Below, piece by piece: positions 1-64,000 of a DNA stretch of 64,000 nucleotides. A program made the position numbers and the translations under genes. Location: the NCBI RefSeq assembly GCF_002934445.1, contig NZ_PTJE01000001.1, forward strand, positions 62,001 to 126,000. Reading direction: 5' to 3'. Numbering within the stretch: the stretch's first letter is position 1; every line of letters starts with the position of its first letter. The stretch comes from Nonlabens xylanidelens (GTDB taxonomy: Bacteria > Bacteroidota > Bacteroidia > Flavobacteriales > Flavobacteriaceae). The notes under the pieces were generated by a model. The model was not told where the DNA came from. It ran no database searches and worked only from the letters and a program-made list of their open reading frames with translations.

Positions 1-9
1 GTAATGGGT

Positions 10-1557
10 TTAAATACTGTTTTTAGCTAGATATTTACCTCTAACAACCTGATCTATAGGGGTATTTAAAACCTTACTTTCTAACCAAGAAATAACATCT
101 AAATATAAAAAGGCACGCCTCTCATAAGGGTGATTTTCATAATTTTTAAGTTTAAGAAGTAAATCCTGGAAGGCTTTTTTCAAATCATGAGGGTAAATAT
201 CTTGTAAACCACGTATAAATTTGATCATTTCTTTTTGTACCTCATACAGATCGTTCATCTTAATTAAGAATTTATATACGCTTCTCAAATAGGTTTCAAG
301 ATGTTCATCTTGTCCTGCTTCATAATGAGCTATAAGACTTAAAATACGAGAAAAACACAATAAGTCTTCTCGCATGGTAAGTGTTTTATTATTGATAATT
401 TTATCTAGGTAAAAAATAGTTTCTGAATAATTTCCAGCCCCAAAATGCATACTAGCAAATTTGTAGTAAAACACCATTTGGTGATGCTCATCGAGACGGT
501 CTTTAAATCCTAATAGGTCTTGTTCTACGTTTGATATTAATGGTAATCCATCTTTAAAACTACCGTCTATGAAGTACTGACTAATTTTATTGAGGTTGAT
601 ATATAAAAAACTGAGCGCTTCTAGATTCTCATTTTTAGGAAAACTTTTGCCTATTAAAGTTTTCTCTAATTGATCTAAAGTAGATTGATATTTTTCTTTT
701 TCTTTTAAGAAAAAAAGTGATTCTAGTAAATAGTGATTTCCTTTAATGAAAAACACAGGATTAAGAACTATCATCTTTTTATCCTGATAGAATAAATCGA
801 CCCATTTTGATGAATATTTATAACAATTCAAAAAGTCTTGCATTAAAAAACTATACCACAAATAGGCTTTATACAACCATAGTTTTTCTCTAAATCCTAA
901 TTCCTCAAACTCATACGTAGGTAAATGATCGTGAAAATAAGCGGTTACCTTCTCACTTTCTTCTTTGTCCTTTACACAACCTGTTTTGATAAACTCGGTA
1001 TACATTTGTAAAGAAAGGTTAGAAAGCTGGCTTGCTATTATATTAGAATTACTCAGTTCTCTAGCTTGAGTAGTAAGTTGAGCTGTACGAGTACTTATAC
1101 TTCTAGTAATGTATTGTGATTCTATAATCTTTTCTAACTCTACTATTTCATAAGCGAGATTCTTCTCTTCGTGAGCAACCGCTAGTTCTTTTGCTTTGTC
1201 TAGTATTTTTAAGCTTTGTTTATATAATCCTTTATGATATAGAATAGAGGCAAAATCTAATTGTTCTCTTATTTGAGACCTTATATTTTGATGGGCAGGA
1301 TTTGTCTTAAGACTTATTAAAATTTGCTTGTAAAGATGTGTTTTTACATTAGCTAATTGTCTTTTTTGAATGTCAGTAGATTTTAAGATTTGCTTTTCAT
1401 TGTAACTAGCAGCTTTATCTAGATGCATAAACAGATTCAAAAATTTTGAATCGGCATTTACATCTAGTCTCCCTACATATAATTTAAACTGACGCTTTTC
1501 TGACTTAGTTAATGACTTAACCAGTGTAAATAGTCCATCTTTTTGATCCTTTGTCAT
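10..1557 (-). CDS. TPR-like conserved hypothetical protein
   Basis: The 515-residue protein is soluble, Lys/Glu/Leu-rich and built of helical pairs (for example around residues 95-130 and 360-400) that look like degenerate tetratricopeptide repeats. There is no signal peptide or membrane segment. An upstream TTG would add one Met, but the ATG at 1557 is the simpler start. Large TPR-like proteins of this kind are common in Flavobacteriaceae and have no assigned role. It is transcribed divergently from the leuB-like gene across a 225-bp spacer. I do not recognise a specific function; a scaffold or protein-protein interaction role is inference from the fold only. Confidence 0.75.
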   Translation of the reverse strand: MTKDQKDGLFTLVKSLTKSEKRQFKLYVGRLDVNADSKFLNLFMHLDKAASYNEKQILKSTDIQKRQLANVKTHLYKQILISLKTNPAHQNIRSQIREQLDFASILYHKGLYKQSLKILDKAKELAVAHEEKNLAYEIVELEKIIESQYITRSISTRTAQLTTQARELSNSNIIASQLSNLSLQMYTEFIKTGCVKDKEESEKVTAYFHDHLPTYEFEELGFREKLWLYKAYLWYSFLMQDFLNCYKYSSKWVDLFYQDKKMIVLNPVFFIKGNHYLLESLFFLKEKEKYQSTLDQLEKTLIGKSFPKNENLEALSFLYINLNKISQYFIDGSFKDGLPLISNVEQDLLGFKDRLDEHHQMVFYYKFASMHFGAGNYSETIFYLDKIINNKTLTMREDLLCFSRILSLIAHYEAGQDEHLETYLRSVYKFLIKMNDLYEVQKEMIKFIRGLQDIYPHDLKKAFQDLLLKLKNYENHPYERRAFLYLDVISWLESKVLNTPIDQVVRGKYLAKNSI

Positions 1558-1782
1558 CAACTAATTTATTAAACTAACTAACTTTAATTCAATGTTTTAA
1601 ACAACTAAAAAAATTGTTGAACATCGTAAAATATTCAATTAAACGATTAGTTAGAATAGTCCAAAATATAACTTAGTAATACAATAAAGAAATAATATCA
1701 GCTTTAAAATAAAAGCAAGTCCTGAAATCAATATTTTAATAGGGGTAATAATCTATTGATTTCATATAAATAAGTAGAGAAA

Positions 1783-2841
1783 ATGAGATTAAATATAGCA
1801 GTTATACCCAAGAATGGAATCGGTCCAGAAATAACTACCCAATCGATCAAAGTATTAAAAGCTATTGCATTAGAATTTGATCATCAATTTCTAATCAAAA
1901 TTGCAGACTTAAATAGTAAAAATTCTTCTTCAAATGAAGTCATTGATTTATGTAAAAGTAGTGATGCTATTTTAGCTAGTAATGATTCGTTTTTACAAAG
2001 TAACACGCTTAGTGCACAATTAAACGTATACGCAAGCTCAACCATTGTGAAGAGCTACCAATCTTTGGCAGTAAATTCTCCTCTTAAGAAGGAAGTTATA
2101 TCGGGAACAAACATTTTATTTTTTAACGAATTGAATTTAAGCAATCAGTTAAGTGAAAAACATGCTTCTAAGAATAACAACTATGCCTTTGACTCAAATG
2201 AAAATACTCGCCAAGAGATAGAACTTGTTGCAAAAAAAGCATTTAAAGCCGCGCAAACTAGAGGTAAAAGAGTAACACTTATAAATAAATCTAGTACATC
2301 ACAAGTATCTGCTTTATGGAGTGAAGTAGCTGGTAATTTATCTTTACAGTATCCTGAAATAGAATTTAACATCACTAATTTAGAAAACGCTGTTACTCAA
2401 CTCCTATTAACTCCTAACTTATTTGATGTCGTTTTAACAGAACGTATAATCAGTAATGTATTGATTCAACAGTCTAGTGTTTTGACTGGCTCCACCAGCT
2501 TACAATCCACTAGTTACATAGGGCACAAGCAATCTCTTTTTTTTCCAACAATTCATAATCATTTAGATGACACTGATTATAAAAACCCTAACCCATTAGC
2601 TTCTATACTTAGTGCCGCAATGTTATTAGAGCACTTTGGATTATACAGTGAATCAGAAATGATTAAAACTGCTGTAAATCGTTCTCTAGAACTTAACATT
2701 ACTACTCCAGATTTAAACTCTACTTATAACAACATTACAACTAATAAAGTAGGAGACTTCATTGCAGATTTCATTATGAATCCGCATGATTCTAATGCAA
2801 ACTTTAAAAATATACATTTAGGCCAAAGCACGATTATATAA
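1783..2841 (+). CDS. LeuB-like decarboxylating dehydrogenase paralogue, probable pseudoenzyme
   Basis: The 352-residue protein has normal length for 3-isopropylmalate dehydrogenase and clear family landmarks: an N-terminal NGIGPE (residues 11-16) and a C-terminal NPLASILSAAMLLEHFGL block (268-287). The active site is largely gone. The arginine-rich substrate loop is replaced by residues 71-90 without Arg. The Tyr-containing YFGE stretch is missing. The metal-binding ENMFGDxxxD block reads ERIISNVLIQ, so the two Asp are Asn225 and Gln229. The Asp before AAMQL is Glu201. The cofactor-binding HGSAP loop is HNHLD. Only the catalytic Lys (Lys169) is kept. The open reading frame is intact, which argues against simple decay. 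No leuA, leuC or leuD is nearby. Family membership is confident; lack of activity is inference from the missing residues. Confidence 0.8.
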   Translation: MRLNIAVIPKNGIGPEITTQSIKVLKAIALEFDHQFLIKIADLNSKNSSSNEVIDLCKSSDAILASNDSFLQSNTLSAQLNVYASSTIVKSYQSLAVNSPLKKEVISGTNILFFNELNLSNQLSEKHASKNNNYAFDSNENTRQEIELVAKKAFKAAQTRGKRVTLINKSSTSQVSALWSEVAGNLSLQYPEIEFNITNLENAVTQLLLTPNLFDVVLTERIISNVLIQQSSVLTGSTSLQSTSYIGHKQSLFFPTIHNHLDDTDYKNPNPLASILSAAMLLEHFGLYSESEMIKTAVNRSLELNITTPDLNSTYNNITTNKVGDFIADFIMNPHDSNANFKNIHLGQSTII

Positions 2842-2848
2842 AATAAAA

Positions 2849-2881
2849 CAAAGAGGTGTAGAGAAATGCTATACCTCTTTG
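2849..2881. terminator. bidirectional terminator
   Basis: A perfect 9-bp stem, CAAAGAGGT/ACCTCTTTG, with a 15-nt loop lies between the convergent leuB-like gene and argH. A- and T-rich flanks on both sides allow it to end both transcripts. Confidence 0.75.
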
Positions 2882-2891
2882 TCTTTAAGAA

Positions 2892-4166
2892 TTAATCAGG
2901 AAATTTATTTCTTATTTGATCTAATCCTAGATTATGAATACTACCTATATGAGTATGATGCTTTGATGTATCTGGAACATACGTTCCATTCTCCACCTGC
3001 TCACCTATCGTTTTATACGCTTCTCTAAAAGATGCTCCATCTACCACTAGGTTATTGATATTATCTACGGTAAATAGATATTGATATTTCTCATCGTTAA
3101 GATCGATTTCCTTTACTATAATTTTCTTTATAGAATAATTAAAGATTTCTAGAATGTCGTTTAATTCTATAAAAGAAGCGATCACATTCTCTTTGAGCAA
3201 TTGAAAATCTCTGTGATAACCACTAGGTAAATTGTTTGTTATCAATAACATTTCTGTTTGTAAAGCTTGTATTTTATTACACTTACCACGTATCAATTCA
3301 AAGACATCTGGATTCTTTTTATGCGGCATGATGCTACTACCAGTCGTTAACTCATCAGGGAAACTTATAAACCCAAAATTCTGACTCATATACAAACAGA
3401 TGTCCATCGCAAATCTAGAAAGTGTATTAGCCACGTTTGATAAAGAAGCAGCTATACTTCGTTCATTTTTGCCTCTAGTGAGTTGTGCCGCAACTACATT
3501 ATATTTTAACGTTGCAAAACCCATTTCTTGGGTAGTGAATTCTCTATCGATAGGAAAAGAACTTCCATAACCTGCAGCACTTCCTAACGGATTTTGATCT
3601 ACGATACGCATCGTAGCGTCTAGAACATACACATCATCCACTAGCAACTCTGCATAAGACGAGAACCACAATCCAAATGATGACGGCATCGCCACTTGTA
3701 AGTGAGTATATCCTGGTAACAATTGATCCTTATGTGACTCGGCTAAATCTAATAATGTATCAAACAATGTCTTTACACTAGTTCTAGTTTGTCCGAGTGC
3801 CTCTTTATAATACAATTGTAACGCCACTAGAACTTGATCATTTCTAGATCTAGCCGTGTGAATCTTCTTCCCTACTTCTCCCAGTTGTAGAGTCAGTTCG
3901 TGTTCTATTTTAGAATGTACATCTTCAAACTGATCATCAATAATAAAAGTACCTTCTTCTATTTGTAATGCAATCACATCCAGTCCAGATTCTAATTGTT
4001 TTAACTCTTCGCTAGAAATGATATTAATCTTTGCAAGCATTCTAGCATGTGCGCGAGATGCTATTACATCATAAGGAGCTATATGTAGATCAATCTCGCG
4101 ATCATTACCTACTGTAAATTGTTCCATTTTTTTATCTATTGCAATTCCTTTATCCCAAAGTTTCAT
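2892..4166 (-). CDS. argH: argininosuccinate lyase
   Basis: It cleaves argininosuccinate to arginine and fumarate, the last step of arginine synthesis. The 424-residue protein has the fumarase/aspartase-superfamily signature GSSIMPHKKNP (276-286) with the catalytic Ser loop, the TARSRNDQ motif (104-111) and the GYTHLQ histidine motif (152-157). It is slightly shorter than the about 460 residues of E. coli ArgH, as is usual for this phylum. It is the last gene of the minus-strand arginine operon, 10 bp after argE, and is followed by the bidirectional terminator at 2849-2881. Confidence 0.97.
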   Translation of the reverse strand: MKLWDKGIAIDKKMEQFTVGNDREIDLHIAPYDVIASRAHARMLAKINIISSEELKQLESGLDVIALQIEEGTFIIDDQFEDVHSKIEHELTLQLGEVGKKIHTARSRNDQVLVALQLYYKEALGQTRTSVKTLFDTLLDLAESHKDQLLPGYTHLQVAMPSSFGLWFSSYAELLVDDVYVLDATMRIVDQNPLGSAAGYGSSFPIDREFTTQEMGFATLKYNVVAAQLTRGKNERSIAASLSNVANTLSRFAMDICLYMSQNFGFISFPDELTTGSSIMPHKKNPDVFELIRGKCNKIQALQTEMLLITNNLPSGYHRDFQLLKENVIASFIELNDILEIFNYSIKKIIVKEIDLNDEKYQYLFTVDNINNLVVDGASFREAYKTIGEQVENGTYVPDTSKHHTHIGSIHNLGLDQIRNKFPD

Positions 4167-4176
4167 AATTCTATCT

Positions 4177-5241
4177 TTAAAAAATACTCGTTAATAAATT
4201 GATGTATATATCGATGCCTTCTTCAATCTCTTCTAGATATATAAATTCATCTGCGCTGTGAGATCTCGTACTATCGCCAGGTCCTAATTTTAAAGAAGGA
4301 CAACTTAAACACGCCTGATCTGATAAAGTAGGTGATCCATAAGTGGTTCTTCCCATCGCTATTCCTGCTTGCACCAACTCATGTTCTACAGGAATGGAAG
4401 AAGAATTTAATCGCAAACCTCGTGCAATAATTTCATCACAAGGCGACTGTTCTTTAAGCATTTCAGCGATCTCTTGATTGCTGTATTTATCATTGACTCT
4501 TACATCAATGACCAGTTCTACTTCTGACGGTACAGCATTATGTTGCACGCCAGCTTTAATTTGCGTTACCGTCATTTTTACATCACCTAATGTCTCAGAT
4601 GATTTGTCAAACTTAAAATCTTGAAACCATTTTAAAACTTCTATAGAATTGTAAATCGAATTATTATCATTGGGGTGAGCAGCGTGTCCTGGCGTCCCTT
4701 TTATTTTAGCATCAAAAACGACCAATCCTTTTTCAGCGACTGCTAGATTCATTAAAGTAGGCTCGCCTACAATAGCAACATCTGTATGTGGTATGATATC
4801 TAGCATACTATTTAAACCGTTTGGGCCGCTACTTTCCTCTTCGGCGCTAGCTACTATGACTAAGTTATATTTTAAATCTTTTTGGTTATAAAAATGAGTA
4901 AACGTAGCGATTAAAGAAACCAGACAACCACCTGCGTCATTACTGCCTAGACCGTATAATTTACCATCTTCAACTACTGCCTTAAATGGATCTTTTGTGT
5001 AGGCTTTATTAGGTTGTACCGTATCGTGATGTGAGTTTAATAATAACGTAGGTTTCCCTTTTTCAAAATATTTATTAGTCGCCCATATATTATGATGATC
5101 TCTTTTAAATGGAATTTTATGATTATTAAACCATGATTCTATCAGTAGAGCAGTTCCTTCTTCTTCACTAGAAAACGATTGTGTTTCAATCATTTTTTTC
5201 AACAATTCTAGAGCCTCTTTTTTTAAATCTTGATGTTTCAT
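4177..5241 (-). CDS. argE: N-acylornithine deacylase, M20 peptidase family
   Basis: The 354-residue zinc-dependent M20 protein has the HxD motif in NSHHDTV (69-75), GSNDAGG (99-105, metal Asp102) and the catalytic SAEEESSG (132-139). In this operon it should remove the acetyl or succinyl group from acylcitrulline or acylornithine, giving a linear rather than argJ-cyclic pathway. The frame is open 33 codons further upstream, but those codons lie inside argB. The ATG at 5241 overlaps the argB stop as TAATG, the same coupling used elsewhere in the operon, so this start is chosen. Deacylase function is well supported by context; the exact acyl group is not visible. Confidence 0.9.
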   Translation of the reverse strand: MKHQDLKKEALELLKKMIETQSFSSEEEGTALLIESWFNNHKIPFKRDHHNIWATNKYFEKGKPTLLLNSHHDTVQPNKAYTKDPFKAVVEDGKLYGLGSNDAGGCLVSLIATFTHFYNQKDLKYNLVIVASAEEESSGPNGLNSMLDIIPHTDVAIVGEPTLMNLAVAEKGLVVFDAKIKGTPGHAAHPNDNNSIYNSIEVLKWFQDFKFDKSSETLGDVKMTVTQIKAGVQHNAVPSEVELVIDVRVNDKYSNQEIAEMLKEQSPCDEIIARGLRLNSSSIPVEHELVQAGIAMGRTTYGSPTLSDQACLSCPSLKLGPGDSTRSHSADEFIYLEEIEEGIDIYINLLTSIF

Positions 5242-6017
5242 TAGTTCGATATTGTAGTGAATAAACTGTTTGAATTTTGAAGCATATCTGGCAATCCTAC
5301 ACATACTTTTTGCACGCCATTTTGAATAGCATAAAAACAATTTTGCATTTTAGGCAACATTCCGTCGGCAATAATCCCTTGAGATTTTAAATCTTGATAA
5401 TTTTCTAAATTGATATTCTTAATTACAGAATCTTCATCTGTAATATTTTGTAAAACTCCTTTTTTCTCAAAACAGTAATACAGTTCTGTTTCATAGTTTT
5501 TGGCTAGTTCGATAGCTAGTTCTGCAGCTAGAGTATCTGCATTTGTATTTAATAATTGACCATGTCCGTCGTGCGTTATGGCGCAAAATACTGGAGTACG
5601 CTTTCGCGAAAGCAACACCTCAACAATCTCTGTATCTACTTTTACAACATCTCCTACATAACCAAAATCTACCTCTTCTACATCTCGTTTTTTAGACAAA
5701 ATAGTATTCCCATCAGCTCCTGTAAATCCTATAGCATTACACTTCTTAGCTTGTAACTTTGCTACAATGGTTTTATTTACTTTACCAGCATAAACCATAG
5801 TGGCAATGTCCAGTGTTTCTGAATCGGTGATGCGACGACCATCGATCATTTTTACCTCAAGATTCATTTTATGAGCTAATTCTGTAGCTACTTTTCCACC
5901 TCCATGAATAAGAACTTTAGGCCCTTTTATCGCAGTAAATGTGGTTAAGAAATCATCTAGTGCTTGCTGATCATTGATAATGTGCCCACCTATTTTTATA
6001 ACTTTAAGCTGTTCCAT
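5241..6017 (-). CDS. argB: N-acylglutamate kinase
   Basis: The 258-residue amino acid kinase fold phosphorylates N-acetyl- or N-succinylglutamate. It starts with VIKIGGHI, the phosphate-binding Gly-rich segment, followed by LIHGGGKVATEL. N-terminal extensions that carry arginine feedback sites in other phyla are absent. TAATG couplings join it to argF upstream and argE downstream. A copy of the dispersed palindrome lies at 5600-5613 and encodes LLSRKRTP within a variable segment of the protein. Confidence 0.95.
   Translation of the reverse strand: MEQLKVIKIGGHIINDQQALDDFLTTFTAIKGPKVLIHGGGKVATELAHKMNLEVKMIDGRRITDSETLDIATMVYAGKVNKTIVAKLQAKKCNAIGFTGADGNTILSKKRDVEEVDFGYVGDVVKVDTEIVEVLLSRKRTPVFCAITHDGHGQLLNTNADTLAAELAIELAKNYETELYYCFEKKGVLQNITDEDSVIKNINLENYQDLKSQGIIADGMLPKMQNCFYAIQNGVQKVCVGLPDMLQNSNSLFTTISN
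5600..5613. repeat. dispersed palindrome copy 1 (14-bp core, in argB)
   Basis: GCTTTCGCGAAAGC, lacking the terminal matching G at one end of the 16-bp consensus; encodes LSRKR in argB. Confidence 0.85.
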
Positions 6018-6955
6018 TATTCTATGTTTTCTAAAATATTTTTTAAAACCACTTGAGCTGCATAGGTTCTATTATTAGCCTGGTGGATGACGATAGAGTT
6101 CTCACTATCTAGCACAGCATCTTCTACCACAACATTTCTTCTTACAGGAAGACAGTGCATAAATTTTGCATTACCTAATTTTTCCTGAGTCATCATCCAG
6201 CTCGCGTCTTGACTTAAAATCTTACCATAATCAGTATAACTGCTCCAGTTTTTCACATAGACAAAGTCGGCTTCTTTCAAAGCTTTTTCCTGATCATAAA
6301 TCACCGGTGTATCTTTTACAACCGCATCAGATAATTCATATCCCTGCGGATGCGTAATCGTAAGATCTACGTTTGCCATTTGCATCACTTCAATAAATGA
6401 GTTTGCCACTGCTTGCGGCAATGCTTTAGGATGTGGCGCCCAAGAAATGACCACTTTGGGTTTTTTCTTGGTTTTCAATTCTTCCAGAGTAATAACATCT
6501 GCAAGAGCTTGTAAAGGATGAGCTGTTGCACTTTCCATATTTACAACAGGTACTGATGCATATTTTATAAAACTATTTAGGACTACTTCTTGAGCATCCT
6601 TTTCTTTATCCACTAAAGAAGGAAAAGCTCTTACCGCAATCACATCTGCATATTGAGAGATGACCTGAGCAGCTTCTTTTACATGTTCAGAAGTGTCTGC
6701 ATTCATCACCGTTCCATCATCAAATTCTAGTTTCCAAGAATCATTCACATTTAATATTTGCACTTCTAACCCTAGATTCTTTGCTGCCTTTTCTGTGCTT
6801 AATCGCGTTCTTAAACTCGCATTAAAAAACAACATTACTAGAGTTTTGTTCTTACCTAGATGTTGAAAATAATATGGTGTTTGTTTTATTGCAATTGCCT
6901 CATCTACTAATTGAGCAAGGTCTTTTATATCTTTAAGTTCAGTGTATTTTTTCAT
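6017..6955 (-). CDS. argF': N-acylornithine (probably N-succinylornithine) carbamoyltransferase
   Basis: The 312-residue protein has the carbamoyl-phosphate motif SLRTR (47-51) and HPLQALAD, and ends with the Bacteroidetes-type MHCLPVRRN motif. It aligns well with the Bacteroides N-succinylornithine carbamoyltransferase and not with classical OTCase, so acylornithine is the expected substrate. The residue that separates acetyl- (Glu) from succinylornithine (Pro) enzymes is Ser89 here (context ADTSEH). From what is known of that position, a small residue favours the succinyl substrate. ATGA and TAATG overlaps link it to argD and argB. Confidence 0.93.
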   Translation of the reverse strand: MKKYTELKDIKDLAQLVDEAIAIKQTPYYFQHLGKNKTLVMLFFNASLRTRLSTEKAAKNLGLEVQILNVNDSWKLEFDDGTVMNADTSEHVKEAAQVISQYADVIAVRAFPSLVDKEKDAQEVVLNSFIKYASVPVVNMESATAHPLQALADVITLEELKTKKKPKVVISWAPHPKALPQAVANSFIEVMQMANVDLTITHPQGYELSDAVVKDTPVIYDQEKALKEADFVYVKNWSSYTDYGKILSQDASWMMTQEKLGNAKFMHCLPVRRNVVVEDAVLDSENSIVIHQANNRTYAAQVVLKNILENIE

Positions 6956-8076
6956 AATTCAGCTTTTAAAGCGTCAAAGAATAAATCGATATGAGATTCT
7001 TTAATCGTTAATGGCGGCAAAATTCTTATCACGTTAGGATTCTTTGCACTACCAGTAAAAATGTGATGATTAAAAAGAATGTTCTTTCTTATTGTCGCAA
7101 TAGGAAAATCAAATTCTAGTCCTAACATTAATCCGCGTCCTTTTACATTTTTAACCTGCGGTAATTCTTGAGCTCTTTTTAAGAAGTGAGCAGATACTGC
7201 TTTTGCATTATCCATTAATTGCTCCTTTTCTATAACATCTAGCACCGTAGAAACTGCGATACATGCCAGATGATTACCGCCAAAAGTCGTACCCAGCAAT
7301 CCATAAGAAGCCTTAATTTGTGGATGGATCAAAATACCACCTACAGGAAACCCATTTCCCATACCTTTTGCCATTGAAATAATATCTGGTTCTAGTCCAT
7401 GTTTTTGAAATGCAAAAAAGTTACCGGTTCTACCAAAACCAGATTGCACCTCATCTGCAATAAAAGAAGTATTGTACTGACGACATAAAGCTTGTAAACC
7501 TTGATAAAATACAGTAGTATCTTCATCTAGACCACCTACTCCTTGAATACATTCTACAATCACCGCGCAAACATTATTCTTATCTAGTGCTTTTTCTACA
7601 GCTTCCAGATCTCCTAATTCAATAATTTCTACTTCTTGTTGTGCATTTAATGGTGCGATAATTTTTGCATTATCTGTAGCCGCCACCGCTGCAGATGTAC
7701 GACCATGAAAACCATTTTTAAAAGCGATTACTTTATGCTTTCCATTATGAAAAGAAGCTAGTTTTAATGCGTTTTCATTTGCCTCTGCGCCAGAATTACA
7801 CATGAATAGTTGGTAGTCTTTACAACCAGAAAAGTCAACTAATTTATGAGCAAGCGCTTCTTGCAATGGGTTTTGAACCGCATTACTGTAAAAGCCTATT
7901 TCAGAAACCTGTTCACTTATATTATTTACATATTCTGGATGAGAATGACCTATAGAAATAACAGCATGACCACCATATAAATCTAGATACTCGACATCAT
8001 TATGATCATAAACATAAACATCTTGTGCACGCACTGGCGTCACATCAAAAAGTGGATAAACATCAAATAAACTCAT
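6952..8076 (-). CDS. argD: acylornithine aminotransferase
   Basis: This class-III PLP aminotransferase of 374 residues converts N-acylglutamate semialdehyde to N-acylornithine. Visible elements are NSGAEAN (94-100, phosphate cup), ADEVQSG (207-213, PLP ring Asp) and SMAKGMGNG with the Schiff-base Lys237. The length is typical of ArgD. The stop overlaps the argF' start (ATGA), and its own start overlaps the proC stop, so translation is probably coupled throughout. Confidence 0.95.
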   Translation of the reverse strand: MSLFDVYPLFDVTPVRAQDVYVYDHNDVEYLDLYGGHAVISIGHSHPEYVNNISEQVSEIGFYSNAVQNPLQEALAHKLVDFSGCKDYQLFMCNSGAEANENALKLASFHNGKHKVIAFKNGFHGRTSAAVAATDNAKIIAPLNAQQEVEIIELGDLEAVEKALDKNNVCAVIVECIQGVGGLDEDTTVFYQGLQALCRQYNTSFIADEVQSGFGRTGNFFAFQKHGLEPDIISMAKGMGNGFPVGGILIHPQIKASYGLLGTTFGGNHLACIAVSTVLDVIEKEQLMDNAKAVSAHFLKRAQELPQVKNVKGRGLMLGLEFDFPIATIRKNILFNHHIFTGSAKNPNVIRILPPLTIKESHIDLFFDALKAEL

Positions 8077-8873
8077 ATCTGTTTTTCTTTAATCGTATTA
8101 ATTTTTTGAAAAGAAGCTATCATTCCTTGAATAAGCGAACTGCTCAATCCTTTATGTTCCATCTCGTTTAAACCTTCTATGGTGCAACCTTTGGGCGTGG
8201 TAACTTTATCGATCTCTTGTTCTGGGTGATTGCCTGTTGTTATTAATAAACTTGCAGCACCTTCGGCAGTATGCATTGCTAATAATTGTGCCTCGCTAGC
8301 GTCAAAACCTAACTGAATAGCGGCTTGTGTACTCGCTCTTATTAATCGCATCCAGAAAGCTATTCCACTAGCACATACCACGGTTGCAGCTTGCATTTGT
8401 GTTTCTGGAATAACTAGGGTGGTTCCCAAACGATTAAAAATAGCCTGAGCTACTTTTATTCTACGAGTCCCTTTTTCATTATGACACAGACAGGTCATCG
8501 ATTTACCAACCGCGATCGCTGTATTGGGCATTGCTCTAATCACATGCTGATCTGAACCTACAATTGCCTCTATTTTATCAACGGTAAAACCAGTTATCGT
8601 CGATATCAACACATGGTTCTCATTAAATAAATCTTTAGTTGTTTCTAGAATATCCGTAAAATGTGCTGGTTGTACCGCAAAAATGATAATGTCAGATTTC
8701 TTGATTGCTTCTTCATTATCTGCAGTTAAAAACACGCCAGAATAATCTTGAAAAAACTCCAGATCTTCTAGATTTCTTTTAGTTAAATACAATGTGGTGA
8801 TTGCATTATTATGAATCAATCCCTTTGCGATGGAGCGGCCTAAATTACCAGTTCCTATAATGGCTATTTTCAT
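8073..8873 (-). CDS. proC: pyrroline-5-carboxylate reductase
   Basis: The 266-residue Rossmann NAD(P)H reductase makes proline from pyrroline-5-carboxylate. MKIAIIGTGNLGRSIAKGL gives the GxGxxG fold and a MPNTA-type motif follows at RAMPNTAIAVG. The frame continues 20 codons upstream, but that extension is unlike the family and overlaps the argC tail, so the ATG at 8873 is chosen. A proline gene inside the arginine operon is a recurrent Flavobacteriaceae arrangement; the two pathways share glutamate as precursor. Confidence 0.93.
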   Translation of the reverse strand: MKIAIIGTGNLGRSIAKGLIHNNAITTLYLTKRNLEDLEFFQDYSGVFLTADNEEAIKKSDIIIFAVQPAHFTDILETTKDLFNENHVLISTITGFTVDKIEAIVGSDQHVIRAMPNTAIAVGKSMTCLCHNEKGTRRIKVAQAIFNRLGTTLVIPETQMQAATVVCASGIAFWMRLIRASTQAAIQLGFDASEAQLLAMHTAEGAASLLITTGNHPEQEIDKVTTPKGCTIEGLNEMEHKGLSSSLIQGMIASFQKINTIKEKQI

Positions 8874-8883
8874 GATTTTGAGT

Positions 8884-9861
8884 TTAAAAAAAGTTGGCTT
8901 TAAGTTGTAAACCTTGATCCTCTGGAAAATCATACATCAAGTTCATATTTTGTACTGCCTGTCCAGACGCACCTTTTAATAAGTTATCGATGACACTCGT
9001 TATCAATAAAATGTCATTATGCTTATGTAGGTGAATAAGACACTTATTGGTATTAACTACTTGCTTTAAATGCACTTCTTTATCGGACACAAATACAAAT
9101 GGCGAGTCTTTATAGTAGTCCTTATAAAAGTCTTTTATTTTTTCTAGTGATAGGTCTATTTTAGTGTAGGCTGTCGCAAAAATCCCTCTACTGAAATCAC
9201 CACGATTAGGCACAAATAACACATTAGAATTAAAATCTTGTTGTGACTGTTTTAAAGTCTGATTTATTTCTCCTAGATGCTGATGCGTAAAAGCTTTATA
9301 GTGTGAGAAATTATTATCTCTCCAAGTGAAATGTGTCGTAGGTGACAGACTTGTGCCCGCACCAGTCGCACCAGTAACCGCATTTACATGCACATCTTCT
9401 TTTATCAATTGTTGTGCAGCTAGTGGTAAAATGGCAAGTTGTATAGCGGTTGCAAAACATCCTGGATTTGCCACATGAGTAGCTTTTTTAATCTCTTCTT
9501 TTTGATACTCGCACAGTCCATATGTGAACTCGCTTTCGCGAAAGCGTGCATATTCTATCAACCTAAAATCATTACTTAAATCGATAATTTTTGTATTCTT
9601 TGAAAATTGATGCTTCTCTAAAAAAGATTTTGAATTGCCATGACCTAGACATAAAAACAAAACGTCCACATTGTTATTTAACTGGCTTGTAAACACCAAA
9701 TCTGTAGTACCCAAAAGATCTTGATGAACATCGCTTACGGCATTACCAGCGTTTGAGGTTGAGTATATAAAATCTATAACTACCTCATCATGGTGAATTA
9801 AAAGTCTTATTAATTCTCCTGCTGTGTAACCTGCACCACCTATTATTCCTGCTTTAATCAT
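8884..9861 (-). CDS. argC: N-acylglutamyl-phosphate reductase
   Basis: The 325-residue NADPH-dependent reductase has the nucleotide-binding GGAGYTAGE (8-16) and the catalytic Cys135 in HVANPGCFATA. It reduces the ArgB product to the semialdehyde used by ArgD. The start overlaps the argG stop by 4 bp. The dispersed palindrome at 9531-9546 is read as RFRES (residues 107-111), a different frame from the argB copy. Confidence 0.95.
   Translation of the reverse strand: MIKAGIIGGAGYTAGELIRLLIHHDEVVIDFIYSTSNAGNAVSDVHQDLLGTTDLVFTSQLNNNVDVLFLCLGHGNSKSFLEKHQFSKNTKIIDLSNDFRLIEYARFRESEFTYGLCEYQKEEIKKATHVANPGCFATAIQLAILPLAAQQLIKEDVHVNAVTGATGAGTSLSPTTHFTWRDNNFSHYKAFTHQHLGEINQTLKQSQQDFNSNVLFVPNRGDFSRGIFATAYTKIDLSLEKIKDFYKDYYKDSPFVFVSDKEVHLKQVVNTNKCLIHLHKHNDILLITSVIDNLLKGASGQAVQNMNLMYDFPEDQGLQLKANFF
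9531..9546. repeat. dispersed palindrome copy 2 (in argC)
   Basis: Perfect CGCTTTCGCGAAAGCG; encodes RFRES. Confidence 0.9.
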
Positions 9862-11054
9862 GATTCTTGATGTATCTGGTTATAAATCTTATTGCTGTTT
9901 CCTATGATCTTGATAAAACCTTTGGCCTCACTTGCTGTCCATGCTTTATTCTCCTCTCCATAAGTACCGAATTTTGCATTCATTAAATCGTTTACCGATT
10001 CTATACCATCCAGAGTAAAGTGATAAGGTTGCAAAGTGACATAAACATCTCCAGTAACTTTGGCCTGACTACTTTCTAAGAAAGCCTCCATGTCACGCAT
10101 TACAGGATCGAGGTACTGACCTTCATGCAGGTGCATACCGTAAAAACTAGACAGATAATCTTTGTGCTGTAACTGCCATTTAGTAAGTGTATGCTTTTCT
10201 AATAAATGATGTGCTTTGATAGTAATCAACGCTGCTGCGGCTTCAAAACCTACTCTACCTTTCATACCTACTATGGTATCGCCTACATGGATATCTCTAC
10301 CTATAGCATATGAAGAAGCAAGATCATTGAGCTGTTGTATAGCCAGTTCTGAAGATTGCTCTTTCCCATTTACAGCAATTAACTCTCCTTTTTTAAAGGT
10401 CAATTTTACTTGTTCCTTTCCTTCTTTTTGAAGTTGTGACGGATAGGCTTCTTCTGGTAATGCTTTGAGCGAGGTCAGTGTTTCTGCTCCACCGACACTA
10501 GTTCCCCACAGTCCTTTATTGACAGAATATTGAGACTTTTCCCAAGACATAGCTATTCCATTTTCTATGAGATAATCTATCTCTTGTTTACGTGATAGTT
10601 TACCATCTCTTATAGGTGTAATAATTTCTATATGTGGTGCTAGAGTTTGAAAAATCATATCAAAACGCACTTGATCATTTCCGGCGCCAGTACTTCCATG
10701 AGCGATAAATTGTGCGTCTATAGTTTTTGCATATTCAATAATCTCAATGGCTTGCACAATACGCTCTGCACTTACCGATAGTGGATACGTATTGTTCTTC
10801 AACACGTTTCCATAAATCAAATACTTAACGACTTTATCATAAAAAGTGCTGACAGCGTCTATTGCTTTAAAAGTGCTCACGCCCATTTTATAAGCATTAG
10901 ATTCTATAGTTTTAAGGTCTTCTTGAGTAAAACCACCTGTGTTCACACACAAAGCATGCACTTCATAACCTAGATCTTGTGAAAGATATACGGCACAATA
11001 TGAGGTGTCCAGTCCGCCACTATATGCTATTACTAATTTTTTATTATTGTTCAT
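9858..11054 (-). CDS. argG: argininosuccinate synthase
   Basis: The 398-residue N-type ATP pyrophosphatase joins citrulline and aspartate. The PP-loop AYSGGLDTSY is at residues 10-19. The protein belongs to the form found in Bacteroidetes rather than the E. coli long form. It overlaps the upstream GNAT gene by 11 bp and argC by 4 bp, so it is part of the arginine operon. Confidence 0.95.
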   Translation of the reverse strand: MNNNKKLVIAYSGGLDTSYCAVYLSQDLGYEVHALCVNTGGFTQEDLKTIESNAYKMGVSTFKAIDAVSTFYDKVVKYLIYGNVLKNNTYPLSVSAERIVQAIEIIEYAKTIDAQFIAHGSTGAGNDQVRFDMIFQTLAPHIEIITPIRDGKLSRKQEIDYLIENGIAMSWEKSQYSVNKGLWGTSVGGAETLTSLKALPEEAYPSQLQKEGKEQVKLTFKKGELIAVNGKEQSSELAIQQLNDLASSYAIGRDIHVGDTIVGMKGRVGFEAAAALITIKAHHLLEKHTLTKWQLQHKDYLSSFYGMHLHEGQYLDPVMRDMEAFLESSQAKVTGDVYVTLQPYHFTLDGIESVNDLMNAKFGTYGEENKAWTASEAKGFIKIIGNSNKIYNQIHQES

Positions 11055-11667
11055 TTTGATCTTTTTTGAGGATAAGCGTTTGCTTAATTTGTTTCAATCT
11101 GTTGAAAACAGACTTTTTAATAGGTTTCTTTTCTTCTGTTATTTTCTTAGAAGGGTCATAGATCATTCCTGTACACAAACACATTTTTTGTTCAGTACGT
11201 TGTAAGATGTCATAGTTCTTACAGGTCTGGCAACCGTTCCAGAATTGCTGGTCGTCTGTTAATTCAGAAAAAGTAACTGGCTTATAACCTAGGTCGCTAT
11301 TCATTTTCATAACAGCAAGTCCAGTGGTGATGCTGAATATCTTTGCATCAGGAAACTTTTCTTTAGAGAGTAAAAAGATGCGTTCTTTAATTTGTTTGGC
11401 CAGTCCTAGATTTCTATAATCTGGATGTACAATAAGGCCTGAGTTTGCGACAAACTTGCCGTGTCCCCATTTCTCTATGTAACAAAAGCCTGCAAATTTC
11501 CCGTTATCCAGTGCGATAACCGCGTTGCCATTTTCCATTTTGGTAGTGACATATTCTGGTGTACGTTTTGCGATTCCTGTACCGCGCACTTTGGCAGCGT
11601 CGGCTATGGTATCACAAATGATTTGCGCATATTTTGAATGCGATTTATGAGCAATAACAATTTCCAT
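11044..11667 (-). CDS. GNAT N-acyltransferase, candidate first enzyme of arginine synthesis
   Basis: The 207-residue protein has a GNAT core around residues 5-150, including the acyl-CoA loop region HPDYRNLGLAKQIKER (77-92). A Cys-rich segment follows (CQTCKN, then CLC) that could bind a metal, and then a basic tail. It is the first gene of the operon, directly before argG. No canonical argA or argJ is visible, so it probably makes N-acetyl- or N-succinylglutamate. That role is inferred from position and from the same gene order in other Bacteroidetes; the donor CoA cannot be read from the sequence. Confidence 0.75.
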   Translation of the reverse strand: MEIVIAHKSHSKYAQIICDTIADAAKVRGTGIAKRTPEYVTTKMENGNAVIALDNGKFAGFCYIEKWGHGKFVANSGLIVHPDYRNLGLAKQIKERIFLLSKEKFPDAKIFSITTGLAVMKMNSDLGYKPVTFSELTDDQQFWNGCQTCKNYDILQRTEQKMCLCTGMIYDPSKKITEEKKPIKKSVFNRLKQIKQTLILKKDQNEQ

Positions 11668-12141
11668 TGTGATTGATTTTATAAATTAAAAAGTGTAAAG
11701 TGTAGTTGTGAAAAGAAGAACCGGACGCACCTAAATTCCCAAAAAGAAAGACCCCTTACGGGCGTCGGCGTCGTAAAGTAGGACGCACAGAAAAACCGTT
11801 CCTAGAAGGAGCAGTTAAAAAGGTAGTAAATAATAATGGAAGTGAATTCAATGTAAAAAAAATAAAAATTATATCTAAATGCTAAGTGAGATTAAGCACA
11901 GCGGCGTCGCAATGTAAAGCGCACCGGTAAGGATATATTTTTATTTCTAGATAAATTCATGCGGTAAATGTAAGTATTTATTTGGACTAGTCATCAATAA
12001 CCTACACAAACTTCTAAAATTTAGTGTTTTGATAATAATCTGTTATTAGAATTATTAAATACAAACTATAAGTAAACATATATCACGAACTCTTAAAAGG
12101 AAACAAATAACAATTTACTATTAAATCGATAAGTGTGTAGA
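11668..12141. other. 474-bp spacer and probable 5' leader of the arginine operon
   Basis: No convincing gene. On the minus strand this is the region upstream of the GNAT-argG operon and downstream of ilvA. It holds a GC-richer island (about 11720-11920) in an otherwise AT-rich spacer, with degenerate repeats containing GGCGTCG and GGACGCAC. I could not identify a consensus promoter or an arginine operator with confidence. Confidence 0.5.
11723..11923. repeat. degenerate GGCGTCG...GCGCAC repeats in the arg leader
   Basis: GGACGCAC occurs at 11723-11730 and 11781-11788. The block GGCGTCGTAAAG at 11766-11777 resembles GGCGTCGCAATG at 11903-11914, and the latter is followed by AAGCGCAC. The copies are imperfect and lie within noncoding DNA. 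Confidence 0.5.
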
Positions 12142-13401
12142 TCACACTAGAAACTCAAAAAGTGTAGGGTTATCATTTATATAATCTCCATAAAAATTAA
12201 GTGACTTCATACGTTGTACTAGAGAATCAAAATCTGATGTGTTTTTCAATTCTATTCCCACTACCGCAGATCCGTTTATTCTATTTGTTTTCTTAGTGTA
12301 TTCAAAATGAGTAATATCGTCATTAGGTCCTATAACCTTCTCTACAAATTCTTTCAGCGCACCTGCTCGTTGCGGAAACCTAACTATAAAGTAATGTTTT
12401 AGTTGCGACTCTAATAAGGCGCGTTCTTTAATCTCTGCTGTTCTAGTAATGTCATTGTTACTACCACTTATGACACATACCACATTCTTTCCCTTTATCT
12501 TTTCTCTAATAGTTTCTAATGCTGTAATAGACATGGCTCCTGCAGGTTCTACCACTATCGCCTGACTATTATATAAATCTAGAATAGTCTGACATATGGC
12601 ACCTTCACTTACATTAATAGTTTCTGTAAGATTCTGTTTACATATTTCAAAATTGCGTTCTCCTACTCTTTTAACAGCAGCACCATCTACAAAACTATCT
12701 ATCTTATCCAGTGTCGTATTTTCTCTATTAAAAATAGAAGTCGCCATAGAGGTAGCTCCTTTAGGCTCTACTCCTATAATTTTAGTATGAGGAGATAAGT
12801 ACTTTAACACACTGGAAACACCAGCGCTTAAACCGCCACCACCTACAGGCATGATTACATAATCTATAGGGACTTTAGACTGTTCCATAATCTCTAGTCC
12901 TACAGTAGCCTGGCCTTCTATCACCTTTTCATCATCAAAAGGGTGGATAAATGTTTTCCCTAGTTTCTTGTTCTCCTCCATAGCAGCATAGTAAGAGTCA
13001 TCATAGGTATCACCATGCATGACTATGGTTACATACGTACCACCGAACATTTTCACCTGTTGGATCTTTTGCACCGGTGTAGGTGTAGGCATGTAAATCG
13101 TACCATGTATCTTGAGTAACTTGCAAGACATCGCAACTCCTTGGGCATGGTTACCTGCGCTGGCACAAACTATTCCGTTTGATAAATCTTCTTTACTCAA
13201 CGTAGAGATCTTATTATATGCACCACGTATTTTATAAGAACGCACGGGCTGCAAGTCTTCTCTCTTAAAATAGATAGAACTTTGATACCTGTCAGAGTAA
13301 AGTGCATTTAACTCTAGAGGTGTTAAACAGGCCACGTCGCGTAAACGATTTGCAGCCTGTTTTACATCTTGTAATCTTGGATAATAAGTCACTGTTTTCA
13401 T
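12142..13401 (-). CDS. ilvA: threonine dehydratase, biosynthetic
   Basis: The 419-residue PLP enzyme deaminates threonine to 2-oxobutanoate for isoleucine synthesis. The Schiff-base Lys57 lies in SYKIRGAYN, and a Gly-rich phosphate loop (VGGGGLSAG) is present. The C-terminal 85 residues (from about 335) form a single ACT-like regulatory domain, as in the short bacterial form, so isoleucine feedback is likely. It is the last gene of the ilvDBNCA operon, separated from ilvC by 174 bp. Confidence 0.95.
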   Translation of the reverse strand: MKTVTYYPRLQDVKQAANRLRDVACLTPLELNALYSDRYQSSIYFKREDLQPVRSYKIRGAYNKISTLSKEDLSNGIVCASAGNHAQGVAMSCKLLKIHGTIYMPTPTPVQKIQQVKMFGGTYVTIVMHGDTYDDSYYAAMEENKKLGKTFIHPFDDEKVIEGQATVGLEIMEQSKVPIDYVIMPVGGGGLSAGVSSVLKYLSPHTKIIGVEPKGATSMATSIFNRENTTLDKIDSFVDGAAVKRVGERNFEICKQNLTETINVSEGAICQTILDLYNSQAIVVEPAGAMSITALETIREKIKGKNVVCVISGSNNDITRTAEIKERALLESQLKHYFIVRFPQRAGALKEFVEKVIGPNDDITHFEYTKKTNRINGSAVVGIELKNTSDFDSLVQRMKSLNFYGDYINDNPTLFEFLV

Positions 13402-13575
13402 ATCTTTTATGGTCCAGCCGTCGCATAACAGCTTTGCTTTTCATTAAAGAGAATTCCTATAGGCTCACACTTTAATCTTTTTTCACTTAGTAATGATTCT
13501 CGACTGCGTACTATATAGACAGAATTTTGTTGTTCAAAATTTCTAGCACCACCAGCATCTATCCTAACTTATTAT

Positions 13576-15045
13576 CTAGATGGTTTTCATTGCAATCATA
13601 GAATCTCTCAACACTGCTCCTACTTTTTCTATAGGGTGATTTCTTATAGCTTTATTGACTGCTATTAGTTCTAGGTTGTCTGTTTTGTATTCCGCTTTCG
13701 CGAAAGCGGAACCAATAACAGCCCCATCGAGACCATCTACAAATGAAGAAACTAAAGGCTTACATGCATGGTCAAATAGGTAACAACCATACTCTGCCGT
13801 GTCAGAAATAATGCGATTCATTTCAAATAATTTCTTTCTAGCTACCGTGTTTGCAATTAATGGCAACTCGTGAAGAGACTCGTAATAAGCACTTTCTTCT
13901 ACAATACCTGATGCTACCATAGTCTCAAATGCCAGTTCTACACCAGATTTAATAAAGGCAACCATCGCTACACCATGATCAAAATATTCTTGATCTTCTA
14001 TCTTTTCTGTAGAAGCTGTAGATTTTTCAAATGCCGTGTTCTCCGTTTCGGCTCTCCATTTTAATAGATTTACATCGTCGTTTGCCCAGTCTTCCATCAT
14101 GGTTTGTGAGAAATGACCAGACATAATATCGTCCATGTGTTTTTCAAAAAGTGGTTTTAAAATAACTTTTAACTCTTCAGACAGTTGGTGCGCTTTAATC
14201 TTTGACGCATTATCTAGCCTGTCCATCATATTAGTAATACCACCATGTTTTAAAGCCTCTGTGGTACGTTCCCAACCGTATTGAATAAGATTAGATGCGT
14301 ATTCTGAGTCTGCGCCCTGTGCGATCATTTTATCAAACAATAGTATAGAAGCCGTTTGTAAAACACCACATAAAATGGTCTGTTCTCCCATTAAATCACT
14401 CTTCACCTCTGCAACAAAAGAAGATTCAAGAACTCCTGCTTTATGCCCACCTGTTGCTACTGCATATGCTTTGGCCTGCTCCCATCCTTTATTCTCAGGA
14501 TCATTTTCTGGATGTACAGCTATTAAAGTAGGGACTCCAAAACCTCTTTTATATTCTTCTCTCACCTCAGAGCCTGGACATTTAGGAGCCACCATTATAA
14601 CAGTGATATCTTCTCTTATCTTCTGTCCTTCTTCTACTATATTAAATCCATGAGAGTAAGAAAGTGTTGCCCCTTTTTTCATGTGTGGCATAATCGCCTT
14701 TACCACAGCTGCGTGTTGTTTATCTGGTGTTAGGTTTAAAACTAGATCTGAATTAGGAATTAAATCTTCATAAGTCCCAACAGTAAAACCATTTTCACTA
14801 GCATTTTTAAACGACTGCCTTTTTTGATCAATAGCAGCCTGTCTTAATGCATAAGAAATATCTAATCCAGAATCTCTCATGTTAAGACCTTGATTTAATC
14901 CTTGTGCGCCACAACCTACTATCGTGATTTTCTTTCCTATTAAAGCGTTAACACCATCTTCAAATTCTGCTTGTTGCATGAATCTGCATTTAGATAATTG
15001 TTCTAATTTTTGTGAAAGTGATAGGGTATTAAAATAATTTGACAT
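13576..15045 (-). CDS. ilvC: ketol-acid reductoisomerase, class II
   Basis: At 489 residues this is the long, E. coli-like class II KARI with duplicated C-terminal domain. [18 protein letters not shown] (43-60) is the NADPH Rossmann loop, and long stretches resemble the enterobacterial enzyme. It makes the dihydroxy acids of the valine and isoleucine branches. Residues 447-451 (AFAKA) are encoded by the dispersed palindrome at 13690-13711 and occupy a stretch that differs from the E. coli protein near the C-terminus. Confidence 0.97.
13690..13711. repeat. dispersed palindrome copy 3 (extended, in ilvC)
   Basis: The 16-bp core at 13693-13708 is extended by TTC/GAA on either side to a perfect 22-bp palindrome; encodes SAFAKAE. 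Confidence 0.9.
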
Positions 15046-15055
15046 GGTACTTATT

Positions 15056-15586
15056 TTATGAGTTTAATGCTTCTAGCATTTTTGAAATTTCCATTGGTTC
15101 TTTAGTTACAGCTATACGTCCAGATCTATTGAACTGTAATATGCCGTGGGCACTTAATTCACGGTATAATAAATCGACCTCGCTTCTTCTTCCAGATTTT
15201 TCTAAAACAAAAAACTCTTTATTTACCGTTACTATGCGTGCGTTACTTTCTTTAATTATATTTTGAATCTGAGGTTCTTCAAAAAGAAGGTCAGATTTAA
15301 TTTTAAACAGACAGGACTCTTGATAAATGGTCTCTTCGTCAGAGTGATAGTAGGCTTTTATAACCTCTACTTGTTTCTCTATCTGACCGATGATTTTCTT
15401 CATGTTTTCTTCGGTCATGTTTACTAAAATGGTCCATTTTGAAACCTCTTCTATTTCTGATGCAGAACCGTTTATGCTTTCTATATTCACATGACGACGC
15501 TGGAATATTGCCGAAATCCTATTCAGCAACCCTATATTGTTTTCTGTATAAATGGATATGGTAAAAAGTTGTTCTTGGTTTTCCAT
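15056..15586 (-). CDS. ilvN: acetolactate synthase small (regulatory) subunit
   Basis: The 176-residue protein begins with an ACT domain ([24 protein letters not shown], about residues 8-31, with the valine-binding loop) and has the usual second half. It confers valine feedback on IlvB. It lies 10 bp upstream of ilvC. Unlike most ilvBN pairs it is separated from ilvB by a 185-bp repeat-bearing spacer. Confidence 0.93.
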
Positions 15587-15771
15587 AATTTTTTATTTCG
15601 TTCAGCTGTTAATGAACAGCTTTGCTTTACTTTTCTCGATATCGTCGTCTTCGACAAGTTCCAGACGCATGCGATGCGCATTGTTTTAGACACATGCGAT
15701 GCGTCACTGCTTGAACGCCCTGTTTTCGGACGCATGCGATGCGTCACTGCTTGAACGCTTGCGATGCGTTT
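15587..15771. repeat. GC-rich repeat spacer between ilvB and ilvN
   Basis: The unit ATGCGATGCGTC followed by ACTGCTTGAACGC occurs twice in tandem (about 15692-15718 and 15732-15758). Partial ATGCGATGCG and TTGCGATGCG units flank it at about 15668 and 15759. The block is much richer in GC than its surroundings and is partly self-complementary (GCATGC and GCATCGCATGCG-type elements). It would be transcribed within the ilv operon. ORFs crossing it are not protein-like. Confidence 0.7.
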
Positions 15772-17511
15772 CTACTGGAGGCGCACCTCTGAAACTGATG
15801 CTCCTGTTGGGATCATTGGGAAAACGTTTCCTTCTTTTTGCACTCTCACTTCAAGAAAATATGCTTCGTCACTCTTCATCATTTCTTCTACGGCACCAGC
15901 AAGATCTTTACGATCTGTTACTTGTTTTGCTTTGATGTGATATCCTTCGGCTATTTTTATAAAATCAGGATTTGTCATTTCTGTACTGGCATAGCGCTTA
16001 TCAAAAAACAGCTGTTGCCACTGACGTACCATTCCTAAAAACTCGTTATTAAGCACAACAATTTTTACAGGCACTTTAGTCTGAAAAATGGTTCCCAATT
16101 CTTGAATAGTCATCTGGTAGCCACCATCACCTATTACTGCAACAACATCTCTATCTGGCGCACCTACTTGTGCTCCTATAGCTGCCGGAAGTGCAAATCC
16201 CATAGTACCTAATCCACCTGATGTTATATTACTACGTGTCTGATTATAACTAGCATACCGACATGCTATCATCTGGTGCTGGCCCACATCACTTACTATA
16301 GCTGCTTCACTTTTTGAGTGTACATTAATTTGCTGTATAACCTCAGCCATAGTAAGTCCATCTACAGATGGTTCCATATCTTCTCTTATAACTTTATCTA
16401 CTTCTACTTCATAAAGTTCCTTAAATCTCGCTAACCATTTAGGGTGCTCTCTTTGTTCTAAATAAGGAAGTAATAGTTCTAAAGTGTTTCTTGCATCACC
16501 AAGAACAGCAATATCTGCTTTTACATTCTTATTCACCTCAGATGGGTCTATTTCAAAATGTATCACTTTGGCTTGCTTTGCATATCGAGATAAATCACCA
16601 GTAACACGGTCGTCAAAACGCATTCCTATCGCTATTAAAACATCACATTCATTAGTTAATAAATTAGGTGCATAATTACCATGCATACCTACCATACCGA
16701 CATTAAGTGAATGAGAAGTAGGAATAGCACTTGCACCTAAAATGGTCCATGCAGATGGGATTCCTGCTTTTTCTATAACCGATTGCAATTCTTTTTCGGC
16801 CTCGCTCAATACGACTCCTTGACCCCAAATAATCATAGGCTTCTGAGCGTTATTAATTAAGAGAGCAGCGTCCTTTACCGTTTGTAAATCTGTATCTGGA
16901 ACTGGCACATAACTTCTTATCGATTTACATTTTTCATATGCAAAATCAAACTCTTCAAACTGTGCATCTTTTGTAATATCAATTAATACAGGACCTGGAC
17001 GACCGCTTTGAGCGATGTAAAAAGCTTTGGCTAGAACCTTAGGAATATCTGCTGCTTTAGTTACTTGAGCATTCCACTTAGTTACTGGTGTAGAAATACC
17101 TATAATATCTGTTTCTTGAAAAGCATCTGTCCCCAATAAATGAGAAGCTACCTGACCAGTGATACATACCATAGGTGTAGAATCTATCATCGCGTCTGCC
17201 AGTCCAGTGATAAGATTTGTTGCTCCTGGACCAGAAGTGGCTATACAAACTCCAACTTTATTTGATATACGTGCATAACCTTGTGCTGCATGTGTTGCTC
17301 CTTGCTCATGTCTGGTGAGTACATGTTTCAACTCTTTTTGATAGCCATAAAGCTTATCATATAACGGCATAATCGCACCACCAGGATAACCAAATGCCGT
17401 ATCAACACCTTCGGCAAGGAAACATTTTATGATAGCTTCTGCACCAGATATCTTTTCTGTTACTATGCTTGAAGTAGGGGAATTTATTAGCGCATGTTCT
17501 TTCATAATCAT
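15772..17511 (-). CDS. ilvB: acetolactate synthase large subunit
   Basis: The 579-residue thiamine-diphosphate enzyme condenses pyruvate with pyruvate or 2-oxobutanoate. It carries GYPGGAIMPLYD (41-52), the cofactor-activating Glu69 in HEQGATHAAQG, and the ThDP/Mg motif from GDGG (461) to NN (488-489). It follows ilvD by 62 bp. An alternative Met two codons in is possible. Confidence 0.96.
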   Translation of the reverse strand: MIMKEHALINSPTSSIVTEKISGAEAIIKCFLAEGVDTAFGYPGGAIMPLYDKLYGYQKELKHVLTRHEQGATHAAQGYARISNKVGVCIATSGPGATNLITGLADAMIDSTPMVCITGQVASHLLGTDAFQETDIIGISTPVTKWNAQVTKAADIPKVLAKAFYIAQSGRPGPVLIDITKDAQFEEFDFAYEKCKSIRSYVPVPDTDLQTVKDAALLINNAQKPMIIWGQGVVLSEAEKELQSVIEKAGIPSAWTILGASAIPTSHSLNVGMVGMHGNYAPNLLTNECDVLIAIGMRFDDRVTGDLSRYAKQAKVIHFEIDPSEVNKNVKADIAVLGDARNTLELLLPYLEQREHPKWLARFKELYEVEVDKVIREDMEPSVDGLTMAEVIQQINVHSKSEAAIVSDVGQHQMIACRYASYNQTRSNITSGGLGTMGFALPAAIGAQVGAPDRDVVAVIGDGGYQMTIQELGTIFQTKVPVKIVVLNNEFLGMVRQWQQLFFDKRYASTEMTNPDFIKIAEGYHIKAKQVTDRKDLAGAVEEMMKSDEAYFLEVRVQKEGNVFPMIPTGASVSEVRLQ

Positions 17512-17573
17512 CGATTTTGATTATTGTAATTTTTTATTCTATTTGTTGAGTAGGTATTTACAGGGATAAGCTA

Positions 17574-19250
17574 TTAAAACTCGTCTGTAACACAACCTTT
17601 TGAAGCATTAGAAACCGTTCTTGCATATTTATAAAGAACACCTCTTTTAAACTTCAACTCTGGTGCCTGCCATTGTTCTTTACGTTTAATTAATTCTTTA
17701 TCTGAGATTTCTAATTGTATTGTATTAGCTTCTGCATCGATAGTAATGACATCACCATCTTTAACTAGAGCAATCACACCACCTTCTTGAGCTTCTGGTG
17801 TGATATGTCCTACAACAAAGCCATGCGTACCGCCAGAAAAACGACCATCTGTAATAAGCGCCACGTCTTTACCTAGTCCTGCACCCATAATAGCTGCTGT
17901 AGGCTTTAACATTTCTGGCATTCCTGGTCCTCCTTTAGGTCCTTCATATCTTATGACTACTACATCACCTCTTTCTACCAGTCCATCACGTATGCCATCA
18001 TTTGCTTCATACTCACCATTAAAAACCTTAGCTTTTCCTGAGAACTGCAACCCTTCTTTACCTGTGATTTTTGCAACACTACCTTCACTAGCAAGATTGC
18101 CATAAAGCATTCTCAAGTGTCCAGAAATTTTAATAGGGTTCTCTACAGTTCTAATCACATCTTGTTCTTCAGAAAGATCTTTTACGCTTGCTAGATTCTC
18201 AGCTACTGTTTTACCAGTTACCGTAAGACAGTCTCCATGAATTAACCCTTTAGAAAGTAAGTACTTCATAACTGCAGGAATGCCACCTATGCGATGAATA
18301 TCTTCCATAAGATACCTACCACTAGGTTTTAAATCTGCTAGAAAAGGTGTGTTATCACTTATATCTTGAAAATCTTTAAGTGTAAAATCTATTTGTGCTG
18401 CTCTTGCTATCGCTAGAAAGTGTAAAACCGCATTTGTAGAACCGCCAAGAATTGTGACTAATCGTACTGCGTTCTCTAACGATTTACGTGTTATAATATC
18501 AGACGGTTTGATGTCTTTTTCTAGTAATTCTAACATTACTTGTCCTGCTCTGACAGATTCTTCTTTCTTATCATCACTTAATGCAGGGTTAGAAGAATTA
18601 AACGGTAAAGACATTCCTAATGCTTCTATCGCACTTGCCATGGTATTTGCGGTATACATACCACCGCAAGCACCAGCACCAGGACATGCTTTTTCTACTA
18701 TATTCTGATATTCTTCTTCTTCCATAGTACCTGCAACTTTACTACCCCAAGCTTCAAAAGCAGAAACTACATCTAACTTCTTACCCTTATGGCAGCCAGA
18801 ATCTATCGTACCTCCATAAACTAGTATAGAAGGACGGTCCAGTCTTATCATTGCCATTAATGCACCTGGCATATTTTTATCACAACCTACAACTGTTACT
18901 AGTGCGTCATAACTCATCGCTTGCACCACAGTCTCCATAGAGTCTGCTATAATATCTCGTGACGGTAGAGAATAACGCATACCTGGCGTCCCCATAGAGA
19001 TACCATCACTTACTCCTATTGTATTAAAGATTAATCCAACTAGGTTAGCATCTAAAGTTCCTTCTTTAACCAATTTTGCAAGATCATTAAGATGCATGTT
19101 ACATGGGTTACCTTCATAACCAGTACTCGCAATACCTACAAATGGTTTGAGCAGATCCTCCTTAGAAAGACCTATAGCATGCAACATAGCTTGTGCAGCT
19201 GGTTGTGTAGGATCCTGGGTTACTGTTTTACTATATTTAGTGAGTGACAT
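17574..19250 (-). CDS. ilvD: dihydroxy-acid dehydratase
   Basis: The 558-residue Fe-S dehydratase has three conserved cysteines: Cys50 (GNPCNMH), Cys123 (VGCDKNMPG) and Cys195 ([14 protein letters not shown]). This pattern fits a [2Fe-2S] enzyme. It is the first gene of the ilvDBNCA operon, transcribed divergently from metK. Confidence 0.96.
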
Positions 19251-19612
19251 ATTTAATTTTTAAATCTTAAGGGCAAGCGTTAACTTACTTCCTTATAATT
19301 CTTCTATTATTTTAGATGATAGAATATCGATTCAAAATTAAAGTTTGCAATTAGGTCCCTCACTAGACAATTCATATTGCCATTGTTATCCAAACAGCAT
19401 TAATTACACTTAACCATCTGTATATCAAAAATTAAACAATGATCCAAATATGATATCCAATGTTATTTATCTCTATTTTAAATTTATCATATATGAACGT
19501 GTACATTATTTACCCTACTTAATCTGTAGGGAATTAAAAATATCTATAAAGTCTTATTATAGTACATGTTAATAATCTTATAAGTGATGTGCCAATAAAT
19601 AATTACATTCAT
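19251..19612. other. divergent promoter region of ilvD and metK
   Basis: This 362-bp AT-rich region has no ORF of note. It must carry the ilv operon promoter on the minus strand. CAAAATTA at 19333-19340 is a possible minus-strand -7 element (TAATTTTG), but I see no well-spaced -33 TTG. No leader peptide rich in Ile, Leu or Val was found. Confidence 0.4.
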
Positions 19613-19620
19613 TAAATTTG
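19613..19620 (+). promoter_or_regulatory. -7 promoter element for metK (TAAATTTG)
   Basis: Matches the Bacteroidota -7 consensus TANNTTTG. It lies about 10 nt before the riboswitch, which is where transcription should begin. A clear -33 TTG is missing. Confidence 0.55.
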
Positions 19621-19630
19621 CAATTCAATT

Positions 19631-19694
19631 AAGGGGAAAGATTTGGCTGCTTGCGACCTCGTTTTCAAAAAAGAAAACATAAACGCTAAAACAG
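19631..19694 (+). promoter_or_regulatory. SAM-II-type riboswitch upstream of metK
   Basis: The leader matches the SAM-II layout. AAGGGG...CCTC can form P1 around the conserved loop GATTTGGCTGCTTGC (19640-19654). The 3' segment ATAAACGCTAAAACAG (19679-19694) carries the conserved AUAAA and GCUAAA of SAM-II, and its CAG can pair with CUG at 19647-19649 as the pseudoknot. An extra hairpin GTTTTC-A6-GAAAAC (19661-19678) is inserted between the two halves. SAM-II is known from Alphaproteobacteria and Bacteroidetes, upstream of methionine and SAM genes. Recognition is by eye, without a covariance model. Confidence 0.78.
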
Positions 19695-19765
19695 TGTACT
19701 GCGCAAAACAATACAGCCACTTTTATTTTCTTATATTATTAATCACGCGAGATTTGTATTTATTA

Positions 19766-19781
19766 CGCTTTCGCGAAAGCG
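19766..19781. repeat. dispersed palindrome copy 4 (metK 5' UTR)
   Basis: Perfect 16-mer ending 10 bp before the metK start codon. Confidence 0.9.
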
Positions 19782-19791
19782 CACATATAAA

Positions 19792-21048
19792 ATGCCCTAC
19801 TTATTTACATCAGAGTCCGTTAGTGAAGGACATCCAGACAAAGTTGCTGACCAGATCAGTGATGCTTTATTAGATAATTTTCTTGCTTTTGATCCAGAAT
19901 CAAAGGTTGCTTGTGAAACGCTTGTAACTACTGGACAGGTGGTTCTTGCCGGAGAGGTAAAATCAAACACTTACATCGATGCAACTCAAATTGCACGTAA
20001 TGTGATCAATAAAATAGGTTATACCGAAGGTGCTTACCAGTTTTCTGGTGATTCTTGTGGTGTAATATCTTTAATCCATGAGCAGTCGCAAGACATTAAC
20101 CAAGGTGTAGATCGTGCTACTAAAGAAGAGCAAGGTGCTGGAGACCAAGGTATGATGTTCGGTTATGCAACTAACGAGACAGAGAATTACATGCCTCTTG
20201 CTCTAGACATATCGCACAAATTACTAGTGGAGCTTGCTGCATTGCGTCGTGAGAATAAGGAAATTACTTATTTAAGACCAGATGCAAAATCACAAGTAAC
20301 TATAGAGTATAGTGATGATAACGTGCCACAACGTATCGATGCTATCGTAATCTCTACACAACACGATCCTTTTAATGAAGATGATGCTGCAATGCTAGCT
20401 CAGATCAAAAAAGATCTTGTTGAAATATTGATTCCTCGTGTTACTGCATTATTACCTGCTTATGCTCAGGATTTATTTAATGATGACATTACCTATCACA
20501 TTAACCCTACTGGTAAATTTGTTATAGGTGGACCACATGGTGATACTGGATTAACTGGTAGAAAGATTATAGTAGATACTTATGGTGGTAAAGGTGCTCA
20601 CGGTGGTGGTGCTTTTTCTGGTAAAGACCCTTCTAAGGTGGATAGAAGTGCTGCATATGCTGCACGTCACGTTGCAAAGAATCTAGTAGCTGCAGGTCTT
20701 GCTAGCGAGGTTCTTGTACAGGTTTCCTATGCCATAGGTGTAGTAGAACCTACTTCTATTAATGTAGAAACTTATGGTACCTCTACATTAAACTTAACTG
20801 ACGGTGAGATTTCTAAAAAGGTTGCAGAGATATTTGACATGCGTCCTGCTGCAATAGAATCTAGATTAAAATTAAGAAACCCTATCTATTCTGAAACGGC
20901 TGCTTATGGTCACATGGGTAGAACACCACGTATTGAAAAACTTGTTTTTGAATCTCCATACAATGGAAAAGTAGAAAGAGAAGTAGAGTTATTTACTTGG
21001 GAAAAATTAGACTTTGTAGAAGAAGTTAAGAAAGCTTTTGAATTGTAA
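19792..21048 (+). CDS. metK: S-adenosylmethionine synthetase
   Basis: The 418-residue enzyme makes SAM from methionine and [20 protein letters not shown] is the N-terminal ATP-binding hexamer motif and [19 protein letters not shown] the P-loop-like signature. The length is somewhat over E. coli MetK (384) because of extra loops, as in other Bacteroidetes. It is monocistronic: a SAM-II-type riboswitch and promoter lie upstream and a strong terminator downstream. Confidence 0.97.
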
Positions 21049-21074
21049 ATATTAGAAAGTTTATATATTTTAAA

Positions 21075-21112
21075 AACCTCCGATTCAACTAATTGAATCG
21101 GAGGTTTTTTTT
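21075..21112 (+). terminator. metK terminator
   Basis: A perfect 14-bp stem (21075-21088 with 21093-21106) with a 4-nt loop, followed by a run of T. Confidence 0.9.
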
Positions 21113-21155
21113 GTTATTTTATTGAAGTATGGTTGCTCTGCAGCTTTAAAAGAAT

Positions 21156-21189
21156 AAAAACCATTTACGATTAAGTAAATGGGGTTTTT
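21156..21189 (-). terminator. terminator of the BspA-like gene; matches the hairpin at 24008
   Basis: Hairpin ATTTAC-GATTAA-GTAAAT extended by A/T and C/G pairs. Its reverse complement is identical over 29 bases to the hairpin at 24008-24043 on the other side of the gene. Confidence 0.75.
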
Positions 21190-21212
21190 GAATACTTTAA
21201 ATTGTTGTGAGT

Positions 21213-23915
21213 TTATTCCTTAATCAGTTTTAAAACAGAATTCATTTGATCTCCTTTTACCTCAACAAAATACAATCCCGAAACTAAATGATCTAATGTG
21301 ATATCCTTATTCATTATAGCAGCATCTAACTTTTCTTGAGAAACGATGGCACCCAAAGTATCATAAATAGTGTATTCATTGAATTCTATATTACTCATTA
21401 AACTAATCTTATTTTTAGCAGGATTAGGGTAAAGGCTGACTTGTAATAAATTATTATCATTTAAACTTAACGGAACAGCAACCCCTGTAGTTTCCATGTT
21501 AGTAATAATTGGAAAATTAAAATCAAAGTAAATCTCTGCTTGATTAGAAAAATCATCTCCTAAAACTAATGTATCTACTGTTTTAATTTTAAACAACACA
21601 TAGCCTTGACTGGCAGGCGCGGTAAATGGCAGCATAATGTTTTCAAAATTGAATTCTACTTTATTTCCATCTGTAATTGTTGTTGTATAATCGTGGCTAC
21701 CACTTAAAGGAGTTAAAGTAGCAATATCAAATTTAGTCGTATCGATATAATCCACAACTCTTACGTTTACCGCACTTGCCGTTCCTTCATTCTCAAAACG
21801 GATGCGGTAATGCACAAACTCTCCAACCATAGTCGGTAAAATAGTCTCGCCTTGTAAACAAGTTTTATCATTAGGATCATAAGAATTCACAACAGTTTGT
21901 TGTAAATCAAATACATTATCTAGTGGTGTATCATCATTTGCCGTTGGATTTATAGTTGCACTAAAGTCTAACAGATCATTACTATTTAATGGGAAGGTAG
22001 GATCTGTAGGTGTATTAAGATTCATGAAGAATTCAATCTCACGAGTTTCAAATGGATCTAGGTTTGAAAAATCCCAACTTAACATTCCTACATTTGAAGA
22101 TGTAGTTGCTGGACTTGCAGTTAGAAAGTCCATAAAATCATCTTGGAAGGTGAAATCTATTGATCCAGATAATCTTGTATTTCCTTTATTTTTGTAAACG
22201 AGCTTATATTCAGTATCAAAGCCTGGCCGTGCATCTTCTAGTGGTAGGATGGAGATTTCTAGGTCATCAACTAGAGTTGTTGCGCTAAGACAAAAATCTT
22301 CCGTCGTTATATTTTGATTTGCGGCTGTAAAGGTTACACTTGCTGGTGTTGCCGTGAAAAGATTTGTGTCGATTATTGGAGTCATCGTGTAAGTATTATC
22401 TGGTAAAGAGGTTGAATAATTACCGTTTATATCAGTATACAATGTTAAATTAGCAGTTCCATTTGAAATTTCAATTGCAACATTAGAAAAAGTCAAATCA
22501 TTTGGGTTACAACCATTATTGTCGAAATCATAAGTAATAGAACCCTGAAGTTGATTATCTAGTGCAGAACAACTAGGGTCTAATGAATCGCCAGAAATAG
22601 TCCATCCGTTTTGTAGAAGAATGTTTCTTGAAAATGTGCTACAATAAGTTAGACCTGAAGATCTCAGTCTCTTATTTTGCAAGCCAAGATTAACAAACCT
22701 TTGTAATAACTTATCATAATTATTTGTGTCCAGTCCTGAGGACGTAACAAATCTATCAAAATTTGAATACTGGTTAAAAACCCAATTATTTAACGGTTGA
22801 TTAAAAGAAGAGGCATCATAAAACATTTCATCCATATTGGTAATATTAGAAATATCCCAGCTTGAAATATCTTGATTGAAAGAGGTTGCATAATTAAACA
22901 TACTTTCCATAGTAGTTACATTCGATACATCCCAATTGTCTAAAGTTTGATTAAAAGAAGTTGCATAATCGAACATATGTTCCATAGTAATTACACTCGA
23001 CACATCCCAATTGTTTAATGACTGATTGAAAGAAGTTGCAAGCCGAAACGCGCCATACATATTAGTGATATTAGAAACATCCCAGTTTGATATATTTTGA
23101 TTGAAAGAACTAGCGCGACAAAACAAATATTCTATAACATTAACATTAGAAACATCCCAATTTGAAATATCATGATCAAAGGAGTTTGCATAATAAAACA
23201 TATAACCCATGTCAATAACATTAGAAACATTCCAATTATTTAACGGTTGATTAAAAGTATATGCCTCATAAAACATAGCACTCATATCAGTAACATTTGA
23301 AACATCCCAATTACTCAGTGGTTGATTGAAACTACTTGCTCCCCAGAACATCCCAGACATATCTGTAACATTAGAAACATTCCAATTATTTAACGGTTGA
23401 TTAAAAGTATATGCCTCATAAAACATATCACTCATATCAGTAACATTTGAAACATCCCAATTATTAATATCAGAATTAAATAGATCGCAATCCTCGAACA
23501 TATTTTTCATCGAATTACAAGTACTTAAGTCTGGAGTGTCAGAGGCATTGATATTCAAAAGCCTACAACCATAAAACATCCATTCCATTGATTTCCATTG
23601 TGAAGTACCCCATTGAGTAATACTAGGACTATTATATGATGATGATGATAAATTAAAAACTATAGAGTCTATTGAACCTGATATAAAGACCATATTCGTT
23701 GTGGAACTGAAAGAATGTGCTGGTACAATTTGATTATTACCCATAGGAACATTAGTTGTCGTTCCATCACCCCAATCTATGGTAACACCGGCTGATGATG
23801 ATATACTGAATGGCGACATATTGACTAATGGTGAGTTAAAAACAAAATCATCAGCAGTCTGCGCACTTGCAACCAACCCACAAAACAAAACAGCTACAAA
23901 AGTAAAAAGCCTCAT
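21213..23915 (-). CDS. BspA-like (DUF285) repeat surface protein with T9SS sorting domain
   Basis: The 900-residue protein starts with a signal peptide (MRLFTFVAVLFCGLVASAQ), for which the ATG at 23915 is preferred over one 12 codons upstream. About nine 25-residue DUF285 repeats follow, consensus NNWDVSNVTDMSxMFxxAxSFNQPL. Then come a Cna-B/SdrD-like domain, a DUF11-like adhesive beta-sandwich region (DPNDKTCLQGE to GYVLFKIKTV) and a C-terminal type A T9SS sorting domain (LYPNPAKN...GLYFVEVKG). It should be exported to the cell surface by the type IX secretion system. DUF285 repeats are known from surface adhesins and lectin-like proteins; the ligand is unknown. It is flanked by a pair of matching hairpins. 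Confidence 0.9.
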   Translation of the reverse strand: MRLFTFVAVLFCGLVASAQTADDFVFNSPLVNMSPFSISSSAGVTIDWGDGTTTNVPMGNNQIVPAHSFSSTTNMVFISGSIDSIVFNLSSSSYNSPSITQWGTSQWKSMEWMFYGCRLLNINASDTPDLSTCNSMKNMFEDCDLFNSDINNWDVSNVTDMSDMFYEAYTFNQPLNNWNVSNVTDMSGMFWGASSFNQPLSNWDVSNVTDMSAMFYEAYTFNQPLNNWNVSNVIDMGYMFYYANSFDHDISNWDVSNVNVIEYLFCRASSFNQNISNWDVSNITNMYGAFRLATSFNQSLNNWDVSSVITMEHMFDYATSFNQTLDNWDVSNVTTMESMFNYATSFNQDISSWDISNITNMDEMFYDASSFNQPLNNWVFNQYSNFDRFVTSSGLDTNNYDKLLQRFVNLGLQNKRLRSSGLTYCSTFSRNILLQNGWTISGDSLDPSCSALDNQLQGSITYDFDNNGCNPNDLTFSNVAIEISNGTANLTLYTDINGNYSTSLPDNTYTMTPIIDTNLFTATPASVTFTAANQNITTEDFCLSATTLVDDLEISILPLEDARPGFDTEYKLVYKNKGNTRLSGSIDFTFQDDFMDFLTASPATTSSNVGMLSWDFSNLDPFETREIEFFMNLNTPTDPTFPLNSNDLLDFSATINPTANDDTPLDNVFDLQQTVVNSYDPNDKTCLQGETILPTMVGEFVHYRIRFENEGTASAVNVRVVDYIDTTKFDIATLTPLSGSHDYTTTITDGNKVEFNFENIMLPFTAPASQGYVLFKIKTVDTLVLGDDFSNQAEIYFDFNFPIITNMETTGVAVPLSLNDNNLLQVSLYPNPAKNKISLMSNIEFNEYTIYDTLGAIVSQEKLDAAIMNKDITLDHLVSGLYFVEVKGDQMNSVLKLIKE
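23216..23462. repeat. near-identical 97-bp direct repeat within the BspA-like gene
   Basis: Bases 23216-23312 and 23366-23462 are the same apart from one substitution, offset by 150 bp. The offset equals two 25-codon repeat units. Confidence 0.85.
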
Positions 23916-24007
23916 AAAAATATATTTTGCGCTAAAATAGAAGATTATCACACCACATTACTAAAAAAGAGAGATTTATGCTATTACTTTTCGCTAAGTC
24001 GGAAACT

Positions 24008-24043
24008 AAAAAACCCCATTTACTTAATCGTAAATGGGGTTTT
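24008..24043. repeat. hairpin matching the terminator at 21156 in inverse orientation
   Basis: Perfect stem AACCCCATTTAC/GTAAATGGGGTT with a 6-nt loop TTAATC, downstream of the DUF5686 gene on the minus strand, where it is probably the terminator. Confidence 0.75.
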
Positions 24044-24082
24044 AAAATAAATAATAATCTATAAATTCAAATAGTGAACCTA

Positions 24083-26611
24083 TTAAAAGAAGAAACCAAA
24101 ACTACCAGTAACAGCTACCTGTCTAGCGTCTGGTAAGTAATTATAACCACCTCTAAAACTTACATCTATACGTAATACTTTAAAGATGTTACCTACACCA
24201 GCACTATATTCCCAATAAATATCTTCTGGAGCTAGATAATTAAGACCGCTTGCATTTAAGGCTACGTTTTCATCACTAATTCTACCATAAGCAGCTTTTA
24301 TACCTACTAACTCACGTAGATTCAAATCTCTCAAACCAGGAATGCGAGAAAAAATACGACCGTTAAAATTATGATCAAGATTCACCATCAAATACTCATC
24401 ACTTACAAATTCATAAAAATCCATCGTGTTAAAAGATCCTGACACATTGAAATAAGTCTGGTTACCAGGTATGACATCTAGTAATGCTAGTGGCACTTCT
24501 CCAAAGGTTTTACCAGCTTCTATACGCGCCGTTAATCTACCAAAAGCACCTATCTGGATAGGATGACTATAATAAAATTGAAACTTATCATAATCAAAAT
24601 CGCTACTAAAGAGATCTTTAAAACCTTTAGAATAATTTAAGAATAATATAGGATAAGCTCCTTCATTTATAACCGTACGATCTACACCATAATTAGTCGT
24701 TTTACGTCCTGGTTTATAAGTCATAGAAAAGTCCACTTCAGCCTGGTTAGTTTCTGACTGTATGCCGCCTGGAGAGTCTGCATCAAAATAATCCAGACTA
24801 AAGAATCCAGGATTAGCCGTCGTTATCTTTCTATAACTAGTACCTAATCTAAATTCTAAGTTATATAACGGCTCAAAACTAATGGCAGCAAGACCTAGTT
24901 TAATATTAGATAATCTACCATTATTACCAGCACTTACTATCGCACTAGAAGCAAGGCTACGCCCTAAAACATCATTAGTTTTAGTAAGACTGGCAGCTAG
25001 TTGCTCTACATCTTTTCTATAACCACCACTTAGTATCAAACGGCTTTGTTTATCTAACAACCATTTACCACCTATACCGAATTTAAATTTTTTATCATCA
25101 AAACCATATGCGCCATAACCTTCTATTCTCCATGGGTCATTTGCACCAAAGTATGTTCTACCTCCAGCACGTAATCGCAAACCTTCTACATCGTTAAATC
25201 CAAAGGTGGAAAATATAGGTCCAAAATCAAAACCATCAAATTCATAATAACCAGACGCTAGTACTGTACCTATATTATAAAGACGTTTAAACTTCTTGTT
25301 CTTTTTAAGTGTATCCAGCATGGTGTACACTTGTTTCTCATCTTTATTAAGTTTTTCTAATCGATTTTCATCCCAATAAGCCTCATCGCGATTATAAATT
25401 TCTGGATCATAATCATTAACTCTACGTCTATAAAAATCTGGCTCTTTTTCTATATCAAATTTATAATCATTAAATAAGGTGGTACGTTTTCCATAAATAC
25501 CTTTGGACTTCTCTTTCTTGTTAAGCGCAAAATCACTTAAGAAATAATCACGTGTAATTAAGAACAGACTATCATTAAGTACGTCATATTCCTGTTCTAT
25601 ATAGATTTCTTTTACCCAGTTTATGTTGGCACTTTTAGTCGCTTGCATATTGATCTCCTTGATCGCATACGACTCTGTAGCTACCCAAAAATCACCTTTA
25701 AAAGTAAGCTCACCTTTACGACGCGGATAGTAAACTATATTATATGCCTCTACCCCATCTACTATCGCCGTATCTCTCAACACATAGTTATAGGTGTCAA
25801 TACCACTTTTACCCACTGGACTCGTAAAACTTTTATCAAAGAATTTTAAATAACGGTCATAGACATCTATGTCATTATATAAATCTTTTACAAATGCTAT
25901 TAAAGTCTGGTTGTTTGAAAAACCAGAATTCTTGTTGGCCTTAACATCATCTAGTTCTTTATTGATCTCGTTATCTCCATAAACAGTAGAAAGCGATTCA
26001 TTAATAAAAATAGGCAAATAGGTTTTACCTGTTATTCTACTCGTGTCTGCATAGTCAAATACGAATTCCATACCACGGAAAAGCTTTGAGTTGATCAAAG
26101 AACTATCTATGGTATTCATGTCAAATTCTAACTTCTCATATTTATCGTACTGGTATTGCTTAAATTGGGAAAGACCATTTTTACGTCTATTTTCCCATAC
26201 TTTACGTAGTATATCGATAGCAGGGTTATTCTTTTTAGACGTTTTACCAGCATATACTACCACCGCATCTAACTCTGCCGTATCAGTTTCAAGTGTAACC
26301 TTCATATTTAGATTCACTCTATTATCTAATTTTATGGTTTGCGTTTTATACCCTACAAAAGAAAACTCAACTTTATCATACGTATTCTCTGATTGTAAAT
26401 AAAATCGACCATTATCGTTAGTGATTGTTCCTTCACTAGAACCAGGAAATACAACGTTTGCAAAAGGCACCGTATCACCAAAATCGTCATAAATCACACC
26501 ACCAACTTTAGTCTGTGCAACACTTGTTAAGGTGAAAAGTAATATACCTATATACAGGACTGATTCTGTTATCGCTTTCGCGAAAGCGTAACTTTTATAA
26601 AGAGTTTTCAT
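24083..26611 (-). CDS. DUF5686/carboxypeptidase-like regulatory domain outer-membrane protein
   Basis: The 842-residue protein has a signal peptide ending LTSVAQ, a CarboxypepD_reg-like beta domain (GGVIYDDFGDTVPFANVVF, about 38-120) and a long DUF5686 region ending in a predicted outer-membrane beta-barrel with terminal aromatic FGFFF. Proteins of this class sit in the outer membrane of Bacteroidetes and resemble the TonB-receptor-associated N-terminal domain; the substrate is unknown. The ATG at 26611 is preferred over a TTG two codons upstream. The dispersed palindrome encodes AFAKA inside the signal peptide region (residues 9-13). Confidence 0.85.
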   Translation of the reverse strand: MKTLYKSYAFAKAITESVLYIGILLFTLTSVAQTKVGGVIYDDFGDTVPFANVVFPGSSEGTITNDNGRFYLQSENTYDKVEFSFVGYKTQTIKLDNRVNLNMKVTLETDTAELDAVVVYAGKTSKKNNPAIDILRKVWENRRKNGLSQFKQYQYDKYEKLEFDMNTIDSSLINSKLFRGMEFVFDYADTSRITGKTYLPIFINESLSTVYGDNEINKELDDVKANKNSGFSNNQTLIAFVKDLYNDIDVYDRYLKFFDKSFTSPVGKSGIDTYNYVLRDTAIVDGVEAYNIVYYPRRKGELTFKGDFWVATESYAIKEINMQATKSANINWVKEIYIEQEYDVLNDSLFLITRDYFLSDFALNKKEKSKGIYGKRTTLFNDYKFDIEKEPDFYRRRVNDYDPEIYNRDEAYWDENRLEKLNKDEKQVYTMLDTLKKNKKFKRLYNIGTVLASGYYEFDGFDFGPIFSTFGFNDVEGLRLRAGGRTYFGANDPWRIEGYGAYGFDDKKFKFGIGGKWLLDKQSRLILSGGYRKDVEQLAASLTKTNDVLGRSLASSAIVSAGNNGRLSNIKLGLAAISFEPLYNLEFRLGTSYRKITTANPGFFSLDYFDADSPGGIQSETNQAEVDFSMTYKPGRKTTNYGVDRTVINEGAYPILFLNYSKGFKDLFSSDFDYDKFQFYYSHPIQIGAFGRLTARIEAGKTFGEVPLALLDVIPGNQTYFNVSGSFNTMDFYEFVSDEYLMVNLDHNFNGRIFSRIPGLRDLNLRELVGIKAAYGRISDENVALNASGLNYLAPEDIYWEYSAGVGNIFKVLRIDVSFRGGYNYLPDARQVAVTGSFGFFF
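26573..26588. repeat. dispersed palindrome copy 5 (signal peptide of DUF5686 gene)
   Basis: Perfect 16-mer; encodes AFAKA. Confidence 0.9.
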
Positions 26612-26696
26612 AAGCAAAGGGCAAAAGTCAAAAGTAGGGCTACTGACGTAAATGATAGTAACTTAAGACAAAAAAAATTATATCTAGCTATAAATC

Positions 26697-26726
26697 AAAA
26701 AAACCCACCTCAAACGAGATGGGCTT
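26697..26726 (-). terminator. pdhB terminator
   Basis: On the minus strand CCCATCTC-GTTT-GAGGTGGG, with one G-U pair, followed by seven T. It separates pdhB from the DUF5686 gene. Confidence 0.8.
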
Positions 26727-26748
26727 TGATCAAAAATGTTGTCAGAAA

Positions 26749-27729
26749 TTACTTTCTGTACATTACTTTTTTAACACCTTCTACCACATCAGTATAATCT
26801 GGTAACCACTCTGCAAGTAAACCTGGAGAGTACGGTGCTGGTGTATCTTGTGTATTTATTTTATAAACTGGAGCGTCTAGGTAATCAAAAGCTTCAGCCT
26901 GTATCATGTGAGAAATCTCTGTAGAGACGTTACCAAATGGCCACGCTTCTTCAAGAATCACTAAACGATTTGTTTTCTTAACAGATTTTAAAATCGCTTC
27001 TTTATCATAAGGACGCACAGTTCTTAAGTCGATAATCTCACAAGAGATACCTTCTTTCTCTAACTCGTCTGCAGCTTTATAAGCTTCTTTGATAATTTTA
27101 CCAAAAGAAACGATGGTCACATCATTACCTTCTCTTTTTAACTCTGCAACACCTATAGGTAAAACATACTCACCTTCTGGCACCTCACCTTTATCACCAT
27201 ACATTTGCTCAGACTCCATAAAAATTACTGGATCGTCATCACGTATCGCTGCCTTGAGAAGACCTTTTGCATCATAAGGGTTAGATGGTACGATTACTTT
27301 AAGACCTGGTGTGTTTGCAAACCAGTTTTCAAAAGCTTGTGAGTGAGTAGCTGCTAGCTGTCCTGCACTTGCAGTAGGACCTCTAAAAACGATAGGACAC
27401 TTAAACTGTCCACCAGACATCTGGCGTATTTTTGCCGCATTGTTAATTATCTGATCGATACCAACAAGAGAAAAGTTAAACGTCATATACTCCACGATAG
27501 GTCTATTACCAGTCATGGTAGAACCTATGGCTATACCAGCAAAACCTAACTCGGCAATAGGTGTATCAATCACACGCTTTGCACCAAACTCGTCCAGCAT
27601 ACCTTTAGAAGCCTTGTAAGCTCCATTATATTCTGCAACTTCTTCACCCATAAGGTAAATAGACTCGTCGCGTCTCATTTCTTCACTCATCGCTTCGCAA
27701 ATTGCCTCGCGGAATTGTATTGTCTTCAT
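26749..27729 (-). CDS. pdhB: pyruvate dehydrogenase E1 component, beta subunit
   Basis: The 326-residue transketolase-like beta subunit has the characteristic N-terminus TIQFREAICEAMSEEMRRDESIYLMGEEVAEYNG and the C-terminal transketolase domain (RTVRPYDKEAI). It pairs with an E1 alpha not present here and works in the pyruvate dehydrogenase complex. It appears monocistronic, with its own terminator. A branched-chain 2-oxoacid E1 beta is the main alternative; the overall match to flavobacterial PdhB is better. Confidence 0.9.
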   Translation of the reverse strand: MKTIQFREAICEAMSEEMRRDESIYLMGEEVAEYNGAYKASKGMLDEFGAKRVIDTPIAELGFAGIAIGSTMTGNRPIVEYMTFNFSLVGIDQIINNAAKIRQMSGGQFKCPIVFRGPTASAGQLAATHSQAFENWFANTPGLKVIVPSNPYDAKGLLKAAIRDDDPVIFMESEQMYGDKGEVPEGEYVLPIGVAELKREGNDVTIVSFGKIIKEAYKAADELEKEGISCEIIDLRTVRPYDKEAILKSVKKTNRLVILEEAWPFGNVSTEISHMIQAEAFDYLDAPVYKINTQDTPAPYSPGLLAEWLPDYTDVVEGVKKVMYRK

Positions 27730-28022
27730 ATATTAGGATATGATGTTATTCAGTTTTTCAAGAAAACAAAAATAACTTACATGAACTTAGTATGCTAGAT
27801 TTTTAGGCTAAAAAATATCTCTTTTACATACTATTATCATACAAAACATTCCTGAACCGTCTAAACATCAAGACAGACAAGAGTTACACCCTAGAATGAA
27901 AAATATTGAAAATCAATACTTGAGGAAATATTAAACAAAAATTTATTATGCATGCATAGTTTATTACTTGTTTTTTTCCTAACTTCGCAAACGATTGAAA
28001 AAGACTTTAAAGACTATAAAAT

Positions 28023-28769
28023 ATGAAGATATTAGTATGTATCAGCCACGTGCCAGATACCACTTCCAAAATCAATTTTACAGATAACGATACTCAATTT
28101 GACACTAACGGTGTACAATTTGTCATCAACCCAAATGATGAATTTGGTCTTACACGAGCTATGTGGTTTAAAGAAAAACAAGGCGCTAGTGTAGATGTAG
28201 TTACTGTAGGTGGTGCAGAAGTTGAACCGACTTTAAGAAAAGCTCTAGCAATAGGTGCAGACACAGCAATAAGAGTAGACACGCCAGCAACTGACGGTTA
28301 CCAGGTGTCAAAACAACTAACTGCAGTTATAAAAGACGGTGGTTATGATCTAGTTATCGCAGGTCGTGAATCTATCGATTATAATGGTGGTATGGTACCA
28401 GGTATGGTAGCCGCTATGACTGGAGCTAGTTTTGTAAATACATGTATATCTCTAGAAATAGAAGGAACTAACGCAACTGCTGTACGTGAAATCGATGGTG
28501 GTAAAGAAACTGTTACCGCTAGCCTACCCCTAGTAATAGGTGGACAAAAAGGTCTCGTAGAGGAAAGTGACCTAAGAATTCCTAACATGCGTGGAATTAT
28601 GATGGCTCGTAAAAAACCTCTTAATGTTGTACCAGCAACAGATGCTAGTACAGAGACTAATAGCGTTTCTTTTGAAAAGCCAGAGCCTAAAGGCCAGGTA
28701 ACTCTTGTAGACGCTGGAGATCTTGATAAATTAATCGACTTACTTCACAACGAGGCAAAAGCGATTTAA
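28023..28769 (+). CDS. etfB: electron transfer flavoprotein beta subunit
   Basis: The 248-residue protein has the ETF-beta fold with VCISHVPDT at the N-terminus, the AMP-binding region VDTPATDGYQVSKQL, and the signature VEESDLRIPNMRGIMMARKKPL. With EtfA it shuttles electrons from acyl-CoA and other dehydrogenases to the quinone pool. etfA follows 137 bp downstream, with a palindrome copy in the gap. Confidence 0.95.
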   Translation: MKILVCISHVPDTTSKINFTDNDTQFDTNGVQFVINPNDEFGLTRAMWFKEKQGASVDVVTVGGAEVEPTLRKALAIGADTAIRVDTPATDGYQVSKQLTAVIKDGGYDLVIAGRESIDYNGGMVPGMVAAMTGASFVNTCISLEIEGTNATAVREIDGGKETVTASLPLVIGGQKGLVEESDLRIPNMRGIMMARKKPLNVVPATDASTETNSVSFEKPEPKGQVTLVDAGDLDKLIDLLHNEAKAI

Positions 28770-28828
28770 TCTTTAAAAGTTAAAAATTCAAGGTTCTAAA
28801 TCTTGTAGGTTAAAATTATTAAGAGTTT

Positions 28829-28844
28829 CGCTTTCGCGAAAGCG
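28829..28844. repeat. dispersed palindrome copy 6 (between etfB and etfA)
   Basis: Perfect 16-mer, 63 bp upstream of etfA. Confidence 0.9.
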
Positions 28845-28906
28845 AGACCCACAACAAATCAAGTAATCGTCCTGATAACTAGGATGTTTATATAAAAATA
28901 AAATAT

Positions 28907-29875
28907 ATGTCAGTACTCGTATATACAGAATCAGAAAACGGTGGTTTTAAAAAGACTGCTTATGAAGTAGCTAGTTATGCAAAAGGTGTTGCAGATATGA
29001 TGGGAACAACTGTTACCGCTATATCTTTTAATGCAAATGACGCTGGAGAACTAGGTACATATGGTGTAAATAAATTACACAACGTAGCAAATTCAAAACT
29101 AGAAAAATTTAATGCTGCTGCCTATGCTAGCGCTATTGCACAAGCTGCCAAAGCTGAAGGAGCAACAGTAGTCGTTATCAGTTCTAGTGCAGACTCTAAG
29201 TATTTAGGCTCTCTAGTAAGCGTACAACTAGAAGCAGGTTATGTATCTAACGTTACAGCGCTACCTTCTTCTACAGAGCCATTTACAGTTAAGAGAACTG
29301 TGTTTACTAATAAAGCTTTCTCTAACACTGCTATTACTACTAATGTAAAACTAGTAGGGCTTTCTAAAAATGCTTACGGTCTTAAAGAGAACGCAACCGA
29401 TTGTGCCGTACAAGAATTTGCACCTACTTTAAACGATGCAGATTTTAATGTAACTGTACAATCTGTAGATAAAGCTACCGACAAAGTAACTATCGCAGAT
29501 GCTGAAATAGTAGTAAGCGCAGGTCGTGGATTAAAAGGTCCAGAAAACTGGGGTATGGTAGAAGAACTAGCAGACGTTCTAGGCGCTGCAACAGCATGTT
29601 CTAAACCGGTAAGTGATCTGGGATGGCGACCACACAGTGAACACGTAGGGCAAACTGGTAAGCCAGTTGCATCTAACTTATATATCGCTATCGGTATATC
29701 TGGAGCGATACAACACCTTGCAGGAATTAACTCTTCAAAGGTAAAAGTTGTTATTAATACAGACCCAGAAGCACCTTTCTTTAAGGCTGCAGATTATGGT
29801 GTTGTAGGTGATGCTTTTGAGGTAGTACCTGCTCTAATCGAGAAATTAAAGGCTTTTAAAGCTGCAAATGCTTAA
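28907..29875 (+). CDS. etfA: electron transfer flavoprotein alpha subunit
   Basis: The 322-residue ETF-alpha has the FAD-binding C-terminal half: VVSAGRGLKGPENWGMVEELADVLGAA, RPHSEHVGQTGKPVASNLYIAIGISGAIQHLAG and the INTDPEAPFFKAADYGVVGD signature. It forms the heterodimer with EtfB. A strong terminator follows at 29914-29959, so etfBA is a two-gene unit. Confidence 0.96.
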   Translation: MSVLVYTESENGGFKKTAYEVASYAKGVADMMGTTVTAISFNANDAGELGTYGVNKLHNVANSKLEKFNAAAYASAIAQAAKAEGATVVVISSSADSKYLGSLVSVQLEAGYVSNVTALPSSTEPFTVKRTVFTNKAFSNTAITTNVKLVGLSKNAYGLKENATDCAVQEFAPTLNDADFNVTVQSVDKATDKVTIADAEIVVSAGRGLKGPENWGMVEELADVLGAATACSKPVSDLGWRPHSEHVGQTGKPVASNLYIAIGISGAIQHLAGINSSKVKVVINTDPEAPFFKAADYGVVGDAFEVVPALIEKLKAFKAANA

Positions 29876-29913
29876 GATTCTTAATAATTAGTTAAGAATT
29901 TATTAGATTTAAG

Positions 29914-29959
29914 GCTGTGCAATAGGAGAAAAACCTCATTTTTGCACAGCTTTTTTTTT
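29914..29959 (+). terminator. etfA terminator
   Basis: Stem GCTGTGCAA/TTGCACAGC with an inner AGG/CCT pairing, followed by nine T. Confidence 0.9.
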
Positions 29960-29979
29960 ATTTATAGCAATTAAACATA

Positions 29980-30591
29980 ATGAGTCTAAAACGACTTAAC
30001 ATACGAGGCATCTCTTACAGCCAAACACAAAATGGCGCATACGCCCTTGTGCTTAAAGAAGTAGACGGATCAAGACAACTACCTATTGTAATAGGAGCTT
30101 TTGAAGCTCAAAGTATAGCTATTGCACTAGAGAAAGAATTGAGTCCGCCGCGACCTCTCACCCATGATTTGTTTAAAACATTTGCCCAACGATTTTCTAT
30201 TGTGGTGAAACAAGTAATCATTCACAAACTAGTAGATGGTGTTTTTTACAGCAGTCTTATTTGTGAAAGAGATAAAATTGAAGAAATTATAGATGCTCGC
30301 ACTAGCGATGCCATAGCACTAGCTGTAAGATTTAAAGCCCCTGTTTTTACTTATGAAAACATTCTTGAAGAAGCAGGTATACAACAGCACATTAAACCAG
30401 ACAAAGAACTGGAAATGGAAGAGCTAGACGGAGAAGAAATGATAGAAGAATTAATCAACGCTGCAGCGCAAGAAGTGGATGACTACAGCAAATTCTCCAT
30501 ATCAGAACTTAACAAAATGCTCGACGAAGCAGTTTCTAACGAAGACTACGAACTGGCAGCGCAAATTAGAGACGAAATATCTAAACGATAA
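29980..30591 (+). CDS. bifunctional nuclease family protein (DUF151) with C-terminal UVR motif
   Basis: The 203-residue protein has an N-terminal DUF151 domain (LPIVIGAFEAQSIAIALEK and DARTSDAIALAVRFKAPVF, about residues 30-125) and a C-terminal UvrB/UvrC-like helical motif (LNKMLDEAVSNEDYELAAQIRDEI, about 175-200). DUF151 proteins have been described as bifunctional DNase/RNase. The UVR motif suggests a protein partner. It lies 13 bp upstream of the NupC gene and is probably co-transcribed with it. Confidence 0.88.
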   Translation: MSLKRLNIRGISYSQTQNGAYALVLKEVDGSRQLPIVIGAFEAQSIAIALEKELSPPRPLTHDLFKTFAQRFSIVVKQVIIHKLVDGVFYSSLICERDKIEEIIDARTSDAIALAVRFKAPVFTYENILEEAGIQQHIKPDKELEMEELDGEEMIEELINAAAQEVDDYSKFSISELNKMLDEAVSNEDYELAAQIRDEISKR

Positions 30592-30604
30592 TCATTACCA
30601 TTCT

Positions 30605-32332
30605 ATGAAATCCTTTATAGCCAGACTTTTTACTGCTTTAGCATTACTTTGCTTTTCATTTATAGGAAATGCACAAGAGAACACACCAATAGAAGGAACT
30701 TGGATATTTGATACTGCAACAATAGTTGATAACACACAAGCAAACGCTCAAGATCTAGACAGTATCTCCTTTTCACAACAAAATTACAAATTTTACACTG
30801 GAGTAGACAGCCTTAATTCTACCGGTAGATTTATAATCCAAAATGATTTTATCGCCCTATACCCTAACTCAAATAATACACAATTAAAGCAGTTTGATTT
30901 AAAAAAGGTAAATAACGATAGCTTATCAATTAAAAATAAAGATATTACTTATCATTTCTTAATCAAAAAAGAAGAAACAACTGTCGCAGCAACCTCTAAT
31001 AATGTTCAAATATCAAATGACCTTGGCTTTAGCTTTGAAAGTTTCTATCGTGGTTTAATAGGTATGTTTTTTATCCTTGGATTTTGTTATCTATTAAGTA
31101 ATAACAGGAAGAAAATAGACTGGAGACTAGTAATAGTCGGTGTAACATTACAAGTGGTGTTTGCTATATCTGTACTTAAATTTGAAAGTGTCGCATACAT
31201 CTTTGATGGAATATCTACAGGAGTAGTAAAATTCCTAGCTGTTAGTGAGGCTGGTGCTGAGTTTGTGTTCGGTAACTTCATTGACGCTAGTGGTAACTGG
31301 GGCTATGTATTTGCATTTAAGGTTCTTCCTACGATTGTATTCTTCTCTGCATTTACATCTTTACTTTATTACCTAGGCATACTTCAAAAAGTCGTTTATG
31401 TACTCGCATGGGTTATGAGCAAAACAATGAGATTAAGTGGTGCTGAATCTCTTGCAGCAGCAGCAAATATTTTTATAGGGCAGACTGAAGCTCCTTTAGT
31501 AGTAAAGCCTTACCTAGAAAAAATGACCAAATCAGAAATGCTTTGTCTTATGGTAGGCGGTATGGCCACCATAGCCGGTGGTGTACTAGCGGCATTTATC
31601 GGTTTCTTAGGTGGAGAAAGTGAAGCGCAACAAATATTATTTACAAAACACCTGCTTACTGCATCTATAATGAGTGCTCCTGCAGCTATTGTAATTGCAA
31701 AAATGCTTTACCCAGAAGATCAAAATAACAAGATAGACCGCTCCCTCAAAGTATCAAAGGATAAAATAGGTACGAACATACTAGATGCCATTTCTAGAGG
31801 TACGACAGATGGTTTAAAACTAGCTGTTAACGTAGGTGCTATGTTACTAGTATTTACAGCCTTAATAGCAGTGGTGAACTTTGGACTTAAAGACCTTATA
31901 GGAGAATATTCTGGACTTAATTCTATTATCGCATCTTCTAGCGATGGTAGGTACGATGGCCTTTCTATGCAATATATACTAGGTAATCTATTTGCACCTA
32001 TTGCATGGATTATAGGTGTACATTCTGAAGATATAATTCTAGTAGGACAGTTACTAGGTGAAAAAACAATTCTTAATGAATTCATAGCCTATGGATCTCT
32101 AAAAGAGTTAAAAGAAGCAGGTAAAATACTCCATCCTAAATCTATCATTATCGCAACCTACGCACTTTGCGGTTTTGCAAACTTTGCCTCTATCGGTATT
32201 CAAATAGGAGGTATAGGCGTACTAGCACCTGGTCAGCGTAAAACCCTAGCGGCCTTTGGTGTAAAAGCATTAATAGGCGGTACATGTGCCGCGTTACTTA
32301 CTGCAACTATAGCTGGAATGCTTTTTGGATAA
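30605..32332 (+). CDS. NupC-family nucleoside transporter with N-terminal signal and lipocalin-like domain
   Basis: The 575-residue protein has an N-terminal signal peptide (ending FIGNAQ) and a roughly 110-residue domain starting ENTPIEGTWIFD, reminiscent of lipocalin-like domains. A full concentrative nucleoside transporter follows from about residue 140, with the gating motifs GQTEAPLVVKPYL and GFANFASIGIQIGG. It probably imports nucleosides with Na+ or H+. The ORF extends 42 codons upstream, but those overlap the nuclease gene, and the ATG at 30605 opens directly into the signal peptide. The extra domain would lie in the periplasm. Confidence 0.9.
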   Translation: MKSFIARLFTALALLCFSFIGNAQENTPIEGTWIFDTATIVDNTQANAQDLDSISFSQQNYKFYTGVDSLNSTGRFIIQNDFIALYPNSNNTQLKQFDLKKVNNDSLSIKNKDITYHFLIKKEETTVAATSNNVQISNDLGFSFESFYRGLIGMFFILGFCYLLSNNRKKIDWRLVIVGVTLQVVFAISVLKFESVAYIFDGISTGVVKFLAVSEAGAEFVFGNFIDASGNWGYVFAFKVLPTIVFFSAFTSLLYYLGILQKVVYVLAWVMSKTMRLSGAESLAAAANIFIGQTEAPLVVKPYLEKMTKSEMLCLMVGGMATIAGGVLAAFIGFLGGESEAQQILFTKHLLTASIMSAPAAIVIAKMLYPEDQNNKIDRSLKVSKDKIGTNILDAISRGTTDGLKLAVNVGAMLLVFTALIAVVNFGLKDLIGEYSGLNSIIASSSDGRYDGLSMQYILGNLFAPIAWIIGVHSEDIILVGQLLGEKTILNEFIAYGSLKELKEAGKILHPKSIIIATYALCGFANFASIGIQIGGIGVLAPGQRKTLAAFGVKALIGGTCAALLTATIAGMLFG

Positions 32333-32379
32333 ATTTAATTGCTTTTTCTTTAACCTAATTTTATGTTAAAGAAATGTTG

Positions 32380-32403
32380 TAAATTTGTTATAAATTATAA
32401 CAA
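32380..32403 (+). promoter_or_regulatory. possible -7 box and 19-bp inverted repeat upstream of the STAS-like gene
   Basis: TAAATTTG at 32380-32387 matches the phylum -7 consensus and runs into the perfect inverted repeat TTGTTATAA-A-TTATAACAA (32385-32403), 10 bp before the start. No -33 TTG is seen. The repeat could be an operator or an mRNA hairpin. Confidence 0.4.
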
Positions 32404-32413
32404 CTAATAAGCA

Positions 32414-32815
32414 TTGGACTTTAAAGACTACAAAAACCTTTTCAATTATAGCTTTGGCAAAATCTATTGCTATGATAACTATGTAGTTGGTCAACTACAT
32501 ACAGATGTTGTCGTAAATAATGAGATAGCCACTAAGATTCTCAATGATATTAATGAATTTTACGGTAAAAATAAAATCGTTTTTATTTCAAATCGTGAGT
32601 TCGGACATGCTGTAGAGCCTAAGGTGTACAAATTAGTTGATTCCAAAATGATCGTAGGGATTGCCATAATAGGCACTTCTAAAGAACAAAAAATGCAAGC
32701 CGCAAGTGAACAGTCGTTATACAGTGGCTCATTTGGATACTTTAATAACGTAGAAAGCGCTGTAGAGTGGGCAAGTTCATTTGTTTCAGAAAACCCAGAC
32801 TCTCTTTTAAATTAA
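32414..32815 (+). CDS. STAS/SpoIIAA-like conserved hypothetical protein
   Basis: The 133-residue soluble protein alternates beta and alpha as in SpoIIAA-like or STAS domains (ATKILNDINEFYGKNKIVFISNREFGHAV). The start is TTG: an in-frame TAA lies two codons upstream and no ATG occurs near the N-terminus. I cannot assign a function; a small stress- or membrane-associated modulator would be speculation. It precedes thyA by 108 bp, including a palindrome copy. Confidence 0.65.
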   Translation: MDFKDYKNLFNYSFGKIYCYDNYVVGQLHTDVVVNNEIATKILNDINEFYGKNKIVFISNREFGHAVEPKVYKLVDSKMIVGIAIIGTSKEQKMQAASEQSLYSGSFGYFNNVESAVEWASSFVSENPDSLLN

Positions 32816-32884
32816 TAAATCTGTAATCTTAGTTTGTTTTATTATCATTTGAACTAAAATTTCAAGTTCTTTGTATATTGTATT

Positions 32885-32900
32885 CGCTTTCGCGAAAGCG
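32885..32900. repeat. dispersed palindrome copy 7 (upstream of thyA)
   Basis: Perfect 16-mer ending 23 bp before the thyA ATG. Confidence 0.9.
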
Positions 32901-32923
32901 GAATCATCATTTACTAGACTCTT

Positions 32924-33748
32924 ATGAAACAATACTTAGACCTATTACAAGACATAATTGATAACGGAACTGATAAAGGTGACCGTACCGGCACTGGTAC
33001 ACGCAGCCTTTTTGGTCATCAAATGCGTTTTGATTTACAAAAAGGTTTCCCTCTAGTAACTACTAAAAAAGTACACCTTAAGTCTATCATACATGAACTG
33101 CTATGGCTTTTATCAGGCGATACTAACATTCAATATTTAATAGATAATAACGTCAGAATATGGAATGAATGGGCCGACGAAAATGGAGATCTAGGACCTG
33201 TTTATGGTCACCAATGGCGCAACTGGGATAGTCAGGGAATAGACCAAATCAAAGAGGTTATTGACACACTTAAGACTAATCCTAACAGCCGCAGGATGAT
33301 GGTAACCGCATGGAACCCAAGTGTAATGCCAGATACTAGCAAGAGTTTTTCTGAAAACGTTGCTAATGGAAAAGCAGCCTTACCACCATGTCACGCCTTT
33401 TTTCAATTCTATGTGTCTAACAATAAATTAAGTTGCCAATTATATCAGCGCAGTGCAGACGTATTTCTGGGCGTACCATTTAACATAGCGAGCTATGCAC
33501 TATTAACTATGATGGTTGCACAAGTATGCGATCTAGAGTATGGAGATTTCATACACAGTTTCGGAGATGTTCATATATACAATAACTTAAGAGAACAGGT
33601 AGATTTACAATTAACTAGAGAACCTAGAGAATTACCACAAATGAAATTAAATCCAGATGTGAAAAACATATTTGACTTTAAATATGAAGATTTTACACTA
33701 GAGAACTACGACCCACATCCTGCAATCAAGGGAATAGTAGCGGTTTAA
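32924..33748 (+). CDS. thyA: thymidylate synthase
   Basis: The 274-residue folate-dependent enzyme methylates dUMP. It has [18 protein letters not shown] at the N-terminus, the catalytic Cys156 in [11 protein letters not shown], and the dUMP-binding [20 protein letters not shown]. Compared with E. coli ThyA it carries an insertion of about 15 residues (about 133-152) just before the catalytic Cys. The membrane protein at 33758 begins 9 bp downstream and may be co-transcribed. Confidence 0.97.
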
Positions 33749-33757
33749 ATTACACTT

Positions 33758-34417
33758 ATGAGATTAATTATTGCATTTTTATTCATAATCTCTTGCAGTG
33801 TTTCCACTGCCATTGAAGATCCATATGCAAACTATCACGCTATAGACACCACGCAGTATAAACCTACTGATGCGTTATACCTATACGACCTTACCATAAA
33901 AGAATCTCATAACACTGGCAAAGTAATTTTAGAATGGAAAAACCAAAAGAACATTACCTATCACATGATAGAGATGCGCGATCCAGATACTCATAAAATT
34001 ATTTATAGACAGAAACACTATACTAACATAGCAGAGTTTCCTGAAAACGGATTATTCACTATATACCCATTATACTATAAACAAAAAGGAGAACCCATTT
34101 CAATAAACCTGGCAGATGCCAAAGCTAGAAACTACGCTCCTGTAAGTCCTAAAAGTTACTATCGCGCAGTTGAGAAAGAAGAACAGGCAAAACAACGCGA
34201 TAAAAAACGAATAGAACAAGAATATCGTTATGAACAGTTACGTCTACAGGCAGCAGATGAACGCGCAAACCGCATCACTCCTAAAGTAGTTATTCTAGTT
34301 ATTATAGTACTATTTCTAGCCGTGTTAATAGTATTGATCATATGGCTGGTAGGCTACCTTACTAAAGACAAAACCCCTCAAATTAATTACCGCAAGAATA
34401 ACCAAGGCTGGAATTAA
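33758..34417 (+). CDS. bitopic membrane protein of unknown function
   Basis: The 219-residue protein has an N-terminal signal peptide (MRLIIAFLFIISCSVSTA), a beta-rich extracytoplasmic part, a charged coiled-coil-like stretch (about 145-170) and one strong membrane helix near the C-terminus (VVILVIIVLFLAVLIVLIIW, about 179-198). I do not recognise the family. Close spacing to thyA may be incidental. Confidence 0.65.
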   Translation: MRLIIAFLFIISCSVSTAIEDPYANYHAIDTTQYKPTDALYLYDLTIKESHNTGKVILEWKNQKNITYHMIEMRDPDTHKIIYRQKHYTNIAEFPENGLFTIYPLYYKQKGEPISINLADAKARNYAPVSPKSYYRAVEKEEQAKQRDKKRIEQEYRYEQLRLQAADERANRITPKVVILVIIVLFLAVLIVLIIWLVGYLTKDKTPQINYRKNNQGWN

Positions 34418-34593
34418 AGTATTTACGACTGCCCTTATTAACACGATGTCTTTTTATAAAATGTATGTCATAAACTCAAATGATATCTAAAATTGATCTT
34501 TACGTTTTCTTTTTGTGATATCTTATTTTTTAATTAGCGATAAGCGATAGGACCACACACCTATACTATTATCTCACTATAAAAAAATAGACT

Positions 34594-34887
34594 ATGCATA
34601 AATATCCATCTCAAGTTTACCGCACACAAAAAGAACTTCTTTACCTAGTAAAATTTGACACTGCAGATGTCTTAGAAGATAAAAATGAACAGAAATTAAG
34701 ATTTCATGAGCTATATCGCGGCATGCAATTAGGCAACTTGTACAAAAACAAGGTATTCATCACGTTCAAAGACTCTTTAAACAATCTTTTAATGATCAAC
34801 ACAACCATATGGGGACTTACCCAAAAATCAATTATTCTTAAAAAAGGAGTCACTATACCCATCAACAGTATACTTAAGGTAGAATAG
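34594..34887 (+). CDS. small conserved hypothetical protein
   Basis: This 97-residue basic soluble protein has no signal or membrane segment, with a beta-rich C-terminal half (KVFITFKDSLNNLLMINTTIWGLTQKSIILKKG). It stands alone in a 550-bp interval between the membrane protein and egtB. Codon use matches its neighbours and the start is a plain ATG, so I take it as real, function unknown. Confidence 0.6.
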   Translation: MHKYPSQVYRTQKELLYLVKFDTADVLEDKNEQKLRFHELYRGMQLGNLYKNKVFITFKDSLNNLLMINTTIWGLTQKSIILKKGVTIPINSILKVE

Positions 34888-34917
34888 AAAACCTGCTAGT
34901 TGTTTAACTTTTGTTAA

Positions 34918-34933
34918 CGCTTTCGCGAAAGCG
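34918..34933. repeat. dispersed palindrome copy 8 (upstream of egtB)
   Basis: Perfect 16-mer in the short gap between the 97-residue protein gene and egtB. Confidence 0.9.
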
Positions 34934-35013
34934 AACAATAAAAAAACACAACAATTTCATAAAAGTCTATGAGAACAATAGACTTAAAGAAAAAACACCA
35001 TAAATTTGAGAAG

Positions 35014-36180
35014 ATGATTCCTAAAAACAAAATTCTTTCTCTTTTTAAAGAAACGAGATCAGATTCTGAACACATATGTGAACCGTTACAAACGGAAGAT
35101 TATGTTGTGCAACCTATTGTTGATGTATCGCCACCTAAATGGCACCTAGGTCATACTACCTGGTTTTTTGAAGAATTTTTATTAGATCCTTACTTACCTA
35201 ATTACAAAAGGTATCACGATAGCTATGCCTATGTGTTTAACAGCTATTATGAGAGTATAGGAAAAAGAGTCGTACGTACGGATCGCGGTAATCTTTCTAG
35301 ACCTAGTGTCAGAGAAATTTATGAGTACAGACATCATGTGACGTCTAACATGATAGAGCTAATTGAAAATCATTTTAATGAAGAGTTTGCTCCTATTCTC
35401 GAGATAGGTATACATCATGAAAAACAGCATCAAGAACTACTACTTACAGATATTAAATATATACTAGGTAACAACCCATTACAACCTAAATATAAAGATT
35501 TCTCAAATGAACAATTAATTGAGACTGAAAAGAAAGAATTTATCAAAATCGAATCAGGTATTTACAACATAGGACACGACTCTGAGGAGTTTTGCTATGA
35601 CAATGAATTACCTAGACACCGAGTGTTTTTAGAGCCGTTTTCAATTTGCTCTACTTTGGTAACAAATAGAGAATGGATAGAATTTATTAATAGTGGCGGC
35701 TATTCTGAAGTTATGCTTTGGCATACTGAAGGATGGGATTGGGTAAAGAAAAACTCAATTACAGCACCTATGTACTGGCATAACAATAATGGACAATGGA
35801 ATAATTATTTATTAGAAGGTAACACTACTATAAATCCAGACGCAGCTGTAACTCACATTTCTTATTACGAAGCATTTGCCTTTGCTCAATGGAAAGGCAT
35901 GAGACTACCGACAGAATTTGAATGGGAAGCTGCACAATCACACTTTAATCATGGTAATAGATGGGAATGGACAGAAAGTGCCTACCTACCCTACCCTAAT
36001 TATAAAAAACCAGATGGCGCTCTAGGAGAGTACAATGGTAAATTTATGGTCAACCAGAAGGTATTGCGAGGCAGCTCTATCGCTACACCAGCAAACCATG
36101 CTAGACCTACTTATAGAAACTTTTTTCACGCGCCACTTAGATGGCAATTTACAAGCTTGCGTCTTGCAAAATCATTATGA
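35014..36180 (+). CDS. egtB: EgtB-type sulfoxide synthase, ergothioneine biosynthesis
   Basis: Of about 388 residues, it couples a thiol (gamma-glutamylcysteine or cysteine) to hercynine using O2 and iron. The N-terminal DinB-like half carries the three His ligands in WHLGHTTWFFEE and HHEKQHQE (HX3HXE), and the C-terminal half is a formylglycine-generating-enzyme fold (GHDSEEFCYDNELPRH, LPTEFEWEAA, NRWEWTESAY, VLRGSS). An ATG 15 codons upstream at 34969 is possible; MIPKNKILSLF fits the family start better. The stop overlaps egtD as ATGA. Confidence 0.92.
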   Translation: MIPKNKILSLFKETRSDSEHICEPLQTEDYVVQPIVDVSPPKWHLGHTTWFFEEFLLDPYLPNYKRYHDSYAYVFNSYYESIGKRVVRTDRGNLSRPSVREIYEYRHHVTSNMIELIENHFNEEFAPILEIGIHHEKQHQELLLTDIKYILGNNPLQPKYKDFSNEQLIETEKKEFIKIESGIYNIGHDSEEFCYDNELPRHRVFLEPFSICSTLVTNREWIEFINSGGYSEVMLWHTEGWDWVKKNSITAPMYWHNNNGQWNNYLLEGNTTINPDAAVTHISYYEAFAFAQWKGMRLPTEFEWEAAQSHFNHGNRWEWTESAYLPYPNYKKPDGALGEYNGKFMVNQKVLRGSSIATPANHARPTYRNFFHAPLRWQFTSLRLAKSL

Positions 36181-37139
36181 CAAAAAAAGAATCATTCCAA
36201 CTGGAATTTGAACAACACGTAACAGAAGGACTAAAAGCTTTCCCTAAGTTTTTGAGTTCAAAATATATTTATGACGATCGAGGAGATGAGCTGTTTCAGC
36301 AAATCATGGCCTTACCAGAATATTATTTAACTAATGCAGAGTACAATATAGTTGATCAGTATAAAGCAGACTTAAGAATGCTTTTTGAAAACAACAAAGG
36401 ATTTGACCTCATAGAATTAGGTGCTGGAGACGGTAAAAAAACCAAAGTACTCCTTAAAGAGCTGCATGAAAACGGGACTAACTTCACTTACATACCGATA
36501 GACATAAGCCAACATGCTATAGACGATCTAGCAAGTAGTATTAAAGGAACATGGCCTAATATGGACGTGCAAGGAGAACAAGGAACTTACTTCAACGTTC
36601 TTAAAGAGTTAGCAAAATACAATCAGAGACCCAAAGCCATTATAGTTTTAGGATCTAACATAGGTAACCTATCTCATGACGAAGCAATCAATTTCTTAAA
36701 ACAAATTCAGGAAATAATGTCTCCAGAAGATGTTTTATTTATGGGGTTTGATCAGAAAAAAGATCCGCTAACCATTCAAAATGCCTATGCTGATACTACT
36801 GGCGTTACACAAGAATTTAATCGCAATTTATTACACCGATTAAATAAAGAAATGCAAGCAGATTTTAACGTAGACCAATTCGAACATTGGGAAGCCTATG
36901 ACCCAGAAACAGGAACAGCTAAGAGTTATCTTTTGGCCACCGAAGCATGTGACGTTCATATTAAAAAATTAGATCTAAAAGTAAGTTTCAATAAATGGGA
37001 AACCATTCATACTGAAATTTCTCAAAAATATGACGACCAAATAGTAGAATGGTTAGCAAATCAATCTGGACTTAAAATAACTCAGATATTTGAAGACAAT
37101 AAAAAACTGTTCAAAAACTACTTATTTAAAAAAAACTAA
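36177..37139 (+). CDS. egtD: L-histidine N-alpha-methyltransferase
   Basis: The 320-residue SAM-dependent enzyme trimethylates histidine to hercynine. The family start (FLSSKYIYDDRGDELFQQIMALPEYYLTNAE), the SAM loop LIELGAGDGKKT and VLGSNIGN are all visible. The open frame extends 12 codons upstream inside egtB; the ATG at 36177 overlaps the egtB stop and gives the family N-terminus. With egtB it makes the minimal two-enzyme core of ergothioneine synthesis; no egtA, egtC or egtE is adjacent. Confidence 0.94.
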   Translation: MTKKESFQLEFEQHVTEGLKAFPKFLSSKYIYDDRGDELFQQIMALPEYYLTNAEYNIVDQYKADLRMLFENNKGFDLIELGAGDGKKTKVLLKELHENGTNFTYIPIDISQHAIDDLASSIKGTWPNMDVQGEQGTYFNVLKELAKYNQRPKAIIVLGSNIGNLSHDEAINFLKQIQEIMSPEDVLFMGFDQKKDPLTIQNAYADTTGVTQEFNRNLLHRLNKEMQADFNVDQFEHWEAYDPETGTAKSYLLATEACDVHIKKLDLKVSFNKWETIHTEISQKYDDQIVEWLANQSGLKITQIFEDNKKLFKNYLFKKN

Positions 37140-37140
37140 T

Positions 37141-37422
37141 ATGAAAGCCATTTGGAACAATCAAATCATTGCAGAAAGTAATGAAACAAAAGTAATTGAG
37201 AACAACCATTACTTTCCTGCAAACAGTATAAAGAAAGAATTCTTTAAACCTAGTAATACACAATCTAATTGCCCATGGAAAGGTATAGCAAGTTATCACA
37301 CCTTAGAAGTAAATGGCAGTGAGAACAAAGATGCCGCATGGTATTATCCTGAAGCAAAACATGCAGCAAAAGAAATAGAAGGTTACGTAGCTTTCTGGAA
37401 AGGCGTGACAGTACAAGAATAG
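37141..37422 (+). CDS. DUF427 domain protein, third gene of the ergothioneine cluster
   Basis: The 93-residue single DUF427 domain has typical features: MKAIWNNQIIAESNET, HYFP near residue 22, CPWKGIASYH with Cys and Trp, AAWYYPEAKHAA and the closing VAFWKGV. The start 1 bp after the egtD stop, not the longer ORF starting inside egtD, gives the family length. DUF427 has no established activity. Tight linkage to egtBD suggests a role connected with ergothioneine or a related thiol-imidazole; that is inference. Confidence 0.85.
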   Translation: MKAIWNNQIIAESNETKVIENNHYFPANSIKKEFFKPSNTQSNCPWKGIASYHTLEVNGSENKDAAWYYPEAKHAAKEIEGYVAFWKGVTVQE

Positions 37423-37444
37423 TTCACACCATATACCAACATTT

Positions 37445-37486
37445 AAAAAGCCACAATTTCATATAAACTTGAAATTGTGGCTTTTT
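37445..37486. terminator. bidirectional terminator after the egt cluster
   Basis: Perfect 17-bp stem (37445-37461 with 37470-37486) with terminal A and T runs, between convergent genes. Confidence 0.9.
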
Positions 37487-37505
37487 AAATATACTGTTAT
37501 CACTA

Positions 37506-38018
37506 TTAATTCTTTGTATAAACCGCCACTAAACTAGTAACACCAGCAGCAGGTGTAGAATTACGACCACTTATATAACGATCCATTTCAGCACCAGTAA
37601 CTGTAAATTCAAAAGTAGTAGGCGTAAAAATCACTTGTTTACTGTCTGTAATAGTACCACCATTTACATTTGCTATTACAGTAAGGACACTATTTGTATC
37701 TAACGAGTAATTACCAGACTGTAAACTTAGTGGACAACTCAAATTATTATTACTATCAAAAGACGGCTCAGCAACAGTACTTGTAAAGTCACCATTTATT
37801 AAGAATGACACATCCATAGAAGAAAAACAAGACGCCTCTAGTAACAGCTCTACATTACTGACACCATCTCCATTAAAATCTACAGGGATATTAGAAATAA
37901 GTGAAGTAAGAATGTAATCACCAGCGACAGTAGAGTTTAAAGAAGACCTAGCAGCGTCATCACTTTCACAACCACTTAACGATAAGATAAGTATACATAA
38001 AAAGAAAACATTTTTCAT
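37506..38018 (-). CDS. small lipoprotein, beta-rich
   Basis: The 170-residue precursor has a type II signal peptide and lipobox LSGC (Cys17). The mature part starts ESDDAAR, has lipocalin-like alternation of strands (GDYILTSL, FTSTVAEPSF, GTITDSKQVIFTPTTFEFTV) and ends TSLVAVYTKN. Exported beta-rich lipoproteins of this size are common in Flavobacteriia and mostly uncharacterised. Convergent with the egt cluster across the bidirectional terminator. Confidence 0.7.
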   Translation of the reverse strand: MKNVFFLCILILSLSGCESDDAARSSLNSTVAGDYILTSLISNIPVDFNGDGVSNVELLLEASCFSSMDVSFLINGDFTSTVAEPSFDSNNNLSCPLSLQSGNYSLDTNSVLTVIANVNGGTITDSKQVIFTPTTFEFTVTGAEMDRYISGRNSTPAAGVTSLVAVYTKN

Positions 38019-38320
38019 AATATCAAAATTTATCTAAATATAAAGCAAAGTTACCTAATAACTATGAATCAAGTAGTTATTAGATACAATCACAAATCAA
38101 GCATAAATCAACATCTTTGTTAAAAAGTAAAAAATTAAAAAAGAATCGAATTAAAAACGACGCATAACTAAAACAAAGTCATATTATTGCAAAAAATATT
38201 CTTAGTTTAGAATTTTATAATAAAATTAAAAAAAGGCGCTTGGTAATCGGAATTAAAAGATTACATTTGCAGCCCGATTTTAGTTAGTAAAATCATACAC
38301 AGAATTAAAACTATTTCAAG
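38019..38320. other. 302-bp AT-rich spacer upstream of rplM
   Basis: No gene seen. It contains the rplM promoter near its right end and the upstream region of the lipoprotein gene, with CAAAGTTA at 38046-38053 as a possible minus-strand -7 box. Confidence 0.5.
38240..38269 (+). promoter_or_regulatory. promoter of rplM-rpsI (TTG-N19-TACATTTG)
   Basis: TTG at 38240-38242 and TACATTTG at 38262-38269 with a 19-bp spacer match the Bacteroidota housekeeping promoter. A leader of roughly 45 nt follows. Confidence 0.8.
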
Positions 38321-38776
38321 GTGAATACTTTAAGTTACAAAACGGTTTCAGCAAACAGCGCAACAGTAAACAAAGAATGGGTACTGATAGACGCTGCTGA
38401 ACAGCCACTAGGTCGTATGTCTTCAATAGCTGCAAAGTTTTTGAGAGGAAAATACAAGACTAATTTTACTCCACACGTAGACTGTGGTGATAACGTAATC
38501 ATAATAAACGCCGACAAGGTATCGCTAAGCGGTAACAAGTGGAGCGAGAAAACATATATCAGACACACTGGCTACCCAGGTGGACAGCGTAGTCTTACTG
38601 CAACTGAGCTTTTTGAAAAAGATCCAGCACGTGTTGTAGAGCACGCAGTAAAAGGTATGTTACCTAAAAACAAGTTAGGAAGCGCTATTTATCGCAACCT
38701 AAAAGTGTATTCTGGTTCTGAGCATGGACATGAAGCACAACAACCTAAAACCATTAATCTTAACGAGGTAAAGTAA
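38321..38776 (+). CDS. rplM: 50S ribosomal protein L13
   Basis: The 151-residue protein has WVLIDAAEQPLGRMSSIAAKFLRGK and the KMLPKNKLG-type signature (VKGMLPKNKLGSAIYRNLKVY). The start is GTG at 38321. rpsI begins 1 bp after its stop, the universal L13-S9 pairing. Confidence 0.97.
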   Translation: MNTLSYKTVSANSATVNKEWVLIDAAEQPLGRMSSIAAKFLRGKYKTNFTPHVDCGDNVIIINADKVSLSGNKWSEKTYIRHTGYPGGQRSLTATELFEKDPARVVEHAVKGMLPKNKLGSAIYRNLKVYSGSEHGHEAQQPKTINLNEVK

Positions 38777-38777
38777 T

Positions 38778-39164
38778 ATGGAAACATTACACAAAATTGG
38801 TAGAAGAAAAACTGCCGTTGCTCGTGTTTACCTTTCAGAAGGTAAAGGTGACGTAACAATTAACAGAAAAGAACTTTCTGACTATTTCACAACAGGAATG
38901 TTACAATACAAAGTAAAACAACCTTTTACTTTAACTGAAACAACTGACACATACGATGTAAAAGCTACTGTAACAGGTGGTGGTATCACTGGACAAGCTG
39001 AGGCAATTCGTCTTGCAATTTCAAGAGCTCTTGTAGAGATAGATGAAGAAAATCGTCTAGCATTGAAACCAGAAGGTCTTATGACACGTGATCCTAGAAT
39101 GGTTGAACGTAAGAAATTCGGTCAAAAGAAAGCGAGAAAGAAATTCCAATTCTCAAAGCGTTAA
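38778..39164 (+). CDS. rpsI: 30S ribosomal protein S9
   Basis: The 128-residue protein has the S9 signature GGGITGQAEAIRLAISRALVE and the basic C-terminal tail ending KARKKFQFSKR, which reaches the P-site tRNA. It is coupled to rplM and followed by a terminator. Confidence 0.97.
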   Translation: METLHKIGRRKTAVARVYLSEGKGDVTINRKELSDYFTTGMLQYKVKQPFTLTETTDTYDVKATVTGGGITGQAEAIRLAISRALVEIDEENRLALKPEGLMTRDPRMVERKKFGQKKARKKFQFSKR

Positions 39165-39179
39165 TACATTATTATTACT

Positions 39180-39219
39180 CCCGTTTAATTTCACAATTAA
39201 ACGGGATTTGTTCTTTTTT
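39180..39219 (+). terminator. rpsI terminator
   Basis: CCCGTTTAATT-TCAC-AATTAAACGGG, an 11-bp perfect stem, followed within 10 nt by a T run. Confidence 0.85.
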
Positions 39220-39234
39220 TATTTATATTAATTT

Positions 39235-39348
39235 GCTGTCACGCCTGGTTGCCGCCAGAGCTCAGTTTAGCATCTAAATAATGAAGGCGATTAAGCATTG
39301 CTTATGACCACTTTTTTATTGCTATCGACAGAACGTAAACTATTTATT
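39235..39348 (+). promoter_or_regulatory. rpsB 5' leader with two small hairpins
   Basis: CTGG-loop-CCAG (39245-39258) and TAAGC-ATT-GCTTA (39292-39304) precede rpsB in a leader of about 110 nt that is less AT-rich than typical spacers here. A ribosomal-protein autoregulatory leader is possible; evidence is only the length and the structures. Confidence 0.35.
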
Positions 39349-40149
39349 ATGGCAAATACTTCAGATGTCAAGTCATTACTTGACGCAGGTGTCCACTTCG
39401 GTCACCTTACTCGTAAATGGGACCCTAACATGGCTCCATACATTTATATGGAACGTAACGGGATCCATATTATCAATCTTTATAAAACTACTGCAAAGTT
39501 AAACGAAGCTACAGAAGCGCTACGTAAGATAGCTGCATCTGGTCGTAAGGTTCTTTTTGTTGCTACTAAGAAGCAAGCAAAAGATATCGTTGCACAATAT
39601 GCTGGTGAAGCTAACATGCCGTACATCACTGAAAGATGGCCTGGTGGAATGCTTACAAACTTTGTAACTATCCGTAAAGCTGTTAAGAAAATGGCTCTTG
39701 TAGACCGTATGAAGAAAGATGGTCGTTATGAAACTCTTTCTAAAAAAGAACGTCTTCAAGTAGACCGTATGCGTGCAAAGCTAGAAAAGAACTTAGGTTC
39801 TATTACTGACATGACTCGTATGCCAGCTGCACTTTTTGTTGTAGATACTGTACGTGAGCACATCGCAGTTAAAGAAGCTTTAAAATTAGGTATTCCTATT
39901 TTTGCAATGGTTGACACTAACGCAAACCCACGTGATATCGATTACGTAATTCCTTCTAACGATGATGCTTCAAAATCTATTGACATTATCATTAAAGAAG
40001 TTACTGGTGCTATCAAAGCTGGTCTTGAAGATCGCAAGTCTGAAAAGAACGCTGAAGATAAAGCTAAAGAAGCTGCAAAAGCAGAAAAGAAAGCTCCAAA
40101 AGCTGAAGAAGCTAAAGTTGCTGCTCCTGCAAAAGACGAAGAAGAATAA
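39349..40149 (+). CDS. rpsB: 30S ribosomal protein S2
   Basis: The 266-residue protein has LLDAGVHFGHLTRKWDPNMAPYI and PRDIDYVIPSNDDA signatures, with a Lys/Ala/Glu-rich C-terminal tail (from about 235). The ATG at 39349 gives the family N-terminus MANTSDVKSLLDAG; 17 upstream in-frame codons are leader. tsf follows after 38 bp, the standard rpsB-tsf unit. Confidence 0.97.
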   Translation: MANTSDVKSLLDAGVHFGHLTRKWDPNMAPYIYMERNGIHIINLYKTTAKLNEATEALRKIAASGRKVLFVATKKQAKDIVAQYAGEANMPYITERWPGGMLTNFVTIRKAVKKMALVDRMKKDGRYETLSKKERLQVDRMRAKLEKNLGSITDMTRMPAALFVVDTVREHIAVKEALKLGIPIFAMVDTNANPRDIDYVIPSNDDASKSIDIIIKEVTGAIKAGLEDRKSEKNAEDKAKEAAKAEKKAPKAEEAKVAAPAKDEEE

Positions 40150-40187
40150 ACTTATAACGCTAGTTAACTAGTATAAAACTTATCAAA

Positions 40188-41153
40188 ATGGCTAAAATAT
40201 CTGCTGCTGAAGTAGGAAAACTAAGAAAAACAACCGGAGCTGGAATGATGGACTGTAAAAAGGCCCTTGTTGAAGCTGAAGGTGATTTTGATCAAGCAAT
40301 TGAGATCCTTAGAAAAAAAGGTCAAAAAGTAGCTGCAAAGCGTGCTGACCGTGATTCTTCTGAAGGAGTTGTTGTTGCAAATATTAATGAAGGTAACACT
40401 AGAGGTATTCTTTTATCTCTTAACTGTGAGACTGACTTTGTTGCAAAAAACGACACTTACGTAGAGTTAGCAAATAAGATTGCTGCTGTAGCTCATAACT
40501 GTAACTCAAAAGAAGAAGTTCTTGCTTCTAAATTTGATGACAGCATGACTGTAGAAGAAAAACTTATTGAGCAAACTGGTGTTATCGGTGAGAAAATTGA
40601 AATAGGTGGTTTTGAAGCTTTTGAAGCTCCATTTGTAGGTGGTTATGTACATGGTAATAAAATCGGTGCTTTAACTGGTCTTTCTACTAGTAGTGATCAC
40701 GCAGCAGAGGTTGCAAAATCTGTTTCTATGCAAGTAGCTTCTATGGGCGCTACTACATTATCTTACAAAGATTTTGACGCAGAATATGTACAAGCAGAAA
40801 CTGCTTCTCGTATCGCTGCTATCGAAAAAGATAATATCGAGCGTGGACGTTTAGGTAAAAACCTTTTAAACATTCCATTATTTATCTCTAGATCTCAGTT
40901 AACTGACGAAGCTCTTGCAACTGCAAAAGCTACTTATGAAGCTGAACTTAAAGCTGAAGGAAAGCCAGAAGCTATATGGGATAGAATCATACCTGGAAAA
41001 TTAGAGCGTTTTGTTGCTGACAACACTTCTCTTGATAAAGAGCAAGCGTTATTAGACCAAGACTTCATCATGGACGATAAGCAAACTGTTGCTAAGTTTG
41101 TAGAGTCTAAAGGTGCTGATGTTGTAGGTTTCAAAAGAGTATCTATCGCTTAA
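40188..41153 (+). CDS. tsf: elongation factor Ts
   Basis: The 321-residue nucleotide-exchange factor for EF-Tu has an N-terminal UBA-like domain (VGKLRKTTGAGMMDCKKALVEAEGDFDQAIEILR) and the core with NCETDFVAKND. It is longer than E. coli EF-Ts (283) owing to insertions in the C-terminal core, as in other Bacteroidetes. Terminator at 41178-41214. Confidence 0.97.
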   Translation: MAKISAAEVGKLRKTTGAGMMDCKKALVEAEGDFDQAIEILRKKGQKVAAKRADRDSSEGVVVANINEGNTRGILLSLNCETDFVAKNDTYVELANKIAAVAHNCNSKEEVLASKFDDSMTVEEKLIEQTGVIGEKIEIGGFEAFEAPFVGGYVHGNKIGALTGLSTSSDHAAEVAKSVSMQVASMGATTLSYKDFDAEYVQAETASRIAAIEKDNIERGRLGKNLLNIPLFISRSQLTDEALATAKATYEAELKAEGKPEAIWDRIIPGKLERFVADNTSLDKEQALLDQDFIMDDKQTVAKFVESKGADVVGFKRVSIA

Positions 41154-41177
41154 TTAAGCTTTATTACTATAATAATT

Positions 41178-41214
41178 AATCCGATTTGGTTTTAAACTGA
41201 ATCGGATTTTTTTT
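41178..41214 (+). terminator. tsf terminator
   Basis: AATCCGATT/AATCGGATT stem with a 13-nt loop, followed by a T run. Confidence 0.88.
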
Positions 41215-41225
41215 GTTTTAAATTC

Positions 41226-41241
41226 CGCTTTCGCGAAAGCG
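41226..41241. repeat. dispersed palindrome copy 9 (after the tsf terminator)
   Basis: Perfect 16-mer, 12 bp beyond the end of the tsf terminator T run. Confidence 0.9.
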
Positions 41242-41300
41242 AAACAGTTAAAATACTTTTATTAATCGTTGCTTCAATTAACTTTTACGAACTTTATAGA

Positions 41301-42206
41301 ATGAAACAACTGGTCCTAATTATTTTAATAGCACTATCAATACACTCTTGCAAAACAGTACAACAAGAGTCAAACCGACACGATAAGCCTCAAAGAATAA
41401 CCACTAATCATGTAACAGACTTAGCGCAAACAATCACAGAAACATCTGGTCTAGAATATTATCAAAATCAGATCATTACTCATAACGATAGCGGTGACAC
41501 GCCCACATTATACTTTTTAGACACTCTAGGAAACCTTCTCTATCATAAAACATACAAGCACATGACAGCTATCGATTGGGAAGATGTAACAAAGGATGAC
41601 GAGTACCTCTACATAGCAGATTTAGGAAATAACTATGGCGACCGGAAAGACTTAACGATATTTAAAATTGCATTAACTGATTTACAAAATGAAAACGCTA
41701 CAGTAACTCGGTTAAACATCAATTACCCTGATCAAAAATCATTTGAGAGAGGCGAGCAAAATCACCCTTATGACGCAGAATCAATAGTCGCGATAGAAGA
41801 AAATCTTTATGTGTTCTCCAAAGACTGGAAGGATCAAACGACAATTATCTATAAAATAGATAAAAATAAACAGCGTCAAACTGCTCAAAACATTACATTC
41901 TACAATATTAAAGGTCTAGTTACTGGAGCTACTTATAATGGATCTAATACCGTAACTGTATGCGGCTATAATAGCAACTTAATTCCTTTTGTGCACAGAA
42001 TAAATTATCAAAACGGCAAATTTGAGTTCGCAAAAAAAGAAGAGCTTTTAATAGAAGGTGGCGCACAGATAGAAGGAATTATATCAATCCACAGTGATAG
42101 TAATAAAGAAACGTACTACCTATCTTCTGAAGCAACTAACATAAAACTAGGAGAAGACGAAGCGCTTACTACTAGTCAACTATACAAAGTAAAGTGGCTG
42201 AAATAA
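41301..42206 (+). CDS. lipoprotein with beta-propeller-like repeats
   Basis: The 301-residue precursor has a lipoprotein signal (MKQLVLIILIALSIHSC, lipobox IHSC). The mature protein contains repeated segments such as ETSGLEYYQNQIITHNDSGDTPTLYFLD, DWEDVTKDDEYLYIADLGNN and YDAESIVAIEENLYVFSKD that look like propeller blades. I do not recognise a specific function. It is convergent with the rhodanese gene, with only 3 bp between the stops and no hairpin. Confidence 0.72.
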   Translation: MKQLVLIILIALSIHSCKTVQQESNRHDKPQRITTNHVTDLAQTITETSGLEYYQNQIITHNDSGDTPTLYFLDTLGNLLYHKTYKHMTAIDWEDVTKDDEYLYIADLGNNYGDRKDLTIFKIALTDLQNENATVTRLNINYPDQKSFERGEQNHPYDAESIVAIEENLYVFSKDWKDQTTIIYKIDKNKQRQTAQNITFYNIKGLVTGATYNGSNTVTVCGYNSNLIPFVHRINYQNGKFEFAKKEELLIEGGAQIEGIISIHSDSNKETYYLSSEATNIKLGEDEALTTSQLYKVKWLK

Positions 42207-42209
42207 TGA

Positions 42210-42722
42210 TTAAAAAACCTTAACTCCTGATTTTAAAAATCTACCCCACACTTTGCTATATACATGTACATTATCTGTAGGAGTATTATTTAAATCTAGA
42301 ACTTCATAACCGGCGTCTTTCCACGAGAATATACTGCCGTAAAGATTATTAACATCTGTATAACCATCTTTAAGCATCTTCTCTCCAAAGCCTTCAGAGC
42401 GTATTCCCACGCTACAATAAACTACTATTTTCACATCTTTGGCTAACTCTGGCATCCTTTTACTGGAGTACTTCTCACCTACCCATATGGCTCCTGGCAG
42501 GTGACTGACCTCATACTCTTTCTTTTTACGAGTATCTAAAATTACATACTGATCATAATCTGTTTTCAGATTTTGCACACTTAAATATGGGACAGTCATT
42601 TTATTATAAGTCTCTAATAATTCAGGAATATCTTTTTGCACAACTTCCTTTTCTTGCCCAGTAGCAATAGTAGAATAGGTAACCAAAAAGGTGAATATCA
42701 CTAAACTTAAAATACGTCTCAT
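42210..42722 (-). CDS. periplasmic rhodanese-like domain protein
   Basis: The 170-residue protein has a signal peptide (residues 1-22) and one rhodanese domain. VILDTRKKKEYEVSHLPGAIWVG and the active-site loop YCSVGIRSEG with Cys103 are present, so sulfur transfer chemistry is possible. Export would place it in the periplasm. It lies 3 bp downstream of ruvC on the same strand; no functional link to ruvC is apparent. Confidence 0.85.
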   Translation of the reverse strand: MRRILSLVIFTFLVTYSTIATGQEKEVVQKDIPELLETYNKMTVPYLSVQNLKTDYDQYVILDTRKKKEYEVSHLPGAIWVGEKYSSKRMPELAKDVKIVVYCSVGIRSEGFGEKMLKDGYTDVNNLYGSIFSWKDAGYEVLDLNNTPTDNVHVYSKVWGRFLKSGVKVF

Positions 42723-42725
42723 AAC

Positions 42726-43280
42726 TTATTTTTTAATTCTCTTTTCATTTTGTTTTACAAACGATGCCCAACCGCTGTAGTTCGTACCTACTTCGATACG
42801 GCCACTGTTATAAAAATGACATACTGCAGCAGCAAGTCCGTCGGTCATATCGAGATTTTTAGGCAATTCTTTAATCCCTAAAAGACTCTGCAACATCTTT
42901 GCCACTTGTTCTTTACTAGCGCTTCCTTTTCCAGTAATCGCTTGTTTAATTTTAAGTGGCGCATACTCAAAAACTGGTATATCTCTAGATAATCCTGCTG
43001 CCATCGCCACACCTTGAGCGCGACCTAACTTGAGCATAGACTGTACATTTTTACCAAAAAACGGTGCCTCTAGAGCCATTTCATCTGGATTATAAGTGTC
43101 TATTAACTCAATAGTACGCTCAAATATACGACGCAACTTCACGTACGGATCTTTTATTTTCCTCATATCCAACTCATTCATCTGGATAAAACTCATGGAA
43201 TTGCCTTTTACCTTTATGATACCAAAACCCATGATTGCAGTACCAGGATCTACACCTAGAATAATTTTTTCTGTTGCCAA
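42726..43280 (-). CDS. ruvC: crossover junction endodeoxyribonuclease RuvC
   Basis: It resolves Holliday junctions as part of RuvABC. RNase H-like fold, with catalytic Asp in IILGVDPGTAIMG, Glu in MALEAPFFGKN and acidic residues near the end (MTDGLAAAVCH). The frame stays open to 43328, which would overlap the divergent flippase gene. A TTG at 43280 gives LATEKIILGVDPG, which matches the usual flavobacterial N-terminus, so I choose it (184 residues). Confidence 0.93.
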   Translation of the reverse strand: MATEKIILGVDPGTAIMGFGIIKVKGNSMSFIQMNELDMRKIKDPYVKLRRIFERTIELIDTYNPDEMALEAPFFGKNVQSMLKLGRAQGVAMAAGLSRDIPVFEYAPLKIKQAITGKGSASKEQVAKMLQSLLGIKELPKNLDMTDGLAAAVCHFYNSGRIEVGTNYSGWASFVKQNEKRIKK

Positions 43281-43298
43281 TTGTTGTATTTTTCGCAC

Positions 43299-44213
43299 AT
43301 GTTTCTCGCGCTTCACAAATCTAAGCAATTCCTCGCTCCATTGATTAAATTCATCATTGTTGTAATTTGCACATATGCACTTTATTCACAATGGCAAGAT
43401 CGCTCTATAAACACAGACATTATTTGGTCTACCATTAAAAATTTACCGTTTTACACATTACCATTAATGATCGCAATAAGCATACTTAGCTGGATGGTAG
43501 AAAGTAAAAAATGGCAATACTTAATAAATGATCTTTATGTGTTACGCTTTCGCGAAAGCGTAACTCAAAACCTCACCGCGCAAGCAGCCAGCTTTATAAC
43601 TCCTTTTAGAACAGGAGAGTTTGCTGTCAAGTCCTTATATTACAACAAGTCTCTACGCAAAAGCATATTATCAAGAATACTAGCTGGCAACACGTCGCAA
43701 ATGATAATCACTACCATTTTAGGGATTACAGGGATACTATTCTATTTGCAAAAAAACCTAATCATAGAATCGGTATTCTTACTTTTATTTACAGTTACAC
43801 TACTTTGCTTGCTTGCAGTTATACTAACTCTATGGATACTTAAAAAATGGGATTCAGGATCTATGGATAACACAAAGTGGTGGTCTATATTATCTTATTC
43901 TTTATTAAGATATCTTATTTTTTCAAGCAATTGGTTAATAATACTAGCGCTTCTAGATAACGACTCTTCCCTTTTAATAATGATTAGAAACATTACTATC
44001 TTTTACCTAGCCGTTTCTATCATTCCCGTATTTCAATTGTTTGATATAGCTGTAAAATGGACCGTCGCCGCATACGTTTTTACCGAAACTTTCCATAACT
44101 CAGAAACTACAATTATAATTACAACCCTTATCTGGTTTACTAACTCCATCGTACCTACAGTTCTAGGCTGCTTGTTATTACCTTTTCAAAAACTAAAAAC
44201 TGTTGAAGAATGA
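43299..44213 (+). CDS. LPG synthase/flippase-like multi-pass membrane protein
   Basis: The 304-residue hydrophobic protein has about seven membrane helices (for example 15-35, 55-75, 135-155, 165-185, 210-230, 240-260, 275-295), resembling the lysylphosphatidylglycerol synthase transmembrane (UPF0104) family. FRTGEFAVKSLYY is a family-like loop. It is translationally coupled (ATGA) to a GT2 glycosyltransferase, so a role in envelope glycan or lipid transport is inferred. The ATG at 43299 is preferred because it leaves an 18-bp gap to divergent ruvC. The palindrome encodes RFRES (about residues 84-88). Confidence 0.8.
   Translation: MFLALHKSKQFLAPLIKFIIVVICTYALYSQWQDRSINTDIIWSTIKNLPFYTLPLMIAISILSWMVESKKWQYLINDLYVLRFRESVTQNLTAQAASFITPFRTGEFAVKSLYYNKSLRKSILSRILAGNTSQMIITTILGITGILFYLQKNLIIESVFLLLFTVTLLCLLAVILTLWILKKWDSGSMDNTKWWSILSYSLLRYLIFSSNWLIILALLDNDSSLLIMIRNITIFYLAVSIIPVFQLFDIAVKWTVAAYVFTETFHNSETTIIITTLIWFTNSIVPTVLGCLLLPFQKLKTVEE
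43541..43564. repeat. dispersed palindrome copy 10 (extended, in flippase-like gene)
   Basis: The core at 43545-43560 is extended by GTTA/TAAC to a perfect 24-bp palindrome; encodes RFRES. Confidence 0.9.
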
Positions 44214-45352
44214 TCTGGCTATTCTCTACAGTCATGATAGGCTACGTTCTGATTATTCTATTGCTTTCTAAAGAAGGCTTAACCTACCCAGAAACAAAAG
44301 CTATTACAGACGGTACCCCACTACCATTCACCGTGATCATTAATTACCGCAATGAAGAAAACAACCTACCAGCATTACTTGAATCAATACGAAATCAAGA
44401 ATATGACTACAGTCTATTACAGTGGATTTTTATTAACGATAGCTCTACAGATCAAAGCATTCATATTTTAAACTCTTTTAAAAACAACCATCCTAAACTA
44501 ACTATTTTATTACTAGAAAGAATACCTAAGTCTGCCAGCGCAAAAAAAGATGGAATTACTCAAGCCATAAAACAAGCTAAAAACAAACATATTATTACAA
44601 CTGACGCTGATTGTATTTTACCTTCTAGATGGATTTCTAGCTATAACGCAAAATATCAACAGCATAAAAACGCTCATTTTATCGCAGCACCGGTTCAAAT
44701 ACAAGAAGGGCACAACTTACTTTCTAGCCTCCAACATCAAGAAATGATAGCCTTGCAATTAGTCACTATAGGTGGTTTTGCTTTTGATAAACCTTTTATG
44801 TGCAACGGCGCAAATATGAGTTTTACTAAAAAGGCCTTTAATGACGTAAATGGATATCACGGCAATGATCATATATCTAGTGGTGACGATATTTTCTTAT
44901 TAGAAAAACTAGCTAGTAAAGATGTTACAAAATGCCATTACCTTAAATCTAAAAACGCAACTGTAAATACACAACCTAAAAACAATTTAATAGACATAAT
45001 AGCGCAACGTGCACGATGGGCACAAAAGGGCAGTGAAACTAAAAGCCTGCTCAATAAATTAGTAAGCTTTCAGGTTTTAACCATGAGCTTATTATTTATT
45101 TCTAGCCCTATATTATGGCATTTTTCATTAATTTCAAGCAAGACATTTCTAGCTCTAGTTCTTACAAAGGCGTTTACGGATTTCATTACTCTATCGATAG
45201 GAGATCAAATATTTAAAAATGTAAAATGGAAAGTTGCCATAATTAACTTTACCATATATCCATTTATAGTAATTTTAATTGCGTTAAAAAGCCTATTAAA
45301 ACCAAAATGGCAAGGCAGGAAAGTTAATTCCCTAGAGAATCCACAGGAATAA
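44210..45352 (+). CDS. glycosyltransferase family 2
   Basis: The 380-residue GT-A enzyme has one N-terminal helix (about 3-20) and C-terminal membrane helices (about 285-305, 345-365). Catalytic motifs include NYRNEENNLPALLESI (45-60), the nucleotide-sugar Asp77, the DAD (132-134) metal motif and a Q-x-RARWAQKG acceptor motif. Domain layout resembles membrane-anchored processive or lipid-linked GT2 enzymes. Start overlaps the flippase-like gene; its 3' end overlaps the convergent lipoprotein gene by 29 bp. Confidence 0.88.
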   Translation: MIWLFSTVMIGYVLIILLLSKEGLTYPETKAITDGTPLPFTVIINYRNEENNLPALLESIRNQEYDYSLLQWIFINDSSTDQSIHILNSFKNNHPKLTILLLERIPKSASAKKDGITQAIKQAKNKHIITTDADCILPSRWISSYNAKYQQHKNAHFIAAPVQIQEGHNLLSSLQHQEMIALQLVTIGGFAFDKPFMCNGANMSFTKKAFNDVNGYHGNDHISSGDDIFLLEKLASKDVTKCHYLKSKNATVNTQPKNNLIDIIAQRARWAQKGSETKSLLNKLVSFQVLTMSLLFISSPILWHFSLISSKTFLALVLTKAFTDFITLSIGDQIFKNVKWKVAIINFTIYPFIVILIALKSLLKPKWQGRKVNSLENPQE

Positions 45353-45812
45353 AAACAATAGGCAATCTATAAGTAGTAGATACTGGTATCGATCGTTTTA
45401 CAGCGCTCTTTATAATTGGAAAATCAGTTAACCGATCTTTTAGTATAGAATCGAGTCGCTCCTTATTAATAGTACGAGCGCATTTAAAAATACTATCATA
45501 CTCTATCACACCCTTATTATCAACGCTTATAGAGGCATAGACACTATCTCTTTGTTCCAGCTGTATAGCGATGTAATCTTCTCTCAATTTTTGATCTATA
45601 ACATTACATAATGTCTCATAAAAACAATCTGACGTAGTAAGCATCTCATCACAATCATCAAATACAGGGTAACGATCTACATAATCCATATCGATATTTT
45701 GCATTTCTTTTCTAGCCATATCCAGCGCTCGCTCCTCTTTGTCCTCTTCAGATAAACAAGAAATACAAACACTTAAGAAAAGTATCATTAAAACAAAACA
45801 CCCTTTATTCAT
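45324..45812 (-). CDS. small lipoprotein with TonB-C-like tail
   Basis: The 162-residue precursor has a lipoprotein signal (VCISC lipobox, Cys about 19). The C-terminal half (VYASISVDNKGVIEYDSIFKCARTINKERLDSIL to YRLPIVFIPV) has the strand-helix-strand pattern of TonB C-terminal domains. Without the TonB N-terminal helix, energy transduction is not implied. It is downstream of the TPR gene and overlaps the end of the GT2 gene on the opposite strand. Confidence 0.65.
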   Translation of the reverse strand: MNKGCFVLMILFLSVCISCLSEEDKEERALDMARKEMQNIDMDYVDRYPVFDDCDEMLTTSDCFYETLCNVIDQKLREDYIAIQLEQRDSVYASISVDNKGVIEYDSIFKCARTINKERLDSILKDRLTDFPIIKSAVKRSIPVSTTYRLPIVFIPVDSLGN

Positions 45813-45832
45813 AGAGCTAATTTACAACCTTT

Positions 45833-46957
45833 CTATTTTTTGGCAGCTAGAAAGATCTCTTTACGTAAATCCTTACTACGCGCCTCTACATATTCCATAA
45901 AAGAACTATTAGGATACTGACTTATAAATTCCTCATAAAACTCTAACTTCTTAGCTTTATCTGCATAGAATTGATCAGCAGCTAGAACATATTGATAACC
46001 TATAAAATCATTTTCAGGCTTCTCTTTCTTAGCTGTTCTAGTAGCATAAAATGCATTTTTATAATCTCCTTTCTTCACATAAATAGTTGCAAGTTGCAAG
46101 AATTCTTGATGCAATTCTGGTGTTTTAAAAGCAATAGAACTTTCTATACATTGCTGTGCTAGATCTAATTCACCTAGTTTTAAATAAGCTCTAGACATAT
46201 TAAAATATATAAGAGAATTACCATCTTCATAAACCTCGTTATATATTTTATAATTGTCTACAGCTCTCTGCCACTGACTGTCATTAAGATAAGACCAGGC
46301 CAGATTCTTACGGTTATAATCGGTATCATACCCCAATTTAAAAAGCAACTCAAAATGCTTAATCGCCATATCATATCTTTTTGCACCTAGATAAGCTTGA
46401 GCAATAAGACTATTTAGTTTCAAATCGTTCTCATATAAAGCAAGACCCTTTTTTGCATTAAGAATAGCATTATTAAACATCCTTTTTTTAATAAGAATTT
46501 TCACTAACTCTATTCTAGCCGCTCTGTAAGAAACATTTAATGATACCGCTTTCGCGAAAGAAGACACAGCATCATCTTCCCTGCCCAAACCTACATAAGT
46601 CTTACCCATATAATAACGGTATGTAGCATTCTCAGGAAATTCAACTATTAATTTATCTAGAACATCAAAAGCAGTAGCAGGATCATTATTTCCTAAAGCA
46701 AGACGAGCGTACTCAAATCTAGGCTGTACACTTAAACTATCCTTCTTAAAACCTTCTTGATAACTAGATAGAGCGCTATGCACGTCACCTAACTGGCTGT
46801 AAGCTCTCGCAAGTTTAAAATAACTATCATCGGTAGTTTTATAAATCTCGATAGCATTCTTATAATCTCCTATCGATAGTAAGCTATCTGCAGCAGCAAG
46901 CTGTCCATGCATTTTAACAAAGATTAATAATAACAAAATAAGTAAATAGTTTTTCAT
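45833..46957 (-). CDS. exported TPR-repeat protein
   Basis: The 374-residue protein has a signal peptide (MKNYLLILLLLIFVKMHG) and about eight tetratricopeptide repeats spanning residues 25-330 (for example SYFKLARAYSQLGDVHSALSSYQEGF, YRYYMGKTYVGLGREDDAVSSFAKA). It probably scaffolds a periplasmic or outer-membrane complex. The degenerate palindrome at 46547-46560 encodes SFAKA in the fourth repeat. Confidence 0.82.
   Translation of the reverse strand: MKNYLLILLLLIFVKMHGQLAAADSLLSIGDYKNAIEIYKTTDDSYFKLARAYSQLGDVHSALSSYQEGFKKDSLSVQPRFEYARLALGNNDPATAFDVLDKLIVEFPENATYRYYMGKTYVGLGREDDAVSSFAKAVSLNVSYRAARIELVKILIKKRMFNNAILNAKKGLALYENDLKLNSLIAQAYLGAKRYDMAIKHFELLFKLGYDTDYNRKNLAWSYLNDSQWQRAVDNYKIYNEVYEDGNSLIYFNMSRAYLKLGELDLAQQCIESSIAFKTPELHQEFLQLATIYVKKGDYKNAFYATRTAKKEKPENDFIGYQYVLAADQFYADKAKKLEFYEEFISQYPNSSFMEYVEARSKDLRKEIFLAAKK
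46547..46560. repeat. dispersed palindrome copy 11 (truncated, in TPR gene)
   Basis: CGCTTTCGCGAAAG present, then A instead of C: the right end has lost the last two matching bases. Encodes SFAKA. Confidence 0.75.
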
Positions 46958-47008
46958 GTTCTAAATTTAGGCACACTTATTGAAAACTAAAAATATAAAC
47001 TACTTATT

Positions 47009-47515
47009 ATGAAATACATCACTATTCTTTTTGCTCTCGCTATTACATTAACGTCGTGCAACAGTAACGACGATTTTATTGACACAGACACTGATACTAT
47101 CGCACAGTCTTTTGAAACACGACCAGTTAACTTTACTGCTCCTGATTATGAAGTAGTGATCCAAACACCTAATAATATTGACCAGTTTGAAAACGATATG
47201 ACATTAGTATATAGGCTTTTTGAAGTAGATGAAAACGCTGGAGATGTATGGGAACTATTACCACAAGTAATATATACTGACTTTGGTGAATTTCAATATA
47301 ATTACGACGCTACAACTACTGATACAAGAATTTTTATTAATGCTCCAGCCTCAACAGATTTAAACCAACTAAGTACTGAACAGATTTCTAATCAAATCTT
47401 TAGAATCGTTAGAATTCCTGTCGGACTTTTTAGCTCAGAACTAGATTTAAACAACTATGACGCAGTTATGAACGCTGTAGGATTAGATACACAAGACATT
47501 ATGGTTATCGAATAA
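47009..47515 (+). CDS. small lipoprotein of unknown function
   Basis: The 168-residue precursor has the lipobox LTSC (Cys17) and an acidic linker NSNDDFIDTDTDTI. The mature domain is acidic and aromatic-rich (FTAPDYEVVIQTP, ELLPQVIYTDFGEFQYNYD). I do not recognise the family. Promoter not identified; terminator at 47536-47570. Confidence 0.68.
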   Translation: MKYITILFALAITLTSCNSNDDFIDTDTDTIAQSFETRPVNFTAPDYEVVIQTPNNIDQFENDMTLVYRLFEVDENAGDVWELLPQVIYTDFGEFQYNYDATTTDTRIFINAPASTDLNQLSTEQISNQIFRIVRIPVGLFSSELDLNNYDAVMNAVGLDTQDIMVIE

Positions 47516-47535
47516 TAACCTAATCACTCATGAAG

Positions 47536-47570
47536 AAGGCAGTTCCTAATTATTAGGGCTGCCTTTTTTT
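47536..47570. terminator. bidirectional terminator overlapping the HAD gene stop
   Basis: AAGGCAG/CTGCCTT with inner CCTAAT/ATTAGG, then seven T. The T run abuts the stop codon of the convergent HAD gene. Confidence 0.85.
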
Positions 47571-48372
47571 ATGCGTTTTGTTCTAACCAAAGAGCAACAC
47601 CATCCTCTGCATGATGTACTGTAGAATATTTTGCCGCCTTTTTAACCACATCTCTTGCATTCTCTACTGCTACACCATAACCTACAGCACCTAGCATATC
47701 TTCGTCGTTGTAATTATCACCAAAAGCAACAACATTTTCCATTCCTATATCAGAAAATCTAAAATCCAACAGCTTTCTTAGAGCTACTTCTTTAGATGTT
47801 CCACTAGGCGTGATTTCGATATAAGTACTTTTAGATCTATAAAGTCGTACACTAGGACCTATTTTCTGTTCCGCTTTCGCGAAAGCGGAATCAATAGCAT
47901 CTCTATCACCCATAAACATAATCTTGTGCGCACCACCTTTATCTTGGGTCTTTTCTAAATAATCCAAAGTAACAGAAACATCCTGCACAGTAGGCTGCAC
48001 TCTAGTATTATGAATTTCTCTCTCAGACCATTTATCCATAGAAGGCACAAACCACTCCTCTTTTCTATAAAGAGATACATGAAGTCCGTTCTCTTGAGCT
48101 ATTTCAGACAACGCTTTTATTTCATTAAAAGGAATACTCAACTCATATAACACCTCTTCTTCATGTAATACAAGGGCACCGTTATAACATATCATAGGAG
48201 ATTTCACTATACCCAAAGCCTCTTGAAGGTAAACCATAGCCTGTGGCATTCTTGCCGAAATAAGGATTTTGGGCATGTCTAGTTTCTCAAGAGAAGCAAT
48301 TGTTCTATCTGATAGGTATCTTTTATCATTTAATAAAGTACCATCTATGTCTGTTGCAAAAAGTTTTATCAT
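47569..48372 (-). CDS. Cof-type HAD-superfamily phosphatase
   Basis: The 267-residue protein has the HAD motif I DIDGT (8-12), the second motif SARMPQA and motif III/IV around GTSKEVALRK and GDNYNDEDM, with a type IIB cap between them. Cof-type enzymes hydrolyse sugar phosphates, nucleotides or phospho-cofactors; the substrate cannot be read. The palindrome at 47869-47890 encodes DSAFAKAEQ inside the cap. Confidence 0.9.
   Translation of the reverse strand: MIKLFATDIDGTLLNDKRYLSDRTIASLEKLDMPKILISARMPQAMVYLQEALGIVKSPMICYNGALVLHEEEVLYELSIPFNEIKALSEIAQENGLHVSLYRKEEWFVPSMDKWSEREIHNTRVQPTVQDVSVTLDYLEKTQDKGGAHKIMFMGDRDAIDSAFAKAEQKIGPSVRLYRSKSTYIEITPSGTSKEVALRKLLDFRFSDIGMENVVAFGDNYNDEDMLGAVGYGVAVENARDVVKKAAKYSTVHHAEDGVALWLEQNA
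47869..47890. repeat. dispersed palindrome copy 12 (extended, in HAD gene)
   Basis: 22-bp perfect form, same extension as the copies at 13690 and 54116; encodes SAFAKAE. Confidence 0.9.
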
Positions 48373-48578
48373 AATTCAAAGATAATTATTTACATCATTC
48401 TTTAATATCAATACAGCGATCAATATATTTTTTTTTAGAATAATTAAATTTTTTTCTTCTTTATGGCTACATACTTTTTAAACACTGAATACAAGACAGT
48501 TAAACTAATAAAAGCCTAATTAACCTCACAAAACTATCGCTACAATTAAATTAATTTGAAATTATTTTTAAAAAAGTG

Positions 48579-48608
48579 TTGCCAGTTTACAAAACAGTCG
48601 TATATTTG
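48579..48608 (+). promoter_or_regulatory. tRNA-Asp promoter (TTG-N19-TATATTTG)
   Basis: TTG at 48579-48581, 19-bp spacer, TATATTTG at 48601-48608. The surrounding 48373-48653 spacer has no gene. The transcript would begin about 40 nt before the tRNA. Confidence 0.85.
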
Positions 48609-48653
48609 CAACCGCTAACGCAGGAAACGAGTTAGCAACGTTCTTTAGAACAC

Positions 48654-48727
48654 GGTCTGGTAGTTCAGCTGGTTAGAATACATGCCTGTCACGCATGGGG
48701 TCGCGGGTTCGAATCCCGTCCAGACCG
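48654..48727 (+). tRNA. tRNA-Asp (GTC anticodon)
   Basis: The 74-nt cloverleaf has acceptor GGTCTGG/CCAGACC, anticodon stem CATGC/GCATG around CTGTCAC (anticodon GTC), T arm CGCGGGTTCGAATCCCG and discriminator G. The CCA end is not encoded. Confidence 0.96.
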
Positions 48728-48812
48728 CAATACTTTTTTAGTATGCAATTCAAGTTGTGTGTCCTCAGATACAATTGAGGACTTTGAAGGTAATCATAGA
48801 TTACTTTTTGAG

Positions 48813-48842
48813 AAGCTTTTCCAAACGGAGAGGCTTTTTTGT
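48813..48842 (+). terminator. terminator after tRNA-Asp
   Basis: AAGCTTTTCC-AAAC-GGAGAGGCTT with two G-U pairs, followed by a T run. Another hairpin, GTCCTCA/TGAGGAC, lies just upstream at 48761-48782. Confidence 0.7.
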
Positions 48843-48957
48843 TTTATAGAAGTTTAAGATTTTAAGCATTCTATTCAATATTTAAATCCTTTCCTTTTTC
48901 CTACAAACACTTCCAATCGAAATAATACCGTAGTTTTGTAATACCAATTAACCTCCC

Positions 48958-50040
48958 TTGAAAGCCAATCGTTTATTTTTCATTGATGCCGTTAGAGCCT
49001 TTGCTATCATAATGATGCTACAAGGTCACTTTGTAGATACATTACTTGCTGTAGAATACAGAGACGAGGATAATCTAGCTTTTCAAATCTGGAAATACTT
49101 TAGAGGCATTACAGCACCTACTTTTTTCACCATCTCTGGAATCATCTTTACATACTTATTGATGAAGTCAAAGAAGAATGGAACCAGCAACATCCGTATT
49201 AAAAAAGGCGCTATAAGAGGCGCGATGCTTATAGCAATAGGCTACGCATTAAGAGCTCCTGTTTTTGACTGGATACAAGGTGTGTTTAAAGATTACTTTT
49301 TAATTGTAGACGTACTACAATGTATAGGACTTTCTATACTACTTACCATACTTATATATCTAGCTACTTTTAAAAAGTCTGCAGTATTCTCACTAGTCAT
49401 GATTAGTATCGGGACAACGGTATTTCTTTGCGAGCCCTTGTACAGATCTCTAGACACCTCACACCTACCATTATTTATTGCAAATTATTTTACTAAAACA
49501 AATGGCTCTGTATTCACTATCATTCCATGGTTTGGCTATATGGCATACGGCGCTTTCATTGCTACTTTATTCTACGGTTTTTTAGAAAAAAATAAATTTA
49601 AAACTATATTAGTCACAAGCTTATTAACAATAGGAACAACTCTTATATGGTATTCTTCTAAATCTTTTAATTGGATCTACCTTCAGTCCGATATAAATCT
49701 ATTTGAAAAAGTCGCTTATTATAACTATCTCTTCACTAGGCTAGGTAACGTACTTATTCTATTGGGAATATTTTACTGTTTTGAAAAATATATCAAACAA
49801 TCGTTGATACTTAAAATAGGTCAAAAAACACTATCCATATACGTCATACACTTTGTAATTATTTATGGAAGCCTAACAGGTGTAGGCCTACATCAAATCA
49901 TAGGTAAAAACCTCAATCCATACCAGGCTGGCGCCGGTGCAATCATATTTGTTGCCACTGTTTGCGCACTATCTCTTTATAGAGTTAAGACCAACCAGTT
50001 TATCTATATACAATTAAGAAAACTGCTAGGACGTAATTAA
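48958..50040 (+). CDS. HGSNAT-like membrane acyltransferase (DUF1624 type)
   Basis: The 360-residue protein has about ten membrane helices and the family N-terminus RLFFIDAVRAFAIIMMLQGHFVDTL, including the conserved HF near residue 24, and RGITAPTFFTISG. It resembles the heparan-alpha-glucosaminide N-acetyltransferase catalytic family. These move acyl groups across the membrane onto glycans or lipids; the acceptor is unknown. The start is TTG at 48958. Confidence 0.85.
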   Translation: MKANRLFFIDAVRAFAIIMMLQGHFVDTLLAVEYRDEDNLAFQIWKYFRGITAPTFFTISGIIFTYLLMKSKKNGTSNIRIKKGAIRGAMLIAIGYALRAPVFDWIQGVFKDYFLIVDVLQCIGLSILLTILIYLATFKKSAVFSLVMISIGTTVFLCEPLYRSLDTSHLPLFIANYFTKTNGSVFTIIPWFGYMAYGAFIATLFYGFLEKNKFKTILVTSLLTIGTTLIWYSSKSFNWIYLQSDINLFEKVAYYNYLFTRLGNVLILLGIFYCFEKYIKQSLILKIGQKTLSIYVIHFVIIYGSLTGVGLHQIIGKNLNPYQAGAGAIIFVATVCALSLYRVKTNQFIYIQLRKLLGRN

Positions 50041-50145
50041 CCGACCATAAACAAGTAATCATAACGCATTTAAACTGTTAAAACAGCTTTTAAACGACTA
50101 TTTGTATAATTATAAAAACAAAATTTTAGAAGTTCTATAAATATG

Positions 50146-50153
50146 TAAATTTG
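50146..50153 (+). promoter_or_regulatory. -7 promoter element for the LEA-like gene (TAAATTTG)
   Basis: Matches TANNTTTG, 23 bp before the start codon; the -33 box is weak. Confidence 0.5.
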
Positions 50154-50176
50154 CGTACAATTAAAACAACATAACC

Positions 50177-50605
50177 ATGAAAAAAGTATTTTTAGGAGCA
50201 GTAGCTTTAGGATTAATCTTCACAGTAAGCTGTAGAGAAGTAGAAAAAGGAATGGATGACGCAAAAGCTGGAATGGAAGAAGCTGGTGATTCTATGAAAG
50301 ACGCTGCAGGAGACATGAAAGATGCTGCCGCTGACGGATTAGATTCAGTAAAAGAAGGCGTAAACGAAGCTGGAGAATCTGTAAAAGGAGCTGCAAATGA
50401 CGGTATAGATGCTGTTAAAGAAGGAGCTAACAACGGAATGGAAGCAGTAAAAGAAGGTGTTAATGAAGCTGGAGAAACTGTAAAAGGAGCTGCACAAGAA
50501 GGTATGGACAAAGCTGGAAAAGCGGTAGATGATGCTGCTACTAAGGCTAAAGACGCAACTGACAAAGCTACTAACAGCTTAAAAGATAAAATGAACGGTA
50601 ACTAA
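50177..50605 (+). CDS. LEA/apolipoprotein-like repetitive lipoprotein
   Basis: The 142-residue precursor has a lipoprotein signal with lipobox TVSC (Cys20). The mature part is almost wholly amphipathic helix with Ala/Glu/Lys/Gly periodicity, for example DSMKDAAGDMKDAAADGLDSVK and two near-identical VKEGVNEAGE(S/T)VKGAA units. Such sequences resemble LEA and apolipoprotein-like proteins that cover membranes or protect against desiccation; that role is only inferred. An antisense ORF over this gene is a composition artefact. Confidence 0.82.
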   Translation: MKKVFLGAVALGLIFTVSCREVEKGMDDAKAGMEEAGDSMKDAAGDMKDAAADGLDSVKEGVNEAGESVKGAANDGIDAVKEGANNGMEAVKEGVNEAGETVKGAAQEGMDKAGKAVDDAATKAKDATDKATNSLKDKMNGN

Positions 50606-50625
50606 AAACTGGTCATTCATATTTT

Positions 50626-50652
50626 AAAAACCGCTTTATAGCGGTTTTTTTT
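50626..50652 (+). terminator. terminator of the LEA-like gene
   Basis: AAAACCGCT-TTAT-AGCGGTTTT stem with a T run. Confidence 0.88.
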
Positions 50653-50755
50653 ATGCCCAATTTTTAAATCAAAGTAAAACACACGCTACCGATAAATTAT
50701 TGAAATTCAAAACACAACAACACTAATTAAATATTTTACAAATAACTATAAATCA

Positions 50756-50786
50756 AAAAAAAGCTCTTCATAAATGAAGAGCTTTT
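50756..50786 (-). terminator. tRNA-Leu terminator
   Basis: Perfect stem AGCTCTTCAT/ATGAAGAGCT with AA loop, followed on the minus strand by a T run. Confidence 0.88.
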
Positions 50787-50792
50787 CCTTTG

Positions 50793-50874
50793 TGCGGATG
50801 ACAGGAATCGAACCTGCACGCCGTGAAGCACTAGATCCTAAGTCTAGCATGTCTACCAGTTCCATCACATCCGC
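50793..50874 (-). tRNA. tRNA-Leu (TAG anticodon)
   Basis: 82-nt class II tRNA. Acceptor GCGGATG pairs with CATCCGC, the anticodon loop is CTTAGGA (TAG), there is a variable arm (TGCTTCACGGCG), T loop GGTTCGATTCC and discriminator A. Confidence 0.95.
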
Positions 50875-50899
50875 TTACTGGTGTCCCTATTTGGGACGG

Positions 50900-50928
50900 C
50901 AAATATACACTCTTTTCGACAATTACAA
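50900..50928 (-). promoter_or_regulatory. tRNA-Leu promoter (TTG-N18-TATATTTG)
   Basis: On the minus strand TTG (50928-50926), 18-bp spacer, TATATTTG (50907-50900). A small hairpin GTCCC/GGGAC (50883-50897) lies between promoter and tRNA. Confidence 0.8.
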
Positions 50929-50984
50929 ATTCTTTATTAGAAAAATTTTCAACCTTTCTTATCTTTACATCAAACACAATTGAA

Positions 50985-52370
50985 ATGAACACTAAATCAT
51001 ACGTTGAGAAAAACAAAGATCGTTTTATAAACGAGCTTGTAGAATTACTCAAAATCCCATCTATCAGTGCAGACCCAGCTTATAAAGATGATGTAATTAA
51101 GACTAGTGAGGTTATAAAAAACTCTCTTCTAGAAGCAGGTTGTGACAAAGTAGAAATTTGTGAGACCCCTGGTTACCCTATCGTTTATGGAGAAAAAATC
51201 ATAGATCCTAACCTTCCTACGGTATTAGTCTACGGTCATTACGACGTGCAACCGCCAGATCCTATCAATCTATGGGACAGCCCACCATTTGAGCCTGTAA
51301 TTAAAAAAACAGACCTACACCCAGAAGGTGCTATTTTTGCTCGTGGAGCATGCGATGATAAAGGACAAATGTACATGCACGTTAAGGCCATGGAATACAT
51401 GACCGCAAATAACGACTTACCTTGTAATGTAAAATTCATGATAGAAGGTGAAGAAGAAGTAGGTAGTGAGTCACTAGGATGGTTCTTAGAACGCAATCGT
51501 GAAAAACTAGCTAACGATGTTATCCTTATATCTGATACTGGTATGATAGCAAAAGACGTACCTAGTATAACCACTGGACTTCGTGGTTTAAGTTATGTAG
51601 AAGTAGAGGTTACAGGTCCCAATCGCGATCTACACTCTGGACTTTATGGAGGTGCCGTTGCAAACCCTATCAATATTCTTTGTGATATGATCTCACAGTT
51701 ACAAGATGAGGATAACCGCATCACCATTCCTGGATTCTATGACAAAGTAGAAGAATTAAGCGCCGAAGAGCGTGCTGAAATGGCTAAAGCTCCATTCTCT
51801 CAAGAAGCTTACAATAAAGCCTTAGACATCGCACAAGAACATGGTGAGAAAGGATATACCACTAATGAGCGCAACAGCATACGACCTACACTAGATGTAA
51901 ACGGTATTTGGGGTGGATATACTGGTGAAGGAGCAAAAACTGTTATTGCTAGCAAAGCCTATGCAAAAATCTCTATGCGTTTAGTACCAGATCAAGACTG
52001 GCATGAAATTACTGACCTTTTCAAAAAACATTTTGAGAGCATTGCACCAGCTGGTGTAAAGGTTAAAGTAAACCCACATCACGGTGGTACTGCTTATGTA
52101 ACACCTATTGACTCTTTAGGATATAAAGCAGCAAGTGCAGCATATGAAGATACATTCGGTAAAACACCTATACCACAACGTAGTGGTGGCTCTATACCAA
52201 TTGTTGCCTTATTTGAGAAAGAGCTAAACTCTAAATCTATTTTAATGGGCTTTGGACTAGACAGCGATGCAATTCACTCACCTAATGAGCATTTTGGTGT
52301 ATGGAACTATCTTAAAGGTATAGAAACCATACCTCATTTCTATAAACACTTTACTGAGATGAGTAAATAG
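50985..52370 (+). CDS. M20-family dipeptidase
   Basis: The 461-residue zinc peptidase has VLVYGHYDVQPPDP (H and D metal ligands), RGACDDKGQMYMH and EGEEEVGS as the second and third motifs. The C-terminus has GFGLDSDAIHSPNEHFGVWN with the His/Asp that close the site. It resembles bacterial and eukaryotic carnosinase/CNDP-like dipeptidases and probably cleaves cytosolic dipeptides. No signal peptide. Start ATG chosen on family length. Confidence 0.92.
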   Translation: MNTKSYVEKNKDRFINELVELLKIPSISADPAYKDDVIKTSEVIKNSLLEAGCDKVEICETPGYPIVYGEKIIDPNLPTVLVYGHYDVQPPDPINLWDSPPFEPVIKKTDLHPEGAIFARGACDDKGQMYMHVKAMEYMTANNDLPCNVKFMIEGEEEVGSESLGWFLERNREKLANDVILISDTGMIAKDVPSITTGLRGLSYVEVEVTGPNRDLHSGLYGGAVANPINILCDMISQLQDEDNRITIPGFYDKVEELSAEERAEMAKAPFSQEAYNKALDIAQEHGEKGYTTNERNSIRPTLDVNGIWGGYTGEGAKTVIASKAYAKISMRLVPDQDWHEITDLFKKHFESIAPAGVKVKVNPHHGGTAYVTPIDSLGYKAASAAYEDTFGKTPIPQRSGGSIPIVALFEKELNSKSILMGFGLDSDAIHSPNEHFGVWNYLKGIETIPHFYKHFTEMSK

Positions 52371-52393
52371 ATATAGTTGCTTACTGGTAAACA

Positions 52394-52427
52394 AAAAAAT
52401 CCCATTCTATATAGAATGGGATTTTTT
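52394..52427. terminator. bidirectional terminator after the dipeptidase
   Basis: Perfect 34-bp palindrome with A6/T6 ends, between convergent genes. Confidence 0.88.
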
Positions 52428-52434
52428 CATGTTA

Positions 52435-52450
52435 CGCTTTCGCGAAAGCG
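52435..52450. repeat. dispersed palindrome copy 13
   Basis: Perfect 16-mer, 7 bp beyond the dipeptidase terminator. Confidence 0.9.
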
Positions 52451-52459
52451 ATATATAAT

Positions 52460-53932
52460 TTAATTGATTGCTAGATTTAACGCCACGGTAAATATTTGCC
52501 CAGTACCACTAAAACGCTCTACCCATACCTCAATATAATCGTTAGGCTCGAGATCAAATACACCCACAATAGGGACGGCACTAATATCGCGCACCGTTGT
52601 AGAAGGAGGCACAGAAGCAGCGTTATTTACTACTTTCCACACACCTGTAGCGTCTATTACCGTAGGTGTTGGATCTCCAGCACGTCCACGAGCTATATAA
52701 AAGATATAACGATCTCCTGGCGTACTTCCTTCAAAGGAGACACTAGAAGAAACATTAAAAAAACGTTTTTTCTTCCCTTCATAAACTACTCTATTATTAC
52801 CAGAACTAGAGAACCTAAATAAATTATTAGATGTTGTTGCACCGGCTAATTTTATAGGAGTACCATTACTAACACTACCAAAAGTCGTCCCAGCACCACC
52901 ACCAGCAGTAAAATTAAAATTAATATCGGCTACGGATACTTGATCTGTTTCTACAGGAAGTCCAGAACAATTAACATTCCAGTGTTTTGTAAAATTAAAA
53001 CCTGTATAAGTACCAACGGTATAAGGATTTACATGCATACCAGATCCTACAAAACTTAATTGAGACAGTGTAGCATCATTATTAATAGTAGGATTTGCAC
53101 TTACATCCACACCTACTTCACCAGTATCTGCCTCTATTCTACCACTACTCATTTGTAAATTATTGAACGTACCAGAAAAAGCAATAAACGTTCCTGTATT
53201 TGATGCCGTCCAGAATACATTACTCATTAAAAAGGTAGACATATTAGAAACTGCAAGACCATCTGTATTACCTACAAATTGCGAAATACTAAAAAACACA
53301 GTACCCAAAGAATCTAGAGTACCTACAGCGCTGGCACCTAAATAAATAGTATTGTTACTAACTAATAACTCTGACCCTGAACCAGTAATATCAAAAATAG
53401 GATTCCCATTACCAGAAACAGTTAAATTCCTTAAACTACCACCAGACGTTCCCTGAAAAAATGCCGCACCACTAGCGTTTATGATAACATCTTCTCCAGA
53501 ATCTACACCTTCCACATACGCACCGTTTAAATTAATCGGAAAGTCAAATGTCACACTTCCATTAATTTCATATAAGAAATCTGTATTTAATAAATACTGA
53601 GAGCCAGACCCTGCGATCAACTCGTCAGATAAATCTGAAATATCTTTTACTAGTTTATAGTTTTCTCTTATTTGCGACCTGCCTATATAATTCCACTCGC
53701 CACTACGATAGTATTTAAAATCCTGTAAGTCTGTATCGTACACCATTAAACCATCTGCCGGCGCGGTTATTAATAATCTTTCGGCCGTGGTCATTCTAGG
53801 CACTAAAAGTCCTTTATCGTCAGATGAGATATCTAACATAGCACTAGGGTCTGGTAAATTAGTATTAATCCCTACCTGTGAGAAAACTATTCCGGTAGCA
53901 AATAATATGATAAATGTAATAGCTGATTTCAT
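52460..53932 (-). CDS. exported hypothetical cell-surface protein
   Basis: The 490-residue protein has a signal peptide (MKSAITFIILFATGIVFSQ) followed by VGINTNLPDPSAMLDISSDDKGLLVPRMTTAERLLI, a start common to many Bacteroidetes surface and fibre-like proteins. The central region has beta-helix-like periodicity rich in N, S, G and V (about 150-360). The C-terminal part forms a beta-sandwich-like domain ending GTGQIFTVALNLAIN. No T9SS sorting domain is seen. Role unknown. Confidence 0.75.
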   Translation of the reverse strand: MKSAITFIILFATGIVFSQVGINTNLPDPSAMLDISSDDKGLLVPRMTTAERLLITAPADGLMVYDTDLQDFKYYRSGEWNYIGRSQIRENYKLVKDISDLSDELIAGSGSQYLLNTDFLYEINGSVTFDFPINLNGAYVEGVDSGEDVIINASGAAFFQGTSGGSLRNLTVSGNGNPIFDITGSGSELLVSNNTIYLGASAVGTLDSLGTVFFSISQFVGNTDGLAVSNMSTFLMSNVFWTASNTGTFIAFSGTFNNLQMSSGRIEADTGEVGVDVSANPTINNDATLSQLSFVGSGMHVNPYTVGTYTGFNFTKHWNVNCSGLPVETDQVSVADINFNFTAGGGAGTTFGSVSNGTPIKLAGATTSNNLFRFSSSGNNRVVYEGKKKRFFNVSSSVSFEGSTPGDRYIFYIARGRAGDPTPTVIDATGVWKVVNNAASVPPSTTVRDISAVPIVGVFDLEPNDYIEVWVERFSGTGQIFTVALNLAIN

Positions 53933-54115
53933 ATAGTCGTCTTTGTGTTACAAAATTAGAGAGATAATAAAAACAACTCTTCAAATAAATTAACAGTAGT
54001 TAATATTCACCTTTATTTTAAAATAACTTTTAGAATTTTAACGTTTTTACTCATGTTTTTAACTCACTTTGTCGATTTAATACACAAATAACACGATTAA
54101 AAGCTGTTTTAATAA

Positions 54116-54137
54116 TTCCGCTTTCGCGAAAGCGGAA
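54116..54137. repeat. dispersed palindrome copy 14 (extended, intergenic)
   Basis: 22-bp perfect palindrome, same TTC/GAA extension as copies 3 and 12. Confidence 0.9.
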
Positions 54138-54290
54138 CTTTTTAATTCACATATGTGATCATAAATAGGTACAAGATTCTGACAAACACCCTACATCTAT
54201 GGCTCCCAGACCGATTAAAAAGAAATACATTTAATAAAAAGCTAAGCCATTTTACCATACTAAAACTGCAATCAATATAAAATTAAATGC

Positions 54291-54331
54291 TCTACACTTG
54301 TAGAATTAAAATATTGTTCTACATTTGTAGA
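54291..54331 (+). promoter_or_regulatory. blaI promoter with two palindromic operators
   Basis: TCTACACTTGTAGA (54291-54304) and TCTACATTTGTAGA (54318-54331) are perfect inverted-repeat half-sites (TCTACA-N2-TGTAGA), 27 bp apart. The promoter TTG (54298-54300)-N19-TACATTTG (54320-54327) sits on both: the -33 element lies in the first operator and the -7 element in the second. TACA-N2-TGTA is the type of site bound by BlaI/MecI/CopY repressors. Confidence 0.85.
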
Positions 54332-54358
54332 GTTGGATTCTAATAAATTATTGAGAAA

Positions 54359-54724
54359 ATGAAATTATCAAAAACCGAAGAAGATCTTATGAGTCATTTA
54401 TGGAAGCTAGAAAAAGCTTTTATGAAAGAACTGTTAGAAGAATATGAAGAGCCTAAACCAGCAACCACAACTATTGCTACTCTTTTAAAACGTATGACAG
54501 ACAAAGGCTTTGTAGGCTATGAACTATTTGGTAAAAGCCGTCAGTATAAACCACTGGTTAAGAAAAGTGACTATTTCTCTAAACATGTAAATGGGTTGAT
54601 CAAGAATTTCTTTAATGATAGCGCTTCACAATTTGCCTCGTTCTTTACTAAGGAAACCGACTTGACTAAAAACGAGTTAGAAGAACTTAGAAAAATTATC
54701 GATCAACAAATAAAAGATAAGTAG
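54359..54724 (+). CDS. BlaI/MecI/CopY-family transcriptional repressor
   Basis: The 121-residue winged-helix protein (LSKTEEDLMSHLWKLEKAFMKELLEEYEEPKPATTTIATLLKRMTDKGFVGYE) has a C-terminal dimerisation helix. It lacks an obvious cleavage motif like BlaI Asn-Phe, but the region FNDSASQFASFF is comparable. The two operators at its own promoter point to autorepression. It lies 2 bp upstream of the M56 sensor gene, the usual BlaI-BlaR1 order. Confidence 0.9.
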   Translation: MKLSKTEEDLMSHLWKLEKAFMKELLEEYEEPKPATTTIATLLKRMTDKGFVGYELFGKSRQYKPLVKKSDYFSKHVNGLIKNFFNDSASQFASFFTKETDLTKNELEELRKIIDQQIKDK

Positions 54725-54726
54725 TT

Positions 54727-56823
54727 ATGGAACATTTCTTAATCAACTCTACAGCTTGCTTGTTTACTTTATGGTTAGCTTACAAGCTTTTAATAGAAAA
54801 TACTTCATGGCATACTTTTAAAAGGTTCTATTTGATAGGTGCACTTATCATATCGTTGATCATACCTTTTATAGTTGTCAAAACTGTAATTATACCTATG
54901 GAAGAAATTCCATTTGTAAATTATAGTCCTCTAGTACTAACAGAAACTATGGTAGATCAGCCTAGTTTTGAGATCAATTGGTTTTATGTATTCAGTGGTA
55001 TTTACGTTATAGGTGTTGCAATTATGCTGTGGCGTTTTGGCAAGAATTTGAGCTCTTTTAGAATCCAACAAGAAGATGAGATCAGTTCTTACAAAGCTTA
55101 TCAACTTATTTTGCGCAATCAACTGACTATACCGCATTCATTTCTCAAGCGCATTTTTATTTCAAAGAAAGACCATGAATCCAACAACTTACCCACGGTT
55201 ATTCTAGAACATGAAAAAGCGCATTTAGATCAAAAGCACTCACTAGACATACTATTTATTGAGCTGCTTTTAATTGTCCTATGGTTCAACCCATTGTTAT
55301 ACATCATCAGGTATTCCATAAAGCTGAATCATGAATTCCTTGCAGACAGCGCTGTTTTAAACCAAGGAATCTCTACGGTATCCTATCAAGAGGTTTTATT
55401 AAAACATGCTACCACTAGCTACCAACAGGCGATGGCAAACACGTTTACATTTCCTATCATCAAAAAAAGATTTAATATCATGAAAACACATACATCAAAT
55501 ACCAGCCTAGTCCTAAGAAGTCTAGCGCTTATACCTATTCTTGCCTTACTTATTATAAGTTGTGGTAAGGAAGAAACCGAATTTCAAGAAATCGAAGAAA
55601 TTGTAATCGTAGAAGACGATTCAAACAAAAAGTACATTATAGTAGATCCTAACGATCCTGAAGGTAAAATCGTCATAAACGGAGAACCTCATTACTATAA
55701 GATCAATGGTGATCAAATAGATATTTATAACTCCTTGGATGAGCTTCAAGATTTTGAAAGTCAAGGTTATGAAATAAGAAGAACAGATGAAGAGATAGAG
55801 ATCATTGAAGTTCTTGAAAATGTAACTTCTAAAGACATTGAAGAATATAATTTTCAAGCAAAAAAGCATCAAAAATTTATAGAAGAAAAAGGCCACGTAG
55901 TAGTGTTTAAAGAAGACACAAAACGCATGCAACTTATTTTTAATTCTATGAATGACCAGCAAAAAGCAGAAAATGAACCATGGCCTTATTTATATTGGGA
56001 TAATGATATGACTCCAGGAGATATTCCTCCACCGCCGCCGCCAGCTTCTCCGTCTGAAGATCACGGATATATAAAAGTAGATGGTAGAATTCACTATTAT
56101 ACCTTAAAAAATAATGAAAAGGCTTTTTATGATCGCTGGGGAAATAAGATAGATGTGAAGGATAAAACCGTAGAATATCTAGATCAAAAAGATTTACCGC
56201 CGCCACCGCCACCTGCAAATCCTATGGATTATATAAAAAACTCTGGTGATAATATGAACTATTACATTAATAACATAAAAGTTACCAAAGAGAAGGCAAA
56301 AGAATTCATAGAAAAAAACGGAAACAAAGGAGTACAGATCATGCCAGTCAATGGAGTGAATTCTTTGAAAATGTATTTTAATGAAAATCACCCAGATTAT
56401 GATTTTAAAAGTACCAGTAACGATACTATAACATGGGTAAAAGATTTTGATAAAGGATATAGTGCTCAACAAAAAGCGCAAGAAGTAAATGAATGGGTTA
56501 AAAGCATATATAAGAAAGATAAAAAAGCAGTCAAAGGTAGCACATGGGAAGATGTAGAAAAACATTTAAAAGAAGGGTCTTCAAAAAGTGAAACCGCCCA
56601 AACATTAATAGGTGACCCTGTTGATATTATAAACATTCATAAAGATAAATACGATTATTATGTGGATGGTAGAATAAAGAGTCATGAAGACGCACTATTT
56701 ATCATTTTAAAAAATGACAACTGGAAAATTTATCTAGACAAAATTAGTGATAAAGAAGTCATAATGATTTATACTTATGATGCAGCTATGGGACCAAAAG
56801 ATATTTTTACGAGGGGTTGCTAG
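54727..56823 (+). CDS. BlaR1/M56-family membrane metalloprotease-like sensor
   Basis: The 698-residue protein has membrane helices at about 5-22, 36-56, 86-103, 173-195 and 262-278. The zinc motif HEKAH (162-166) follows VILE, with a downstream Glu candidate near ELLLIVLWFNPLL. A large extracytoplasmic part follows, acidic and repetitive, with two Pro-rich linkers (PPPPPPASP and PPPPPPANP) and related HYY/Y-x-K repeats. No penicillin-binding sensor domain is seen, so the signal is not a classical beta-lactam one. It likely cleaves the BlaI-type repressor upon an envelope signal, by analogy. Confidence 0.85.
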   Translation: MEHFLINSTACLFTLWLAYKLLIENTSWHTFKRFYLIGALIISLIIPFIVVKTVIIPMEEIPFVNYSPLVLTETMVDQPSFEINWFYVFSGIYVIGVAIMLWRFGKNLSSFRIQQEDEISSYKAYQLILRNQLTIPHSFLKRIFISKKDHESNNLPTVILEHEKAHLDQKHSLDILFIELLLIVLWFNPLLYIIRYSIKLNHEFLADSAVLNQGISTVSYQEVLLKHATTSYQQAMANTFTFPIIKKRFNIMKTHTSNTSLVLRSLALIPILALLIISCGKEETEFQEIEEIVIVEDDSNKKYIIVDPNDPEGKIVINGEPHYYKINGDQIDIYNSLDELQDFESQGYEIRRTDEEIEIIEVLENVTSKDIEEYNFQAKKHQKFIEEKGHVVVFKEDTKRMQLIFNSMNDQQKAENEPWPYLYWDNDMTPGDIPPPPPPASPSEDHGYIKVDGRIHYYTLKNNEKAFYDRWGNKIDVKDKTVEYLDQKDLPPPPPPANPMDYIKNSGDNMNYYINNIKVTKEKAKEFIEKNGNKGVQIMPVNGVNSLKMYFNENHPDYDFKSTSNDTITWVKDFDKGYSAQQKAQEVNEWVKSIYKKDKKAVKGSTWEDVEKHLKEGSSKSETAQTLIGDPVDIINIHKDKYDYYVDGRIKSHEDALFIILKNDNWKIYLDKISDKEVIMIYTYDAAMGPKDIFTRGC

Positions 56824-56890
56824 TAGATTTAAAAAGTAATTAATAATTAATAGTTAAGATTTAATATTAACTGTAACAATCCACAATTTC

Positions 56891-56930
56891 AAGCGTTTAT
56901 AAAAGACAACCCTTTTATAAACGTTTTTTT
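56891..56930 (+). terminator. terminator after the M56 gene, abutting the DUF4407 start
   Basis: AAGCGTTTATAAAAG/CTTTTATAAACGTTT stem with T run; the last T precedes the DUF4407 ATG directly. Confidence 0.85.
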
Positions 56931-58031
56931 ATGCAATCTTTTTTCATCTTTTGCAGCGGTGCTGATGCTGAGTTACTTGATCAGTGCAGCGCAGGCGAGC
57001 GTAATAAGTATGCCGGTATAGGCGCAACGGTTTTCTTTACCGCACTTATGGCATTTTTTGCAGCCAGTTATGCGCTATTTACCGTTTTTGATAGTTACTG
57101 GATAGCCGGTGCTTTTGGATTGGTTTGGGGTTTATTGATCTTTAATCTGGATCGTTACATTGTTTCTACACTTAAGAAAAGTGATCGCAAAATCAATGAA
57201 TTATGGCAGGCGGCACCTCGTATTGTTTTAGCACTTATTATTGCTGTTGTGATTTCAAAACCTCTTGAATTAAAAATATTTGAGAAAGAAATCGATCAGG
57301 TTCTTCTGGAAGAGAAAAACGCGATGACCTTAAATAATCAAGAGCAAGTTGCTAGTTTATTTGCTGTTGAGGAGTCCGCTTTCGCGAAAGCGATACAAGA
57401 ATTAAAATCTGAAATCACCACAAAAGAAGCCGAAGTAGAAGCCTTATACTCCACGTATATTACAGAAGCCGAAGGAACATCTGGAACTAACAAACTAGGA
57501 AAAGGACCGGTTTACAAGGAGAAACGAGAAAAGCATGATGCTGCTATGGCAGAACTTAAAGAACTAAAAGCTTCAAATGCCGATAAAATAGCGGCCATAG
57601 AATTACAACTAGCCGACTTAAACACTAAAGAAACGGTACAACTAGCCGCATCACAACCGATCATAGAAAACGTAGACGGACTCATGGCGCGTATTGAAGC
57701 CTTAAATAAATTGCCTTTTATCACATCATTTTTTATCTTCTTACTGTTTCTAGCCATAGAAACATCTCCTATCATTGCCAAATTATTATCCCCTAGAGGT
57801 GAGTATGATTACAAATATGCAGAGCGAGAAGATCTCGTTATATCATGGGTAACACAACAAAAGCAACAGCAAACCGTACTTACACAAACTGATAAAGAAT
57901 TAAATAACCGAGTCTATAAAGACATCGCAGACGAGGACGAACTCTATACCTACAAAAAGAAAATAGCAAGAGAACTCATGCAAAAACAAGCCGATGCTTT
58001 CTATAAAAAACAGAATGGAATTTTAGGGTAA
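56931..58031 (+). CDS. DUF4407 membrane protein
   Basis: The 366-residue protein has N-terminal FFIFCSGADAELLDQCSAGERNKYAGIGATVFFTALMAFFAASYALF, typical of DUF4407, three early membrane helices (about 28-48, 52-70, 90-106), a long Lys/Glu/Ala coiled coil (about 115-250) and a fourth helix (about 258-278). The function of DUF4407 is unknown. The ATG at 56931 follows directly on a terminator T run, without room for a ribosome-binding site. The palindrome encodes AFAKA in the coiled-coil part (about residue 150). Confidence 0.82.
   Translation: MQSFFIFCSGADAELLDQCSAGERNKYAGIGATVFFTALMAFFAASYALFTVFDSYWIAGAFGLVWGLLIFNLDRYIVSTLKKSDRKINELWQAAPRIVLALIIAVVISKPLELKIFEKEIDQVLLEEKNAMTLNNQEQVASLFAVEESAFAKAIQELKSEITTKEAEVEALYSTYITEAEGTSGTNKLGKGPVYKEKREKHDAAMAELKELKASNADKIAAIELQLADLNTKETVQLAASQPIIENVDGLMARIEALNKLPFITSFFIFLLFLAIETSPIIAKLLSPRGEYDYKYAEREDLVISWVTQQKQQQTVLTQTDKELNNRVYKDIADEDELYTYKKKIARELMQKQADAFYKKQNGILG
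57377..57392. repeat. dispersed palindrome copy 15 (in DUF4407 gene)
   Basis: Perfect 16-mer; encodes SAFAKAI. Confidence 0.9.
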
Positions 58032-58151
58032 AAGATTGGAGATTAACGATATCTGATTTTTGATTTGTCATTCCGCTGCAGAGCAGAATCGCTATAAATA
58101 AATCTCGATTCCTGAATCTAATTTCTTGAATCTTCTTTAGAATTCAGCTTC

Positions 58152-59180
58152 TTACACAATCCATCCATTCTCACGAGCGTGAGTAACGGCTTCTTTAGAT
58201 TCTTTTACTAATAACATAGGACATATGGTAAAACCGTCGGCAATGGATTTTACTCTCAACATTTTCTTTTTGTGATCTACAGACCTTAAATAAATAGCCA
58301 TTATACGATCAGGAAATTGTTGTGCGACGTCTTTATAATAATCTGCATCGTGCTCTCCACTATCACCTATAAGAATAAACTTCATATGTGGATAGTGTTT
58401 TAAGATATTGATAAGTTCGTGCTCTTTATGAGGTCGTTTTAATTTGGGCGTTCTATCCCATGGAGTCGGAAAATCTCGCAATAAAATAGGTCCTTTAGGA
58501 AACCCATGAAAGTCAAGAAATTTCTCTAGGTATTTGTATAAATTCCATGGACTATTACTCAAATAGAACATTGGGTTTTGATCGTTACTTGACGAGCCTC
58601 TATGTAATAATTGATAAAAACTAGCAGCACCTTTTAAGGGTAAACGACGGTCATAATTCTTAAAAAAGGTATTAAAAGCCACTCGCATTTTAAGAAAACT
58701 AGTCACACCAGTATGCATTATAGTGTCGTCTATATCACTTATAACTCCATAAGCCGCAGTTTCTAGAGGTATTAATGACTCTCCAGAGAATTTATTTATT
58801 TTGAGACGTTTTTGTCGTTTCGCTTTCGCAAAAGCGGAATTATCTTCATCAAAACTAACCGTAAAGGATAAGTATCCTTCTTTATCTGTTAATGCATCAA
58901 GGTCTATATCAGTTTTAATATTGAAGAGAAAATAGCCTTCGTGGTCTGCTTTTACTTCAAAAAACTTACCGTTAGGCAAAGTTAATTTTACCTGAGCATT
59001 TCTTATCTCATCTGTAGCAAAAGTACGCCAGGTATTACGCAGCGTCTGATACAAGGTCTGTTGTTCATAATGTTTTAATGGCTGGTCTTCTAGCGCGCGA
59101 CCACGTATATACAAATGGTTTGCACCACTATACGTACGATAAATGTCGAGAATCCAAGGATCACGTTTAAAAATTGCCAT
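58152..59180 (-). CDS. App1-family (DUF2183) phosphatase
   Basis: The 342-residue protein has an N-terminal beta-sandwich domain (about 1-135) and a C-terminal HAD-like catalytic domain with DIDDT (149-153), a DxDxT active site. App1 catalytic domains act on phosphatidic acid in fungi; a phospholipid or phosphoprotein substrate is possible here. The near-perfect palindrome encodes SAFAKA at residues 115-120, in the linker before the phosphatase domain. Confidence 0.85.
   Translation of the reverse strand: MAIFKRDPWILDIYRTYSGANHLYIRGRALEDQPLKHYEQQTLYQTLRNTWRTFATDEIRNAQVKLTLPNGKFFEVKADHEGYFLFNIKTDIDLDALTDKEGYLSFTVSFDEDNSAFAKAKRQKRLKINKFSGESLIPLETAAYGVISDIDDTIMHTGVTSFLKMRVAFNTFFKNYDRRLPLKGAASFYQLLHRGSSSNDQNPMFYLSNSPWNLYKYLEKFLDFHGFPKGPILLRDFPTPWDRTPKLKRPHKEHELINILKHYPHMKFILIGDSGEHDADYYKDVAQQFPDRIMAIYLRSVDHKKKMLRVKSIADGFTICPMLLVKESKEAVTHARENGWIV
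58821..58836. repeat. dispersed palindrome copy 16 (one mismatch, in App1 gene)
   Basis: CGCTTTCGCAAAAGCG, one G to A change in the centre; encodes SAFAKAK. Confidence 0.8.
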
Positions 59181-59245
59181 GTTGTGAAAATAATCGTTTT
59201 ATACCAACTGTCTTATAGAATGCTGGTTAATAAAAGTTTAAAAGC

Positions 59246-59416
59246 TTATTTATTACTTCTTAATTGCCTTAATGCATACCAGATAGCCATTAAGAATAAA
59301 AAGCCGAACCAGATAAAACTTCGGTTTTGTTCACCGTCGGCGATTTTATAACCTAAGATGCACAAACTTATGACACACATGACGATAAGTAATTTGTAAA
59401 ACCAGTCTGGAATCAT
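59246..59416 (-). CDS. 56-residue membrane protein
   Basis: Short ORF between the App1 and radical SAM genes. MIPDWFYKLLIVMCVISLCI and SFIWFGFLFLMAIWYALRQL are two membrane helices around a charged loop (GYKIADGEQNR). A start ATG at 59416, normal codon use and the clean two-helix pattern support it. Function unknown. Confidence 0.6.
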   Translation of the reverse strand: MIPDWFYKLLIVMCVISLCILGYKIADGEQNRSFIWFGFLFLMAIWYALRQLRSNK

Positions 59417-59512
59417 ATTTTGATTTTAAGAGAAATGACAAAATTAAGAAATAAAGCCTAGTAAGGAAAACTAGCTTATCTTATTACTTATGATAAATAG
59501 CACTCTATATGA

Positions 59513-59561
59513 AACTTTAAAAGCAAGGTAATAGCATATCTAACACCTTGCTTTTAAAGTT
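59513..59561. terminator. terminator downstream of the radical SAM gene
   Basis: 17-bp stem (59513-59529 with 59545-59561) ending in AACTTT/AAAGTT; the flanking T tracts are modest. Confidence 0.65.
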
Positions 59562-59578
59562 TTTATTACATTATTGTG

Positions 59579-60538
59579 TTATTCAACAACGTCTGCCATG
59601 ACGCCATCTTTATTGAAGATTTTATCTTTATTACATTTTAAGAAATGATCACAGTATAGACAGATATTTTTAAGTTCTTCATTCTTAATTTTTGCATCTG
59701 CTTCAGAGACACCTAGTTTTAATCCCATTTTAAGTGGGTCACCTTCATTAAGCATTTTAAAAACAAAGTTCTTACTTGCTCTATCCAGTACCTCACTCAC
59801 CTTTTGTTTACGTGCGTCTCCCATAGGGAAATGTGTACCTGGACAACATGGATTAATGCGCCATAACTGTATGCTTATCTCGTTAGGTATATCTTCATGA
59901 CCACCTAAGAAGTTTCTTGCACCACTTAAAATGGTACAAAAGTTATGCTCAGGATCCTTCATCCATATATCGTGCTTCATCGCTTTACCTCTGGCCCAGT
60001 TACCACCTAACCACATTTCTTCACTAGCACCCCAATAACCCCAACTTAAAGGATTTTCGGCTAGATAATGACCACCTTCTATAAGCGGATCTTTTTCTGT
60101 ACCGACCACACCACAAGTATCAAAAATATCTGCTAGCTCCATTAATCTACCACCAGCTTTTTTATGGTATCTATCTATAGATGCGATGTCAAATCTAGAA
60201 ACACCCTTATCTATAAGGACTTGTAACTTTGCAGGATTTAATAAATCACCGTTAGTCTGGATCATTACTTGGGTCTTACCTTTATACTTGTCTTGGATTT
60301 TATCAAGAATAGCATGTAGCAGTTTAATATCGGCTAGAGGCTCACCACCACTTAAGATAATACGCTCTATATGGTCTGGCATATTATCGATTATCGCCAT
60401 ACAGTCTTCTTGAGATATACGTTTCCCAAATGGACTTGAATCATTATAACAGTGGTCACAATCGTCATTACACAGCTGTGTAAACACCCAGTATAAGGAC
60501 TGTAAATGGTTAAAATCTTTTTTAATTTCTGTCATCAT
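59579..60538 (-). CDS. radical SAM enzyme, last gene of an ABC transporter operon
   Basis: The 319-residue protein has CNDDCDHC (CxxxCxxC at Cys23, 27, 30) for the SAM [4Fe-4S] cluster, LSGGEPL and QTNGD as SAM-binding elements. Extra cysteines in NPCCPGTHF (about 230) and CLYCDHFLKC (about 293-302) are typical of SPASM- or twitch-like auxiliary clusters. I do not recognise the substrate. It ends an operon with a YnjBCD-like transporter and may modify the imported compound. Confidence 0.78.
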   Translation of the reverse strand: MMTEIKKDFNHLQSLYWVFTQLCNDDCDHCYNDSSPFGKRISQEDCMAIIDNMPDHIERIILSGGEPLADIKLLHAILDKIQDKYKGKTQVMIQTNGDLLNPAKLQVLIDKGVSRFDIASIDRYHKKAGGRLMELADIFDTCGVVGTEKDPLIEGGHYLAENPLSWGYWGASEEMWLGGNWARGKAMKHDIWMKDPEHNFCTILSGARNFLGGHEDIPNEISIQLWRINPCCPGTHFPMGDARKQKVSEVLDRASKNFVFKMLNEGDPLKMGLKLGVSEADAKIKNEELKNICLYCDHFLKCNKDKIFNKDGVMADVVE

Positions 60539-60650
60539 TTTATCTTTTTATAGACTGTTGCTAGCAATCCATTTTCCTCATGTCGAGGTACTCTATCTAT
60601 AAGAAAGAAGTGCCACGGTCTTTCTTTATTTTAATTGTTTTAAATCGCTA

Positions 60651-61376
60651 TTAATTAAACTGTTTCCAGAAAGCAGCCTCTTGTTGTGCACCGCTATCTA
60701 CGTCATCATAAAAATCTTGCTTAGATTCATATCTTTTAAAATGACCTAATTCTATTTTACCTATATGATCTCCCATAGTCAGTGCTTCTTTTAAATCATG
60801 AGTAATGAATATAGAAGTAAGCTTCATTTTCTTAGAGAGCTTTTTAAATAGTTCTTGCATTTGCACACGAGTCTCAGCATCTAGCGCTCCAAATGGCTCG
60901 TCTAACAGCAATACTTTGGGCTCAATGATTAATGCTCTTGCAAATGACACACGCTGTCTCTGTCCACCAGAAAGCTGGTGAGGCATTTTCTCTGCATGTT
61001 CTTCTAGACCTATTTCTGCAAGCATGTGCTCCACCTTAGTTTTAATCACATCTGGTGATTGCTTACGTATCTTTAAACCAAATGCTATGTTCTCTGAAAC
61101 ATTAAGGTGAGGAAATAGCAAGGGTTCTTGGTATAGATAAACTATGTTTCTTTTATTAGGTGGCGTGTCGTTCATCCGCTTTCGCGAAAGCGAAATAGTA
61201 CCATCATCTTCTTTTTCTAATCCAGCTAATATTTTTAATAAAGTCGTTTTACCACTACCTGATTTTCCTAAAACACTGAGCACCTCATGTTCTTGCAGCA
61301 TAAAACTAACGTTGTGTAAAACGGTCTCACTGCCGAAGCTTTTGGTAATATTATCTATGTGTAAAAGTGGTTCCAA
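60651..61376 (-). CDS. ABC transporter ATPase, YnjD-like
   Basis: The 241-residue ATPase has Walker A GKSGSGKTT (37-45), signature LSGGQ (135-139), Walker B LLLDE (156-160) and the H-loop FITHD. It energises the two permeases encoded upstream; 5 bp separate it from the nearer. The palindrome at 61178-61193 encodes LSRKR (62-67) in a loop after Walker A. Confidence 0.9.
   Translation of the reverse strand: MEPLLHIDNITKSFGSETVLHNVSFMLQEHEVLSVLGKSGSGKTTLLKILAGLEKEDDGTISLSRKRMNDTPPNKRNIVYLYQEPLLFPHLNVSENIAFGLKIRKQSPDVIKTKVEHMLAEIGLEEHAEKMPHQLSGGQRQRVSFARALIIEPKVLLLDEPFGALDAETRVQMQELFKKLSKKMKLTSIFITHDLKEALTMGDHIGKIELGHFKRYESKQDFYDDVDSGAQQEAAFWKQFN
61178..61193. repeat. dispersed palindrome copy 17 (in ABC ATPase gene)
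   Basis: Perfect 16-mer; encodes LSRKR, the same frame as the argB copy. Confidence 0.9.
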
Positions 61377-61381
61377 TGGTC

Positions 61382-62149
61382 TTAAATTACGGTTTCTGTG
61401 GCAAATATGTATCTCTTATTGATCCATATAAGAATCATGGGTGGTAGTATTAATAAACAACTCGCTAGTGCTGCATAAAATATATTTGCCTCATTTACAA
61501 AGCTGAAAACGCGCACCGTTAAGGTTTGCACGCTTCCTACTCCTATTAAGTTAGTGAGCCCAAATTCAAACCACGATACTAGAAATGTTTGAAAAAAACA
61601 TAGTAACAATGCGTTTTTTGAAATGGGTAATAAAACATTTTTAAACGTTTGCCAGCTACTGCTGCCTAATGTTTTAGATAGCTCTTCTATCGCTCTAGTT
61701 TTATGATTCCAGAAGTTATTGAGAATAATAACTCCAAAGGGATATGCTATAAAAAACTGCGCTAGCAACACACCACTCACGTTACCTGATATACCAGCAT
61801 ATATAAAAAAGAAATGTAGTGTCGCTGCCAGTATAACTGGCGATAACACATAAGGAATGTATGCCAGCAGCATTAATTTATTGCGGTATTTACTCAATGC
61901 GATATGTTTACTCGTTATAAAAGCAAGCGCAGTAGTTACCGTTGCCACTAGAATAGAAATACCTAGAGACAAGAAAAATGTTTGCAATAGTTTACTATCT
62001 GACTTTTGTAAAAACTCCCAGTTTTCTAGGGACAGTGATTGCGGTAACAATTCTGGATACGGCCAGTTGCGTCCTAGACTAAGTAATAGCAGGAATGCGA
62101 TCGGGAAAAAGATCGATAGAATAAATAATATTTGGAGGGCTTTCTTCAT
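61382..62149 (-). CDS. ABC transporter permease, second
   Basis: The 255-residue protein has about six membrane helices and an EAA-type loop (ELSKTLGSSSWQTFKNVLLP). It pairs with the other permease to form the channel. Its start overlaps the upstream permease stop (TAATG). Confidence 0.88.
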   Translation of the reverse strand: MKKALQILFILSIFFPIAFLLLLSLGRNWPYPELLPQSLSLENWEFLQKSDSKLLQTFFLSLGISILVATVTTALAFITSKHIALSKYRNKLMLLAYIPYVLSPVILAATLHFFFIYAGISGNVSGVLLAQFFIAYPFGVIILNNFWNHKTRAIEELSKTLGSSSWQTFKNVLLPISKNALLLCFFQTFLVSWFEFGLTNLIGVGSVQTLTVRVFSFVNEANIFYAALASCLLILPPMILIWINKRYIFATETVI

Positions 62150-63009
62150 CAGTTTTTTTCTGGATTAAAGAATGCTGGTCTCGTTTTATAAACTACCGCT
62201 ATTAAGGTTGCTATTAAAAGTATATAAATAACTGACACCGCATATGCCTGTGGTATGTCTGCCAGATTAAATTTTTGAAGTTTTTGAATTATAAAAACCG
62301 ATAGCATAGATGGATCTTGTCTACCTAACAATAGCGGTATTTCATAAGTTCCCATCACAAATATGAGAAACAACATAATTGTAAAAGCACTCTTTTTTAA
62401 TAAGATAGGTACTATTATTCTGGTAGTGATTTGATTTTTCTTTGCTCCTAAGGTTTGAGCAAGTGCTTTAAGTTCTGGAATGCGCTCGTTTTGATATAAA
62501 TTAGAATATAAAATGATAAAAAACGGCGTGATCAGTAGGCACAAGCTGAATATAATTGCAACTCCATAAGCATCATTAGTCCAGTCTGGAAACTGACTTA
62601 GGTCATCTATCCATCCTAAATTAAAAATGACACGACTTATAAAACCACTTTTAGAAAGCAACTGAAAGCTAAAAAATGCCATTACAATAGCAGGAAATGC
62701 TAGTGGCAAATAGGTCACATAAGACAGCAGTCCTTTATATAAATTCTTAGTCCACGAGATTACTATCCATAAAGAAAAGAACAACGAAGTAGTCATTACT
62801 ACTGCAGCTATAAAAAGACTGAAACCTAAGGACTTCCAGAACTCTGTAGCTAGTAGTGTTTTCTCCCAATACTCTGTTGTAAAACCTTCACTTAAAATAC
62901 CTGTAAGCCCAAAACTATACAACAAAGCATATCCAAACCCTAAGAGAACAGGCACTGCTGCAAATAGGATAAAAATAGTAATGGAGATATGTTTTGACTT
63001 AAATTTCAA
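62149..63009 (-). CDS. ABC transporter permease, first
   Basis: The 286-residue protein has about six membrane helices and an EAA loop (ELKALAQTLGAKKNQITTRIIVP). In E. coli YnjC the two permease halves are fused; here they are separate genes. It follows the binding-protein gene by 126 bp. Confidence 0.87.
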   Translation of the reverse strand: MKFKSKHISITIFILFAAVPVLLGFGYALLYSFGLTGILSEGFTTEYWEKTLLATEFWKSLGFSLFIAAVVMTTSLFFSLWIVISWTKNLYKGLLSYVTYLPLAFPAIVMAFFSFQLLSKSGFISRVIFNLGWIDDLSQFPDWTNDAYGVAIIFSLCLLITPFFIILYSNLYQNERIPELKALAQTLGAKKNQITTRIIVPILLKKSAFTIMLFLIFVMGTYEIPLLLGRQDPSMLSVFIIQKLQKFNLADIPQAYAVSVIYILLIATLIAVVYKTRPAFFNPEKN

Positions 63010-63135
63010 TATTTTATGTTGCGTTATTATTGTTTAATATGATAAATAAAAAATGCTATTAATTTTGAACAAGAATAAATGAACTGGTAAATAATATACA
63101 CCTATTTAACTTATTCTTAAATTGTATTCTTCTAT

Positions 63136-64000
63136 CTAACTATTTATAATTTCTGTTCTAAAATCTTCGGCTAGTCTTATCATGTACTCAGGTGCTAACT
63201 CTTGAAGTGCTTTTTCTTGAATATCTTTTCTGTTAGGAGCTTGTTTTCTAGAAGGTATGTTTTGAAATTTCTCTTGGAATTCTTGTGATAATCTATCCAA
63301 TTTTAAAACCGTACCGTCACCCCACACATCTGGATTTTGCTTTTCTAATTGTGCCTCTGGCGAGATCATAAAATTAATCATGACCATAGCCGCAGCTTTA
63401 TCTACTGCGTCACTTGCTATACCTAAATAATGACTATTCTGTATGGTACCGAATTCTGGTACATAAGCTCTAGAAGATGCTGCAAAAACACCTTCATTAA
63501 TTTTGTTATCTACCTCAGCATCATTATTACTCATGGTAAACAGCAACTCTCCACTAGCAAACAGCTGGTGCATTTGCGCCACGTTTTGTGGGAATGCCTC
63601 GCCATTTTTCCATAGATAAGGCTGTAATTCTTTAACATAACTCCATAATTGAGCGCTGTACTTATTATACTTTTCTTCATTAAAATCTCCTGCTAGTGCA
63701 TCTTTACCACCAGCGATATCGATTAATAAAGCCTTTAAAAAGGTTAATCCTGTAAAGTGATTATCAAAGGTGAATTTACCTGGGTTTGCTTTTACAAAAT
63801 CAAGTAAATCCTCACGTGATTGAGGTAAATCAGTCACGTTATCACTGTTGTAAATAAGAGTCATTTGCACATTTCCCCAAGGTGTTTCCATGCCATTAAT
63901 AGGTTCTTGAAAATCTGTTCCTATAAATGGGTTATCTAGATCTATGTATTGCGCATTAGGTAATTGATCTACAAATGGACCGTATAAACCTTTAACCTGT
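63136..64000 (-). CDS. ABC substrate-binding protein, YnjB-like (5' end outside window)
   Basis: The C-terminal 287 residues of a type II periplasmic binding protein are present. The reading frame continues without a stop past the window edge; the internal Met at 63891 is not the start. NGMETPWGNVQMTLIYNSD and the closing ALQELAPEYMIRLAEDFR resemble the YnjB family of putative thiamine- or cofactor-like binders. The signal peptide lies outside the window. The ligand is unknown. Confidence 0.82.
   Translation of the reverse strand, partial: QVKGLYGPFVDQLPNAQYIDLDNPFIGTDFQEPINGMETPWGNVQMTLIYNSDNVTDLPQSREDLLDFVKANPGKFTFDNHFTGLTFLKALLIDIAGGKDALAGDFNEEKYNKYSAQLWSYVKELQPYLWKNGEAFPQNVAQMHQLFASGELLFTMSNNDAEVDNKINEGVFAASSRAYVPEFGTIQNSHYLGIASDAVDKAAAMVMINFMISPEAQLEKQNPDVWGDGTVLKLDRLSQEFQEKFQNIPSRKQAPNRKDIQEKALQELAPEYMIRLAEDFRTEIINS

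Follow-up and report, generated by a model that had tools for sequence, protein, structure and literature searches.

A repeated palindrome in the window

The window, meaning the whole 64-kb stretch of DNA analysed (33-37% GC per 8 kb), contains 17 matches to a 16-bp palindrome at three or fewer mismatches, compared with a mean of 0.12 and a largest count of 2 in 100 dinucleotide shuffles. Fourteen are perfect, two have one mismatch (starting at 5599 and 58821) and one has two (46547). The mismatch count thus agrees with the 17 copies, 14 perfect and three decayed, of the original prediction, although its coordinates were 1 too high and the true span is 5599-61192. Its chance expectation of 1e-6 to 1e-5 copies is about right at this GC content, our recalculated value being ~2e-6.

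Perfect sites within genes were found at 9531-9546 in a semialdehyde dehydrogenase-family ORF (8884-9861, minus strand; probably ArgC-like), where the site is read as RFRESE; at 13693-13708 in the ketol-acid reductoisomerase gene ilvC (13576-15045, minus), read as SAFAKA; and at 43545-43560 in an ORF (43281-44213, plus) where it is read as RFRESV and where the nearest relative differs by substitutions with no gap. Others lie at 47872-47887 in a HAD hydrolase ORF (47569-48372, minus), at 57377-57392 in a DUF4407 ORF (56931-58031, plus) and at 61177-61192 in an ABC transporter ORF (60651-61376, minus). The imperfect copies are also genic: 5599-5614, whose one mismatch is its last base, A, in an AA_kinase ORF (5241-6017, minus); 46547-46562 in a TPR ORF (45833-46957, minus); and 58821-58836 in an APP1_cat ORF (58152-59180, minus). 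The perfect site at 26573-26588 is close to the 5' end of a DUF5686 ORF (24083-26617, minus) and may be upstream of the true start.

The remaining perfect sites are in spacers, namely at 19766-19781 in a divergent spacer, 10 bp upstream of an ORF at 19792-21048 (plus); at 28829-28844 between two ETF genes; at 32885-32900, 23 bp upstream of the thymidylate synthase ORF (32924-33748, plus); at 34918-34933 upstream of an egtB-like ORF (34969-36180, plus); at 41226-41241 downstream of the EF-Ts ORF (40188-41153, plus); at 52435-52450 in a convergent spacer; and at 54119-54134 in a divergent spacer.

Structure of the site

The full site consists of a nearly invariant palindrome of 14-16 bp within T-rich, C-poor arms that extend ~25 bp from the dyad. 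The core is GC-rich and the arms AT-rich, with T and G abundant in the left arms and A and C in the right. As originally predicted, single copies do extend to palindromes of 22-24 bp, but over 108 sites the flank positions pair no more often than column composition predicts (at position 9, 35/108 compared with 36.4 expected). The longer palindromes are thus most simply read as arising incidentally from a similar bias in two arms that are independent of each other. What follows the palindrome is rich in A rather than in T, so the site is unlike an intrinsic terminator. Some copies have a short GC-rich palindrome inserted at the dyad or adjoining it.

The core is sharp, with 105 perfect and 14 one-mismatch 14-mers, and perfect copies also outnumber one-mismatch copies in G002 (83 to 6), G007 (55 to 6), G022 (16 to 0) and D. 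sinensis (21 to 6). For comparison, the counts given for Neisseria meningitidis Z2491 are 1892 DUS and 815 DUS-1 (PMC2397512). A core sharper than that of the Neisseria DUS is as compatible with strong selection as with drive.

Genome-wide counts and clade limits

The original prediction had proposed counting the motif genome-wide and in related genera. The host genome contains 579 perfect copies in 3.28 Mb and none of the reversed sequence used as a control, so the motif is far from background frequency outside the window, and every other searched genome of the host genus (22/22) has 180-737. Outside the genus there are no copies in 35/36 genomes. When the 12-bp core was counted in 393 genomes of the family, Flavobacteriaceae, outside the host genus, one genome each of two genera had 445 and 917 copies and the remaining 391 had 0-21. 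A search for a second dialect of the motif, as repeated words in 80 named ilvC loci of other genera, gave nothing comparable except in D. sinensis; what else came up was a palindrome with three copies in L076, while L036 had a simple repeat and a Kordia locus a longer one. Loci were compared using thyA as the anchor, as ilvC gave only 6/23 genomes above threshold, and in 19 of the 20 other-species stretches read, a core 12-mer lies near the position of the ETF site (-3.7 to -4.4 kb relative to thyA). In the literature searched there was no text match for the 12-mer and none for 'highly iterated palindrome' with Bacteroidetes, and among the published papers screened, judged by title and start of abstract, there was none on this motif.

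Placement and spacing

By a simple ORF-based gene call, imperfect in that the AA_kinase site at 5599 is scored as intergenic, 57/108 sites are in genes, compared with 88.5% of bases that are coding. Sites within genes use all three codon frames (33, 14 and 10), which, together with the spacer sites, rules out the common codon pattern that the original prediction had named as a possible explanation. Spacer sites (34 codirectional, 10 divergent and 7 convergent) follow the bases available in each class, and a role in transcription was rejected on these grounds and on that of the A-rich flank.

Sites avoid each other at short range. Pooled over several species, there were 7 pairs less than 1 kb apart compared with 78.0 expected, 31 compared with 76.1 at 1-2 kb, 65 compared with 73.0 at 2-3 kb, and a ratio of about 1 beyond. 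In the host genome, the coefficient of variation of the gaps is 0.45, whereas the null gives about 1.0 and 0/5000 shuffles were as low; a second null also supports even spacing. Genome-wide density is about one site per 4-5 kb, and in a complete chromosome sampled as 20 stretches, 84 sites were found at 0-7 per 20 kb with no regional trend. Across these 20 stretches of the one chromosome, the sites appear neither confined to nor excluded from an origin or terminus region in the manner of matS, parS or Noc sites. Both the genome-wide over-representation, which takes in genes as well as spacers, and the even spacing on the kilobase scale are features of DUS and USS.

Gain, loss and retention of sites

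Comparison of orthologous loci, also proposed originally, revealed that sites change by substitution. We judged this from close pairs and from proteins, because the spacers of distant species aligned too badly to separate insertion from substitution. Where a site is missing on one side of a close pair, it has substitutions or an extra insert inside it, and the site is not empty. Among 128 alignments of proteins with homologues lacking the site, some as distant as 31-40% identity, 2 had a gap of at least 3 residues near the site on the homologue's side, 5 had the reverse gap, 79 had gaps of 1-2 residues and 42 were gap-free.

Core divergence is 5-11 times lower than that of aligned DNA overall. 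At about 90% identity, 23/26 aligned sites are common to both genomes, and 47/51 sites are retained where the neutral expectation is 0.61. In DNA that close relatives do not share, sites are about half as dense (12 in 88.6 kb compared with 156 in 606.7 kb), a figure summed over four overlapping comparisons of which one has no depletion; the unshared DNA of the host genome, with 7 sites in 26.7 kb (2.63 per 10 kb), is not depleted. Divergence near sites falls weakly in one species pair and not in the other, giving no consistent signal of recombination.

A possible uptake signal

As functions, the original prediction had listed a nucleoid or segregation site, a methylation or repair target, an uptake signal and a mobile palindrome. 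Our best guess is that the motif labels DNA as belonging to the bacterium, which could serve, for instance, in taking up DNA from outside the cell. We tentatively propose, with a probability of about 0.42, that the palindrome and its arms are a chromosome-wide self-marker acting as a signal for DNA uptake and recombination in the manner of DUS and USS. A putative dimeric receptor of the flavobacterial competence machinery, which is independent of type IV pili, would prefer the site on free DNA, fragments bearing it would more often be taken up and recombined, and this bias would spread and maintain sites through substitution plus recombination. Where a recombined tract already contains one site, another would bring little extra gain, which we propose as the source of the 1-2 kb exclusion.

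DUS of Neisseriaceae and USS of Pasteurellaceae occur in hundreds to thousands of clade-specific copies in genes and spacers with non-random, kilobase-scale spacing, and USS have AT-rich flanks, according to PMC7811141, PMC1939737 and PMC2397512. The present motif shares all of these features, and is likewise rarer in unshared DNA when comparisons are pooled, though not in the host genome alone. For Neisseria, DUS spacing is described as matching the length of conversion tracts, and 34.5% of DUS in one genome as lying in genes (PMC2397512). Unlike DUS and USS, which are non-palindromic and 9-12 bp long, the motif is a 16-bp palindrome with arms on both sides and a stricter core, its uptake role is putative, and 20/23 genomes of the genus have no match to the T2SSE ATPase. 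The three genomes with this PilB-type family include the host, and a classic type IV pilus uptake machine is thus unlikely for most of the genus.

Markers of pilus-independent competence were found instead. ComEC is present in 23/23 genomes and DUF5689 in 22/23, the exception being a genome that is 77% complete. In all 13 loci of the genus that were read, the DUF5689 gene lies downstream of an ORF of 856-957 aa that stops within 300 bp of it, and in the host this ORF encodes a CarboxypepD_reg protein. DUF5689 is the family of a Riemerella protein described as essential for transformation (PMC8459023), and Riemerella columbina is described as preferring its own DNA (PMC7965970). The two Riemerella genes, putative counterparts of this pair, have consecutive locus numbers. 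DUF5689 was also found in 12/13 family members without the motif and, being equally frequent there, does not explain which genomes have sites.

The exclusion zone, the symmetric arms and the genus-wide competence locus make the uptake signal of the original prediction somewhat more likely. Going further, and with less confidence, we suggest a long, two-armed palindromic signal for uptake or self-recognition in Bacteroidota that would be read by the DUF5689 protein with its CarboxypepD_reg outer-membrane partner, or by a periplasmic partner, with spacing set by the recombined tract. We know of no earlier uptake signal of this form. Uptake signals in the literature cited here are mainly from two proteobacterial families using type IV pili; an uptake role would mean that Bacteroidota have a palindromic system of their own, sharper than and independent of these, in which drive, selection and spacing rules could be tested anew. 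For this, 23 genomes of the genus are at hand, as is a competence locus that genetic work in a relative has named. An uptake role would also lend specificity to a recently found pilus-independent machine. The literature searched contained no uptake experiment for the host genus. Against this reading are the sharper core, the undepleted unshared DNA of the host, the absence of a consistent divergence signal, and a phage lineage that carries sites (see below), unlike DUS, which are reported in PMC2397512 to be absent from recently acquired genes.

Chromosome architecture

The main rival, though in itself rather unlikely, is a dimeric DNA-binding protein that, with roughly one site per 4-5 kb, would bridge, loop or organise the nucleoid, sites less than 1-2 kb apart being useless or harmful and hence removed. 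The absence of a regional trend, the indifference to transcription, the sharp core with few one-mismatch copies and the presence of sites in the phage lineage would all suit such a protein, as would arms that extend symmetrically to about 25 bp, in keeping with a dimer that makes additional contacts. The nucleoid or segregation option of the original prediction thus survives as a chromosome-wide binding site, while the origin- or terminus-bound form was not seen. Sites of this kind would be chromosome-wide, sequence-specific landmarks with a measurable exclusion distance. The difficulty is that hundreds of sites are absent just outside the clade and that no candidate protein emerged.

parS and Noc-binding sites, which are bound by ParB and Noc, are palindromic and 16 bp long, their half sites being TTTC and GAAA. 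The present motif is likewise a 16-bp palindrome with such half sites but differs in their spacing, in its hundreds of copies with no regional trend and in the lack of a shared second ParB. A single ParB_N match was found in 20/23 genomes, the extra matches in the other three being proteins of 602-616 aa, so no Noc-like paralogue is common to the genus. ParB has GKSRSA in 4/4 proteins of the genus and GKKRST in 2/2 outgroups, and the two differing residues, which presumably lie in the recognition helix, would fit a changed ParB specificity. The helix-turn-helix is otherwise close to that of the two outgroups, and Noc or ParB is disfavoured as the reader. The regions around parB that were read contain no canonical parS, either in the genus or in the two outgroups.

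Methylation, recombination hotspots and mobile palindromes

HIP1 of cyanobacteria, GCGATCGC, occurs once in the window. It is a target of small nested insertions according to PMC4390886, and has spread by substitution according to the title of a work cited there. The original description of our motif as like HIP1 in kind with a different sequence stands for a highly iterated palindrome that arises by substitution in the genes and spacers of one clade, and the GC-rich palindrome nested at or near the dyad of some copies resembles the SDR5 module in HIP1 (PMC4390886). The two sequences are unrelated, and the present motif is twice as long, occurs about once per 5 kb and has biased arms.

HIP1 has been known since 1995 and to our knowledge still has no agreed function. 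A parallel explanation here, that sites are by-products of a dedicated DNA methyltransferase or of methyl-directed repair with its target inside the site, is improbable. In the two families searched, we found no methylase shared by the motif-rich genomes: 9/23 genomes of the genus are without a match to the C5 family PF00145 (E<=1e-10) and 13/23 without one to the N6/N4 family PF01555 (E<=1e-8), and four genomes, including that of the host with its 579 perfect sites, lack both. The methylation option of the original prediction thus loses its HIP1-type form for these families.

We consider it just as improbable that the sites are Chi-type hotspots of recombination or repair recognised inside the cell. 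Their density and the T/G-rich left and A/C-rich right arms would suit such a role, but a Chi site needs an orientation, which a palindrome does not have; an exclusion zone is not expected, and divergence near sites gives no consistent signal. Last, a REP- or MITE-like mobile palindrome copied by a transposase could explain why near-identical copies are numerous in both genes and spacers, but is very improbable given the substitution pattern, the avoidance of close copies, and the finding of no empty sites or target duplications in close pairs and few matching gaps in the 128 protein alignments.

Sites on a phage lineage and a resistance island

The phage lineage has 4 distinct sites on each of two ~30 kb contigs. 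Among 1687 portal protein records in a phage collection, all were below 60% identity, giving the lineage no named relatives. Other genera have a metal-resistance island that carries sites as well and, with both this island and the phage lineage bearing them, the motif is usable as a barcode.

Abundance and anatomy of the palindrome

The original prediction of a 16-bp palindrome in 17 copies, 14 of them perfect, was borne out in the window by 17 matches to CGCTTTCGCGAAAGCG at ≤3 mismatches (14 perfect; shuffle mean 0.12), and the genome-wide count that it proposed gave 579 perfect copies in the 3.28-Mb genome against 0 for the reversed control. Among 59 genomes searched, the 16-mer is present in all 23 of the genus, this one included, at 180–737 copies, and outside the genus it is absent from 35 of 36 genomes, with four copies in the remaining one. 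The central 12-mer (the core) was surveyed in 397 genomes of the family, taken from a larger set. It is abundant in four members of the genus, again including this one (566–685), and in single genomes from a second (445) and a third genus (917), leaving 391 with 0–21 copies. At 80 named ilvC loci the motif was present once, in Dokdonia sinensis (eight core copies per 21 kb), whose genome holds 917 core copies, the same figure as the third-genus genome. Two Leeuwenhoekiella genomes (L268–L287) contain 8 and 14 scattered cores with mostly weak flanks, which look like leftovers or an attenuated form of the same system. A Kordia stretch (L040) has CTGAACTTGATTCAG four times in 21 kb, at 4342, 4405, 11572 and 21094, with flanks partly alike.

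In a 464-kb sample of the contig (the window plus the following 400 kb), we found 108 cores and 88 full 16-mers. Mismatch classes 0–4 of the 16-mer number 88, 25, 9, 2 and 10, compared with averages of 0, 0, 0.03, 1.1 and 12.4 for 200 permuted control palindromes, and 16 of the 25 single-mismatch copies are changed at the outermost pair. At 14 bp, there are 105 perfect and 14 one-mismatch copies, a sharper ratio than that of the Neisseriaceae uptake signal DUS, for which a published count in N. meningitidis Z2491 gives 1892 perfect against 815 one-mismatch copies (PMC2397512). Beyond the core, the arms favour T at distances 10, 11, 14, 17 and 19–21 from the dyad, and C is scarce from distance 11 to about 25 (0–16% by position versus about 18% far off). 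This profile pools the left arm with the right arm read on the opposite strand; the sides were also counted apart, and they vary independently of each other. The bias is alike at genic and spacer sites. A score derived from the sites of this genome averages 4.7 on that same training set and −5.7 at random positions; the scores of two other species are in line with it (G002, 4.1; G022, 5.5), D. sinensis falls in between (1.9), G234, a high-copy genome outside the genus, is weak (−2.5), and viral hits score −0.8.

Placement and spacing

By a simple ORF-based gene call, 57 of the 108 sites are genic, with genes making up 88.5% of bases, and fall 33, 14 and 10 to the frames reading xAFAKA, RFRESx and xLSRKR, respectively; the other 51 lie in spacers, whose orientation classes they occupy according to the bases available. 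The coefficient of variation of site gaps in the contig sample is 0.45 against about 1.0 in the null, and it remains low under a null preserving gene and spacer proportions. We pooled five genomes (this one, G002, G007, G022 and that of D. sinensis) with 20-kb stretches from a further 15 species; G013 and G004 were excluded because close relatives of theirs were already in the pool, and G234 was handled apart. In this pool, which is partly non-independent because certain sites are inherited in common among the 15 species, 7 site pairs were observed closer than 1 kb (78.0 expected), 31 at 1–2 kb (76.1) and 65 at 2–3 kb (73.0), with a ratio of about 1 beyond. Thus, the spacing reflects short-range exclusion rather than a periodic lattice. 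Pairs below 1 kb number 1 versus 25.3 expected in this genome alone and 0 versus 1.7 in G234; the exclusion is not absolute, as two sites lie 75 bp apart in one species. One complete chromosome sampled each 200 kb gave 84 sites at 0–7 per 20 kb, with no regional trend visible by eye across the 20 stretches (one with 7488 N). The sole site-free sampled 20-kb stretch of G002 (L249, C1:200001–220000) is made up of three giant ORFs of about 5.3–6.1 kb each.

Sites on mobile and unshared DNA

A heavy-metal resistance island, carrying an RND pump, P-type ATPase, multicopper oxidase and ArsP permease by Pfam on one copy (L187), was found by blastn in all seven stretches read (L187–L193), which come from six Flavobacteriaceae genomes outside the genus. 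These stretches hold 1–5 sites each, including two 933 bp apart within one outer-membrane efflux gene of L187, and the presence there of sites of this genus's type is a sign that the island once resided in the genus. Two of the 14 cores of one Leeuwenhoekiella genome resemble the island (L280). A scan of viral contigs returned 41 stretches with the 16-mer, of which several, high in GC and armless, look like chance matches. In one phage lineage, with portal, head and tape-measure genes on contig L237, two ~30-kb contigs show four distinct core sites apiece in the parts that were read, in matching contexts, and a portal-protein search found five contigs including the query, all five already in the motif list. 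The lineage is probably temperate, because an integrase gene adjoins a site on L212, which shares site contexts with L237. Summed over four overlapping comparisons of close relatives, unshared DNA has 12 sites in 88.6 kb and shared DNA 156 in 606.7 kb; in the present genome the densities are 2.63 and 2.25 per 10 kb, with no depletion.

Candidate readers and possible function

C5-methylases (PF00145) occur in 14 of 23 genus genomes and N6/N4 methylases (PF01555) in 10, and profile searches found neither in this genome, G007, G009 or G010. We tentatively favour, at a probability of about 0.4, an uptake signal like DUS or its Pasteurellaceae counterpart USS, since most testable distribution features fit these signals and markers of a pilus-free competence machine are present. 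ComEC is found in 23/23 genomes. In Riemerella anatipestifer, transposon screening uncovered proteins that are essential for transformation yet lack homologues in known machinery; these include, at consecutive locus numbers, a DUF5689 protein and a carboxypeptidase-regulatory-like protein with a predicted outer-membrane location (PMC8459023). Within the genus, 22 of 23 genomes have DUF5689, as do 12 of 13 from elsewhere in the family and 9 of 23 from the order's other families, and it lies within 300 bp after an 856–958 aa ORF at all loci read (13 genus, 8 outgroup); Pfam was run on the pair of this genome only, and these pairs are candidate counterparts of the two Riemerella genes. In 10 of the 13 genus loci (not G000, G005 or G016), a site falls about 3.02–3.06 kb before the DUF5689 start, near the outer-membrane gene start.

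The site resembles DUS/USS in genomic behaviour but not in the pilus feature of their hosts, as the PilB-type ATPase (T2SSE) was found in 3 of 23 genomes, this one included (controls 13/14), and it is a putative member of that family. The very sharp core, the phage sites and the undepleted unshared DNA of this genome also count against uptake, and are better explained by a chromosome-architecture site. We hold that explanation to be the main rival, less likely than uptake; it offers no candidate protein beyond ParB. ParB has one match in 20 of 23 genomes, so no Noc-like paralogue is common to the genus; four ParBs of the genus depart from two of the outgroup at two positions in what is presumed to be the recognition helix, so that ParB specificity may have changed.

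Origin and conservation of the sites

Of the 26 sites of this genome that align with its nearest relative, 23 are shared (82 of the 108 fall outside DNA compared or aligned), and the three others carry ungapped substitutions; starting from the relative, 23 of 25 aligned sites are shared and 9 of 34 are unaligned. Between G007 and G004, 47/51 and 48/51 aligned sites are common, against a neutral expectation of 0.61, and of the seven that differ, three have a single base substituted, three have gained a GC-rich insertion of 21 bp at or beside the dyad and one is a complex remnant. Core identity in these two pairs is 0.995 and 0.981 versus 0.947 and 0.898 overall, and the arms change at a near-background rate. 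Alignable homologues were available for 19 of the 57 genic sites. In 128 alignments to site-free homologues, 42 are ungapped and 79 have 1–2-residue gaps within the ~30 residues displayed; gaps of at least 3 residues occur five times in the query and twice in the homologue. The site overwrites homologous sequence in an ArgC-like protein, IlvC and a putative DNA polymerase III alpha chain, which we take to be such from a sequence motif. These alignments indicate that sites arise by substitution, not insertion. The mobile palindrome also considered in the original prediction is thereby disfavoured, given that differing sites carry substitutions or an internal insert instead of being empty, and 2 of 128 alignments have a gap of ≥3 residues in the homologue.

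The GC-rich palindrome of 20–21 bp, CCTGCCTGCCGG and its mirror, lies within the 16-mer at or beside the dyad, at three loci differing between G004 and G007 (stretches L167–L186). It seems to be a tiny mobile palindrome targeting the motif, in parallel to the module SDR5 described as targeting the cyanobacterial iterated palindrome HIP1 (PMC4390886). Similar palindromes occur in D. sinensis, where one of two is apparently within a half-decayed site, and in G022, where they are not clearly within sites (also L201, L203, L204 and L206).

Other features of the window

At E≤1e-100, just 6 of the 23 genomes of the genus have ilvC (13576–15045 in the window), a scarcity suggesting that much of the genus is auxotrophic for branched-chain amino acids. 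A SAM-II riboswitch match just over the gathering score (19627–19699), upstream of the ORF at 19792–21048, ends some 66 bp before a site. Adjacent EgtB- and EgtD-like ORFs (34969–37139) predict an ergothioneine-type synthesis.

Follow-up and report, generated by a model that had tools for sequence, protein, structure and literature searches.

A Nonlabens operon in which a YnjB-type importer adjoins a radical SAM enzyme, and its possible part in riboside uptake

Background

At the end of a 64,000-nucleotide stretch of the Nonlabens xylanidelens genome (contig NZ_PTJE01000001.1, positions 62,001 to 126,000; 'the window'), genes for a YnjBCD-like ABC importer are accompanied by one for a radical SAM enzyme (hereafter rSAM), which raises the question of what compound is taken up and whether the enzyme acts on it. 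YnjBCD has no established substrate, the papers found on YnjB naming the protein only in passing, and no description of the present operon was met in the papers found on YnjB, arsenosugar transport or the families TIGR04282 and TIGR04283. According to two papers (PMC10035031, PMC10404700), heme uptake genes are co-encoded with a radical SAM enzyme, HutW/HmuW, that breaks down the imported compound. The likeness to the present operon lies in the joining of uptake genes to a radical SAM enzyme acting on the import; here, however, importer and enzyme belong to different families and there is no sign of a heme cargo.

Results

Operon structure

The co-directional cluster with overlaps or short gaps that an earlier note on this DNA had described was found, with the genes of the substrate-binding protein (SBP), both permeases, the ATPase and rSAM all on the minus strand (Table 1). 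Permease A is separated from the SBP by 126 nt and overlaps permease B by 1 nt, and the gaps on either side of the ATPase gene are 5 nt (permease B) and 112 nt (rSAM). The five-gene unit of the earlier note proved incomplete: past position 64000 the operon continues upstream with genes for a TonB-dependent receptor and a DUF2064 protein (gaps of 69 nt between SBP and receptor and 74 nt between receptor and DUF2064), giving the order DUF2064, TonB receptor, SBP, two permeases, ATPase and rSAM, with the start outside the window. The long hairpin 17 nt past the rSAM stop codon is the probable operon end, its function as a terminator being uncertain because no strong T-run is present there on the minus strand.

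Table 1. Features of the operon (window positions unless a locus or genome label is given)
Feature	Position	Strand	Evidence and remarks
rSAM enzyme, 319 aa	59579..60538	-	Pfam PF04055, 55.1 bits; 19-sequence alignment
ABC transporter ATPase (ABC_tran), 241 aa, TTG start	60651..61376	-	Pfam PF00005, 124.3 bits
ABC permease B (BPD_transp_1), 255 aa	61382..62149	-	Pfam PF00528
ABC permease A (BPD_transp_1), 286 aa	62149..63009	-	Pfam PF00528
YnjB-type SBP, truncated by window edge	63136..64000	-	SBP_bac_8; NF008633
Complete SBP gene, 406 aa	L008:9136-10356 = G000:C1:125136-126356	-	NF008633, 400.6 bits
TonB-dependent receptor, 993 aa, upstream of window edge	L008:10426-13407	same as SBP
DUF2064 protein, upstream of window edge	L008:13482-14192	same as SBP
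Hairpin (long), past rSAM stop codon	59512..59562	-	RNA fold -27 kcal/mol, z -6.8

Transporter family

The binding protein of the YnjBCD-like transporter is a full member of the YnjB family (NCBIfam NF008633/PRK11622, cut-off 203 bits; the same model recovered E. coli among the control genomes). The permeases are two separate proteins as opposed to the single long YnjC of E. coli (one gene of 1536 bp). Unfused permeases are general in Bacteroidota and are also present in Bacillota and Fusobacteriota. The nearest curated family models of the ATPase were of the PotA, PhnT and CysA types, all under cut-off, and no solved-structure relative of the SBP was found.

With the orphan E. coli importer (ydjXYZ-ynjABCDE) the Nonlabens operon shares the NF008633 family and the order SBP-permease-ATPase, but it adds genes for an outer-membrane receptor, DUF2064 and rSAM, and the window's genome has no adjacent ynjA- or ynjE-type gene. 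Rhodanese genes come after rSAM at three other loci (L015, L041 and L042). The YnjB operons of E. coli, Metabacillus and Rhodobacterales adjoin genes for CDP-alcohol phosphatidyltransferase, AhpD-like, rhodanese or FAD proteins and no nucleoside enzyme; in Peptoclostridium a nucleoside hydrolase gene directly precedes the YnjB operon.

The radical SAM enzyme

By its CX3CX2C motif and its PF04055 score (gathering cut-off 29.5 bits) rSAM belongs to the radical SAM superfamily. The core cysteines C23, C27 and C30 were invariant in the alignment of 19 homologues, as were five non-core cysteines (C201, C231, C232, C293 and C296), down to 27% identity, so that the extra cysteines noted previously are real. 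They are consistent with an auxiliary cluster of the SPASM/twitch type; of the C-terminal SPASM pattern CxnGx4C ... CxxC, the Gx4C element is visible only in the distant members L039 and L040, to which the weak matches to SPASM models were also confined. No curated family came near its cut-off, peptide-maturase models included, and among NirJ/AhbD/MoaA-type models the best, NirJ1, reached 40.9 bits against a cut-off of 650 and matched the core only, so that none of these types could be assigned. Sequence searches of the PDB, with the single protein and with the 19-sequence profile, likewise matched the core alone (at most 34 bits). The structure predicted from a two-sequence alignment was unusable (pLDDT 41.6). 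A scan of genome contigs recovered one near relative only, and no rSAM relatives were found on plasmids.

Linkage of importer and enzyme in other genomes

The importer adjoins rSAM at 14 of 19 rSAM loci, spread over five families, and is missing from the neighbourhood of the other five; the SBP was present in 14 of 18 rSAM genomes and in none of 24 comparison genomes lacking rSAM, which were mostly picked for ArsS. Linkage elsewhere, on which the earlier note had made its proposal depend, thus holds. Uptake followed by conversion, as had been suggested, is still the best reading, but the transporter is not tied to rSAM only.

The same receptor/importer lineage was also found without rSAM, beside a nucleoside hydrolase or an MTAP-like phosphorylase and usually with a methylthioribose-kinase-like (MTR-kinase-like) protein. 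The importer is joined by the hydrolase at L101-L104 and by the phosphorylase at L105 and L107-L110, and L019/L020 unite importer, hydrolase, kinase and rSAM. At L112 and L113 the hydrolase has a signal-peptide-like start, a feature seen only where the importer is absent. Sequences of the rSAM and non-rSAM types interleave in the SBP tree, and receptors of hydrolase/kinase cassettes nest within the rSAM receptors with full support. Phosphorylase, or nucleosidase plus kinase, are known equivalents in the handling of 5'-deoxyadenosine (PMC6079011), and the sister cassettes draw on the same alternatives as 5'-deoxyadenosine/methylthioadenosine salvage (DrdK, MtnK, MTAP); unlike in that salvage, all their hydrolase, kinase and phosphorylase homologues score under curated cut-offs and an outer-membrane receptor and DUF2064 are added. 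No isomerase or aldolase was recognised beside the sister-cassette enzymes.

The ArsS slot

In congeners the same chromosomal slot is taken by an ArsS ('arsenosugar') cassette, which brings transporters of its own. Such cassettes (TIGR04167, TIGR04169, TIGR04282, TIGR04283, purine nucleoside phosphorylase (PNP) and rhodanese NF045521) resemble the rSAM operon in their slot, their DUF2064 partner and the pairing of a radical SAM enzyme with outer- and inner-membrane transporters, but the enzyme is ArsS, and SusCD and a symporter stand where the rSAM operon has a TonB receptor and an ABC importer. E. coli ynjA is not a member of TIGR04169, its best model being a YciW-related family, under cut-off.

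Both congeners match the ArsS model TIGR04167 (curated cut-off 300 bits), for which the window's genome gave no match at E 1e-20; rSAM is thus not an ArsS. Arsenosugar-type ArsM is also absent from this genome, which therefore lacks the pair, ArsM and ArsS, that defines the arsenosugar pathway; TIGR04282, PNP and TIGR04283 are present. A reading in terms of arsenic only was held back because of the two missing enzymes. In a further genome, G700, ArsS, the rSAM/importer operon and TIGR04282/PNP/TIGR04283 are contiguous.

Discussion

The cargo of the operon is probably a riboside, that is, a ribose-containing molecule crossing both cell membranes, because the same receptor/importer lineage adjoins a nucleoside hydrolase or MTAP-like phosphorylase where rSAM is lacking. 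From the observed gene content, conserved linkage, common transporter lineage, interchangeable partner enzymes and slot common with ArsS cassettes we infer the direction of flow, the class of cargo, the order of steps and the rSAM reaction. A nucleoside-like compound or another ribofuranoside, whose C5 may be modified, would pass the outer membrane through the TonB receptor and be delivered intact to the cytoplasm by the SBP and ABC importer, where rSAM, with its core [4Fe-4S] and probably one auxiliary cluster, would open or convert it. In other lineages the same step would fall to the hydrolase and MTR-kinase-like enzyme, or to the MTAP-like phosphorylase with or without kinase. The product would probably enter the pathway of TIGR04282, PNP, DUF547 and TIGR04283, encoded elsewhere in the genome. 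The Peptoclostridium hydrolase gene and the restriction of the signal-peptide-like hydrolase start to loci without the importer speak for this reading; against it count the under-cut-off scores of the partner enzymes, the YnjB operons of E. coli, Metabacillus and Rhodobacterales with no nucleoside enzyme alongside, the five rSAM loci with no adjoining importer and, for the downstream route, the lack of a recognisable MTR-kinase-like gene in the window's genome. As a whole, riboside import and rSAM conversion feeding this pathway is a tentative proposal, to which we give a little under an even chance. The wider claim, that Bacteroidota scavenge 5-deoxy-5-substituted ribosides (arsenosugar-type compounds that algae release, or their nucleoside precursors) by dedicated double-membrane uptake and a new rSAM family cleaving or remodelling them, with YnjBCD the transporter of this compound class, is distinctly unlikely; if it is true, external ribose modified at C5 enters the TIGR04282/TIGR04283 pathway by a bypass of ArsM/ArsS.

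Among other explanations, rSAM could be a functional counterpart of ArsS, placing a 5'-deoxyadenosyl group on an imported acceptor such as a methylated arsenical, with PNP, or hydrolase plus kinase, then yielding a sugar-1-phosphate for TIGR04282/TIGR04283. In related Nonlabens-type genomes the same slot is held by an ArsS or an rSAM cassette, either of which includes a receptor for the outer membrane, a transporter for the inner one, DUF2064 and rhodanese; the window's genome retains TIGR04282, PNP and TIGR04283 yet lacks ArsS, and the substrate of ArsS may itself be imported, as ArsS occurs without arsenosugar-type ArsM in G863 and G700. Import of a ready-made riboside fits better with the hydrolase/kinase cassettes, which have the same receptor or importer and no adjoining rSAM or ArsS; moreover, the two enzymes coexist in G700 and G909, and their zero overlap in the order sample (27 and 6 of 296) is not significant as mutual exclusion. 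On balance we regard the counterpart role as unlikely. It is improbable that the hydrolase or phosphorylase and kinase merely clear 5'-deoxyadenosine, the by-product of rSAM, while the cargo of the importer has nothing to do with ribosides. Other systems are known to dispose of 5'-deoxyadenosine with MTR-kinase or MTAP-like enzymes (PMC6079011), but this is judged less likely here because hydrolase/kinase genes adjoin importer or receptor in the absence of rSAM and ArsS (L101-L104, L112 and L113); the hydrolase of L112/L113 also seems to be exported, and most rSAM cassettes contain no hydrolase or kinase.

Salvage of the queuosine type would have a modified tRNA nucleoside imported, its base freed by a QueK-like hydrolase and then trimmed by a QueL-like rSAM lyase. 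The nucleoside hydrolase QueK and the queuine lyase QueL do work in one salvage route (PMC11130926), and L019/L020 offer the matching set of importer, hydrolase and rSAM; the known transporters of queuosine precursors, however, belong to other families, and the MTR-kinase-like protein, MTAP-like phosphorylase, DUF2064 and ArsS context would all be left unexplained, which makes this reading very improbable. A peptide (RiPP) maturase whose membership in the operon is incidental is very unlikely. RiPP maturases often have cysteines for auxiliary clusters, and the peptide-modifying enzyme YydG was among the best solved relatives of the rSAM core; against this, the loci hold importers and sugar/nucleoside enzymes, peptide-maturase models scored nowhere near cut-off, and no precursor candidate was noticed, short ORFs having had no systematic search.

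The partner enzymes narrow the cargo of the orphan YnjBCD to a riboside-like compound, a first testable guess for which one SBP suffices. The results also bear on the Flavobacteriaceae locus termed arsenosugar biosynthesis: since this locus carries uptake systems, and since ArsS at one slot can be replaced by another kind of radical SAM enzyme together with another kind of transporter, these pathways are suggested to start from an imported compound. Two observations go beyond the earlier note, namely the sister cassettes that are free of rSAM and carry nucleoside enzymes, and the ArsS cassette in the same slot.

Operon layout and linkage to the radical SAM enzyme

The five co-directional, closely spaced genes described in the earlier note were all present in the window (positions 62001-126000 of contig C1 in the Nonlabens xylanidelens genome, G000; 3.28 Mb, 99.96% complete). 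The ATPase and the two permeases were ordinary ABC importer components, and the substrate-binding protein, the whole gene of which was available only beyond the window edge, reached 400.6 bits on the curated YnjB-family model (cut-off 203). Upstream, past that edge, were genes for a TonB-dependent receptor of 993 aa and for a DUF2064 protein (gaps of 69 and 74 nt); these two genes, together with a long hairpin downstream of the radical SAM gene (z -6.8), indicated that the putative transcription unit probably comprises seven genes rather than five. Seemingly unrelated genes beside the operon encode an M56 peptidase protein of the BlaR1 type, a DUF4407 protein and a phosphatidate phosphatase of the APP1 type (see table).

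Neighbourhoods were read at 19 loci of the radical SAM enzyme, with genes called by a simple ORF finder and BLAST. A YnjBCD-type importer adjoined the enzyme at 14 loci, with five families represented, and a TonB-dependent or SusC receptor was found at at least 16. At L039 and L040, YnjB, a fused YnjC-like permease and the ATPase followed the enzyme immediately; at L017, L018, L036, L037 and L038 (a short contig) the importer was not beside it. The binding protein was present in 14 of 18 genomes with the enzyme, versus 0 of 24 tested without it (mostly picked for ArsS). Among the YnjB genomes sampled across the phylum, 6 of 16, including the window's own, carried the enzyme (p < 1e-6 for the association; Fisher test, conservative counts, uncorrected for relatedness). 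Adjacency, co-occurrence and the Fisher result thus showed that the linkage on which the earlier note had staked its reading holds in other genomes.

Features and their coordinates
Feature	Sequence	Positions
Radical SAM enzyme, 319 aa, minus strand	Window	59579-60538
M56 peptidase protein, DUF4407 protein and phosphatidate phosphatase	Window	54727-59180
Palindrome GCTTTCGCGAAAGC	Window	5600, 9532, 13694, 19767, 26574, 28830, 32886, 34919, 41227, 43546, 47873, 52436, 54120, 57378, 61178
Cassette DUF2064 protein	L008 (window locus with upstream region)	13482-14192
TIGR04282, PNP, DUF547 and TIGR04283 genes	G000, C1	962247-965305
DUF2452 protein	L036	8589-9059
DUF2452 protein	L037	10599-11069

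A radical SAM family with a likely auxiliary cluster

None of the curated families came near its cut-off with the enzyme, the best being NirJ1 (40.9 bits versus 650, core only). The closest named relative, an uncultured Nonlabens sp., had a radical SAM enzyme 86% identical. Distribution was patchy in samples of one genome per species: 6 of 296 in the order sample (E 1e-30), and 9 of 395 and 5 of 299 in the phylum and family samples, respectively (E 1e-20). Alignment with 18 homologues (27-85% identity to the window protein) showed that all kept the three core cysteines and C201, C231, C232, C293 and C296. In the two most distant homologues the sequence of the second cysteine region was NGDVFPCC, which fits the Gx4C pattern known from SPASM/twitch domains, and the C-terminal parts matched SPASM models weakly; this pattern and the conserved extra cysteines make one auxiliary [4Fe-4S] cluster likely. 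In two genomes of one family a DUF2452 protein was encoded directly upstream of the enzyme.

Other enzymes beside the same importer

Most YnjB genomes of the phylum sample that lacked the radical SAM enzyme had other enzymes in its place. The importer was followed by a nucleoside hydrolase at L101-L104 (SusCD and DUF2064 also present), joined at L102-L104 by a methylthioribose-kinase-like protein, and by an MTAP-like phosphorylase at L105, L107, L108, L109 and L110, with a kinase at L105, L109 and L110. Importer, hydrolase, kinase and radical SAM enzyme occurred together at L019 and L020. L112 and L113 combined DUF2064, a TonB receptor (sharing 66-67% identity with the one in the window's genome), hydrolase and kinase, without importer or radical SAM enzyme; judged by eye, the hydrolase start was signal-peptide-like there and not beside the importer. 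Binding proteins with and without the radical SAM enzyme interleaved in their tree, and hydrolase/kinase receptors were nested, with full support, within those of the radical SAM loci. A YnjB-type operon of Peptoclostridium acidaminophilum had a gene for a nucleoside hydrolase immediately upstream. As families, nucleoside hydrolases, MTAP-like phosphorylases and methylthioribose kinases have ribosides and 5-substituted riboses as substrates. One cargo with several processing routes would be the economical reading; for 5'-deoxyadenosine, the equivalence of a phosphorylase to nucleosidase plus kinase is established (PMC6079011).

YnjB operons of other phyla (L081 of E. coli, L125, L126, L129 and L130) recurrently included CDP-alcohol phosphatidyltransferase, AhpD-like, rhodanese, TVP38 and FAD oxidoreductase genes, families that partly recurred in ArsS clusters.

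ArsS cassettes, proposed route and alternatives

In G863, of the window's genus, an ArsS cassette ran amylase, AhpD-like TIGR04169, ArsS, DUF2064, SusC, SusD, sodium-symporter-like, phosphoesterase-like, rhodanese, MetK, MetY, MetX. The matching slot at L015 (Nonlabens) read amylase, DUF2064, TonB receptor, ABC importer, radical SAM enzyme, rhodanese, MetK, MetY, MetX (Met genes named by eye from sequence); at this slot G000 shared the amylase side with its congeners and differed on the other flank. In G700, ArsS immediately preceded the DUF2064-receptor-importer-radical SAM operon, which was followed by rhodanese, TIGR04282, PNP, an OlsE-like hydroxylase, a DUF547-type protein and TIGR04283; G000 retained four of these genes (see table). 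TIGR04282 was above cut-off in all 18 genomes with the radical SAM enzyme. In G133 and G651 the methylthioribose-kinase-like gene also lay within ~3 kb of TIGR04282.

We propose that the cargo would enter through the receptor, as its gene suggests, and that, given the YnjB-type importer and the hydrolase location, an intact riboside would be captured and imported at the expense of ATP. The radical SAM enzyme, from its position and its exchange with hydrolase or phosphorylase and kinase, may then convert the cargo, the product joining TIGR04282/TIGR04283 chemistry, as the shared context suggests. The main rival, to which the shared slot is pertinent, is that the enzyme, ArsS-like, places a 5'-deoxyadenosyl group on an imported acceptor. 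ArsS (27 of 296) and the enzyme (6 of 296) had zero overlap in the order sample, as expected by chance, and a search of G000 found neither ArsS nor arsenosugar-type ArsM. Alternatively, hydrolase or phosphorylase and kinase might dispose of a by-product, the cargo being unrelated; queuosine-like salvage and peptide maturation are further rivals to riboside conversion.

The presumed substrate of ArsS is the product of ArsM. G650, also of this genus, had the ArsS version with arsenosugar-type ArsM; ArsS (TIGR04167) occurred without it at L069 (G863, where the cassette included SusCD and a symporter-like gene) and L041 (G700). The arsenosugar name derives from curated model names and from cyanobacterial ArsM/ArsS work cited in PMC8552651; for these bacteria arsenic chemistry is putative.

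Coupling of import to a radical SAM enzyme is already known for heme (PMC10035031, PMC10404700). A literature search with most subscription journals outside its coverage turned up no description of the gene combination seen here, of its radical SAM family or of the way it can be exchanged for hydrolase/kinase and ArsS cassettes.

Cassette DUF2064 proteins and an iterated palindrome

The cassette DUF2064 protein of L008 was compared with homologues in L015, L020, L036, L041, L043, L069, L104, L110 and L112. They lacked the GxxKTRL motif found near the N-terminus of true TIGR04282 proteins and had a C-terminal extension that usually stopped a few residues after NKGSP or RAPP; both features occurred with or without a neighbouring radical SAM gene.

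GCTTTCGCGAAAGC is a highly iterated palindrome, with 15 copies in 64 kb, about one every 4 kb (0 expected in shuffles), of which that at 61178 fell within the ABC ATPase coding sequence.
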